From an uncultured Eubacteriales bacterium (lineage in GTDB: Bacteria > Bacillota > Clostridia > Peptostreptococcales > Anaerovoracaceae), in assembly GCA_902795135.1 (NCBI GenBank), contig CADBJW010000023.1, forward strand, positions 1-42,336: a stretch of DNA of 42,336 nt, written 5' to 3'. This document shows positions 1 through 42,336 of this stretch, in pieces (the stretch's first letter is position 1; each line of letters begins with the position of its first letter). A program made the position numbers and the translations under genes. Under the pieces are notes generated by a model. The model was given only the letters and a program-made list of their open reading frames with translations. It was not told the DNA's origin and searched no databases.

Positions 1-103
1 GCATAAAGGAAGTATATATTAGATTTTCGATTAACCCAACTAAGTTGGGAGAAAGGAAGATCCAATCCCTCTAGAAGAGGATAATTGGATTATACGTGAT
101 GAA
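1..103 (+). promoter_or_regulatory. Structured leader of the argH paralogue
   Basis: Two short hairpins are visible. One is CCCAAC-TAA-GTTGGG at 35-49. The other is CCTCT-AGA-AGAGG at 68-80, enclosed by a second stem TCCAAT (61-66)/ATTGGA (84-89). No clear Shine-Dalgarno sequence lies close to the ATG at 104. The stretch 40-63, read as codons, also faintly resembles the missing ArgH N-terminus (Trp, then Lys-Gly-Arg). It could therefore be a decayed 5' coding end rather than a designed leader. I do not match it to a known riboswitch class, and any promoter lies upstream of the window. Confidence 0.3.
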
Positions 104-1441
104 ATGAAACAGACTGCGAAAGAGTTTATGTCGTCGATCAGCGTCGACAATATGCTCTATAATGAAGAAGTCGTTGCAAGCAAAGCCCACGCTCGCATGC
201 TGAAACAGAACAAACTGATTTCAGGGGAAGAGTGCGATCAGCTAGTAGAAGGGCTGGAGCAGGTTCAGGCAGACATCGAAGCAGGCAAGGTTGCGTTCAG
301 CGTTGAATATGAGGATATTCATGGATGCATCGAACAGCTTTTGTATGAAAAAATCGGACCAGTTGCCAAAAAGTTGAATTGGGCAAGAAGCGTCAATGAC
401 CAGGTTGTTACGGATACCAGATTGTTCCTGCGGGATGAAAACGAATCCATTATGGAATCCCTGAAGGAACTGATGGATACCTTGGAACAGTTAGCCAAGG
501 AACACGTGAACACGATTATGCCGGGCTATTCCCACCTGCAGAGAGCCCAGCCGATCACACTGGCTTATCACATGCTGGCCTATTATCAGATGTTCAAGCG
601 CGATTTGAGAAGGTTTGAAAACTGCATGGAAGGCATCAACGTGATGCCGCCGGATTGTGGAGCGCTGGCTGGGACAATCTTTGAAACGGACCGAAAGAAG
701 ATGGCCAAAGAGCTTGGATTCGATGGAATTCTCTCAAATGCCATGGACAGCGTTGCAGACCGTGACTTCGGGATGGAATTCATCAATGACTGTTCTATCA
801 CGATGATGCATCTTTCAAGGTTCTGTGAAGATTTGATTCTGTGGAGCAGCGTTGAATTCGGATTCATCGAGATCGATGACGAATACACGACGGGAAGCAG
901 AGTCCTGCCACAGAAGAAAAACCTGGACGTTGCGGAACTGATTCGTGGAAAGACCGGCCGGGTTTATGGCGATATGATCAATCTGCTGACCGTGTTCAAG
1001 GGACTTCCAATGTCCTACAACCGGGATATGCAGGAAGATAAGTATGCGCTTCTGGACGCGGCCCAGACCGTAGAAGTATGTGTTGCGCTCTTCGTTGAAA
1101 TGATTAAGTCGATGAAAATCAACCGTGGCGAAATGCAGCGTGCTGCGAAATACGGTTATATGAACGCTACGGAGCTGGCTGAATATCTCATGGAAAAAGA
1201 TGTCGAACCAGAAAAGATCAGTGAGATCATCAGCAAGGTCGTACTCTATGCGATCAACCACGGCAAACCAATTGAGGAACTGTGGCTGGATGACCTGAAA
1301 CAATTCACCCAGGTCTTCGACAGCGATGTTTACGACAAGGTCGCCATTCGAAACGTTATTGAAGCGAAGAAATCCACCGGATCCACATCCTTCAAAAACG
1401 TTCAGAAACAGATCGCCGAAATCGCAAAGGCAAAGAAATAA
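104..1441 (+). CDS. Divergent argininosuccinate lyase paralogue
   Basis: This 445-residue protein belongs to the aspartase/fumarase superfamily and is clearly related to the ArgH at 7089. Long blocks are shared, such as [13 protein letters not shown] and MMHLSRFCE. The usual first residues of ArgH (KLWxGRF) are absent. The general acid/base histidine region is kept (SHLQRAQP), and so is the first serine of the mobile loop. However, the ArgH signature [12 protein letters not shown] reads GSRVLPQKKNLD, and ARSRNDQ reads ARSVNDQ, so an arginine that normally contacts substrate is a valine. The reading frame is intact. It may have changed substrate, be a non-catalytic partner, or be decaying. It lies upstream of carB-argG-argH but is separated by 1 kb of repeats. 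The start at 104 lacks a good ribosome binding site, so the true 5' end is uncertain. Confidence 0.8.
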   Translation: MKQTAKEFMSSISVDNMLYNEEVVASKAHARMLKQNKLISGEECDQLVEGLEQVQADIEAGKVAFSVEYEDIHGCIEQLLYEKIGPVAKKLNWARSVNDQVVTDTRLFLRDENESIMESLKELMDTLEQLAKEHVNTIMPGYSHLQRAQPITLAYHMLAYYQMFKRDLRRFENCMEGINVMPPDCGALAGTIFETDRKKMAKELGFDGILSNAMDSVADRDFGMEFINDCSITMMHLSRFCEDLILWSSVEFGFIEIDDEYTTGSRVLPQKKNLDVAELIRGKTGRVYGDMINLLTVFKGLPMSYNRDMQEDKYALLDAAQTVEVCVALFVEMIKSMKINRGEMQRAAKYGYMNATELAEYLMEKDVEPEKISEIISKVVLYAINHGKPIEELWLDDLKQFTQVFDSDVYDKVAIRNVIEAKKSTGSTSFKNVQKQIAEIAKAKK

Positions 1442-1450
1442 ATCCGAAAA

Positions 1451-1490
1451 TGTGTCAAAGGGAACGAATTCCTTTTGGCACACTTTTTAT
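1451..1490 (+). terminator. Terminator after argH paralogue
   Basis: A stem of GTGTCAAAGGGAA with TTCCTTTTGGCACAC is followed by TTTTTAT. It forms the left terminus of repeat copy A and probably ends the argH-paralogue transcript. Confidence 0.6.
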
Positions 1491-1759
1491 GTTTGGTTGT
1501 ATCGCCAGGCGGCCGGCAGGACAGCACCCGCGCGTTGTCCTCGCCGCTGGCGATCACCACGGCTCACTCACAGAGAATCGAACGCCACCGAAACTCGGGA
1601 CTTCATCCCTCAGACAGTCGGTGGCGTTTTGCTATTCTCTGGGCTCGTTTCGCCGGTGATCGCGGCAGCGCCTGCGGATTCGCGCGGGCGCTGTCCCCGC
1701 CGGCCGCCTGGCAACAACCCATACACAACAATCGGTAAAGAACCGTCCCCTTTGACACA
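1451..1759. repeat. Palindromic ~305-bp repeat, copy A
   Basis: The element begins with TGTGTCAAAGGGAACG, 9 bp after the argH-paralogue stop, and ends with AACCGTCCCCTTTGACACA, so its ends are inverted repeats. Inside are perfect 14-bp arms at 1504-1517 and 1699-1712 (GCCAGGCGGCCGGC and its complement). There are further internal stems and a central stem of about 11 bp (AACGCCACCGA/TCGGTGGCGTT, about 1580-1630). The whole unit can fold as one long hairpin. The left end, TGTGTCAAAGG with its complement and a T-run at 1451-1490, also looks like an intrinsic terminator for the upstream gene. Open frames across it are by-products of GC-rich palindromes. Related copies lie at 2099, 13977, 31149 and 41798. 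Confidence 0.85.
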
Positions 1760-2098
1760 ACTAATTACAATGACCAAGGTTAATGCGCTACGCGGCAATA
1801 GGGTTTGCTTGACTTGCGCGATTTACATCATAACTTGTGAAATCATATCCGGAGCGGAAGTTTATAGGAACGATATAGTGATAGATTAAGATGGCCCAGT
1901 TTTTTCGAATAATTCAATATTCTGAGCCGAGCGGCCCAGAATCAAACAAAACAGAAAAAAACTGTGCCAAGTCCTAGCCATCAATCAGAGCTGCCCAAAC
2001 CATGGTTCCTATTCATTCAGCCAAGCAATTCAATACAAGCTCGTTTTTGGATCCTATATCATCCGATTTGTACGATAATTTGTGCGATAAAGTGAGGC
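1760..2098. other. Gene-free spacer between two repeats
   Basis: About 340 bp lie between repeat copies A and B. I see no credible gene: the frame opening at 2002 has no ribosome binding site and runs into repeat B. The only clear structure is the nested inverted repeat at 1892-1969. The base composition is more AT-rich than the flanking repeats. Confidence 0.5.
1892..1969. repeat. Nested inverted repeat, 78 bp
   Basis: The outer arms TGGCCCAGTTTTTTC (1892-1906) and GAAAAAAACTGTGCCA (1954-1969) pair with one mismatch and one bulge. An inner hairpin, ATTCTGAGCC (1919-1928) with GGCCCAGAAT (1933-1942), sits between them with a GAGC loop. It is not related in sequence to the 305-bp repeat. It could be a separate small palindromic element or a bidirectional terminator. 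Confidence 0.55.
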
Positions 2099-2405
2099 AT
2101 GTCAATGAGGATGGTTCTTTTTACTTTTGGGTGTATGAATGTTCGGCAAAGGGCTGGAGGGACCGTGCCAGTACGAATCCCGCAGGAGCTGTAACGATCA
2201 CCGGCGAAATGAACGAAGAAAATAGCCAAACGCCACCGACTGTTTGAGGGCGAAGTCCCGAGTTTCGGTGGCGTTCTATGCTCCGTGAATGAGCCGTTGT
2301 GATCGCCAGCGACGAGGACAACGTGCGGGCACGGTCCTGCCATGCCCTTGCCGAAGCAACCAAACACAAAAATCTGACAAAAAGAACCATCTCAATTGAT
2401 ACATT
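2099..2405. repeat. Palindromic ~305-bp repeat, copy B (inverted)
   Basis: This is the same family as copy A but in the opposite orientation. The core GATCACCGGCGAA...CGCCACCGACTGTTTGAGGG (about 2195-2250) matches the reverse complement of copy A. The ends are degenerate inverted repeats: ATGTCAATGAGGATGGTTC on the left and AAAAGAACCATCTCAATTGA on the right. Its right end lies 14 bp upstream of the carB -35 box. It is the only copy here that does not touch a stop codon. Confidence 0.8.
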
Positions 2406-2419
2406 TTCACATAAAGTGC

Positions 2420-2448
2420 TTGCATAAATATGTGCGTCTATGTATAAT
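2420..2448 (+). promoter_or_regulatory. carB promoter
   Basis: TTGCAT (2420-2425), a 17-bp spacer and a perfect TATAAT (2443-2448) form a near-consensus sigma-A promoter. Transcription should start near 2455. The overlapping TGCATAAATATGTGC has weak dyad symmetry and lies where an ArgR-type operator could sit, but the match is too poor to call. Confidence 0.8.
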
Positions 2449-2466
2449 CATAAATAACAACCGAAA

Positions 2467-2493
2467 CAGGCAACCAGCGTTGCTTGTTTTTTT
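2467..2493 (+). terminator. Intrinsic terminator in the carB leader
   Basis: CAGGCAAC (2467-2474), loop CAGC and GTTGCTTG (2479-2486) form an 8-bp stem with one G-U pair, followed directly by seven T residues (2487-2493). It lies about 12 nt downstream of the predicted transcription start and 32 nt before the carB ATG, so carB transcripts must read through it. This is the layout of an attenuator, though the transcribed stretch before the hairpin is too short for a classical anti-terminator. Confidence 0.7.
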
Positions 2494-2524
2494 GAGAAAA
2501 CGATGATAGGGGAGGATGGCATCA

Positions 2525-5500
2525 ATGCCCAAGAAAGACAACTTAAAAAAGATACTGATTATAGGGTCCGGGCCGATCGTAATCGGTCAGGCAGCGGAAT
2601 TTGATTATGCTGGGACCCAGGCCTGTAAAGCGATTCGGGAAGAGGGAATCGAGACGATTCTGATCAACAGCAATCCGGCAACGATCATGACGGATAAGCA
2701 TGTGGCAGACAAGGTTTACATGGAGCCTTTGACCGAAGAAACGGTGGAACAGGTGATCATAAAAGAAAGACCGAACGGTATGCTGGCCGGATTCGGAGGG
2801 CAGACCGGCCTGAACCTAGCCATGGAAATGGAGCACAAAGGCATTCTCTCCAAATACAACGTTGAGCTTTTGGGCGTCAACCGGCAGAGCATCAAAAAAG
2901 CAGAAGACCGAGAAGCTTTTAAGTCCCTCATGGAGGAAATTGAGGAACCGGTTCCTGCCAGTGTGATTGCGACCACCATTCAGGAATGCCACGACTTCAT
3001 TGAGCAGGAGGGACTTCCGGTCATCATTCGTCCTGCCTACACACTCGGTGGAACGGGTGGCGGCATCGCCGAAACCATGGAGGAGCTGGACGAGCTCTGC
3101 TACAAAGGCATGGAGAGCAGCGCCATCGGACAGATTTTGCTCGAAAAATCCGTGGCAGGCTGGAAGGAAATCGAATACGAAGTCATGCGGGACGGAGCAG
3201 ACAACTGCATCATTATCTGTGACATGGAAAACGTGGATCCCGTCGGCGTGCACACCGGGGACAGCATCGTCGTTGCGCCGACCCAGACCATCACAAAAGA
3301 AGAAAATGAGATGCTCAAAAAAGCATCCATTAAAATCATAAAAAGCCTTGGCATCGAAGGCGGGTGCAACATCCAGTTTGCCCTGGATCCGGACAGCGGG
3401 AAATACATCGTCATCGAAGTCAACCCGCGGGTCAGCCGCTCGTCCGCGCTGGCCTCAAAAGCGGCCGGGTATCCCATTGCCAGAATCGCTGCCAAGATCG
3501 CCCTGGGTTACAATCTGGACGAGATCCGCAACAGCGTATCAGGCGGAACGGCATTTTTCGAGCCGAAGCTGGACTACATCGTGGTCAAATTCCCAAGATG
3601 GCCATTCGATAAATTCCGGACCGCGTCGAGAAAACTGGGAACACAGATGAAGGCGACCGGGGAAGTCATGTCCCTTTGCAAAAGCTTCGAAAGCGCTTTG
3701 CTAAAGGCCCTGACATCGGTGGAAATCAAATGCGACGGCCTGCACACGCCAACCGTATCGGTACTGGGGGATGTGGAACTGCTCGCCAAGCTCAAAAACT
3801 GCGACGACGAACGGATCTTTTGTATCGCGGAAGCGCTGCGCAGAGAGCTCATGACCATTGAAGAACTGTATGAAGCGACTAAGATCACACCGTGGTTTTT
3901 GGAGAAAATCAAGTACTTGATCGATCTGGAGAAACAACTTAAAGACGGGCCGCTGACCAAAGAACTGCTCATGGAAGTGGAAGCCAAAGGCTTTACGGAT
4001 AACGACATCATAGAGCTTTCCGGGGTGCCTCGGGAGGTCATTCAGGACATCCGTATCTACAACGATATCTATCCGGTATATAAGAAAGTCGACACCAGTG
4101 GCGGCAAGTCAGCCGTTTCAACGCCGTACTACTACTCCTGTTACGACAAGGGAGACGAAAACGAAATCACCGATAGAGATAAGATCCTGGTCATCGGATC
4201 GGGTCCGATCCGGATCGGACAGGGCATCGAGTTTGACTATTGCTGCGTACAGGGCGTCAACGCCATTCGTGAGATGGGATACGATGCCATCATCGCAAAC
4301 AACAATCCGGAAACGGTCAGCACGGACTCGGATATTTCGGATAAGCTGTACTTTGAAGCGCTGCACATCGATGACGTGATGAACATCATTAAGCGGGAGC
4401 GTCCGGTTGGCGTAATCGTGCAGTTTGGAGGACAGACCTCCCTGAATCTGGCGGAGAAACTGTCGAGCCGTATGATCAACCTGCTGGGCACCTCGTACAA
4501 AAGCATCGATCTGGCGGAAGATAGGGAAAAATTCCATGCCCTTTTGAAAGAGCTGCACATTACCACACCAAAAGGCTTTGCTGTAACGGAAGAAGAGGAG
4601 GCCTTCCGCGCCGTAAAGAATCTAGGGTATCCGGTTGTCGTCCGGCCGTCTTACGTCATTGGCGGACGTGCCATGCAGGTGGTATATAGCGACGAAGAAC
4701 TGCTCAGTTATCTGCGGGAAGCCGTATCCCTGTCCAAGGAGCATCCGGTCCTGATCGACCAGTATGTCTCCGGCAAAGAAATCGAAGTGGACGCCATATC
4801 CGATGGAGAAGACGTACTGATTCCGGGAATCATGGAACACGTCGAGCGGGCAGGAGTCCACTCAGGCGACAGCATTTCCGTCTATCCGAATTATTCTCTT
4901 CCGAAGGAAGTGGAAGACACCCTGGCCGTTTATACGAGAAAAATCGCAAAAGCATTGAACGTAGTCGGATTGGTCAATATTCAGTATGCTTATGACGGCA
5001 AAACGATCTACGTCATCGAGGTGAATCCACGGGCATCCAGAACCGTACCGATCCTGAGCAAAGTCACCGGCGTGCCAATGGTCAAACTGGCTGTTGCGGC
5101 TATGATGGGCAAAAGCTTAAAGGATTGCGGTTTCGGAACGGGGCTTTATAAAAAGAGCAGCAAGTATTCGGTCAAAGTTCCCGTGTTCTCCAGCGCAAAG
5201 CTCACCGACATGGACATCGCTTTAGGACCGGAGATGAAATCCACCGGAGAAGTTCTGGGAATCGACGAAGATCTGGACAAGGCACTTTACAAAGGCTTTG
5301 TGGCCGCCGGAACCAACATCCCGACAGAAGGCAATATCTTCGCAACCCTGCGCCGGTCGGAACTGACCCCTGAAACAGCGGAAATCCTGAAACGCTATAT
5401 TGAAGCGGGATTCAAACTGTACGTTTCCGACGATAACGTGGACTTTGTAAAAGAACATGGCATTCCGGCAGAGGAAATGGATTATTCGACAGCCATTCGC

Positions 5501-5731
5501 TGGATCGGGAATCACGACCAGAAGAGCGACTGTAAAATCTCTCTGGTTATGAACGTGCCGGAGATGGCAAACAGTAAAGAAAACGACAGCTTCCCAGTTC
5601 GGAGAAAATCCGTGGAGAGGGGAATACCGACCATGACCTGTATGGATACAGCAAAGGCATTCCTCAAGGTCATCAAGCTGAAACAACAGGGCGTGAAGCT
5701 TTCTTACCATGAACTGGGCGATGAGGCATAA
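2525..5731 (+). CDS. carB: Carbamoyl-phosphate synthase large subunit
   Basis: CarB (1068 residues, normal length) makes carbamoyl phosphate from bicarbonate, two ATP and ammonia supplied by the CarA glutaminase. It feeds arginine and pyrimidine synthesis. The sequence shows the two homologous halves, each opening with an IGSGPIxIGQ nucleotide-binding segment and carrying an ATP-grasp domain. A C-terminal allosteric (MGS-like) domain lies from about residue 930. I place the start at the ATG at 2525, because GGGGAGG ends at 2515, giving 9 nt spacing. The ATG at 2516 directly touches that motif. No carA is adjacent: upstream are repeats, downstream argG. The arginine genes next door suggest an arginine-directed role. 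Confidence 0.97.
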   Translation: MPKKDNLKKILIIGSGPIVIGQAAEFDYAGTQACKAIREEGIETILINSNPATIMTDKHVADKVYMEPLTEETVEQVIIKERPNGMLAGFGGQTGLNLAMEMEHKGILSKYNVELLGVNRQSIKKAEDREAFKSLMEEIEEPVPASVIATTIQECHDFIEQEGLPVIIRPAYTLGGTGGGIAETMEELDELCYKGMESSAIGQILLEKSVAGWKEIEYEVMRDGADNCIIICDMENVDPVGVHTGDSIVVAPTQTITKEENEMLKKASIKIIKSLGIEGGCNIQFALDPDSGKYIVIEVNPRVSRSSALASKAAGYPIARIAAKIALGYNLDEIRNSVSGGTAFFEPKLDYIVVKFPRWPFDKFRTASRKLGTQMKATGEVMSLCKSFESALLKALTSVEIKCDGLHTPTVSVLGDVELLAKLKNCDDERIFCIAEALRRELMTIEELYEATKITPWFLEKIKYLIDLEKQLKDGPLTKELLMEVEAKGFTDNDIIELSGVPREVIQDIRIYNDIYPVYKKVDTSGGKSAVSTPYYYSCYDKGDENEITDRDKILVIGSGPIRIGQGIEFDYCCVQGVNAIREMGYDAIIANNNPETVSTDSDISDKLYFEALHIDDVMNIIKRERPVGVIVQFGGQTSLNLAEKLSSRMINLLGTSYKSIDLAEDREKFHALLKELHITTPKGFAVTEEEEAFRAVKNLGYPVVVRPSYVIGGRAMQVVYSDEELLSYLREAVSLSKEHPVLIDQYVSGKEIEVDAISDGEDVLIPGIMEHVERAGVHSGDSISVYPNYSLPKEVEDTLAVYTRKIAKALNVVGLVNIQYAYDGKTIYVIEVNPRASRTVPILSKVTGVPMVKLAVAAMMGKSLKDCGFGTGLYKKSSKYSVKVPVFSSAKLTDMDIALGPEMKSTGEVLGIDEDLDKALYKGFVAAGTNIPTEGNIFATLRRSELTPETAEILKRYIEAGFKLYVSDDNVDFVKEHGIPAEEMDYSTAIRWIGNHDQKSDCKISLVMNVPEMANSKENDSFPVRRKSVERGIPTMTCMDTAKAFLKVIKLKQQGVKLSYHELGDEA

Positions 5732-5782
5732 CTCGAGAAGTTCAAGCAAAAAGTCTGAATAATATGTCTATTTGAAAGAGTA

Positions 5783-5810
5783 TTGATTTATATTCATTAT
5801 CATGTATAAT
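5783..5810 (+). promoter_or_regulatory. argG promoter
   Basis: TTGATT (5783-5788), a 16-bp spacer and TATAAT (5805-5810) precede argG by about 57 bp. The -35/spacer region TTGATTTATATTCATTA resembles an ArgR box (TGAAT-N4-ATTCA), but its spacer is one base short and one half-site has a mismatch, so the operator is only possible. Confidence 0.7.
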
Positions 5811-5866
5811 CATACGCATAGAACGTGAACTATTGAATCACGACAACGTTATGGAGGAGGAGAAAA

Positions 5867-7138
5867 ATGGCTAAGGAAAAAGTTATACTTGCGTACTCAG
5901 GAGGACTGGACACGTCCGTCATCATGAAGTGGTTAAAGGAGAACTACGATTATGATGTAATCGCTGTTTGTTGTAATGCCGGTCAGAAAGAGGATTTTAA
6001 GGCAATCGAAGAAAAAGCAATCAAGACCGGTGCGATTAAAGCAATGACCATCGATCTGAGAGAGGAATTTATCACGGATTATATCTGGCCGACGTTGAAG
6101 GCTGGTGAATCTTATGAAAACTATCTGTTGGGAACATCCATGGCAAGACCGCTTATGGCGAAAAAACTGGTGGAGATCGCACAGAAGGAAGGCGCTTTCT
6201 ACATTGCACACGGATGTACCGGCAAGGGCAACGATCAGGTTCGTTTCGAAACTTCAATTCATGCTCTGGATCCGGCCATCAAGATCATTGCTCCTTGGAG
6301 AATGGCGGATTGGGAATTCAGTTCCAGAGAAGAACTGATCCAGTATTCCATCGATCATGATATTCCGATTTCACAGTCCACAGAGAAAATCTATTCCAGA
6401 GACGAAAACATCTGGCATATCAGCCATGAAGGCGGAGAACTGGAGAACCCATGGAACGAGCATTATGAGACCATTCACGTTCTGAGCGTTCCACCAGAAA
6501 AGGCACCGGATGAAGTGACTTATGTGGACATCGACTTTGAACAGGGAATTCCGGTTGCGCTGGATGGCGAAAAACTGGGACCGATCGAACTGCTCACCAA
6601 GCTCAATGAACTGGGCAGCAAGAATGGAATCGGAACCATCGATATTGTTGAGAACCGTCTTGTAGGTATGAAATCCAGAGGCGTTTATGAAACTCCGGGC
6701 GGAACCATTCTGTTTGCCGCTCATGCCGGACTGGAAGAGCTGATTCTTGACCGGGATACGGCCCACTACAAAAAAATCGTAGGCGAAAAATATGCGGAAA
6801 TCCTGTACAACGGCCTTTGGTTTACACCGCTCAGAGAAGCAATCTGCGCCTTTGTCGATGTGACTCAGAAGAATGTTACCGGAACCGTCAAGATGAAGCT
6901 GTACAAAGGCAATGCCATTGTAGCTGCCAAGAAGTCGCCATACTCACTCTACAATGAAGAGTTTGCGACATTCAGTAAGGACGAGGTTTACAACCAGTTC
7001 GATGCGGAAGGCTTCATCAACCTGTGGTCATTGCCGCTCAAGATCCGTGCAATTCAGAAAGAGACAGCCGAGGGAGGTGCGAAGTATCATGAAACTCTGG
7101 AAAGGAAGGTTCTCAAAGCAAGCGACTTCGTCGAGTGA
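5867..7138 (+). CDS. argG: Argininosuccinate synthase
   Basis: ArgG joins citrulline and aspartate with ATP to give argininosuccinate. The ATP-pyrophosphatase P-loop AYSGGLDTS lies at residues 9-17, and the conserved [14 protein letters not shown] block, which binds citrulline and aspartate, lies near residues 117-130. GGAGGAGG before the ATG sets the start. At 423 residues it is slightly longer than the usual 400-410. Its last 16 codons overlap the beginning of argH, whose ATG lies inside the argG frame. This tight overlap indicates co-transcription and probable translational coupling. Confidence 0.97.
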
Positions 7139-8450
7139 TGAATTTAACGCTTCAATCGGTTTCGACCAGCGGCTGTATAAAGAAGACATTACCGGCAGCA
7201 TTGCCCATGCGAAGATGCTGGGCAAACAAGGCATCATAACAGCTGAGGAATCGAAGCTGATCATTCAGACATTGCAGGAGATTTTAGCGGATATCGAAGC
7301 GGGTAAGGTGGAATTTACCATTGAAAACGAAGATATCCACATGAACATAGAAACGATCCTGACAGAACGGATCGGGCAGACCGGCAAGAAGCTGCATACA
7401 GCAAGGAGCAGAAACGACCAAATCGCTTTGGACATCCGTATGTACCTGAAGAAGGAAACGGCGGAAGTCGACGGGCTTTTGGAAGCGCTCTTAAAGACGC
7501 TGGCAGATCTTGCAGAGCAGCATCAGAAAACCATTATGCCGGGCTACACCCACCTGCAGCGGGCCCAGCCTGTGACACTGGCCTACCATCTGCTGGCCTA
7601 TTACCAGATGTTTGCCAGAGACAAGGAACGGTTCGCAGACTGCCTGAAGAGGGTGGACCGGCTTCCACTGGGAAGCGGCGCTCTGGCAGGGACTACTTAC
7701 AACACAGACCGGCAGTTTTTGGCGGAGGAGCTGGGATTTGCCCAGGTTCTTCCAAACGGAATGGACGCAGTGGCCGACCGGGATTTCGCATTGGAATTCA
7801 TCAACTGCTGCAGCATAACCATGATGCACCTTTCCAGATTCTGTGAAGAGCTGATTCTCTGGAGCAGCGTGGAATTCGGCTTCATCGAAATGGACGATTC
7901 CTATTCCACGGGAAGCAGCATTATGCCTCAAAAGAAAAACCCGGATATGGCGGAACTGATTCGCGGCAAGTCCGGCAGAGTATTCGGCGACATGATGGCG
8001 CTTCTCACCATCTGCAAAGGCCTTCCGCTGGCCTATAACAAAGACCTGCAGGAAGACAAAGAGCCGGTGTTTGATGCAGTGGATACGGTCAAAGCATCTC
8101 TGGGAATATTCCGGGAAATGCTGGAGACGCTGACGGTCAATGAGCAGACCATGGCAAAAGCCGCCAAATACGGTTATATGAACGCGACGGATGCGGCGGA
8201 CTATTTGGTTTCCAAAGGCATTCCGTTCCGGGACTGCCATGAAATCATCGGCAAAATGGTGCTGTACAGCATCCAAAAGGGCGTTGCCCTGGATGATCTT
8301 ACCATGGAAGAGTTTCAGTCCTTTTCGGAGGCTTTTGAGGAAGACATCTACGATGCGATCTCAATCGAAAACTGCATAAAGGCCAAGAAATCCGAAGGAT
8401 CCACGTCCTTCGAAAGTGTCGGGAAACAATTGGCAGACATAAAAGCTTAG
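7089..8450 (+). CDS. argH: Argininosuccinate lyase
   Basis: ArgH cleaves argininosuccinate to arginine and fumarate. The 453-residue protein starts [11 protein letters not shown]. It carries all signature blocks: [16 protein letters not shown] with the catalytic His, and [12 protein letters not shown] with the catalytic Ser. The start is the ATG at 7089, preceded by GGGAGGTG with 8 nt spacing, so the gene overlaps argG by 50 nt. The frame is open further upstream, but only inside argG. It is presumably the functional lyase of the pathway, in contrast to the degenerate paralogue at 104. The fumarate it releases is the substrate of the dehydratase encoded next. Confidence 0.97.
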
Positions 8451-8478
8451 CCAGTGAGCTTACGTGCTCACTCTCCCC

Positions 8479-8519
8479 AAAAAGGGTCGCAAACCGAGAG
8501 GAGTTGCGGTCCTTTTTTT
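8479..8519 (+). terminator. Terminator after argGH
   Basis: AAAAAGGGTCGCAAAC pairs imperfectly with GTTGCGGTCCTTTTTTT, giving a hairpin followed by a run of seven T residues. A smaller hairpin, AGTGAGC/GCTCACT, precedes it directly after the argH stop. Together they close the arginine operon. Confidence 0.75.
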
Positions 8520-8530
8520 GCGGCTTCAGC

Positions 8531-8559
8531 TTGATTGTTGCGCGGTAATTGGATATAGT
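8531..8559 (+). promoter_or_regulatory. Promoter of the fumarase genes
   Basis: TTGATT (8531-8536), a 17-bp spacer and TATAGT (8554-8559) lie about 50 bp before the alpha-subunit ATG and just downstream of the argGH terminator. Confidence 0.65.
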
Positions 8560-8609
8560 AAGACTATCTGCAAAAGGCACAAGCCTAGATAAAAACAAAG
8601 GAAATCCAT

Positions 8610-9452
8610 ATGAGAGAATTGAATGTAGCGGAAATCACAAAAGCCGTTAAAACCTTGTATATCAATGCAAACTACCACCTCGGGGAGGATGTGAAACGGT
8701 GCATCCACCAGTGTGGCGCACGGGAACGTGACGAACTTGCCAGCAGTGTCTTTGAAACCATCGAACACAATATCGCCGTTGCGGAAGAAGGCGTGTTCCC
8801 GATTTGTCAGGATACGGGCATGGCCTGTGTGTTTTTGGAAATCGGACAAGACGTCCATCTGGTTGGGGGAAATCTCAAAGATGCGGTCAACGAAGGTGTG
8901 CGGCAGGGCTGCAAAGAAGGGTATCTTCGCAGAACCATTGTGGAAGACCCGTTCCGGAGAAAGAATACCGAAGACAGTACGCCGGCGGACATTAACATTG
9001 ACATCGTTTCCGGGGAGCAGGTAAAAGTAATCGTCGCTCCCAAAGGCTTTGGGTCCGAAAACATGAGCCAGATCCGAATGCTGACGCCGGGTGCGGGAGT
9101 AAAAGGCGCCGAAGAGGCGATCCTTGATATTTGCAGGCAGGCTGGCGGCAATCCATGTCCGCCCATGGTTGTTGGCGTAGGAATCGGCGGCAATTTCAAT
9201 AAGGCTGCGTTGATGGCGAAGAAGGCGCTGCTGAGGCCCATCGGAACCCATCATGAAGATGCATTTTATGCAGAGATGGAGGAGCGGCTTTTGGAACAAA
9301 TCAACGACTTGAACATCGGTCCGCAAGGGTTTGGCGGGAAGACAACGGCACTGGCTGTCCATATTTTGGCGGCACCGACACATATTGCAGGCCTACCGGT
9401 TGCAGTCAATATCAATTGTCACGTCAGCCGGCATGGGGAGATTCTATTATGA
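8610..9452 (+). CDS. Class I fumarate hydratase-type lyase, alpha subunit
   Basis: This is the alpha (N-terminal) subunit of a two-subunit, oxygen-sensitive [4Fe-4S] hydro-lyase that interconverts fumarate and malate. Tartrate dehydratases (TtdA) share the fold and cannot be excluded. The 280-residue protein has the three cysteines expected to hold the cluster: Cys66 in PICQDTG, Cys183 in NPCPPM and Cys270 in NINCHVSRH. GIGGNFNKAA is the usual conserved block. AAAGGAAA precedes the ATG. The stop overlaps the beta-subunit start (ATGA), which implies coupled 1:1 synthesis. The location right after argH, which produces fumarate, favours fumarase. Confidence 0.9.
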   Translation: MRELNVAEITKAVKTLYINANYHLGEDVKRCIHQCGARERDELASSVFETIEHNIAVAEEGVFPICQDTGMACVFLEIGQDVHLVGGNLKDAVNEGVRQGCKEGYLRRTIVEDPFRRKNTEDSTPADINIDIVSGEQVKVIVAPKGFGSENMSQIRMLTPGAGVKGAEEAILDICRQAGGNPCPPMVVGVGIGGNFNKAALMAKKALLRPIGTHHEDAFYAEMEERLLEQINDLNIGPQGFGGKTTALAVHILAAPTHIAGLPVAVNINCHVSRHGEILL

Positions 9453-9976
9453 AGCACATACTTACAGAACCATACACAAAAGAAAAAATAGCAGCTTTTA
9501 GAACGGGAGATACGGTTCTCATTACCGGAACGATTTACGCGGCCCGGGATGCGGCCCACAAGCGGCTGGAAGAGATGATCGAAAATGGACAGATGCTTCC
9601 TTTGGATCTGCAAAATGCGATTCTTTACTATGCGGGGCCAACGCCGGCACGGCCGGGCTATCCCATCGGGTCTGCCGGCCCGACGACCAGCGGCCGCATG
9701 GATCCATATACGCCGCTTTTATTGGAACAGGGTGTTTTGGCAACCATTGGCAAGGGACCAAGAAACAAAGAGGTCATCGAAGCGATCAAAAAGCAGGAGG
9801 CCGTTTATCTGGCGGCCATCGGCGGAGCTGCAGCCGTCATTGCCCAATGTGTTGAAACGGCAGAGGTCGTTGCCTTTGAAGAACTGGGAACCGAAGCCAT
9901 CCGCAAGCTTACGGTGAGAGAACTGCCGGTGGTGGTCGCCATCGACCGATCGGGGAAAAGTATCTACGAAAAATAG
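9449..9976 (+). CDS. Class I fumarate hydratase-type lyase, beta subunit
   Basis: This is the C-terminal, substrate-binding partner of the preceding subunit (175 residues, beginning MKHILTEPYT). The family blocks GPTPARPGYPIGSAGPTTSGRM and IGKGPRNKE are present, as is the AAIGGAAA loop. The ATG at 9449 overlaps the alpha stop codon by 4 nt. The open frame extends 33 nt further upstream inside the alpha gene without a ribosome binding site. The enzyme may run in the reductive direction (malate to fumarate) in an anaerobe, but the sequence does not show direction. Confidence 0.9.
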   Translation: MKHILTEPYTKEKIAAFRTGDTVLITGTIYAARDAAHKRLEEMIENGQMLPLDLQNAILYYAGPTPARPGYPIGSAGPTTSGRMDPYTPLLLEQGVLATIGKGPRNKEVIEAIKKQEAVYLAAIGGAAAVIAQCVETAEVVAFEELGTEAIRKLTVRELPVVVAIDRSGKSIYEK

Positions 9977-10008
9977 CAGTTCCTCTCTATGAAAAACAGA
10001 GGTTCCTG

Positions 10009-10017
10009 TGATATAAT
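10009..10017 (+). promoter_or_regulatory. Extended -10 promoter before hypA
   Basis: TGATATAAT is a TGn-extended perfect -10 box 40 bp before the hypA ATG. There is no good -35 box. A small hairpin, CCTCT (9982-9986) with AGAGG (9998-10002), lies just upstream but lacks a T-run, so it is not a clear terminator. Confidence 0.6.
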
Positions 10018-10056
10018 CGCTTTATGTTGTAATGGACGGAGACCGGGAGGCTGATT

Positions 10057-10407
10057 ATGCATGAAACATCACTGATCGACTATGCTTTGAATGCGGTTGA
10101 GGCTAGGGCATCTCAGATGGGAATACAGGAAGTTGCAGAAGTCGGTCTGGTCGTCGGCAAGGCAAAGGCCATACCGGGACTGCTTGAACGAGCCTTTCAG
10201 ATCATCCGAGTGAAACACCCCAGGTGCAAGGAGGCAGTTCTGCATCTAGATATGAGAGAAATCCGGATGCAATGCAGCTCATGTGGAATGGAGTACGAAG
10301 TGGAAGACCTGATGGGCGATGATCGGTGTCCTGGCTGCGGAAGCTGTGACTGCCGAATGGTTGGCGGGAATGAATTGTTGGTCGAATATTTTATTCCCCG
10401 TGAATGA
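10057..10407 (+). CDS. hypA: Hydrogenase/urease nickel incorporation protein HypA
   Basis: HypA is a nickel-binding metallochaperone that, with HypB, inserts nickel into [NiFe] hydrogenase (or urease). The 116-residue length is typical. The N-terminal Met-His-Glu that coordinates nickel is present (MHETSL). The structural zinc site is Cys73, Cys76, Cys91 and Cys94. Two extra cysteines (97, 99) follow the second pair. No hypB, other hyp gene or hydrogenase lies nearby, so it is an orphan here, cotranscribed with a thioesterase and methionine genes. GGGAGG precedes the ATG. Confidence 0.93.
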   Translation: MHETSLIDYALNAVEARASQMGIQEVAEVGLVVGKAKAIPGLLERAFQIIRVKHPRCKEAVLHLDMREIRMQCSSCGMEYEVEDLMGDDRCPGCGSCDCRMVGGNELLVEYFIPRE

Positions 10408-10437
10408 TAAGCTTTTCTCGAAAGGGAGGAACGATAA

Positions 10438-10914
10438 ATGACGAACAAAAATAAAGAAATAGATTTTGAAGAAAACGTACAGAAAATCGTAAACGAAATC
10501 AAGGGATATGGTTTTGGTATGCTGAACGACATGATCGATCCGCAATTTGTGGATTGTGATCCTGAACGGATGTCATGTCGTGTGAGATATAAGAAATTCA
10601 AATGGGAAGACAATGGACGCGGCGAGGTACACGGTGGTGTGATTTCAGCTATGATGGATACAACCATGGGAATCAACGCCATCGCTCTGACAGCGGACAG
10701 CGTTTCTACTGCTGACATGACAATCAGCTTTCTCAGGCCTTTTACAGGCAAATCCTTCATCGTTGAATCGGAGGCGGTACAAGTCGGAAGCAGGGTGATC
10801 CGGCTTATGGCAAAGGCCTATGATGAGGAAACGGGAAAATGTCTGGCCATGTCCACTGGCAGCTTCATGAAAGTTGATTACGAGCACGCACAAGGAAAAC
10901 AGCTCGGCGTATAA
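10438..10914 (+). CDS. PaaI-type hotdog-fold thioesterase
   Basis: This 158-residue single hotdog domain resembles PaaI/YdiI-type acyl-CoA thioesterases. The HGG motif at 65-67 and a downstream acidic residue (Asp74 in SAMMDTTMG) match the helix that binds and hydrolyses the thioester. The strand TADMTISFLRPFTG is also characteristic. A GGGAGG motif lies 8 nt before the ATG. It sits 30 bp after hypA and 17 bp before metY with no terminator on either side, so all are probably one transcript. The acyl substrate cannot be read from the sequence. Confidence 0.85.
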   Translation: MTNKNKEIDFEENVQKIVNEIKGYGFGMLNDMIDPQFVDCDPERMSCRVRYKKFKWEDNGRGEVHGGVISAMMDTTMGINAIALTADSVSTADMTISFLRPFTGKSFIVESEAVQVGSRVIRLMAKAYDEETGKCLAMSTGSFMKVDYEHAQGKQLGV

Positions 10915-10931
10915 CGGAAGGAGAATACACG

Positions 10932-12224
10932 ATGAAAAACAAAGGATTTGAAACAAGATGTGTACACGGCGCATACAAGGCAGAAAGCGCGCAGCCTCAG
11001 AATCTGCCAATCATACAGAGCACAACTTACCGCTACTATAACGCAGCGGACGTTGCAGAGCTTTTTGATCTCGACAGCCCGAATCCGATGTATGCCAGAC
11101 TGGGAAGTCCGACCGTCGATAAACTGGAGCAGAAGATGGCGCTTCTCGAATACGGGACTGCAGGAATGGCTACCTCATCCGGACAGTCCGCAAATCTGAT
11201 TGCCATCCTGAACATAGCCGAGCAGGGAGATCACATCCTGAGCGGCACCAACATTTACGGCGGCACATACAATCTCTTTAACGTGACACTCAGAAAGCTT
11301 GGCATCGACGTAGAATTCTTCGACCAGGACATTTCCGCCGAAGAGATCGCTGCAAAGGCAAGACCGAACACCAAGGCACTCTTTGGAGAGACTCTGGGAA
11401 ATCCTGCACTGAGTGTTTTGGATCTTGAAAAGTTTGCAAAAGCTGCAGAAATGATGGGTGTTCCGTTTATCGTGGATAATACGCTGGCGACACCGGCTCT
11501 GTGCAGACCAATCGAATATGGCGCAAATATCGTTACTCATTCGACTACGAAATTCGCAGATGGACATGGAACGAGCATTGGCGGATGCGTTATTGAAGAC
11601 GGCAAATTTGACTGGACGATCAAAGATGCAGAAGGCAATCTGAAGTTCCCAAGCATGGCGGCACCGGATGAAAGCTATCACGGTCTGAACTTCTATGAGA
11701 AGTTTGGGGAAGCTGCCTTTTGTACGAGACTGAAGGCTGTTCTGGTTCGTGACCTTGGCTGCACCATGTCACCGATGAACGCTTACCTGACCCATCAGGG
11801 ACTGCAGACACTGGATGTCAGAATGGAACGCCACGTTAAGAACGCAAAGGCCGTTGCAGAATTCCTGTCCAATCACCCGAAGGTTGACTGGATCGTTTAT
11901 CCGGGACTTCCGGGGGACAAGTATTATGATCTTGCCCAGAAGTATATGCCAAAGGGCGCCAGCGCAGTCATGAGCTTTGGCGTCAAAGGCGGCAGAGAAG
12001 CGGGAGAAAAGCTTTTGGATAATCTGGAACTGGCCAGCATCGTCGTACACGTTGGTGACATCCACACCAGTGTGCTGCATCCGGCAAGTACGACCCACAG
12101 ACAGCTTTCCGAAGAAGCACAGCGCGCAGCCGGAATCGATCCGGGTCTGATCCGGTTGTCCGTTGGACTGGAAACCGTAGAAGACATTATTGCAGATTTC
12201 GATCAGGCACTTGCAAAGATCTAG
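10932..12224 (+). CDS. metY: O-acetylhomoserine sulfhydrylase
   Basis: MetY is a PLP enzyme of the Cys/Met-metabolism family that makes homocysteine from O-acetylhomoserine and sulfide. The 430-residue length fits the sulfhydrylase branch, longer than cystathionine synthases of about 380. The PLP lysine is Lys207 in HSTTKFADGHG, and the ring-stacking/aspartate region is VDNTLATP (Asp182). The C-terminal SVGLE block is present. GGAAGGAG precedes the ATG. The next gene makes its acyl-homoserine substrate. I see no S-box or T-box leader immediately upstream, so control would act at the operon promoter. Confidence 0.95.
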   Translation: MKNKGFETRCVHGAYKAESAQPQNLPIIQSTTYRYYNAADVAELFDLDSPNPMYARLGSPTVDKLEQKMALLEYGTAGMATSSGQSANLIAILNIAEQGDHILSGTNIYGGTYNLFNVTLRKLGIDVEFFDQDISAEEIAAKARPNTKALFGETLGNPALSVLDLEKFAKAAEMMGVPFIVDNTLATPALCRPIEYGANIVTHSTTKFADGHGTSIGGCVIEDGKFDWTIKDAEGNLKFPSMAAPDESYHGLNFYEKFGEAAFCTRLKAVLVRDLGCTMSPMNAYLTHQGLQTLDVRMERHVKNAKAVAEFLSNHPKVDWIVYPGLPGDKYYDLAQKYMPKGASAVMSFGVKGGREAGEKLLDNLELASIVVHVGDIHTSVLHPASTTHRQLSEEAQRAAGIDPGLIRLSVGLETVEDIIADFDQALAKI

Positions 12225-12249
12225 TGCGATCAATAAACGAGAGGACATT

Positions 12250-13206
12250 ATGCCATTAATTATACCTGACACATTACCTGCTGCAGGAACCCTGCAGCAG
12301 GAGAACATATTTACGATGACACAGGCGAGAGCGACGAAACAGGACATTCGTCCGTTGAAAGTTGTTATCGTCAATTTGATGCCGACAAAAATCGACACAG
12401 AAACCCAGCTTGCCAGAGTGTTGGCAAACAGCCCCCTGCAGGTGGAGATGACGCTGGTTACCATGGACAGCCACGAATCGACCCACGTCAGCAGGGATCA
12501 CATGATTTCCTTCTACAAAACCATTGATGAAATCAAAGACGATTACTTTGATGGGATGATCCTGACCGGTGCTCCCATCGAGCAGATGCCTTTTGAGGAG
12601 GTAGACTACTGGCCGGAACTGTGTGAGATTTTTGAGTTTGCCAAGACCCACGTTTACAGCAACATGTTCATTTGCTGGGGAGCACAGGCGGCCCTCTATT
12701 ACTATTACGGCATTCCGAAATACCAGCTGGACGAGAAAGTGTTCGGCGTTTTTGAGCAGAAAGTCATTCGTCCGCACAATCCATTGGTGCGCGGATTTGA
12801 CGAGATTTTTTATGCGCCCCATTCGAGACACACAGAAGTGCTCCGCAAAGACATCGAGCGCCACAAGGAACTGCGGATTCTGGCGGAATCACCAAAAATC
12901 GGGCCGCATATCATATCCACAGAAAACGGCAGACAGATTTTCATCCTCGGCCATCAGGAATACGACAAGGCCACGCTGGCCCATGAATATTTCCGTGATG
13001 TCAACAAAGGCCTTCCAATTGCCGTTCCGGAAAATTACTTTAAGAACGATGATCCGGAAGAAGAAATTCTGTTCCGGTGGAGAAGTCATGCGAATCTGCT
13101 GTTCTCCAACTGGCTGAATTACTATCTGTATCAGGCAACGCCGTACAATCTGGACGACCTGAGAGATGGCAAAGAAGATGCCTGGAGAGAGGCTTTTGTA
13201 GACTAG
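12250..13206 (+). CDS. metA: Homoserine O-acetyltransferase, MetA family
   Basis: MetA acylates homoserine in methionine synthesis. The true start is the ATG at 12250 (MPLIIPDTLPA). The open frame runs 60 nt further upstream into metY but lacks a ribosome binding site there. Numbered from this start, the catalytic residues fall on the canonical positions: Cys142 in ICWGAQAA, and His235 and Glu237 in GHQEYD. Position 111 is Glu (GAPIEQ). In this family Glu111 selects acetyl-CoA whereas Gly111 selects succinyl-CoA, so despite the family name this should be a transacetylase. That fits the neighbouring O-acetylhomoserine enzyme MetY. The length of 318 residues is slightly above typical. Confidence 0.95.
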   Translation: MPLIIPDTLPAAGTLQQENIFTMTQARATKQDIRPLKVVIVNLMPTKIDTETQLARVLANSPLQVEMTLVTMDSHESTHVSRDHMISFYKTIDEIKDDYFDGMILTGAPIEQMPFEEVDYWPELCEIFEFAKTHVYSNMFICWGAQAALYYYYGIPKYQLDEKVFGVFEQKVIRPHNPLVRGFDEIFYAPHSRHTEVLRKDIERHKELRILAESPKIGPHIISTENGRQIFILGHQEYDKATLAHEYFRDVNKGLPIAVPENYFKNDDPEEEILFRWRSHANLLFSNWLNYYLYQATPYNLDDLRDGKEDAWREAFVD

Positions 13207-13223
13207 AGACGGGTGGCAATGAA

Positions 13224-13871
13224 ATGAGTAAAATGCACTTTGCGCCCGGGGCGCTGGTGAATCCGGTACCGGTCGTCATGGTAAGCTGCGGAGGAAACGC
13301 AGACCGGGATGAAAAACCAAATATCATAACCATTGCATGGACGGGGACGATCAATTCCAACCCGCCCATGACTTATATCTCCGTAAGAAAGGAACGGTAT
13401 TCTCATCACATCCTCGAGGAAACCGGCGAATTCGTCATCAATCTGGTCAGCGAAGATTTGGCCTTTGCCGCTGATTGGTGCGGTGTCAAATCGGGCAGGG
13501 ATTTCGATAAATTCGAGGAGCAAAAGCTTACGCCGCTTCCAGCGAAAGAGGTTTCTTGTCCAATCATCGGGGAATCCCCAATGAACATCGAATGCAAGGT
13601 TAAGGAAATCAAAGAGTTAGGATCTCACGACATGTTCATTGCGGAGATCGTCAGCGTGTCGGCGGATGAACACATCGTCGACGAAAAAGGCGCCATCCGG
13701 CTGGACAAAGCAGGGCTGGTCGCCTACAACCATGGTCATTACTATGGACTAAAACGGGAAGAACTGGGACGGTTCGGCTATTCGGTCATGAAACCGAAGA
13801 CGCGGAAGCGATACGAGAAGGCCAAGCGGGCCGCCCAGCGAAATCGAACACGCAATAAACGTACGAAATAG
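13224..13871 (+). CDS. Flavin reductase-like FMN-binding protein
   Basis: This protein of about 215 residues has the split-barrel FMN-binding fold of the flavin reductase-like/DIM6-NTAB family. Typical blocks are NIITIAWTGTINSNPPMTYISVR and the GEFVINL segment. The start is the ATG at 13224 after GGGTGG, 17 bp downstream of metA. The frame is open further upstream only because it overlaps metA. The last 25 residues are strongly basic (Lys/Arg), an unusual tail for the family. The location at the end of the met operon suggests a redox role there, but the substrate is unknown. Confidence 0.85.
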   Translation: MSKMHFAPGALVNPVPVVMVSCGGNADRDEKPNIITIAWTGTINSNPPMTYISVRKERYSHHILEETGEFVINLVSEDLAFAADWCGVKSGRDFDKFEEQKLTPLPAKEVSCPIIGESPMNIECKVKEIKELGSHDMFIAEIVSVSADEHIVDEKGAIRLDKAGLVAYNHGHYYGLKREELGRFGYSVMKPKTRKRYEKAKRAAQRNRTRNKRTK

Positions 13872-13889
13872 CCAAATCAAAGAATTACA

Positions 13890-13926
13890 GGCCGTTGCAT
13901 GAACAATTCATGGAGCGACCTTTTTT
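13890..13926 (+). terminator. Terminator of the hypA-met operon
   Basis: A 14-bp imperfect stem (13890-13903 with 13907-13920, loop CAA) is followed by six T residues. It lies 18 bp after the flavin-reductase stop. Confidence 0.85.
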
Positions 13927-13976
13927 ATTTCCTGCGGGAGCGCATGGTGACTTCACGCATGTCCTCGTAGCAGTAC

Positions 13977-14280
13977 GTGTCAGTTCCTCTGCTCTTTGCT
14001 ATTTTCGAGTATGATCATTGAGAAGAGGGCCAGCGGGGCAGTGCCAGCGCGATTCCGCAGGAGCTGCTACGATCACCGGCGATACGAGCAAAGAGAATAG
14101 AAAAACTCCATCGACTGTTTGAGGGACGAAGTTCCGAGTTTCGATGGAGTTCTACTCTCTGTGAGTGAGCCGTCGTGATCGTCAGCGACGAGGACGACGC
14201 GCGGACACTGATCCGCTGGCCCTTGCCCTAAATAATCAAGTTCTTGAAATGTGTCAAAAAGAACCGTCCCTTTTGACACA
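13977..14280. repeat. Palindromic ~305-bp repeat, copy C
   Basis: This copy has the same orientation as copy B. Concentric stems are visible: GGGCCAGCGG (from about 14026) with CCGCTGGCCC (about 14212-14222), ACGATCAC with GTGATCGT, and a central AACTCCATCGA/TCGATGGAGTT stem near 14106-14153. Copies A and B have CGCCACC and its complement in that central stem. The right end contains TGTGTCAAAA...TTTTGACACA (14250-14280), itself a perfect 10-bp palindrome, which ends exactly where the lemA stop codon begins. The left end is eroded (GTGTCAGTTCC at about 13978). Confidence 0.8.
14250..14280 (-). terminator. Repeat-derived hairpin abutting lemA stop
   Basis: TGTGTCAAAA and TTTTGACACA pair perfectly around AGAACCGTCCC. 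The hairpin is directly adjacent to the lemA stop (14281-14283, complement) and could terminate lemA, although no long U-tract follows on that strand. Confidence 0.4.
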
Positions 14281-14835
14281 TTAGAATTCTACTTTTACGT
14301 TTTCCCGCTCTGCGGCGCTTGCCACTTCGAACATTGGACGCTTGCCAAAGTGGAAGATGGTTGCGATGATATTGCTCGGGAAGGATTCGACTTTTGTATT
14401 CAGCTCCCGAACCGTTGCGTTGTAGTATTTCCTGCTGTTGGCAATGTCGTTTTCGATATCGTTCAGCTGTCTGCTCAGCTGCAGGAACTGCTGGTCTGCC
14501 TTCAGGTCCGGATAGGCCTCTGCCGTTGCGATTAGTCGTCCGAGTCCTGCGCCCAGTTCTTTATTGGCTGCAATCTTTTCTTCCTGACTCATGGCTTCGT
14601 AAGACTGCTTTCTCATGCTCGTCACCGATTCGAGGGTTGCTTTTTCATGCTCTGCATAGCCTTTGACCGTATTGACCAGATTCGGGATCAGATCCCATCT
14701 TTTCTTCAGGTAGACATCCATGGTCGCAAATGCCTCATCGATTTTGTTTCGCATTTTGATGAAACTGTTGTAACCGGTAATGGCATAAAGAACCAGCAGG
14801 ATACCAATTATGATAAAAACAATTAGAACCTTCAT
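14281..14835 (-). CDS. LemA family protein
   Basis: This 184-residue LemA-family membrane protein has one N-terminal membrane segment (about residues 3-21) followed by the family block YNSFIKMRNKIDEAFATMDVYLKKRWDLIPNLV and a helical bundle. LemA proteins are widespread. The molecular role is unclear; some act beside YgcG-like or protease partners. No such partner is adjacent here. GGAGG lies 8 nt before the ATG. The coding end touches repeat copy C. Confidence 0.93.
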   Translation of the reverse strand: MKVLIVFIIIGILLVLYAITGYNSFIKMRNKIDEAFATMDVYLKKRWDLIPNLVNTVKGYAEHEKATLESVTSMRKQSYEAMSQEEKIAANKELGAGLGRLIATAEAYPDLKADQQFLQLSRQLNDIENDIANSRKYYNATVRELNTKVESFPSNIIATIFHFGKRPMFEVASAAERENVKVEF

Positions 14836-14855
14836 GTTGTACCTCCTTTTTCTAC

Positions 14856-14884
14856 ATTTTACAAGATAAGACTCTTTCGAGCAA
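14856..14884 (-). promoter_or_regulatory. lemA promoter
   Basis: On the complement, TTGCTC (14884-14879), a 17-bp spacer and TAAAAT (14861-14856) precede lemA by about 20 bp. It is back-to-back with the rightward promoter. Confidence 0.6.
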
Positions 14885-14897
14885 TAAAATATTATTG

Positions 14898-14903
14898 TAT
14901 AAT
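14898..14903 (+). promoter_or_regulatory. -10 box of the rightward transcript
   Basis: A perfect TATAAT lies about 30 bp before the small membrane ORF. A possible -35 (TTTCGA, 14875-14880) at 17 bp spacing is weak and overlaps the -35 region of the divergent lemA promoter. Confidence 0.5.
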
Positions 14904-14934
14904 CTTATAAGAAAAGCAAAGGAGAATGGGCTCA

Positions 14935-15009
14935 ATGGAACTTATCATTGCCGGTATATTGATCGTGGGAATGGTTGCTGTATACATCCACGATAAAAAG
15001 AATAAATAG
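14935..15009 (+). CDS. Small single-pass membrane peptide (24 aa)
   Basis: This short ORF encodes 24 residues, MELIIAGILIVGMVAVYIHD then KKNK. It is one hydrophobic helix with a short basic tail, as in other bacterial small membrane proteins. AAAGGAG (14918-14924) lies 10 nt upstream of the ATG at 14935. An in-frame ATG at 14926 is too close to that site. A near-perfect -10 box precedes it. Its stop is two bases before the ATG of the EcsC-family gene, so it may be a genuine coupled cistron or a leader ORF. No homologue is recalled. Confidence 0.5.
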   Translation: MELIIAGILIVGMVAVYIHDKKNK

Positions 15010-15011
15010 AA

Positions 15012-15806
15012 ATGGTGGAGAACATCGTGACAGACAAGCGGCAGGAAGCTTTTGAAAAAGAACTGAGTTACATACGGAAATGTGAACGACAGCTCCAAAA
15101 GGAAGCGATGAAAGGGGATATGCCTTGGAAAAAGGCCATCGAAAAGAAAATCCCCGCCACTGTTCACAGAAGTCTTCGTGCGGCCTTTACCACGGCTTTT
15201 GGAATCATATTCGAAAACGGCATCACGGTCATCGAGAAGACCTTCAACAAAGAAGAACTGATGCAGGAATACGCCATGAACAATGTTAATGTGGACGTTT
15301 ATGACACCAGTGAGGAACTGCAAAAGCTGCGGTATGAAGCTGCCAGATCTGACGCCTTTAAGTCCATCGTAACCACACTGGAAGGTGTCGGGCTGGGAGT
15401 ATTCGGCATCGGACTGCCAGACATCGTTCTGTTTATCGGGTACATTCTCAAAGGCATCTACGAGACAGCCTTAAAATACGGCTATGACTACGACAAACCG
15501 GAAGAGAGGTATCTGATATTAAAAATGATGTCTGCAGCCATTCAGAAGCGAAAAGACTGGGTCACTGCAGATATCGAAGTCAACGACATGCTGCAGGCTG
15601 TGGTAATTCCATCCAAGGAAGATATTTCGGAACAAATCGAGATGACGGCCGATGCTTTTTCCATGGATATGCTGGTGATGAAATTCATACAGGGAATTCC
15701 GGTGGTCGGCGCAGTCGGAGGACTGAGCAATCCGTACTACTTTATGAAAATCATGGAATACATCCGATTGAAATACCATAAACGTTATCTTTTAGAAAAA
15801 ATGTAG
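15012..15806 (+). CDS. EcsC family protein
   Basis: This protein of about 264 residues resembles the EcsC domain family. A glycine-rich amphipathic region (residues about 118-150, GVGLGVFGIGLPD) is followed by ALKYGYDYDKPEERYLILKMM, which is the family hallmark. A second small hydrophobic stretch follows near residues 225-240. EcsC is named for a gene beside an ABC transporter in Bacillus, and its biochemical role is unknown. The ATG at 15012 follows the preceding stop by two bases. A GTG at 15027 with GGTGGAG upstream is an equally good start. It is followed by fbp 27 bp downstream, probably in one transcript. Confidence 0.7.
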   Translation: MVENIVTDKRQEAFEKELSYIRKCERQLQKEAMKGDMPWKKAIEKKIPATVHRSLRAAFTTAFGIIFENGITVIEKTFNKEELMQEYAMNNVNVDVYDTSEELQKLRYEAARSDAFKSIVTTLEGVGLGVFGIGLPDIVLFIGYILKGIYETALKYGYDYDKPEERYLILKMMSAAIQKRKDWVTADIEVNDMLQAVVIPSKEDISEQIEMTADAFSMDMLVMKFIQGIPVVGAVGGLSNPYYFMKIMEYIRLKYHKRYLLEKM

Positions 15807-15833
15807 TTGAGCAGTCAATAAGGAGGCATCACT

Positions 15834-17780
15834 GTGGTCGATAAAAATTTGCTGAAGAATCTGTCGAAGAAATATCCGAATATTGAATCGGCAACGGAAG
15901 AAATCGTTAACCTTAGCGCGATTCTGAGTTTGCCTAAGGGGACCGAGTATTTTCTGAGCGATTTGCATGGGGAGCATGAAGCCTTTATCCATATGCTCAA
16001 AAGCGCATCGGGTGTCATCAAGAACAAGATCGATGAAATCTTTGGACCTGATTTAACGTCCGAGGAAAGGGACGACCTGGCGTCTTTGGTCTATAACGCA
16101 AAAGCCGAAATCAAACGCCGCAAGAAATCGGAAATTGACTTTGACCGATGGTGCAAAGAGAGTATTGTCCGTTTGGTACTGATACTCAAATCGGTTACCA
16201 ATAAGTATACGCAGTCAAAGGTGCGTAAAAGACTTCCTAAGAATTATGCTTACGTCATTGATGAATTGCTTCACGCCAGCGATACGGATAACATGGGGAA
16301 CTATTACACCCAGATCATCAACACGCTGATCGAGTACAAAGCGGCAGAAGGGTTCATTGAAGAGATGACGGAGTGCATCAGCAATCTGGCCGTTGATAAA
16401 CTCCATATTATCGGCGACATTTGGGACAGAGGTTCTCATCCGGACCGGATCATGGACTATTTGATGGGGTTCCATGATGTGGATTTCCAGTGGGGCAATC
16501 ACGACATCGTCTGGATGGGTGCGGCTACAGGCAACTGGGCATGCATTACCAACGTGCTCCGAATGAACATAAGCTACAACAATTTTGACATGCTCGAAGT
16601 CGGATACGGAATCAACCTGCGGCCGCTGGCTACCATGGCTGCAGAAATCTATGAAAACGACCCGTGCGAATACTTTATGCCAAAAGTCATCGAAGAGAAC
16701 AAGTATGACCCGGTGGAGTATGCTCTGGCGGCAAAAATGAACAAGGCCATTTCCATCTGCCAGTTTAAGGTAGAAGGGCAGAGAATCAAAGCGCATCCGG
16801 AGTATCATCTGGATCATAGGCTTTTGCTTGATAAGATCGATTACGAAAAGGGAACGATTCATCTGCCGATGGGCGAGTACCCACTGCGGGACGCCAACTT
16901 CCCAACCATCGATCCGGCAGATCCGTACAAATTGACGCCGGAAGAAGAAGCTATGCTGGATGCCATTGAAGCGGGCTTTACCCAGAATGAAAAGCTGCAA
17001 AAGCACATCCGGTTCCTCTTTGCCAATGGCGCACTCTACACGATATGCAACGGAAACCTCATGTTCCACGGATGCATTCCGATGGATGCCGATGGTGAGT
17101 TTGAAAGCTGCACCATCAACGGGTTTACAGCAAAAGGCAAGGAATACATGGATTATCTGGACGATCAGGTCCGCAAGGCCTACTACAATCCGGATGAGTC
17201 CGAAGAAACGGGCCGCTCTGGCGATTTGATGTGGTATCTGTGGCTTGGGGCCAAATCGCCGCTGTTCGGCAAAGACCAGATGACCACCTTTGAGAGATGC
17301 TTTATTGCCGATAAGAAAACGCACAAAGAACATACGGTGCCATATTATAAACTGATTGAAAACCGTGAAATCTGTGAAAAAATTCTGGTGGAATTCGGTT
17401 TGGATCCAAAGACGTCCATCATTCTGAACGGTCACGTGCCGGTTAAAATCAAAGACGGTGAAAGCCCGGTCAAAGGAGGAGGGAAACTCTTCATCATTGA
17501 TGGCGGTATGTCAAAGGCATACCAGAAGCAAACCGGAATTGCAGGGTACACCTTCATCATCAATTCCCGTTACATGGCCCTGGCGGAGCACAAGCCATAC
17601 AGTCCGCTGCAGCCGGACGGCACGCAGGTATTCCATTCGCCGCTCATTACAATCGTAAATAATATGTCGAAGAGAATGCTCGTAGGGGATACGGATCTGG
17701 GACAGGAATTGAAGCGGGAAAGAGAAGAATTGAGCGAACTTGTGGCGGCTTACAGAAACGGCACCATGAAAGAAAAATAA
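15834..17780 (+). CDS. fbp: Fructose-1,6-bisphosphatase, class III
   Basis: This 648-residue enzyme of the Firmicute-specific class III (FBPase_2) family hydrolyses fructose-1,6-bisphosphate in gluconeogenesis. Metallophosphatase-like metal-binding motifs are visible: SDLHGEHEAF near residues 41-50, GDIWDRGSHPDR, WGNHD and, late in the protein, NGHVPVK. The start is GTG at 15834, set by AGGAGG 7 nt upstream. Length and block order match the family. A strong terminator follows. It may be cotranscribed with the EcsC-family gene, though no functional link is evident. Confidence 0.96.
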   Translation: MVDKNLLKNLSKKYPNIESATEEIVNLSAILSLPKGTEYFLSDLHGEHEAFIHMLKSASGVIKNKIDEIFGPDLTSEERDDLASLVYNAKAEIKRRKKSEIDFDRWCKESIVRLVLILKSVTNKYTQSKVRKRLPKNYAYVIDELLHASDTDNMGNYYTQIINTLIEYKAAEGFIEEMTECISNLAVDKLHIIGDIWDRGSHPDRIMDYLMGFHDVDFQWGNHDIVWMGAATGNWACITNVLRMNISYNNFDMLEVGYGINLRPLATMAAEIYENDPCEYFMPKVIEENKYDPVEYALAAKMNKAISICQFKVEGQRIKAHPEYHLDHRLLLDKIDYEKGTIHLPMGEYPLRDANFPTIDPADPYKLTPEEEAMLDAIEAGFTQNEKLQKHIRFLFANGALYTICNGNLMFHGCIPMDADGEFESCTINGFTAKGKEYMDYLDDQVRKAYYNPDESEETGRSGDLMWYLWLGAKSPLFGKDQMTTFERCFIADKKTHKEHTVPYYKLIENREICEKILVEFGLDPKTSIILNGHVPVKIKDGESPVKGGGKLFIIDGGMSKAYQKQTGIAGYTFIINSRYMALAEHKPYSPLQPDGTQVFHSPLITIVNNMSKRMLVGDTDLGQELKREREELSELVAAYRNGTMKEK

Positions 17781-17828
17781 ATCCAATAAATAATAATGAG
17801 AAAGTGCATAATTTAATTGAGAAAGTGT

Positions 17829-17858
17829 AAAACTCCCTCTTGTAATGGAGGGAGTTTT
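17829..17858 (+). terminator. Terminator after fbp
   Basis: AAAACTCCCTC and GAGGGAGTTTT form a perfect stem with a TTGTAATG loop. The hairpin has T-runs on both strands, so it is probably bidirectional. Confidence 0.93.
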
Positions 17859-17873
17859 ATGTTTTAATTATCG

Positions 17874-17900
17874 TGGTATGATTTGTTACAAAAATAACAA
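17874..17900 (+). promoter_or_regulatory. Extended -10 promoter with Rex-like operator
   Basis: TGGTATGAT (17874-17882) is an extended -10 element. It is followed at once by TTGTTACAAAAATAACAA (17883-17900), an 18-bp dyad TTGTTA-N6-TAACAA. The clostridial consensus for the NADH-sensing repressor Rex is TTGTTAAN4TTAACAA, and this site differs at one base per half. The site covers the expected transcription start, where Rex would block initiation. Rex control of butyryl-CoA genes is established in clostridia, so the placement before bcd-etfBA fits. Confidence 0.75.
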
Positions 17901-17929
17901 ATGTTATTAATAATTAAGGAGGCAATATA

Positions 17930-18965
17930 ATGAACTTTTCACTGACGAAGGAACAAGAATTCGTAAGAAAAATGGTACGCGATTTTGCCGAAACTGAGGT
18001 TGAACCTCTTGCTGCAGACATCGATGCGGAACATAGATTCCCAGAAGAAACTGTAGCAAAGATGGCTCAGTACGGACTTCTTGGCGTTCCGTTCCCAACA
18101 CAGTACGGCGGAGCAGGTGGAGACCACATCTCGCTCAGCTCATACTTCACTGTGCTGCTGGCCGATCTTCAACTGGGGTACAGAAGAACAGAGACAGAAG
18201 TACCTGCCTGATCTTCTCTCAGGAAAGAAGCTCGGAGCTTTCGGACTGACTGAACCAAACGCTGGTACAGACGCATCCGGACAGCAGACAAGAGCTGAAG
18301 ACTGTGGCGATTATTGGCTGTTAAACGGAGCTAAGGTATTCATCACAAACGGTGGATATGCTGACGTATTCGTAGTAATGGCAATGACTGATAAGTCCAA
18401 GGGCAACCACGGAATCAGTGCATTTATCGTTGAAAAGGGCGACGAAGGTTTCTCAATTGGTAAGACAGAAGATAAGATGGGTATCTGCGCATCTTCAACT
18501 ACAGAACTGATTTTCCAGAACTGCAAGATTCCTAAGGACAGACTCCTTGCAGAAATCGGAGAAGGTTTCAAAGTTGCAATGTCCACTCTGGACGGCGGCC
18601 GTATCGGTATCGCTTCACAGGCACTGGGTATCGCACAGGGCGCTCTCGATGTAACTATCGAATACATGAAGGCTAGAAAACAGTTCGGTAAGTCACTGAG
18701 CAAATTCCAGGCTCTGCAGTTTTTAGTTGCTGAACTGGCAACGCAGATCGAAGCTGCAAGACTTCTCGTTTACAGAGCTGCTGATATGAAAGACAAGCAC
18801 CTGCCTTATGGACCGGCTGCTGCAATGGCTAAGTACTTCGCTGCTGAAACAGCAATGCACGTAACAACTAAGTGCGTACAGCTCCACGGCGGATATGGCT
18901 ACACAAAGGATTATCCAGTAGAAAGAATGATGAGAGATGCTAAGATCACTGAGATCTACGAAGGA
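17930..18965 (+). pseudogene. bcd: Acyl-CoA (butyryl-CoA) dehydrogenase, frameshifted by deletion
   Basis: The first 65 codons (MNFSLTKEQE... to GGAGGD at about 18124) and the rest (SAHTSL from 18135 onward) are both clearly Bcd but lie in different frames. Intact family members have about 22 residues between GGAGGD and SAHTSL. Only 10 nt remain here, so about 56 nt are missing, which also explains the frame change. The 3' end stops at ITEIYEG, retaining the catalytic glutamate of that motif, and then runs out of frame into etfB. The usual TSEVQ... tail and stop are gone. Elsewhere the coding sequence is highly conserved, with no other lesion. AAGGAGG precedes the ATG. It would reduce crotonyl-CoA in an electron-bifurcating complex with EtfAB. 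The lesions may be real or assembly artefacts. Confidence 0.88.
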
Positions 18966-19750
18966 GTGCAAAGCAGGTTCCTGATACTAACGTTATCAAG
19001 ATCAACCCTAAAACAGGAACACTGATCAGAGATGGCGTTCCAAGCATCCTGAACAACGACGATGCGAATGCTCTGGAAGAAGCATTGCAGATCAAAGACA
19101 AGTTTGATGACGTACACATTACAGTTATCACAATGGGACCTCCACAGGCTAACGATCTTCTGTTCGAATGTATCGCAAAGGGCGCTGACGAAGGTATCCT
19201 CGTATCTGACAGAGCAGTAGGCGGATCAGATACATGGGCTACTTCCAACACTCTGGAAGCAGCTGTTAAGAAATGGGTCAAGGAAAACGGCGACTATGAC
19301 CTGATCTTCACAGGCAGACAGGCTATCGACGGAGATACTGCTCAGGTTGGACCACAGCTGGCAGAAAAGCTGGGACTCCCTCAGGTATCCTATGTTGAAG
19401 AGTTCGAAATTGCTGACGACAGAAAAACAGTTACAGTTAAGAGACAGCTGGAAGACGGATATGAACTGATCGAAGTTGCACTCCCTTGCCTGCTGACTAC
19501 TATCAAAGAGCTGAACACTCCTAGATACATGACCATTTCCGGAATCTATGGTGAAAAGGAAATGAAGGTTTGGAATGCTAAGGACATCGAAGTAGACCTG
19601 ACAAAGGTTGGTCTGGAAGCATCCCCTACAAACGTATTCAGATCATTTACTCCTGCTCCAAAACAGCCGGGCGTTAAAATCGATGGCGACACTGAAAAGG
19701 AACAGGCTAAGAACTTACTGATCAAGCTTAAGGGTAAGCATGTAATCTAA
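18966..19750 (+). pseudogene. etfB: Electron transfer flavoprotein beta subunit, 5' truncated
   Basis: From 18968 the sequence reads AKQVPDTNVIKINP in frame, which is EtfB starting about six residues in. The initiating segment (M-x-I-x-V-C) and any ribosome binding site are missing because the 3' end of bcd is fused directly to it out of frame. The rest is complete to 19750, including ITMGPPQA, the nucleotide-binding DRAVGGSDT region and TGRQAIDGDTAQVGPQLAE. The first in-frame ATG is 19085, which would lack about 45 residues. In the intact complex EtfB carries the FAD that bifurcates electrons from NADH. The gene as written cannot give a normal EtfB. Confidence 0.88.
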
Positions 19751-19769
19751 GAAGGAGGAGGAAATTTAA

Positions 19770-21077
19770 ATGGCTATTAACATTATTAAAGAGAAATGTA
19801 TAGGATGCGGACAGTGCTTTAAGAGCTGCCCTAAGGATGCATTTTATTTCGAAAAATATGATGGCAACAAGCTGGGTAAGGTTGCTGCTATCGGCCCAAG
19901 CTGCGACTTCTGTAACCAGTGCTTGACATCCTGTAGGTTTGGCGCTATCGAAGAAAGGAAAATCGAAGTACAGGCTGACCTGGGCGACTACAAGCACGTT
20001 TGGGTATTCGCAGAACAGAGAGACGGCAAACTGATGAACGTTGCTCTGGAACTGATTGGCGAAGGTCACAGACTGGCTAAGGAAATCAGCGAAGATACAC
20101 AGGTATGCGCAGTTCTGATCGGATCAGAAGAAGACATCACTCCTCTGGTTGACGAATGCTTCGCATACGGCGCAGAAAAGGTTTACAAGATCGCAAGCCC
20201 ACTGCTGCAGCACTACACAACAGATGCATACACTTATGCTCTGAAGGAAGCAATCGATGAATACAAGCCTGAAATCGTTCTCTACGGCGCTACTCACATT
20301 GGACGTGACTTCGCTCCAAGAGTCGCTGCTAGATGCAACACTGGTCTGACAGCTGACTGTACTAGACTGGACGTTAAGGTTTCAAGCTACATCGAATATG
20401 CTAAGAAGAACACAACTCTTGATACTTCCACTCTGGACCCTAACGATCCATCCACTGGTATCAAGCAGACTCGTCCTGCATTCGGTGGTAACCTGATGGC
20501 TACTATCATTTGCCCAAGAACTAGACCTCAGATGTCAACCGTTCGTCCTGGCGTTATGCAGAAGAGAGAGCCTGTTGCTGGAGCAACTGGTGAAGTTGTA
20601 GACGTTAAGACAACTGTTTCAGAAGATGATATCCACATCACTATCAAGGACGTTGTTAAGTCCGCTAAGGAAATGGTATCACTGACTGACGCTGACATCA
20701 TCTGCTCAGGCGGAAGAGGACTTGGCGATGCATCCGGATTCGAACTGATCAAGAAGTTCGCTGACAAGGTTGGCGGAGTTGTTGGTTCATCCCGTGCAGC
20801 TGTTGATGCTGGCTGGATCGATCACTCACACCAGGTTGGACAGACTGGTACTACTGTAAAGCCTAAGATTTACTTCGCTTGCGGTATCTCCGGCGCTATC
20901 CAGCACCTGGCAGGAATGCAGACTTCTGACATCATCGTTGCAATCAACAAGGATTCAGATGCTCCTATCTTTGAAGTTGCTGACTTCGGTATCGTTGGCG
21001 ACCTCTACAAGGTAATTCCTGAAATTATCGAAGAGTGGGACAACGCAGAAGCTCTTTATGACGCTTCCACAAAATAA
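19770..21077 (+). CDS. etfA: EtfA with N-terminal ferredoxin domain
   Basis: This 435-residue electron transfer flavoprotein alpha subunit is extended by an N-terminal ferredoxin module. Cysteines 10, 13, 16, 20 and 45, 48, 51, 55 form two complete [4Fe-4S] motifs. The remainder is a typical EtfA with the C-terminal FAD-binding signature ([40 protein letters not shown]). This architecture is known from the caffeyl-CoA reductase CarE of Acetobacterium and related bifurcating complexes. The clusters may relay electrons to or from ferredoxin. GGAGGAGG precedes the ATG. The frame is intact, unlike its two upstream partners. Confidence 0.95.
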
Positions 21078-21126
21078 GACTTCAACAAGATAGGGTTATA
21101 CACTCAGTTGAAAGTTCAATCGTATA

Positions 21127-21155
21127 AAAATGCCGCATTCTAAATGCGGCATTTT
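21127..21155. terminator. Bidirectional terminator, etfA / maf
   Basis: AAAATGCCGCATT and AATGCGGCATTTT form a perfect 13-bp stem with a CTA loop between two convergent genes, with T-runs on both strands. Confidence 0.93.
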
Positions 21156-21194
21156 CTATATTTAATTTGCGCTTTTTAGAAATGCAGCAGCGTA

Positions 21195-21767
21195 TCAAAG
21201 ATACTTAAGAAAGGTTAGAACGCGGGTGAGGGGAAGTCCAACTACATTGTCAAAATCCCCGTCAATGTGGTCGACGTATTTGCCGAAAGTCCCCTGGATC
21301 GCATAGCCGCCGGCTTTATCATAAGGCTCCGGTGTGTGCACATAGGCCTCTAGTTCTTCGTCTGTAAAATCTTTGAACCATACTTCTGTATCCTCATAGA
21401 AACAGAATTTTTGCATGGTCGCAGGCTTGATCAGACAGCAGCCGGTAATAACATGGTGGGACCTGGAACGGAGGGAAGATAGAATGGAAAAAGCCTCCTG
21501 TGGATCCCTTGGTTTGCCAATGATCTTTCGATCCGAGACAACGACCGTATCCGCCGCCAGAATGACATCGCTTTTGTCATGTCCTTCGGATGACTTGATT
21601 TCTTCCAACACAGCAGTAGCTTTTTTCATGGCCAGAAACATAGTCGCGTCTTCCGGTCCCATATCACTTGGGAAGGTCTCTATAATAGAAGCCGGCATAA
21701 CGACAGGGTCGATGCCGGCTTTTTGAATCATTTCAATTCGCCTTGGTGATGCAGAGGCTAGGATCAT
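21195..21767 (-). CDS. maf: Maf family nucleotide pyrophosphatase
   Basis: Maf-like proteins are house-cleaning nucleoside-triphosphate pyrophosphatases acting on non-canonical or pyrimidine NTPs, and were once described as septum inhibitors. The 190-residue protein starts MILASASPRR at 21767. The ASPRR motif, the catalytic ADTVV block, GKPRDPQEA and GYAIQG are present. The ATG follows the PBP stop with one base between (TAAcATG), so translation is probably coupled. The frame is open for another 130 codons upstream only because it reads the PBP repeat tail in another frame as Ala/Lys-rich peptide. That extension is not part of Maf. Confidence 0.94.
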   Translation of the reverse strand: MILASASPRRIEMIQKAGIDPVVMPASIIETFPSDMGPEDATMFLAMKKATAVLEEIKSSEGHDKSDVILAADTVVVSDRKIIGKPRDPQEAFSILSSLRSRSHHVITGCCLIKPATMQKFCFYEDTEVWFKDFTDEELEAYVHTPEPYDKAGGYAIQGTFGKYVDHIDGDFDNVVGLPLTRVLTFLKYL

Positions 21768-21768
21768 G

Positions 21769-24700
21769 TTATTCACCGCCTTCGCCGCCGTCGCCGCCGC
21801 CTTCGCCGCCGCCTTCGCCGCCGCCTTCGCCGCCGCCGCCTCCGCCTTCGCCGCCGCCTTCGCCGCCGCCTTCGCCGCCGCCGCCTCCTTCAGGTGTTGT
21901 GGCTTTGGTTGTGGTTGTGGTTGGTGCGGCTGTGGTTGGTGCGGCTGTGGTTGGTGCGGCTGTGGTTGCGCTGCTGGATGATTCGGAGGTTTTATCCTTA
22001 TCTTTATCCTTATCGTCCTTTTTCTTCTTTTTGCCCGTCTTAGAGTACGTACCATCAATGTAGAACTCTCCGCCAACTTGAATGACGTTATCCGGTCGGT
22101 CAAAGAAATCGCCTCTCGGCATATCTTCGCAGACACGTCCCATGATGGCTGCCCAGAAAGCACCGGATTTGAAACCGTAATCCGATACGGAGATATTCAC
22201 ATCGTTACCCATCCACAGAGACATGGTGTACTGCGGAGTAAATCCAGAGAACCAAATGTCGTACTGGTTACTTGTTGTACCTGTCTTACCTGCGGAAGGT
22301 TGGCTGCTGATCGCAGCGCTGGAACCAATACCATTCGTTACAACGGATCGGAGAATGTCAGTCATGATCCAGGCAACGCCTTCGTCATAAACTTGTGTTT
22401 CTTCCGTTTGTTTTTCGAGCATGATATCGCCGTTGCTGTCCAAAACCTTCGTGTAGAATTTAGGTGGTTTATATACGCCGCCGTTCGGGAATACTGCATA
22501 GGCAGCAGTCTCTTCCAAAGGTGACATACCGATCGTAAGACCGCCCAAGGAAAGGGCAGCAGGGTTCAGATCGTTTTCGTCATCCAATGTCGTAACGCCC
22601 ACCTTCTTGAGCATATTCATGGAGTACTCAGCGCCTTCATTTCGTTCGATCTGACGGAATGTCTTATAGGAACAAACGTTGAGGGATCTCTGAACTGCTT
22701 CCCGCATGGTTACATCGCCGTGGTAACTGTGGTCGTCGTTGACCGGCCAGTCTCTACCGTCAATTTTCGTCGTTCCTTCACGGCCATCGTTAATGACGCT
22801 TCCAGCTGTCAGGAACTTACCCCAGTTACTGTGGTCGCTGGTATCCAGATTCATCTTCTTATTGCTTTCGTTGTATTCATAGCTCATCTGCAGGGCAGGA
22901 CCATATACAGCGATTGGCTTAATGGATGATCCAGGCTGTCTAGGGTTGGTTGCTCTGTTAAAGAGCTGTTTGCCGGAGGCACCGCGGCCACCCATCATTG
23001 CCTTGATTTCGCCGGTTGAGTTTTCCATGATAACGGCCGCCGCCTGTGGCTGACGAACCTTTTGCTTCATAGTGTAATTATCGGAGCTGACAGTGTAACC
23101 GCCGTCAGAATCCTTCTTAAAGAAATCCGGATAATCCTTGAAGAACTGGGCGGAAACGACACAGTCGCCGTCTTCGTTCAGTGTCTTATATCCCTGAGGA
23201 ATGGAGAGGGCACCGCTCTCGATGAAGTAGAGGACGCCGTCGTCATCCTTGGTGTACATGCCTTTGAATTCGATGCTGATATCCGGAGCGCCATCTACTT
23301 CGACCTGATAGAAGTTCAAACGTTCATTTTTCTCTAACGTCATGCTTCCATCGTCGTTCATTTCGTATTCGTCGGATTTCAGGAAGAAATCATCATCCGA
23401 ATCAAAGTAGTTGTCATAGCTTCTGGCAAGGATCGTACCGTTTTCCGATATGATGTTGTTGTCAGAGTCCGTCCTTGTATAAGAGATGGAGGTGTAGTTC
23501 GAATCGTCATCAAACTCGTCTTCCATGATACCCTGGATTCTGGAATCCATGGTGGTGTAGATTTTGAGGCCTTTGGTGTAAATAATGGTCTCTGCTTCAG
23601 ATTCACTGCAACCGTATTCGTTGACAATGTCATCCTTTAGCTGTTCCAGCGCATAGTCCGTGAAATAGGAAGAGGCGCTTGCATCGATGGCGCTTCCAAT
23701 CTTAATATCGTCTTCCAAATCTACGGACAGCGCTTCATTCAGAGCTTCTTCTGAAATTCTTTCTTCTTTAAGCTTCCCGGTTTTTCTGTCTTTTGTGATG
23801 TATCCATTGGCCATGTTGCGCAGGACGAGTTCTCTACGATCCTTCGTAAGATCACCATTGTACAGATAGTTTACTGAGGATGTCTTCTTGATAATTGGAA
23901 GAGATGTGTTGGTCTTGTAATAATCCGAATAGACCAAAGCATAGGTGTCAGGAGACTGCGGGAGGGCAGCCAGTGCAGCGCACTCTTCCAATGACAGCTC
24001 TTTGGCACTCTTTGAGAAATAGGATTGAGCGGCTGTTTCTACACCATAGGAGTTGAATCCCAGATAGATGGTGTTCAGATATGCCTCCATGATTTGTTCT
24101 TTGGTCAAATCCTTTTCCAGAATGATCGTACAGTACATCTCCGAAATCTTACGTGTTAGAGATCGCTGACTCTTGATTTCGGACAAGTAAACGTTACGGG
24201 CAAGCTGCTGGGTAACTGTACTTGTACCGCTGATCTGTCCGCCGCCGAAAAGACTGTCTTTGATGGCGCCGGCCATTCGGATAAAGTTGAATCCGTGGTG
24301 TTTCCAGAATTTCTGGTCTTCCAGAGAAACGATGGCATTGACCATGTTGTCCGGAATATCCTTATACTTAATGATGGATCGGTTCCCATCAGAGAAGTAG
24401 AGATTTTCAATTTCCTTGCCATCCGTATCGTACATAACGGATCTCTGGCTGATCTGCGCGTAGATGTTATCCGTATTGACAGCAGGTGCCTTCAGGAAAA
24501 GAACACCAACCATAAGGCCAACGGCGATGACGCATATAAAAGCAGCAATCCAGACGGTATTGACAACTTTACGTATCGTAGATTCCGGTTTGGTGGATCT
24601 CTTTGGTTTCACATGCATGGTCTTCATTGCCTTGTCCGTCATGGCAGTGGTTGCTGCGACCGTTTTGGAACCGAGTCCCTGCATCTTTTTCGCAGAACGC

Positions 24701-24948
24701 TTTTTCGCGGCGCCCGCTTTAGACTTTTTAGGCTTCGCGCCTTTTGTTTTTTTCACTTTGCCCGGTTTATCAGAGCGGGTTGCTTTCACGTTGGATTTAC
24801 CGCGATAGTCCTTACTGGAACCATAATAGAAGCCGTCTTCTTCGGTTGGCTCTGTAGGAACTTTAGTGCGGTGTGCATCAGTTATATCATCAAATTTAGC
24901 GAAGAATTCATCATCGCGCATGTTTGGATCATTGTATTTATCAGTCAA
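21769..24948 (-). CDS. Class A penicillin-binding protein with Gly/Glu tail
   Basis: This bifunctional peptidoglycan synthase has about 1059 residues. The order is: a basic Lys/Arg-rich cytoplasmic tail (about 50-125), one membrane helix (about 131-152), a glycosyltransferase-51 domain with catalytic Glu210 in the EDQKFWKHHG motif and TSTVTQQLARN, and a transpeptidase domain. The transpeptidase has nucleophile Ser674 in SSIK, SLN at 755-757 and KTG at 888-890. The tail starts with an APTT repeat and ends in about 40 residues made almost entirely of Gly and Glu (GGGE units). I prefer the TTG start at 24948, since GGAGGA lies 8 nt upstream. A TTG at 24963 would overlap that motif. The tail is outside the cell and has no obvious enzymatic role. 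Confidence 0.95.
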   Translation of the reverse strand: MTDKYNDPNMRDDEFFAKFDDITDAHRTKVPTEPTEEDGFYYGSSKDYRGKSNVKATRSDKPGKVKKTKGAKPKKSKAGAAKKRSAKKMQGLGSKTVAATTAMTDKAMKTMHVKPKRSTKPESTIRKVVNTVWIAAFICVIAVGLMVGVLFLKAPAVNTDNIYAQISQRSVMYDTDGKEIENLYFSDGNRSIIKYKDIPDNMVNAIVSLEDQKFWKHHGFNFIRMAGAIKDSLFGGGQISGTSTVTQQLARNVYLSEIKSQRSLTRKISEMYCTIILEKDLTKEQIMEAYLNTIYLGFNSYGVETAAQSYFSKSAKELSLEECAALAALPQSPDTYALVYSDYYKTNTSLPIIKKTSSVNYLYNGDLTKDRRELVLRNMANGYITKDRKTGKLKEERISEEALNEALSVDLEDDIKIGSAIDASASSYFTDYALEQLKDDIVNEYGCSESEAETIIYTKGLKIYTTMDSRIQGIMEDEFDDDSNYTSISYTRTDSDNNIISENGTILARSYDNYFDSDDDFFLKSDEYEMNDDGSMTLEKNERLNFYQVEVDGAPDISIEFKGMYTKDDDGVLYFIESGALSIPQGYKTLNEDGDCVVSAQFFKDYPDFFKKDSDGGYTVSSDNYTMKQKVRQPQAAAVIMENSTGEIKAMMGGRGASGKQLFNRATNPRQPGSSIKPIAVYGPALQMSYEYNESNKKMNLDTSDHSNWGKFLTAGSVINDGREGTTKIDGRDWPVNDDHSYHGDVTMREAVQRSLNVCSYKTFRQIERNEGAEYSMNMLKKVGVTTLDDENDLNPAALSLGGLTIGMSPLEETAAYAVFPNGGVYKPPKFYTKVLDSNGDIMLEKQTEETQVYDEGVAWIMTDILRSVVTNGIGSSAAISSQPSAGKTGTTSNQYDIWFSGFTPQYTMSLWMGNDVNISVSDYGFKSGAFWAAIMGRVCEDMPRGDFFDRPDNVIQVGGEFYIDGTYSKTGKKKKKDDKDKDKDKTSESSSSATTAAPTTAAPTTAAPTTTTTKATTPEGGGGGEGGGEGGGEGGGGGGEGGGEGGGEGGGDGGEGGE
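21781..21891. repeat. 12-bp tandem repeat in the PBP tail
   Basis: Imperfect tandem units of GCCGCCTTCGCC, some expanded by extra GCC triplets, encode the Gly/Glu tail on the complement. The array ends 14 bp before the maf start. Slippage by whole triplets would change tail length without breaking the frame. Confidence 0.85.
21921..21965. repeat. Three perfect 15-bp tandem repeats
   Basis: TTGGTGCGGCTGTGG occurs three times in a row. On the complement it encodes the repeated Thr-Thr-Ala-Ala-Pro segment linking the PBP catalytic part to the Gly/Glu tail. Confidence 0.9.
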
Positions 24949-24975
24949 GATTCTGTCCTCCAATTATAGTGACTA

Positions 24976-24997
24976 CACATATGTGGTTATTATACCA
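24976..24997 (-). promoter_or_regulatory. PBP promoter with adjacent palindrome
   Basis: On the complement, TGG-TATAAT (24997-24989) is an extended -10 box about 40 bp before the PBP start. A perfect 10-bp palindrome CACATATGTG (24976-24985) lies at about the transcription start and could be an operator. Confidence 0.55.
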
Positions 24998-25070
24998 TAA
25001 ACCAAGTGATAATTAAATGAATATTCGGCAAAGATGGAGAATCTATTTCGCAAAAAAGATGCATTTATAA

Positions 25071-25099
25071 TTGGAAATATTTTACAAATATGATAGAAT
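25071..25099 (+). promoter_or_regulatory. comEC promoter
   Basis: TTGGAA (25071-25076), a 17-bp spacer and TAGAAT (25094-25099) with an upstream TGA extension make a good promoter. It overlaps the ATG at 25090, which argues that comEC starts at 25117. Confidence 0.7.
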
Positions 25100-25116
25100 G
25101 GTCGGGGGTATACAGG

Positions 25117-27480
25117 ATGTTTCGAAGACCATTACTTTATGTTGCCGCCGGCTTATGCGCGGTCTTTTTTTTATCCTATCACGTCGGGCTTTTGACTGGT
25201 ATGACAGGGGACCCGCTTTTGAAGCTGGCAAAGAACGGCAGCACAGAACACATCGTTTTATATGGAACCATCCAGTCCGTGAAGCAAACCGAGGGAAAAG
25301 AGGGGGAGCAGAGCCGGCAGTTTGTGGTTTCCGTTCAGGGAATCGAAGGGGCAGACAAAAGCAAAAGCTGCCGGACGCTAGTACATGAATATAGTAAAAC
25401 AAAGAATCAGGAACAACTCTTTTGTCCTGGGGATCAGGTCGTCATCAGCGGGAAATTGAGTCTGCCCGCGCAAAGGAGCAATCCGGGCTGTTTTGATTAC
25501 CGGTTATATCTTAGAACCAGGAACATCCAAACCATTGTCACCGCACAGCAGATCCAGCACGTCACAATGCGGGATGAATCACCGGTCATCCGCTGTTATC
25601 ACCGGCTTTGCAGGGATCTGTATTTACGAAAAACAGGATACACGCAGGATTTGGCGCAGACGGCAGGAACCGAAACGGCTGCAATGATGGATGCCATTCT
25701 GTTTGGTGACAAAAGCAATTTGGATGAAAGTGCCATGGAAGCGTTTCAAAAGAATGGGACCGCCCACATTCTGGCGGTCAGCGGTCTGCACATCGGGATC
25801 ATCTATGCGTTTATTCTCAAACTATGGACGTTGCTCGGGGAACTGACCGGCGGGTTCCTTTGCGGCAGGAGAGGCGGTTGGTTCTTTGGGTTCAATGCCA
25901 TGTTCTTCTTTTGCTATCTGATTCTCGCATCCTTTGCTCCGTCTGCGGTGCGGGCCGTGTGTATGGTACTGATGCATGCCTTTGCGCAGATGACTGGGCG
26001 GCGGTATGACCTAAGCAGCGCGGCTTTTGCAGTACTGATTGCGGTCCTGCTCCGAAATCCCTTCATGCTGTTCGATCTCGGCCTTCAAATGAGTTTTCTG
26101 GCAGTGCTCAGCATGAATCTGATTCTGCCTTTTGTCTGCAGGTTCTATACGGGTTTGTTTCTGGCAAGTGCGGCGGTGCAGATTGGTCTGGGCCCGTTTA
26201 TGCTGTATCATTTTAACTACATCTCTTTGATAGCCGTCTTCCTCAACGTGCCGGTGATCATGCTGGCAGGAGTGATCGTGCCGGCAGGACTGTGCTGCGG
26301 GGTGGCGGACCTGATACTTGGTGAGAATGCAGGGTCATTTTATGTGGTTTTGGATTGGCTCTGCGACTTGCTGGTTCAGATCAACCAGTTGACGGCCGCT
26401 GAAGGTGTGACCACCTTTACCATTGCCAGTCCGCCTGCCTGGCTTGTGGCGTTGTATTATCTCATGCTTCTGCTTCTTGCCTCGGAAGAAGGGCGTCTTA
26501 GGCTTTTGCGCGCCGGCCGGGAGGCGGGCAGGAAATACAGACAGAGAGCAAAGGCATTTGCAAAAGCCACGGCCGCAGCTTTGATTTTGTCCCTTGCTTT
26601 TGGTTTGTTAACGAGCGATGGGTTTCATAAAACGGCGATTACCTTTGTCGATGTAGGGCAGGGGGACTGCATGTGCATCAGGACGTTTACAGGCATGGGA
26701 CGGTGCAAAAGCGCCTATCTGATCGATGGTGGCGGAAGTCAGAACTACGATTTGGGGCGCAAAACCCTGCGAGAGTATCTGCTAAAAAATGGTGTTTCCA
26801 AGGTGGACGGAGCTTTTGTGACACATCTGCACACGGATCATTATCTGGGAATCTGTCAGCTCGCAAAGACCGGAATGGTGCGGCGCATCTACGTTTATGA
26901 CGGCTACAAAAGCAGAGAACCGAAGATTTGTCGTGACACAGGGCTGAAGCATAACCAGATCACTTATCTGTCCGCAGGTCAAAAGCTTCTGTTTCACGAG
27001 TCCGGAAAGGACCATCTGGAAGTGGAGGTCCTTTGGCCGCAGAAAAAGACGGAAGCCGAATATCAGCGGCTATTGGAGGACGAGACCAATGAAAATGACA
27101 TGAGTCTGTTGCTGCGTGTGAACTACGACGGAGTCCGGATGCTGGCCACTGGAGACATGGACGAGAAGGGCGAAAACGCAGTCATTGCAACGCGTTCATG
27201 GAAGTCCAACAGATTGGAATCCGACATTCTGAAGGTGGGGCATCATGGGAGTAAAACCAGTTCGAGTGACATATTCCTGCATTATGTAAAGCCATCAATT
27301 GCCGTCATTCAGGTGGGGGAACATAACATGTATGGCCATCCGACCGCAGAAGCCATGGAGCGAATCCATGAAGCCGGAGCATGGATCTACCGAAATGACC
27401 GGCAAGGTGCGGTTGGAGTAGAAATCAATGGTGCAGCCATCCAGAGAATACGTACCATGATTCATTCCCAAGTCCCATAA
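25117..27480 (+). CDS. comEC: ComEC/Rec2-type DNA uptake channel
   Basis: ComEC forms the inner-membrane channel for single-stranded DNA in natural transformation. The 787-residue protein has an N-terminal membrane anchor and DUF4131-like region, and then a multi-helix Competence domain beginning around NGTAHILAVSGLHIGI, the family signature. A C-terminal metallo-beta-lactamase domain follows, opening at VDVGQGDC. Its metal ligands His570, His572, Asp574 and His575 are intact, as are GDMDE and GHHGSK, so it may be a working nuclease. The start at 25117 follows GGGGG and fits the promoter. No other com genes lie in the window. Confidence 0.95.
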   Translation: MFRRPLLYVAAGLCAVFFLSYHVGLLTGMTGDPLLKLAKNGSTEHIVLYGTIQSVKQTEGKEGEQSRQFVVSVQGIEGADKSKSCRTLVHEYSKTKNQEQLFCPGDQVVISGKLSLPAQRSNPGCFDYRLYLRTRNIQTIVTAQQIQHVTMRDESPVIRCYHRLCRDLYLRKTGYTQDLAQTAGTETAAMMDAILFGDKSNLDESAMEAFQKNGTAHILAVSGLHIGIIYAFILKLWTLLGELTGGFLCGRRGGWFFGFNAMFFFCYLILASFAPSAVRAVCMVLMHAFAQMTGRRYDLSSAAFAVLIAVLLRNPFMLFDLGLQMSFLAVLSMNLILPFVCRFYTGLFLASAAVQIGLGPFMLYHFNYISLIAVFLNVPVIMLAGVIVPAGLCCGVADLILGENAGSFYVVLDWLCDLLVQINQLTAAEGVTTFTIASPPAWLVALYYLMLLLLASEEGRLRLLRAGREAGRKYRQRAKAFAKATAAALILSLAFGLLTSDGFHKTAITFVDVGQGDCMCIRTFTGMGRCKSAYLIDGGGSQNYDLGRKTLREYLLKNGVSKVDGAFVTHLHTDHYLGICQLAKTGMVRRIYVYDGYKSREPKICRDTGLKHNQITYLSAGQKLLFHESGKDHLEVEVLWPQKKTEAEYQRLLEDETNENDMSLLLRVNYDGVRMLATGDMDEKGENAVIATRSWKSNRLESDILKVGHHGSKTSSSDIFLHYVKPSIAVIQVGEHNMYGHPTAEAMERIHEAGAWIYRNDRQGAVGVEINGAAIQRIRTMIHSQVP

Positions 27481-27549
27481 AGTGCAATCAGGATAGAAAA
27501 CATTGTTCTAAAAGGGGTTTACGGAATCCTTCATTTCAATTAGAATATA

Positions 27550-27579
27550 TTCACGTGTTTACACGTAGATGGATATATA
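27550..27579 (+). promoter_or_regulatory. Possible promoter with palindrome before NSS transporter
   Basis: ACGTGT-TT-ACACGT (27553-27566) is a 14-bp palindrome lying between a weak -35 (TTCACG, 27550-27555) and TATATA (27574-27579), 18 bp apart. A repressor bound there would block the promoter. The regulator is unknown. The 120-bp gap after comEC shows no clear terminator. Confidence 0.4.
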
Positions 27580-27601
27580 AAAGAAGGGAGTTTTATTTAT
27601 T

Positions 27602-28939
27602 ATGGAACGAGAAAGGCTTGGAAGCCGGCTAGGTTTTATTTTGCTTAGTGCCGGCTGTGCCATTGGTTGCGGAAACATCTGGAAGTTCCCATGGATGTGC
27701 GGACAGAACGGTGGAGGCGGTTTTGTACTTGTCTATATCCTCTGCCTGTTGATTTTGGGACTGCCTGCCATGATCATGGAGTTTTCACTGGGAAGAGCAT
27801 CTCAGGCGAGTGTCGTTGGCATGTACCAGAAACTCGAAAAACCAGGTCAGAAGTGGCATTTGCACGGTTATTTCGCATTGGCAGGAAACATTTGCCTGAT
27901 GGCATTCTACACCGTTGTTACAGGCTGGATGATCTATTACTTTGTTCGTTTTCTTTCTGGCAGAAGTGCCGATCTGGGATTTGTAGAAATGATTACGAAC
28001 CCAGGGGTCAATACCGTTTATCTGGCGGTTGCTGTTGCGGTTGGTTTTGCGATCCTCAGCTTTGATCTTCAGGGAGGACTGGAACGGGCCACGAAATTTA
28101 TGATGGTGGTATTGCTGATCCTGTTGCTCGTACTGGCGGTTAGAAGTATGACTTTGCCGGGCGGTAAAGAGGGACTGGCTTTTTATCTGGTACCGGATTT
28201 CTCAAAAATCACGCCAACGGTCGTGGTTGGTGCAATGAACCAGGCATTCTTTACCCTTTCCATTGGTATTGGTTCCATGGCGATCTTCGGAAGTTACATT
28301 GGCAAGGAACGCAGACTGATGGGAGAATCCGTCAGCGTTATCTGTCTGGATACCTTCGTAGCGCTGGTTGCCGGACTGATTATTTTCCCTGCCTGCTTCT
28401 CCTACAATCTGGAAGTTGGCGCCGGTCCATCACTGCTCTTTGATACGATGGCAACCGTGTTTAACAACATGGCTGGCGGAAGGATCTGGGGAAGTCTGTT
28501 CTTCCTGTTCATGACCTTTGCAGCACTCTCCACGGAACTGGCAGTATTTGAGAACATACTGGCAGCCATTCGTGAACTGACCGGATGGAACCGTGGTAAG
28601 GGCAGTCTGTTCTGCGGAATCGGTATTTTCCTCATATCCCTTACGACAGCACTTGGCTACAGTGTATTGCACTTCCAGCCTTTTGCAGAGGGAACTGCAT
28701 GGCTCGATTTCTGGGATTTCATCGTAAGCATGAACTTGCTGCCGCTTGGCGCTCTCATTTTCGCGCTGTTCTGCTGCAGTGACCGGTTCGGATGGGGCTG
28801 GGACAATCTGGTTGCGGAAGCCAACGCAGGGAAAGGCCTTAAAGTGCAGCCTTGGATGAAGCCAATATTTAAGTACGTGGTTCCGGTTGTAATCGCCGTG
28901 ATCTATGTCATTGGGCTCGTTAATTTCCAGTGGAGCTAA
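27602..28939 (+). CDS. Neurotransmitter:sodium symporter (NSS) family transporter
   Basis: This 445-residue LeuT/MhsT-type sodium-coupled amino-acid importer has about 11 membrane helices. The first helix has the unwound substrate/sodium site in the block SAGCAIGCGNIWKFP, where eukaryotic homologues have NVWRFP. NGGGGFVLVY and the conserved MEFSLGR follow. The bacterial branch with about 11 helices is usually specific for hydrophobic or aromatic amino acids, but specificity cannot be read here. GAAGGGAG precedes the ATG. It stands alone between comEC and the subtilase. Confidence 0.94.
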   Translation: MERERLGSRLGFILLSAGCAIGCGNIWKFPWMCGQNGGGGFVLVYILCLLILGLPAMIMEFSLGRASQASVVGMYQKLEKPGQKWHLHGYFALAGNICLMAFYTVVTGWMIYYFVRFLSGRSADLGFVEMITNPGVNTVYLAVAVAVGFAILSFDLQGGLERATKFMMVVLLILLLVLAVRSMTLPGGKEGLAFYLVPDFSKITPTVVVGAMNQAFFTLSIGIGSMAIFGSYIGKERRLMGESVSVICLDTFVALVAGLIIFPACFSYNLEVGAGPSLLFDTMATVFNNMAGGRIWGSLFFLFMTFAALSTELAVFENILAAIRELTGWNRGKGSLFCGIGIFLISLTTALGYSVLHFQPFAEGTAWLDFWDFIVSMNLLPLGALIFALFCCSDRFGWGWDNLVAEANAGKGLKVQPWMKPIFKYVVPVVIAVIYVIGLVNFQWS

Positions 28940-29028
28940 TCAGATTTGAGCCAATCAATATAAATAAAATGTAAGATAGTATTTGTTGGTTCTTGAGTAC
29001 TTTTCTTTCAGAAAATAGTATAATGATA

Positions 29029-29034
29029 CATGGA
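29029..29034 (+). promoter_or_regulatory. -10 box before the subtilase gene
   Basis: A perfect TATAAT lies 27 bp before the ATG at 29062. The nearest -35-like hexamer (TTGAGT) is 20 bp away, which is too far, so an activator or other context may be needed. Confidence 0.5.
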
Positions 29035-29061
29035 AAAATAACGATGAAAGAGGAGTGCGAG

Positions 29062-31146
29062 ATGATCCGAGGATCAAAGAATAAGATCAAACGCTTCATA
29101 ACAATACTATGCACCATAAGTATGACTTTCTTTGGGATCGGTAGTTTTGCGTACGCGCAGCCTACCGATCCTTTTGCTGATTATATGGCCGATAATGTGG
29201 AAATCGTTGTAGCCGATTCTGCCCAGCAGGCAGCGGAAGCCGTTCCGGCAGAAAATAACGAAAAGTTCTATAAAGTTGACATGACCAATGGAGATGTCAA
29301 GACAGGAAACGATGAAACGGTGAAGGACGGCTTTGAAAAACTGTATGGCGAAAGCTATGCAGAATCCGGCCTGGAGGATGCCAGCAAAACCAAGCAAAAG
29401 CAGCAGATTGAGCAGATGACAAGCGAGTCGGAGATGTATTCCTTAAATCAAATCGAAGGAAACACCGCAGAAGTCACATCCCAATTCGCCACATGCCGGC
29501 TCCTGGTCAAAACCACCAACATCAGCAACACCTATGGTGCCTTGAGCGGAACGCAGATTTCTGGTTTTTGCATATTGAAATATGCGGATGAGAAAACGAC
29601 GGCGGAGGCGTACAAAGCCCTTTGCAAAGAGTTCGGTACAGAAAATGTTCTGAAGGATATGCCCATCAAGGGGCAGGACGACTTAAACGAGAGCGGTTTG
29701 AAAGGATCGGAAACCGGTACAAACTGGAGCTACGACTATATGGAGTTCAAAAAAGCGGTGGATCCGCTGGAATTGAGAGGGAATGATGTGGTCGTGGCAG
29801 TCCTTGACACCGGTATCATGAAATCCCATAAAGCCTTTGAAGGAACCTATATAAAGGATGGATATAATTTTGTTGATGTGAATACGGATGTGTCCGATAA
29901 AAACGGACACGGGACGGTCAGCTCCAGTGTCATCGCCCAAAGTACGGGCATGAACGTGAGCATTTTACCGGTCAAAGTCCTGGATGACAATGGGGACGGC
30001 AGTGAAGTGGACCTGATTCTGGGATTAAACTATGCGGAAGAAAAGGGTGCGATAATCGCCAATGTCAGCTTGGGCGGTTCCTTGGATGATGAAGATCTGG
30101 CTGCAATGGAAACAGCCTTTGATGGTTACAGCGGAATCATCATTGCGGCGGCCGGAAACTCCGGATACGACGTCAGAAATAACAATTTCTGGCCGGCCGT
30201 ATCCGATCGAGTCATTTCCGTTAGCGCATTAAAAAACACTGGAAACAACACGGCTGCCTTTGATGCTTCCTATTCCAATTTCGGGGAATGCATCGATTAT
30301 ACGGCTCCGGGTACGGGCATTTATGGCGCGGCGTTAGACAATACTTATACGTACAAGTACTACAAAGGAACGTCCTTTGCCTCACCGCACGTGGCAGCTG
30401 CTGCGGCCCTTGTCATGTCCAACGACAAAACCATCGATACCCAGAGTGAAATGGTGGCGGCCCTCAACAAAATCTCGAAAGATGAAGGGGATGCCGGCTT
30501 TGATATCTATTGCGGAAACGGATGTCCAATTCTCGGGAATCTGACCATTAAAGAGCCGGCACCAACAGAAACTCAACCGACTACTTCCGCGCCGGTGGTG
30601 ACCAAACCAAAAGTTGTGGTTGTCAATATCAGCAATGCAAAGGCTTATGCCGCATCCATGACCTATACGGGAAAAGCGCTCAAGCCACTGCCATCGGTCA
30701 GCTATGGCGGAAAAACGCTGAAGAACGGCACGGACTATACGGTAAGCTACAAGAACAATAAGAAGGTTGGTAAGGCGACCGTGACCATCACGGGAAAGGG
30801 CAATTATAAAGGAACCAAGTCCATTAGCTTCAAGGTAAATCCAAAAGGAACATCCCTTAAGAAAATCAGCCGTTCCAAGAAAGCCCTGACCGTAAAATGG
30901 AAGAAGCAGAAGACTAAAATGTCGACTTCCAGAATCACCGGCTATCACATCCAGCTTGCCACCAACAGCAAGTTTACGGCAAACGTAAAGAACGTATACG
31001 TCAAAGGCTATTCCAAGAAATCCAAAAAAATCAAGAAATTAAAGAAAAAGAAAAAGTACTACGTCCGCGTTCGTACGTATAAAACCATCAGCGGAACCAA
31101 GTACTACTCCAACTGGTCAAAGGTAAAATCCGCAAAGACCAAATAA
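29062..31146 (+). CDS. Secreted S8 (subtilisin-like) protease with cell-surface modules
   Basis: This 694-residue exported serine protease starts at the ATG at 29062 after AGAGGAG; earlier in-frame ATGs lack a site. A signal peptide runs to AYA-Q near residue 32, followed by a prodomain of about 190 residues. The catalytic domain has Asp249 (VAVLDTG), His283 (NGHGT), Asn366 (AAGNSG) and Ser438 (GTSFASPH). A Thr/Pro linker is followed by an Ig-like YTGKALKP...YTVSYKNNKKVG module, common on surface proteins of gut Clostridia, and a very Lys-rich fibronectin-III-like end with pI far above neutral. No sortase motif is visible. The basic tail may hold it to the anionic wall. Confidence 0.93.
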   Translation: MIRGSKNKIKRFITILCTISMTFFGIGSFAYAQPTDPFADYMADNVEIVVADSAQQAAEAVPAENNEKFYKVDMTNGDVKTGNDETVKDGFEKLYGESYAESGLEDASKTKQKQQIEQMTSESEMYSLNQIEGNTAEVTSQFATCRLLVKTTNISNTYGALSGTQISGFCILKYADEKTTAEAYKALCKEFGTENVLKDMPIKGQDDLNESGLKGSETGTNWSYDYMEFKKAVDPLELRGNDVVVAVLDTGIMKSHKAFEGTYIKDGYNFVDVNTDVSDKNGHGTVSSSVIAQSTGMNVSILPVKVLDDNGDGSEVDLILGLNYAEEKGAIIANVSLGGSLDDEDLAAMETAFDGYSGIIIAAAGNSGYDVRNNNFWPAVSDRVISVSALKNTGNNTAAFDASYSNFGECIDYTAPGTGIYGAALDNTYTYKYYKGTSFASPHVAAAAALVMSNDKTIDTQSEMVAALNKISKDEGDAGFDIYCGNGCPILGNLTIKEPAPTETQPTTSAPVVTKPKVVVVNISNAKAYAASMTYTGKALKPLPSVSYGGKTLKNGTDYTVSYKNNKKVGKATVTITGKGNYKGTKSISFKVNPKGTSLKKISRSKKALTVKWKKQKTKMSTSRITGYHIQLATNSKFTANVKNVYVKGYSKKSKKIKKLKKKKKYYVRVRTYKTISGTKYYSNWSKVKSAKTK

Positions 31147-31148
31147 AA

Positions 31149-31286
31149 TGTGTCAAAAGGGACTGAATGGCTACTTGTTAAGTAGACAGTCAAAAAAAGC
31201 AAACGTTTCTCTCCAGCTCCAATCGGGGCTGGAGTTTTTATGCGGCCATCGGGTAGCTGACACAAAATAGAAAGAACCGTCCCTTC
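31149..31286. repeat. Short derivative of the palindromic repeat family (copy D)
   Basis: It starts TGTGTCAAAAGGGACTG two bases after the subtilase stop and ends AAAGAACCGTCCCTT (31271-31285). These are the two termini of the 305-bp family, but the large palindromic core is absent. In its place is a terminator hairpin, CTCCAGC/GCTGGAG. It ends 16 bp before the -35 box of the sucrose operon. Confidence 0.7.
31211..31239 (+). terminator. Terminator after the subtilase gene
   Basis: A 10-bp stem with one G-U pair (31211-31220 with 31225-31234, loop AATC) is followed by TTTTT. Confidence 0.88.
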
Positions 31287-31301
31287 CCATGCACTTTCAA
31301 A

Positions 31302-31361
31302 TTGACTGGGCCCTATGGCGGTGATAGAATTTACATAACTGTTTTTTCAAGTATGATCATA
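31302..31361 (+). promoter_or_regulatory. Sucrose-operon promoter and leader palindrome
   Basis: TTGACT (31302-31307), a 17-bp spacer and TAGAAT (31325-31330) with an upstream TGA extension form a strong promoter. A perfect palindrome TATGATCATA (31352-31361) lies in the leader. I see no match to the catabolite cre consensus, and no regulator gene is in the locus. Confidence 0.7.
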
Positions 31362-31382
31362 TTAATAGAGGGAGGTGACACG

Positions 31383-32672
31383 TTGAAAAAGAGTTTAAAA
31401 CTGATCTCTCTGATGTTGACGTTTGTCATGGCGTTTTGCTTCATGTCAGGCTGTGGGAAAGCCGAAGAAGACGCACCGACAGGCAATTCCAACGGCATCA
31501 CGATCTTTAACTCCAAGATGGAGATCCAGGATCAGATGTTGGAGATGGCAAAACGTTACACAGAGAAGACAGGCGTGCCGGTAGAGGTGTATTATTCCTC
31601 CGATACGGTATCCGCGCATTTGGCTACAAGGTATGCGTCTGGCAACCCATATACGCTGTCCATGGTTGATGCGAAGGATGTCTACTCATTGGCGGAAGAA
31701 CACGCTGTCGACATGAGCGACCAGAAGTGGGCGAAGGACACCCAGTATGCCATTGGCTTGGGTGACAAAATCTATGGATTCCCAGTCTGTATCGAGGCGA
31801 GAGGCATTATCTACAACAAAGATGCCATCGAGAAGATCACAGGCAAGGAGTTCAAGCCAGAAGACTACAAGACATGCAAGGCTTTCAAAGGTCTCATTGA
31901 AGAACTGAAGAAAGGTGGCATGGAATCACCAACTGGAGTCATGAAGGAAGACTGGTCTCTGGGCGCGCACTATCTGGCACAGGTATATGAGGAAAGAGAT
32001 GATCCGGACGCATTCGTCCGAGGACTTTCAGACGGATCTGTAGAACTGATCAAGGACAAGAAATTTAATGCACTGATGGATACGTTTGACGTTCTGAAGA
32101 ACAATAGTTATTCCAGGGAAAGCGCGATTTCTGCAGAAAGAGAAGTCACGGAACAGAAGCTGGCAGAAGGCGAGATAGCCTTCCTGTTCGGAGGTAACTG
32201 GGACTGGTCGGTCATCAGTGCTTTTGATTATACAGAAAACATGGGTCTGATGCCGGTACCGCAGGATCTGGATGATGGAATGAATGAGATGTTGGTCGGA
32301 GGCGGGTCCAAGTTTATCTTCCTGGATTCTTCCGAAAACACGTCCGACAAGCAACGTCAGCAGGCGATGGATTTCCTGAATTGGCTCGTATACAGCGAGG
32401 AGGGACAGAGCTTCCTCGTAGATGACTGCGCGCTGGTTCCGGCGTTCTCCAACATCGATAAGGAAGTTACGGACCCACTGGGCAAGTCTGTCAAGTACTA
32501 TGCAGACAAGGGCGCGTTGGTACCAAACTACAACTATCTGCCAGACGATCACTACGCGATCCTAGGTGCTCAGTTCCAGAAATATCTGGCTGGAAAGAGC
32601 GACCGCAAAGGCTTCGCCAAGGATGTAACGACCTTCTGGAAGACCAAGACGCTCGAAGTACATGAGAATTAA
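31383..32672 (+). CDS. Sugar ABC transporter solute-binding lipoprotein
   Basis: This extracellular solute-binding protein of the family-1 (MalE-like) group has about 429 residues. The start is TTG at 31383, 5 nt after GGAGGTGA, giving a signal peptide KKSLKLISLMLTFVMAFCFM and a lipobox ending SGC-GK. The protein is therefore a lipid-anchored outer-face receptor. The upstream in-frame ATG at 31302 lies inside the promoter and is not used. The downstream permeases and GH32, fructokinase and amylosucrase genes point to sucrose or short fructo-oligosaccharides as ligand, an inference from context only. Confidence 0.92.
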   Translation: MKKSLKLISLMLTFVMAFCFMSGCGKAEEDAPTGNSNGITIFNSKMEIQDQMLEMAKRYTEKTGVPVEVYYSSDTVSAHLATRYASGNPYTLSMVDAKDVYSLAEEHAVDMSDQKWAKDTQYAIGLGDKIYGFPVCIEARGIIYNKDAIEKITGKEFKPEDYKTCKAFKGLIEELKKGGMESPTGVMKEDWSLGAHYLAQVYEERDDPDAFVRGLSDGSVELIKDKKFNALMDTFDVLKNNSYSRESAISAEREVTEQKLAEGEIAFLFGGNWDWSVISAFDYTENMGLMPVPQDLDDGMNEMLVGGGSKFIFLDSSENTSDKQRQQAMDFLNWLVYSEEGQSFLVDDCALVPAFSNIDKEVTDPLGKSVKYYADKGALVPNYNYLPDDHYAILGAQFQKYLAGKSDRKGFAKDVTTFWKTKTLEVHEN

Positions 32673-32690
32673 TGCAGGGAGGAGGAAAAT

Positions 32691-33569
32691 ATGGAACGAA
32701 ATACAATCTCGTATAAGTCAAAGCAATTCCTGATGTTTGCCGGCCCTGCACTGATCCTGTTTTGTATGGTCATTATCATTCCGTTTCTGTACGGTCTGTA
32801 TCTGACCTTTACAAGCTGGGATGGCGTAGCAGCCGAAAAACCATTCGTAGGATTTGCGAACTATGTTTCTGCTTTTAAGGACGCCTACTTCTGGGCTTCC
32901 ATGGGCAGGACAATCTTTTATTCTGCTTTTGCAGTAGTATTTGTTAATGCTGTTGCCTTCGCGCTGGCGTATCTGGTAACAAGCGGTATCAAAGGACAGA
33001 ATTTCTTCCGTGCCGGGTTCTTCATTCCAAACCTGATTGGCGGCATCGTTCTCGGTTATGTTTGGAAATTCGTCTTTAACCGTGCCTTTGTTGCCATCGG
33101 CGCAGCCTTTGCAGACGGAACGGTTCCATCCCTTCTGTCATCGACGGGAGGCGCCATGTTCTGCCTGATTTTGGTATCCGTCTGGCAATATGCCGGTTAC
33201 ATGATGCTGATCTATGTGGCAGGTTTCATGGGCGTTTCCGACAGTCTGAAGGAAGCGGCTATGATTGACGGATGCACGCCGTCACAGGCAATGCGTAACG
33301 TCACAATTCCTCTCATGAGGACATCCTTTGTAACTTGTATCTTTTTGAGCATCACCAGATGCTTCGTTGTGTACGATGTCAACCTGTCGTTGACCAACGG
33401 GGAACCGTTCATGTCGTCCATACTCGCCGCCATGCACGTATACAACAAGGCATTTATTTACAAAGACTTCGGTACCGGTCAGGCGGAAGCCTTGATCCTC
33501 TTCGTTGTCTGCGCAATCATCGGTGTTGCTCAAGTATATATTGGTAAGAAAGGGGAGGTGGAAGCGTAA
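32691..33569 (+). CDS. Sugar ABC transporter permease (MalF type)
   Basis: This 292-residue inner-membrane permease of the CUT1 class has six predicted helices. The cytoplasmic EAA loop (KEAAMIDGCTPSQAMRNVTIP, about residues 187-207), which docks on the ATPase, is intact. GGAGGAGG precedes the ATG. The stop overlaps the start of the second permease by one base. Confidence 0.94.
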   Translation: MERNTISYKSKQFLMFAGPALILFCMVIIIPFLYGLYLTFTSWDGVAAEKPFVGFANYVSAFKDAYFWASMGRTIFYSAFAVVFVNAVAFALAYLVTSGIKGQNFFRAGFFIPNLIGGIVLGYVWKFVFNRAFVAIGAAFADGTVPSLLSSTGGAMFCLILVSVWQYAGYMMLIYVAGFMGVSDSLKEAAMIDGCTPSQAMRNVTIPLMRTSFVTCIFLSITRCFVVYDVNLSLTNGEPFMSSILAAMHVYNKAFIYKDFGTGQAEALILFVVCAIIGVAQVYIGKKGEVEA

Positions 33570-34429
33570 TGAACCAGAACGAATTAGCTGCAAAGCAGAA
33601 AAAAAGACGTCAGGTCATCACGATCATCGTGCTGATTCTCGTGTTCATCCTGTTCGTAATACCTTTCCTTCTTGTCCTGATTAATGTTTTCAAGACAAAA
33701 GGTGATATCACTTCAAATCCGCTGGCTCTGATTGGCGAGCACGGATTCACACTGCAGAACTTCCCAGAAGCGATGTCTAAGATGGACTTCTGGAACGTAT
33801 TCAAGAATTCCGCGTTCATCACATTCAGTGCAACGATTCTGACCATTTTGTTCTCGGCGATGGCATCCTTTGTCATTGTTCGTAACAACTGGAAGGCATG
33901 TACATTGTTCTTCGCGCTGATGATCGCGTCCATGGTCATTCCGTTCCAGGTACTGATGGTTCCGCTCGTATCTGTTTACGGCGGTATTTTCGGAATTCTG
34001 GGAAGCAGGATCACCCTGATTTTCATGCATGTAGGATTCTCCGTATCCATGGCGACATTTATGTTCCATGGCGCGATACATTCCAATATTCCGTTAGAAT
34101 TGGAGGAAGCTGCTCTCATTGACGGCTGCAGCAGATGGCAGACCTTCTGGAAGATCGTCTTCCCACTGCTCAAACCGACGGTCGCTACCGTAGCCATCAT
34201 TGATGCCATGGCCTTCTGGAACGACTACCTCCTGCCGAGCCTTGTATTGACCGATAAGTCGATCTACACGATTCCAATCGCAACGCAGGCATTCTACGGA
34301 ACGTATTCCACAGACATCGGCCTGGTTATGGCGGCCTTGCTGCTTGCCATGCTGCCGATACTGATTCTGTACCTCTTCCTGCAAAAGCATATCGTTGCAG
34401 GTGTTACAGCAGGCGCAGTCAAAGGATAA
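33569..34429 (+). CDS. Sugar ABC transporter permease (MalG type)
   Basis: This second CUT1 permease (286 residues) forms a heterodimeric channel with the preceding protein. A basic N-terminus is followed by six helices, with the EAA loop EEAALIDGCSRW at about 179-190. It begins one base inside the previous stop codon (TAATG), which indicates translational coupling. Confidence 0.94.
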   Translation: MNQNELAAKQKKRRQVITIIVLILVFILFVIPFLLVLINVFKTKGDITSNPLALIGEHGFTLQNFPEAMSKMDFWNVFKNSAFITFSATILTILFSAMASFVIVRNNWKACTLFFALMIASMVIPFQVLMVPLVSVYGGIFGILGSRITLIFMHVGFSVSMATFMFHGAIHSNIPLELEEAALIDGCSRWQTFWKIVFPLLKPTVATVAIIDAMAFWNDYLLPSLVLTDKSIYTIPIATQAFYGTYSTDIGLVMAALLLAMLPILILYLFLQKHIVAGVTAGAVKG

Positions 34430-34435
34430 CAGAAG

Positions 34436-35068
34436 ATGGATCGATTTTTTGACGCAAACAATCCGGTTATGCAGTTTCTCTCACGAATTGTGGATCTGGC
34501 GATACTCAATCTTATGACCATCGCCTTCATGATTCCAATCGTGACAGCCGGCGCTGCAATCACGGCCATGAACAACGTTCTCATCCACCTTGTGAGAAAG
34601 GATGAAACCTATGTCTGGAAGATGTTTATCAAATCCTTCCGGCAGAACCTGAAGCAAGGAATCGGATTGGGACTCCTGTTTACAGCGTTTTTCGCTTTGA
34701 CAGGACTGGAATTGATGATGCTGCACTCTATAGAGGCAAAAACATCGACCATGTTTATGATCATCATCACCGTGATCGGCATATGCGCCTTTGGCATTGG
34801 CATTTACACCTTCGCCTTACTGTCACGGTTTGAGAATACTCTGCGCGGCACATTGATCAACGCAGTAAGCCTGGCTTTGGGACATTTACCGAGGACCTTG
34901 GGGATGTTGGCAATCTGTGCTGCCTGGGCGGCGTTCCTGTGGTTTGCCCACGGAATCACGCTGCTGGTGCTTTTGTACGGATTGACCATACCGGGTTACC
35001 TTTGCGTTAGGATATACGATCCGATTTTCAAGACAATGGAACCAAATGATGAATCAGCGACTGAGTGA
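34436..35068 (+). CDS. YesL-like (DUF624) membrane protein
   Basis: This 210-residue protein with four to five hydrophobic segments resembles the DUF624/YesL family. The N-terminal segment FLSRIVDLAILNLMTIAFMIPIVTAGAA followed by AMNNVLIHLVRKDE and FIKSFRQNLKQG is characteristic. Such genes recur inside sugar ABC-importer operons of Firmicutes, and their function is not established. It starts 6 bp after the second permease and overlaps the GH32 gene by 23 bp, so it is an integral operon member. Confidence 0.85.
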   Translation: MDRFFDANNPVMQFLSRIVDLAILNLMTIAFMIPIVTAGAAITAMNNVLIHLVRKDETYVWKMFIKSFRQNLKQGIGLGLLFTAFFALTGLELMMLHSIEAKTSTMFMIIITVIGICAFGIGIYTFALLSRFENTLRGTLINAVSLALGHLPRTLGMLAICAAWAAFLWFAHGITLLVLLYGLTIPGYLCVRIYDPIFKTMEPNDESATE

Positions 35069-36470
35069 ATTGAATAGGAACGAACGTCCCGTATTCCATC
35101 TGACACCGGAAAGAGGTTGGATGAATGATCCAAACGGATTCAGTCGATACGACGGGAAATACCACCTGTTTTATCAGGCCTACCAGGATAGCGTCCAGTG
35201 GGGTCCGACCCGGTGGGCCCATGTGGTCAGCGAAGATCTGATCTCGTGGGAGCGTCTCCCGGATGCCCTTGTGCCGGACCAGGATTATGATATTGGCGGC
35301 TGCTTTTCGGGAACGGCATTGACCTGCGAAGATGGACGACACATGCTCATGTATACGGGCTTTCGGCCCGATCCTGAAGACACACAGGGACGCGGATTGC
35401 AGACACAATGCATCGCCTTTGGAGATGGAAGAACCTACGAGAAATATGACGGCAATCCGGTCATTACGGGAGCTATGCTGCCGGATGGTGGGGACCCGCG
35501 GGAGTTCCGGGATCCAAAAATATGGCGCGAAGCAGACGGAACGTTCCGGGCTGTAATGGCCAATTACAACCGGATCCACGGCGCACAGATTCTGTTGTTT
35601 CAAAGTCCGGACGGGCTGAAATGGGAATTCATGAATGTGCTGGCAGACGGCGCGGGAAAACCCGGATGGATGTGGGAATGTCCAGACTTCTTTTCCTTGG
35701 ACGGCAAGCAGGTTTTGCTGGCCGGCACCATGGGAGATGTGGACAGCATCTGCAGGATCGGAACCTACGACAGTGAGCAGGGGATTTTTCACGAACACTC
35801 CTGGCAGAGCACGGAGCAGGGCTTCGATTTCTACGCGGGACAAACCGTTCAGACACCTGATGGAAGGCGCGTTTTGATTGGATGGATGCAAAACCCTCAA
35901 ACGGCGGAGCACAGAGAAATCGACCTTCCCATCAACGGACAGATGAGCATTCCCAGAGAGCTGCAGATTCTGGACGGGAAGCTTTTGCAAAAGCCCGTTA
36001 CAGAGTTGAACGGTTACCGGACGGACGAAGTCACATGCCGAAACGTGAAACTCGATACCGACGAAGAAGTCAGGCTGGACGGCATCGCGGGAAGAACGGT
36101 GGATATGGAGATTCGGGTGGAACCCGCTGACCGCTATGAATTATTCCAAGTGCGGTTTGCGAAAGACGCGGAACACTATACCGAATTCACCTATGAGCCG
36201 GAGTTGTCTGTGGCGACCCTTGACAGAAGTCATGCGGGACCCGGGAAAACGAAGCTCACAAAGGCACAGACGGCGGTGCGAGACCGTAGCGGCAGGCTGG
36301 ACATCCGAATCCTGCTGGACCGACTCAGTGCGGAAGTATTCATCAACGATGGAGAGCAGGTCATGTCAGCTGTGATCTACACAGACAGACATGCAGAAGA
36401 TATAACCTTCTATGTGAAAGGTACCGCGGTAATGAATATTGCGAAGTACCGGATAAAGGAGAACAAATAA
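35046..36470 (+). CDS. GH32 beta-fructofuranosidase (sucrose/fructan hydrolase)
   Basis: This 474-residue glycoside hydrolase family 32 enzyme cleaves terminal beta-fructosyl bonds. The three catalytic elements are present: nucleophile Asp28 in WMNDPNG, transition-state Asp156 in FRDPK and acid/base Glu211 in ECPD. The five-bladed propeller is followed by a C-terminal beta-sandwich from about residue 330. There is no signal peptide, so it acts in the cytoplasm on imported sucrose, sucrose-6-phosphate or small fructans. An ABC importer rather than a PTS favours the unphosphorylated sugar. The start overlaps the YesL-like gene, and the stop overlaps the next ATG by one base. Confidence 0.95.
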   Translation: MMNQRLSELNRNERPVFHLTPERGWMNDPNGFSRYDGKYHLFYQAYQDSVQWGPTRWAHVVSEDLISWERLPDALVPDQDYDIGGCFSGTALTCEDGRHMLMYTGFRPDPEDTQGRGLQTQCIAFGDGRTYEKYDGNPVITGAMLPDGGDPREFRDPKIWREADGTFRAVMANYNRIHGAQILLFQSPDGLKWEFMNVLADGAGKPGWMWECPDFFSLDGKQVLLAGTMGDVDSICRIGTYDSEQGIFHEHSWQSTEQGFDFYAGQTVQTPDGRRVLIGWMQNPQTAEHREIDLPINGQMSIPRELQILDGKLLQKPVTELNGYRTDEVTCRNVKLDTDEEVRLDGIAGRTVDMEIRVEPADRYELFQVRFAKDAEHYTEFTYEPELSVATLDRSHAGPGKTKLTKAQTAVRDRSGRLDIRILLDRLSAEVFINDGEQVMSAVIYTDRHAEDITFYVKGTAVMNIAKYRIKENK

Positions 36471-37591
36471 TGGCAAGTTTATCATTAAAAGGAATCCAGA
36501 AGATTTACCCGAACGGTTATCATGCCGTAACGGATTTTAATCTGGAAGTGGAGGACAAAGAGTTTATTATCTTTGTCGGACCTTCAGGATGCGGAAAGTC
36601 GACGACTCTGCGTATGATCGCCGGACTGGAAGACATCTCTGAAGGGGAGTTCAGGATCGATGGCGTTCTGATGAATGACGTCGAACCAAAGGACAGAGAC
36701 ATTGCGATGGTATTCCAGAGCTATGCACTCTATCCGCATATGACCGTTTATGACAACATGGCTTTTGCACTGAAACTGAGAAACGTTCCGAAGGATGAAA
36801 TCGATGAGAAGGTGCGGGAAGCTGCAAAGATCCTCGACCTGGAAAAGCTTTTGGATAGAAAGCCAAAGGCCCTTTCCGGCGGACAGAGACAGCGTGTCGC
36901 TATGGGACGTGCCATTGTCAGAAGTCCGAAAGTTTTCCTCATGGACGAACCGCTTTCGAACTTGGATGCGAAGCTGAGAGTACAGATGCGTACAGAAATC
37001 TCGAAGCTCCATGAGAAACTGGGAACGACGATCATCTACGTAACACATGACCAGACGGAAGCCATGACACTGGGAACCAGAATCGTCGTTATGAAGGACG
37101 GTATCGTGCAGCAGATCAATACGCCGGAACATCTGTACAATAAACCATGCAACCTGTTCGTTGCCGGATTTATCGGATCACCGCAGATGAACTTTATCGA
37201 TGCGGTTGTAGGAGTGGACGGCGACAAGGTTACACTGACCGTTGGCGACAACGTGCTGATCGTACCGGACGAAGAAAAGCAGGTACTGATCGACGGTGGA
37301 TATGACGGTAAGACCGTTGTTCTGGGTATCCGTCCGGAAAACATTTCGGATGATCCTGCCTTCCTGGAAGCAAACCAGGATCACGTCATCAAGACCAACA
37401 TCAAAGTTCACGAAATGCTGGGCGCAGAAGTGTTCCTGTACTTTGATGTAAACGGCACACAGATGACAGCCCGTGTCGCTCCTGACTCATCGCTGAGAGC
37501 AGGATCCGAGGCAACACTGGCCTTCGATATGGATAAGATTCACCTGTTCGATAAGGAAACAGAAAAGAATCTTCTGCATCCGGAGTGGTAA
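36470..37591 (+). CDS. msmK: Sugar ABC transporter ATPase (MsmK/UgpC type)
   Basis: This 373-residue ATPase of CUT1 importers has Walker A GPSGCGKST (37-45), Q-loop VFQSYALYPHM, signature LSGGQ (135-139), Walker B VFLMDE (155-160) and the H-loop His193. A C-terminal TOBE regulatory domain follows from about residue 240. Many Clostridia supply a single shared MsmK from elsewhere. Here the ATPase is encoded in the same operon, directly overlapping the GH32 stop, so the transporter is self-contained. Confidence 0.94.
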   Translation: MASLSLKGIQKIYPNGYHAVTDFNLEVEDKEFIIFVGPSGCGKSTTLRMIAGLEDISEGEFRIDGVLMNDVEPKDRDIAMVFQSYALYPHMTVYDNMAFALKLRNVPKDEIDEKVREAAKILDLEKLLDRKPKALSGGQRQRVAMGRAIVRSPKVFLMDEPLSNLDAKLRVQMRTEISKLHEKLGTTIIYVTHDQTEAMTLGTRIVVMKDGIVQQINTPEHLYNKPCNLFVAGFIGSPQMNFIDAVVGVDGDKVTLTVGDNVLIVPDEEKQVLIDGGYDGKTVVLGIRPENISDDPAFLEANQDHVIKTNIKVHEMLGAEVFLYFDVNGTQMTARVAPDSSLRAGSEATLAFDMDKIHLFDKETEKNLLHPEW

Positions 37592-37610
37592 GGAACAAAG
37601 GCACCGGAGC

Positions 37611-38969
37611 ATGTCAGAACTCGATTATCGTGAAGCCCAAAAGCTCGCGACAAGAGAATACAAAAAAGCTATAGCACGGGGGGAATCCCCGTATCCCATC
37701 GGTCTGGAGAACATCGTTTCTTCCGGACAGATGTCGGCCGGGCGGAATCTGGGACTGGAACAGATTCCGCTGGCTCTGGTGGTTGGAACGAAGCACGAGG
37801 GGCGTAATAACGCGTTTGCGCGGAATTTTATGCCCCTTCTTAGTCGTTCCTCAGAATTTGCAGAGAAGTGGAGAACTCTTTGCAGCGCCCACTTATCAGA
37901 GGGAATCCGCGAACCGGTCAAACTGTATGAGTACCGGAACCGGTTCTATGTGGAAGAAGGAAACAAGAGGGTAAGCGTACTGAAGTATTTTGAAGCGGAC
38001 AGCATCGATGCCTACGTGACCCGGATTCCTTCTGCCCAGGATGGCACATTGGAGGCAGAACGTTACGAAGCGTTTCTGCCATTCTATCAATGGAGCGGAC
38101 TCAGAACCGTGGAGTTTTCTGAGCCGGAATCCTATGCACATTTACAGATGCTCATGGGCAAAAGCCCAGGAGAGGTCTGGACGGAGGAAGAACGAAAGGA
38201 TTTTCTTTCTTTTTACTACTACTTCCATAAGGAGTATGAGAGTTTGGGGAAGATGAAAACCCTTCGGATTCTTTGCGATGACATGCTGTCTTTTATAGAA
38301 CAGCATGGATACAGGAAAGTCTGTGAAGCGAGCCCTTTGCAGCTGAAAGAACTGATTCGTCAGCCGGTTCGGAAACCGATGAAAATTCTGGCCCTTGCGG
38401 ACGACGAGTCGAAGTATTACTACGATCATTACACTCCGGGGAAGCTGGATGATTTTGATTTGATCCTTGCTTGCGGAGATTTACATAAAGTATATTTGGA
38501 ATTTCTTACAACCATGGCGCCTTGTCCGGTTTTGTATGTGCGTGGCAATCACGACGACATGCTGAACGAGGATCCGCCAGGTGGATGCATTTGCATCGAG
38601 GACACGGTCTTTGAGTACAAAGGCCTTCGAGTTGCCGGTCTGGGCGGTTCCTTCAAATACCGCGAAGGCAGAAACACCTTTACCGAAGCGGAAATGGAAA
38701 AGCGTGCGCGGAAACTCGAAAAAGCAATTCGAAAACACGGCGGCGTGGATGTGCTGGTTACACATGCCCCAGCCCGAGGGGTGAACGATTTTGATTCGAT
38801 TTCCCATAGAGGCTTTGAGGCATTCAATCGCTTTATTACCAAACATCACCCGGCCTATTTCGTTCACGGCCACATTCACAAGAACTATGGAATCCATATC
38901 CCTCAGAGAAGCGAGTGGAATGGAACGACCGTCATCAACGCATACGAACATTGTGTATTTCAGATATAG
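37611..38969 (+). CDS. ParB-like domain fused to a metallophosphoesterase
   Basis: This 452-residue protein has two parts. Residues 1-250 contain a ParB/sulfiredoxin-like module: VGTKHEGRNNAFARNFMPL, then YRNRFYVEEGNKRVSVLKYF at about 108-127, where EGNKR aligns with the D/E-G-x-x-R element of ParB-like folds. Residues 257-452 are a calcineurin-type phosphoesterase with ACGDLH, GNHDD, VTHAP and HGHIH. The first metal motif reads ADDES rather than DxH. I recall the N-terminal module also attached to Bmp-type binding proteins in Lachnospiraceae, a recollection I could not check. Its place between the ATPase and the kinase suggests a sugar- or nucleotide-linked regulatory role, which is unproven. 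Confidence 0.7.
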   Translation: MSELDYREAQKLATREYKKAIARGESPYPIGLENIVSSGQMSAGRNLGLEQIPLALVVGTKHEGRNNAFARNFMPLLSRSSEFAEKWRTLCSAHLSEGIREPVKLYEYRNRFYVEEGNKRVSVLKYFEADSIDAYVTRIPSAQDGTLEAERYEAFLPFYQWSGLRTVEFSEPESYAHLQMLMGKSPGEVWTEEERKDFLSFYYYFHKEYESLGKMKTLRILCDDMLSFIEQHGYRKVCEASPLQLKELIRQPVRKPMKILALADDESKYYYDHYTPGKLDDFDLILACGDLHKVYLEFLTTMAPCPVLYVRGNHDDMLNEDPPGGCICIEDTVFEYKGLRVAGLGGSFKYREGRNTFTEAEMEKRARKLEKAIRKHGGVDVLVTHAPARGVNDFDSISHRGFEAFNRFITKHHPAYFVHGHIHKNYGIHIPQRSEWNGTTVINAYEHCVFQI

Positions 38970-38981
38970 GAGGCAGTTAGC

Positions 38982-39938
38982 ATGACACAGATCATGACAC
39001 TTGGGGAGGTCCTGATTGACCTGACCCAGACAGGAACCGATAAGAATGGGATTCCGCAGTTTGCTGCGTTCCCGGGAGGCGCGCCGGCCAACGTTGCGGT
39101 TGCAGCGTCCCGGCTTGGTGCAAAAGCCGGATTCATCGGCAAAATCGGCAAAGACGCATTCGGGCAACAGCTGTGCGAAACACTGGAACAAGATCATGTG
39201 GATACTTCGTATCTTTTTGCGGCAGAGAACGTTCCGACCACACTGGCCATCGTCTCCGTCGACGAGAGGGGAGAACGAAGTTTTTCCTTTTACAGAAATC
39301 CGGGTGCGGACACGCAGTTGACGGAGAAGGAGTCCACTGCATTTCTGAACGGAGAACTGCCTTTTGTCCTGCACTTCGGCTCTCTGAGCCTGACGGCAGA
39401 ACCGTCCAGAGGAGCGGCCTTAGCTGCCGTGCAGCGGGCACGGGAGAAGGGCGTTTTGATTAGCTATGACCCGAACTATAGGGCGGCCCTTTGGAATAGC
39501 GAAGGGGAAGCGATCGATTGGATGAAAGCGCCTCTGGAACTGGTCGACATTCTAAAAATATCGGACGAAGAGCTGCTCCTGCTAACGGGAACCGAGGATC
39601 TGGAAGAGGGAAGCAAACGACTTGGGGAGCACGGCATCCGTTTGATTATGATCACCCTTGGAAGCGAAGGCGTGTTTTATCGCTTAGCGGGAGGTTCAGG
39701 TCAGGAGGACTTGCTGGGCAAAGTTCCTGCTGAACCCGTCAACGTGTGCGATACCAACGGAGCAGGGGATACATTTTTAGGAGCTGTCCTGGCCCGGATC
39801 GTGGATCATGGCAGCATTCCTACAGAGCGAAGTGTCTTAGAAGATTTCCTGACCTTTGCAAACCGGGCGGCGGCACTTACATGCTCCAGACCCGGCGCAA
39901 TCCCGGCTATGCCGATGGCCGAAGAACTGGTGAAATAA
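38982..39938 (+). CDS. Fructokinase (PfkB family)
   Basis: This 318-residue ribokinase-fold sugar kinase has GGAPANVAVAASRLG near residues 32-46 (substrate side) and the ATP/anion-hole motif DTNGAGDTF with catalytic base Asp263. It most likely phosphorylates the fructose released by the GH32 enzyme to fructose-6-phosphate. PfkB members can also use other ketoses, so the assignment leans on context. GGAGG lies 9 nt before the ATG and 12 bp after the preceding gene. Confidence 0.92.
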   Translation: MTQIMTLGEVLIDLTQTGTDKNGIPQFAAFPGGAPANVAVAASRLGAKAGFIGKIGKDAFGQQLCETLEQDHVDTSYLFAAENVPTTLAIVSVDERGERSFSFYRNPGADTQLTEKESTAFLNGELPFVLHFGSLSLTAEPSRGAALAAVQRAREKGVLISYDPNYRAALWNSEGEAIDWMKAPLELVDILKISDEELLLLTGTEDLEEGSKRLGEHGIRLIMITLGSEGVFYRLAGGSGQEDLLGKVPAEPVNVCDTNGAGDTFLGAVLARIVDHGSIPTERSVLEDFLTFANRAAALTCSRPGAIPAMPMAEELVK

Positions 39939-39961
39939 CAGAATTTCGGAGATGGATAGAT

Positions 39962-41818
39962 ATGAGCAAACAAACAAAAGCACAGATGCTGGAAGAACTG
40001 AAATGGTTGTATATGGAGCTCTACGATAATGAAGAAGCTTTTGCGTATTTCGAAAAGGTGCTGCAAAAGAACGCCGATGCCCGAAGACCAGCCCTTCGCG
40101 CACTTGATGAGGCCCGGCAGGAAGGACCGGATTGGTATCAATCCCACAAACTTCTAGGTATGATGCTCTACGTGCAGAATTTCGGCGGGACGCTTAAGGA
40201 AGTCAAAAAGCATTTGTCCTATCTGGAAGAGTGCGGAATCAATTATCTGCACCTGATGCCTTTGCTTGATTCACCCAAAGGAAAGAGCGACGGGGGATAC
40301 GCGGTTTCGGATTTCAAAAAGGTCAGACCGAAGCTGGGGACCATGGAGGATCTGGAGTCTCTGGCCGATGCCTGCCACGAAAAAGGCATTGCCTTGTGCC
40401 TGGATTTCGTCCTGAATCATACCAGCGAGGAACATGCCTGGGCAAAAGCCGCCAAAGCCGGTGACAAGACGGCTCAGGACCGGTTTTTTGTCTACGATTC
40501 CTGGGAGATTCCAAACCAGTTTGAGAAGACGGTTCCGGAGGTATTTCCGACGACGGCACCGGGAAACTTCACCTGGTGTGAAGAGATGCAAAAGGTCGTC
40601 ATGACCTGTTTTCACGACTATCAGTGGGATTTGAATTACGCAAATCCTATGGTTTTCAACGATATGGTGGACAATCTGCTGTATCTGGCAAACCGGGGGA
40701 TGGACGTCATCCGTCTCGATGCCATTCCATATATCTGGAAGCAGCTTGGAACGAACTGTAGAAATCTTCCGCAGGTGCATACGCTGGTGCGTATGATGCA
40801 TCTGGCCTGTCAGCTTGTCTGTCCGGGCGTGGCGCTTTTGGGCGAAGTGGTCATGGAACCACGGGAAATCGTTCCGTATTTCGGACCGGCCGAGAAGCCA
40901 GAATGCGACATTTTATATAACGTTACGACCATGTGCACAACGTGGCATACGCTGGCAACCCGCGATGTGAGACTGCTCCAGTACCAGATGGAACAGGTCT
41001 GCAGGCTGCCGGAAAACTGTTATTTCCAGAATTATCTTCGCTGCCACGATGACATTGGATGGGGGCTGGACTACCGCTATCTGGGACAGTTTGGCATCGG
41101 CGAGGAACCGCACAAACGTTATCTGAATGACTGGTTTACGGGCAAATGGCCGGGAAGCTGGTCGCGGGGAGAACTCTACAATAACGCGGAATCTTTGGGA
41201 GACGCCAGAGCCTGCGGGACGACGGCATCCCTATGCGGACTGGAATGCGGCATTCTGGAAGCCTTGGATAACAAAGGCAGCGCCTCACTGGACCGCGGAC
41301 TTCAGTGCGATTTGATGATGCATGCATGGATGTTCAGCCAGACCGGCATACCGGTGATCTACAGCGGCGATGAGATTGGGCAGCTCAATGATTACAGCTA
41401 TCACGACGACCCGTCTCACTGGGAAGACAGCCGGTATGTGCATCGCGGCAAATTCGATTTCGATCTGGCAGAAAAACGCTTTGAAGTGGGCACCATGCAG
41501 CAGATCCTCTTTGACGGGCTGCAGAAATTGAAAGATACGAGAGCCCAGTATGACGCATTTCGAAGTGACGCCGATGTATTCGTATACTACACCGGCGACG
41601 ACCGCGTCATGGGATTGCTCCGCCGGTACGAGTCCCAAACCCTGATCTGCTTATACAACTTTTCGGAGCATCCTGCCGACGTGAAACTCCATGGCGAGGC
41701 TTGGAAAGACATCCTGAGCGGTGAAGAACTGACCGCATCCGGCGACGGAACCGCGATCCTACACTTCGACGGATACGGATACCGCTGGCTTATGGAATGT
41801 GTCAAAGGGTGTGTCTAA
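39962..41818 (+). CDS. Amylosucrase-like GH13 enzyme
   Basis: This 618-residue GH13 protein resembles the amylosucrase/sucrose-hydrolase group (GH13_4), which transfers or releases glucose from sucrose. The amylosucrase-like N-terminal helical region precedes the barrel. The nucleophile is Asp253 in VIRLDAIPYIWKQLGT, with acid/base Glu295 in LLGEVVMEP and His362-Asp363 in CHDDIGWG. The IWKQ.GT.C.NLPQ.H stretch is typical of amylosucrases. There is no signal peptide. The start is the ATG at 39962 after GGAGATGG; the open frame upstream overlaps the kinase. The last residues CVKGCV are encoded by the end of a repeat element. It would divert sucrose glucose into alpha-glucan, in competition with GH32. 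Confidence 0.9.
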   Translation: MSKQTKAQMLEELKWLYMELYDNEEAFAYFEKVLQKNADARRPALRALDEARQEGPDWYQSHKLLGMMLYVQNFGGTLKEVKKHLSYLEECGINYLHLMPLLDSPKGKSDGGYAVSDFKKVRPKLGTMEDLESLADACHEKGIALCLDFVLNHTSEEHAWAKAAKAGDKTAQDRFFVYDSWEIPNQFEKTVPEVFPTTAPGNFTWCEEMQKVVMTCFHDYQWDLNYANPMVFNDMVDNLLYLANRGMDVIRLDAIPYIWKQLGTNCRNLPQVHTLVRMMHLACQLVCPGVALLGEVVMEPREIVPYFGPAEKPECDILYNVTTMCTTWHTLATRDVRLLQYQMEQVCRLPENCYFQNYLRCHDDIGWGLDYRYLGQFGIGEEPHKRYLNDWFTGKWPGSWSRGELYNNAESLGDARACGTTASLCGLECGILEALDNKGSASLDRGLQCDLMMHAWMFSQTGIPVIYSGDEIGQLNDYSYHDDPSHWEDSRYVHRGKFDFDLAEKRFEVGTMQQILFDGLQKLKDTRAQYDAFRSDADVFVYYTGDDRVMGLLRRYESQTLICLYNFSEHPADVKLHGEAWKDILSGEELTASGDGTAILHFDGYGYRWLMECVKGCV

Positions 41819-41880
41819 AGAGACGGTTATTAGGGACGGGTGGAGCTTTGCTATTCTCTTGGCTCCCTTCTAAGCACACG
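41798..41880. repeat. Remnant of the palindromic repeat family (copy E)
   Basis: TGTGTCAAAGGG (41798-41809) is the conserved terminus and lies within the last codons of the amylosucrase-like gene. GTGGAGCTTTGCTATTCTCTTGGCTC (about 41840-41866) matches the 3' half of the central stem of copy A (1625-1650). Most of the core is lost. The 200-bp gap after it holds only this remnant and a promoter. Confidence 0.65.
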
Positions 41881-41945
41881 CTCAGATCCATTTGATACAA
41901 ATAATTGGTTGATTGTTACACTTGAAATCTTTTTCGTTCTTTAAT

Positions 41946-41954
41946 TGATATAAT
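41946..41954 (+). promoter_or_regulatory. Extended -10 promoter of the last gene
   Basis: TGATATAAT is a TGn-extended perfect -10 box about 70 bp before the last ORF. No good -35 at the right distance is seen (TTGAAA is 21 bp away). Confidence 0.55.
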
Positions 41955-42026
41955 TGGGACACTAAGCGGGTGGAAGGTCGCTGGGCGATTTTGTGAAAAG
42001 GTTGTTAGAAAAAGGAACATCATGAA

Positions 42027-42336
42027 ATGAATCAAATGACGAAGTTTCAGAATACATTGCTAGAAGTGATCAAACAGCTCGGAGCCGATGCAATCGCGGA
42101 CTATCGACGTTTTGTCGCCACGTTATACGATTTAGGCAGTGAATATACCAAAGAACTTCGGTTCATCGCACATAATGTGGATGCTAAAGTGCTCGAACAA
42201 TGCGCAGAAGCTGCGAAGGACGGTCAGGATCCAGATGCAATCGTGGAAAGGGTGTCGCATTATATCCAAAGGGAATACATGTCGGATAAAGAATGGACCA
42301 ACAACATCGTAACTTCATTGGTCGCAGCGTATGCAG
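42027..42336 (+). CDS. Hypothetical protein, N-terminal part
   Basis: An open frame starts at 42027 (MNQMTKFQNTLLEVIK) and runs to the window edge for 103 codons without a stop. AAAGGA lies 10 nt upstream. An overlapping ATG at 42022 ends after two codons. The visible part looks all-helical (FVATLYDLGSEYTKELRFI...) and has no signal peptide. It loosely recalls short helical N-terminal modules placed before regulatory or SUMF-like domains, but I do not assign a function. Confidence 0.7.
   Translation, partial: MNQMTKFQNTLLEVIKQLGADAIADYRRFVATLYDLGSEYTKELRFIAHNVDAKVLEQCAEAAKDGQDPDAIVERVSHYIQREYMSDKEWTNNIVTSLVAAYA

Follow-up and report, generated by a model that had tools for sequence, protein, structure and literature searches.

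The repeated units of about 305 bp found in the window (the whole stretch of DNA analysed, 42,336 nt) consist of two joined modules: an end hairpin of ~30 bp, TGTGTCAAAAGGGACGGTTCTTTTTGACACA, which is found on its own as well, and a nested palindrome core of ~140 bp. We put the probability at roughly 0.57 that the unit was once moved by a TIRYT/RAYT transposase and carries a member of a second, wider family of palindromes recognised by shape. The units would be non-autonomous, MITE-like derivatives of a TIRtron, with inverted hairpin ends that a TIRYT-type RAYT (Y1 plus a C-terminal HTH-like part) would recognise in single-stranded form. This RAYT would have moved the units in trans and would since have been lost from the genome. 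The cargo would belong to a much broader family of nested DNA palindromes, on which an enzyme would also act. The constant loops of the core would be the recognition points, held in place by the freely changing stems once the strand folds.

Three near-full copies of similar length (A, B and C) had been described in the first-pass annotation. Their homology was confirmed by pairwise comparison (E of 4e-59 for A-B, 6e-57 for A-C and 2e-50 for B-C), but C does not have two full ends. Copy A, a composite unit of ~309 bp (1451-1759, plus strand), begins 10 bp past the end of the ORF at 104-1441. It comprises a left end hairpin with a degenerate GGGAACGAATTCC loop (1451-1482, plus), a core (1537-1678, plus; 153.5 bits with model R1) and a right end, GAACCGTCCCC, in inverted polarity (1730-1759, minus). 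Copy B, also composite (2100-2404, minus), lies upstream of the ORF for the large subunit of carbamoyl-phosphate synthase (2516-5731), with its core at 2179-2319 (minus), an end hairpin, GAACCATCTC, on one side (2375-2403, plus) and a half-decayed end on the other (2100-2128). In copy C (14026-14282, minus), the intact end hairpin TGTGTCAAAAGGGACGGTTCTTTTTGACACA (14250-14280, minus) is present at the 3′ end of the ORF at 14281-14835 (minus), and the core (14054-14195, minus) gave the top R1 score among the matches listed, 158.5 bits. The opposite end of C is lost or unrecognisable; the earlier start at 13977 was not upheld, as just a degenerate trace is seen near there. The conserved inverted ends thus hold as regards shared boundaries and inversion, but they are not intact everywhere, the left loop of A being degenerate and one end of B half decayed.

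Two smaller units lie further along the window. D (31149-31289, plus), a core-less derivative located 3 bp past the ORF at 28993-31146, has both ends, TGTGTCAAAAGGGAC and AAGAACCGTCCC, inverted relative to each other, and no core match between them. E (41798-41880, plus), which overlaps the end of the ORF at 39746-41818, is a remnant that retains half an end and a 27-bp piece of the core (41839-41865). With up to 3 mismatches allowed, the end motif occurs twice in the window where chance would give 0.01 matches. The folding ascribed to the full copies was far better than that of shuffled sequence (z of -11.1, -7.4 and -7.4 for A, B and C against 100 dinucleotide shuffles each). When copy A was compared with the whole genome, 17 match rows were obtained: 7 long ones of at least 223 bp, one of them A itself, 1 self match on the reverse strand and 9 partial ones. 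The genome holds several copies with boundaries in common. By eye, none of A, B and C shows a target-site duplication.

Occupancy of sites differs between species. Upstream of carB, where A and B are present here, no element is found in four relatives with the same gene pair, and a fifth has a diverged palindrome; 23 loci out of 41 genomes were compared, and the upstream gene is common to six, this genome included. None of the carB loci is a clean empty site, and at copy C the downstream gene order differs. At one locus in another genus, a full-length match was obtained in 7 of 22 genomes (the element was not judgeable in the other 15). The element is kept in all seven alignable genomes, and therefore no recent movement is visible at that locus.

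The core was found in 16 of 61 genomes, its own included, all within the genus. Its constant internal loops are GTCCTCGTCGC, GGCTCACTCAC, AAACTCG-loop-CTCARACAGT, TGTTCGTTTCGC and CTCCTGCGGA. The core alignment comprised 36 of the 45 core matches, leaving out seven repeats of sites already in another locus and two false matches (L174 and L187). Changes on both sides were seen in 38 of 41 pairs. Cells with double changes numbered 299, compared with 79.5 in shuffled and 15 to 43 in slid controls; the pairing structure came from the same alignment as was used for the covariation count, and the slid controls were far lower. Among the non-Watson-Crick cells of the 36 cores, G-T (19) was no commoner than A-C (34), and pairing is therefore kept at the level of DNA.

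The apical 22-mer of the core, AAACTCGCTTCGCTCARACAGT, extends much further. It was detected in at least 119 stretches in a wide search, in lineage-specific hairpins from eight phylum-level groups, three of them with isolates (among the matches listed). At one mismatch, 10 of the 299 genomes surveyed in the phylum carried it, at 74 sites in all, and the reversed pattern was not found. A separate motif search with two mismatches allowed had a high background, 79 sites being matched and 51 by the reversed pattern. Of 112 usable 22-mer sites the first 60 were folded, and in 51 of these the 22-mer was enclosed by at least 25 pairs (median z -4.6). In the first eight positions of its arms, 723 of 808 cells were Watson-Crick, and at positions 9 and 10, outside these 808 cells, 61 of 101 and 25 of 101. 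A 22-base loop kept in distant bacteria inside stems without shared sequence points to something larger than the ends. A constant loop with free stems would call either for a single, widely distributed protein able to read folded DNA or for a selfish mechanism common to the carriers. This pattern also makes the persistence of palindromic repeats without a resident transposase a directly testable question. At slightly less than even odds, and hence tentatively, we propose a class of interspersed DNA elements, bacteria-wide and so far undescribed, each of them a concentric hairpin of ~140-300 nt. Its loops would be constant across eight phylum-level groups (among the matches listed) and its stems free but complementary as DNA; it would be read by shape by a common factor, independently of Y1, and would sometimes be captured by RAYT-type ends, as here. 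The family of palindrome cores is apparently undescribed: the open-licence literature (text, not figures) gave no related description of the motifs, and the papers that matched by motif were unrelated by title.

A core that acts as a structured RNA or a transcription terminator could explain the strong folds and the fact that four of the five units in the window adjoin an ORF at its 3′ end. Several results make this improbable. At the gathering threshold, Rfam matched nothing in the window, nor the motif at any of 17 wider loci; with lax settings just two weak and unrelated matches were obtained. No G-U excess was seen, either in the cores or in the 22-mer arms (G-T 10, A-C 13), and an RNA element was rejected on the Rfam result and the core counts. 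An orientation preference was missing among 84 classified intergenic 22-mer sites, 46 of which were tandem, 19 convergent and 19 divergent (crude ORF caller).

The link between the end hairpins and RAYT genes was found in related genomes. Among 48 RAYT-type Y1 ORFs (144-359 aa, from 52 hand-picked loci, the other four of which had no ORF by the rule used), 11 from eight genomes had inverted GGGACGGTTC loops on both sides with one mismatch allowed, and 37 were without this bracket at the same stringency; the 48 are not all independent, as several genomes contribute more than one. The opposite polarity gave no brackets, nor did reversed and shuffled motifs, and random windows gave 0 of 1359. The tie of the termini to Y1/RAYT transposases in Firmicutes, put forward in the first-pass annotation, was thus borne out. 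At L082 the stem is almost the same as in the end hairpin of the window (GTGTCAACAGGGACGGTTCTTTTTGACAC). NF047646 REP_Tyr_transpos was the best family for the bracketed L082, L096 and L126 and for L130, above cut-off in one of the four. Y1_Tnp was above cut-off in L082, L096 and L130, and all C-terminal HTH matches were below it. L096, with a different stem and a GGGTCGG loop, is the sole RAYT-like gene among 36 genus mates sampled. The resident genome (assembly 91% complete) has one Y1 gene only, of IS200 type and without these ends, and no RAYT, so that the earlier statement that no transposase accompanies these ends extends to the assembled genome. The IS200-type gene was rejected as the mover, its locus having no TGTGTCAA/GGGACGG ends by eye.

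Through these ends the Firmicutes RAYT/TIRYT genes gain a concrete candidate hairpin substrate with a constant loop, amenable to tests in vitro. Length and HTH matches suggest that these genes belong to subclass 2.1, which corresponds to RAYT group 1 in PMC6006769. If this assignment is right, theirs is the subclass for which the same paper reports REP-like sequences as absent nearby.

Ends and cores are combined differently in this genome and in its genus mates. Here, an end in RAYT-bracket polarity lies within 150 bp (up to 4 mismatches) of 7 of the 13 cores and none lies there in the wrong polarity, and among the genus mates 0 of 24 cores have an end within that distance at the same stringency. 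Of these 13 cores, only 1 had both ends recognisable with 4 mismatches allowed and 2 with 5 mismatches, a level at which the wrong polarity already gave 4. Locus L003 has no end. At most 13 candidates were scored with R1 per genome, so that its copy numbers are lower bounds, and the weakest matches lie near the E limit. In place of the one palindromic family supposed at first, two separable modules are seen, the core being an independent and far wider family; one simple family was rejected because the core occurs across the genus and the 24 cores of genus mates have no end within 150 bp at up to 4 mismatches.

REPINs are two inverted REPs paired around a spacer, and the units could be ordinary REPIN/TIR repeats, all driven by a RAYT as one family, with the core as a passive spacer. 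The constant polarity of the ends beside cores and the RAYT brackets in relatives fit this reading, but it is disfavoured and we regard it as unlikely, given the 24 genus-mate cores without an end within 150 bp at 4 mismatches, the apical loop kept across phyla and the lack of a Y1_Tnp match in 7 of 15 carrier genomes tested.

The core may instead be a host signal in replication, chromosome organisation or primase loading and not a selfish repeat. Constancy of the loop across phyla would agree with this, as would the scarcity of the 22-mer in mobile DNA, with one viral contig and only weak plasmid and phage matches; a phage- or plasmid-borne element was rejected on this scarcity. One single-contig genome has 24 sites of the 22-mer, of which 1 is more than 0.9 Mb away from the skew-inferred origin (post hoc p 3e-4) and 17 have the orientation of the leading strand (p 0.06). 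A pair at overlapping contig ends may represent a single site, and with 23 sites p is 4e-4 and 0.09. One genome is, however, too few for a claim on position, the 22-mer is patchy within the phylum and was not detected in the E. coli collection at the sensitivity of the phylum survey, and genomes of one genus carry unequal numbers of copies (12 in G307, 7 in G529). A host signal appears to be a poor candidate.

A partner gene was sought at 120 loci by clustering the 539 ORFs that lie no further than 2.5 kb from a 22-mer site (crude ORF caller), and none was specific. In the two largest clusters (9 and 7 loci), the six members inspected of each were ORFs running across the palindrome itself. The third (7 loci) contained ABC-transporter ATPases, a common fold, in the three members scanned, and the remaining clusters span 3 loci. 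Integron attC sites, folded strands read by a tyrosine recombinase, have free stems and constant unpaired bases recognised by shape, and the core would work the same way, but such an identity is very improbable, as no neighbourhood-specific gene family or cassette gene was seen and the RYYYAAC/GTTRRRY box pair was found in 0 of 36 cores with 45 bp on each side (a weak test, because the reversed control also gave 0).

Several known systems share features with these units. As described in PMC3733652, a TIRtron has inverted terminal repeats around a Y1 transposase (TIRYT) with a C-terminal extension, and the end repeats are moderately abundant elsewhere. Inverted repeats likewise flank a Y1 (HUH) transposase in relatives, but here no such gene resides in the genome and the units carry a nested palindrome. 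The TIR motif GGGGWSAS is shared by only some TIRs in that account, and the loop here, GGGACGGTTC in a hairpin stem, is at best GGGGACGG, one position off it. With REP/REPIN and RAYT systems the units share short hairpins, inverted pairs, a non-autonomous nature and related transposases; they differ in their low copy number, in having no RAYT found in the genome and in the GTAG-type foot, absent by eye in nine end hairpins. MITEs have terminal inverted repeats of a known element, no coding capacity and many copies; for these units there are 7 long genomic matches and ends related to repeats that flank RAYT genes, with both ends recognisable at only 1-2 of 13 cores. The double inverted repeats of P. 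putida and P. fluorescens, derived from GTAG-1 units unlike those described here, also join transposase-linked end units to an unrelated stem-loop (PMC3733652).

The repeats of the window had been described by the first-pass annotation as one family of folded units, and indeed they are homologous by mutual sequence matches and fold far more strongly than shuffled sequence. Of the proposed unit structure, copy D (31149-31289), with ends but without the core, and the remnant E (41798-41880) were borne out, while copy C (14026-14282) has one full end only. A search of the host genome (2.08 Mb in 39 contigs) with copy A (1451-1759) gave 17 match rows, seven of them long, copy A counted in. The composite unit, in which ~30-bp hairpin ends are joined to a ~140-bp nested palindromic core, is best explained as a non-autonomous TIRtron derivative whose transposase is gone. 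No description of the element was found by sequence or by topic in open-licence papers.

The spacing of ends and core was taken from 16 printed cores or remnants of the host genome. In five of them (B, at 2100-2404, C, L002, L005a and L007a) 56-75 bp separate the left-end 18-mer from the core, and copy A carries a degenerate hairpin at the same position; the inverted right-end 18-mer lies 51-71 bp from the core in A, B and L002. When 150 bp on either side of 13 own and 24 genus-mate cores were searched (two of the 24 having shortened flanks), 7 of the 13 own cores had at least one end in the expected polarity when up to 4 mismatches were allowed, and the wrong polarity gave none. The full pair of ends was recognisable at one own core; allowing 5 mismatches raised this to two, but the wrong polarity then gave four. 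Among the 24 genus-mate cores an end was seen at none with 4 mismatches and at one with 5. The ends are thus a property of the host genome's copies and not of the core family.

The end module TGTGTCAAAAGGGACGGTTCTTTTTGACACA is a ~30-bp palindrome in its own right and also occurs alone at several sites of the host genome (25 rows at up to 1 mismatch, palindromic sites entering twice). The single Y1_Tnp match of this genome is a short IS200-type gene. Fifty-two loci with RAYT-type Y1 matches were taken from relatives, giving 48 ORFs of 144-359 aa. The hairpin stems vary among these loci and the loop GGGACGGTTC comes back, as in L082 (GTGTCAACAGGGACGGTTCTTTTTGACAC), L126 (AAGGACAGGGGGACGTTTCTCTTGTCCTT), L130 (GAGTCAATAGGGACGGTTCTTTTTGACTC) and L096 (GGGTCGGTTC), the sole RAYT-like gene among genus mates. 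In fixed windows with 1 mismatch allowed, 14 ORFs had an upstream and 17 a downstream match in inverted polarity, and 11 (8 genomes) were bracketed, which supports the proposed link of the termini to Y1/RAYT genes in relatives; the downstream partner of L130, 388 bp away, lies beyond the window. Brackets of opposite polarity were absent from the 48 under the same settings, and reversed motif, shuffled motifs and random windows gave 0, 0 and 0/1359. REP_Tyr_transpos was the closest family for the proteins of L082, L096, L126 and L130, one over the cut-off, and the three proteins scanned had weak C-terminal HTH matches. They would fit subclass 2.1 / RAYT group 1 / TIRYT, classes described in PMC6006769 and PMC3733652; near subclass 2.1 genes, according to PMC6006769, REP-like sequences were found neither automatically nor by hand. 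The composite unit works like a TIR repeat. The name REPIN is not used, because a GTAG foot and a resident RAYT were both looked for and neither was found.

Matches to copy A were found in 16 of 61 genomes: the host genome plus 15 of the 36 genus mates. They fall mainly on the core; matches confined to the end also occur, in G004, G013 and G028. Of 247 genomes of the order, 19 gave family members with the core model R1 (E 1e-4 or better). An alignment of 36 cores (156 columns) contains constant blocks including GTCCTC, AAACTCG, CTCARACA and CTCCTGCGGA, and two-sided changes were seen in 38 of 41 consensus pairs. Cells that pair made up 93.8%; shuffling gave 74.0%, and a shift of one to three columns 32-44%. 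Cells with double changes numbered 299, compared with 79.5 and 15-43 in these two controls. Within individual copies the arms also pair outside the constant blocks (29 of 35 above the 95th percentile of shuffled partners). A G-U wobble read on the complement strand is an A-C mismatch, so that G-T would be expected to predominate if this strand formed an RNA helix. The 36 cores lack this excess, with 19 G-T and 34 A-C cells (132 and 152 with shuffled partners).

The apical loop motif of the core, the 22-mer AAACTCGCTTCGCTCARACAGT, was found in at least 119 stretches, in eight phylum-level groups as read from record titles among the matches listed. Some records from Bacillota, Bacteroidota and Pseudomonadota come from named isolates (among them Selenomonas, Blautia, Elizabethkingia and Ralstonia); those from Desulfobacterota, Nitrospirota, Campylobacterota, Gastranaerophilales and Patescibacteria are MAGs only, where contamination is possible. 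With up to 1 mismatch it occurs at 74 sites in 10 of 299 genomes of the phylum, its reversed pattern in none of them. Over the first eight positions of 101 distinct arm pairs, 723 of 808 cells hold Watson-Crick pairs (G-T 10, A-C 13), with all four types at each position. At least 25 pairs enclose the 22-mer at 51 of 60 folded sites, and z < -3 at 47 (15 shuffles per site). One viral contig and a few weak plasmid and phage matches were found; E. coli gave no match, and 7 of 15 carrier genomes tested lack a Y1_Tnp match. The best explanation of what the composite unit carries is that it belongs to a wide family of DNA palindromes conserved in shape. Most economically, recognition of the core would lie with a protein that reads the loops left unpaired when a single strand folds. 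In Bacteroidota members (L219-L338, e.g. L241, L294, L304) TCAAGG is preceded on the 5' side by a stretch like TTTTGTCTTGAAACAAAAG, an arrangement that might fold into a hairpin and pseudoknot; the Ralstonia counterpart is CTTTCTTTGTCTTGCCAAAGAAAG.

Upstream of the carbamoyl-phosphate synthase gene, the host genome carries A and B. By eye, no element is present there in four relatives that share the neighbouring gene, and in a fifth (L146) the same site holds a nested palindrome that has diverged. G307 and G529, which belong to another genus, have 12 and 7 sites of the 22-mer; in the copies printed, loops are constant and stems covary by eye. Over the part printed, one of these copies (L350) has the same sequence as L221, a Selenomonas record. 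One locus of this genus was alignable in 7 of 22 genomes, G307 counted in, and all 7 kept the element. In L363 the same outer arms enclose a different interior in both arms, which is again complementary, as though another copy had converted it. Close pairs in the site lists, counted non-systematically, are often inverted, plus then minus (host genome 3, G022 3, G581 2, G307 1); two have both members in one orientation (G065, G264), and none was seen as minus then plus.

Beside copy C, the stretch CATGGAGCGACCTTTTTTATTTCCTGCGGGAGCGCATG at 13895-13965 is similar by eye to the left-hand flank in a second subfamily of cores (L011, L007b) and may be a remnant. After copy B, 2404-2515 contains a promoter-like stretch, TTGCATAAATATG..TATAAT, and also GCAACC..GTTGC; it is similar by eye in several relatives without the element. 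Palindromes adjoin a gap at L230 (around 5046-5172) and lie about 70 bases or less from contig ends in G470, so that copy numbers from draft genomes may be too low. The 24 sites of the 22-mer in G581, a single contig, avoid the chromosome half around the inferred terminus, only one lying more than 0.9 Mb from the origin (a post hoc count in one genome). At L346 (1275-1449) the palindrome adjoins another dispersed repeat, which is matched many times in the same genus.
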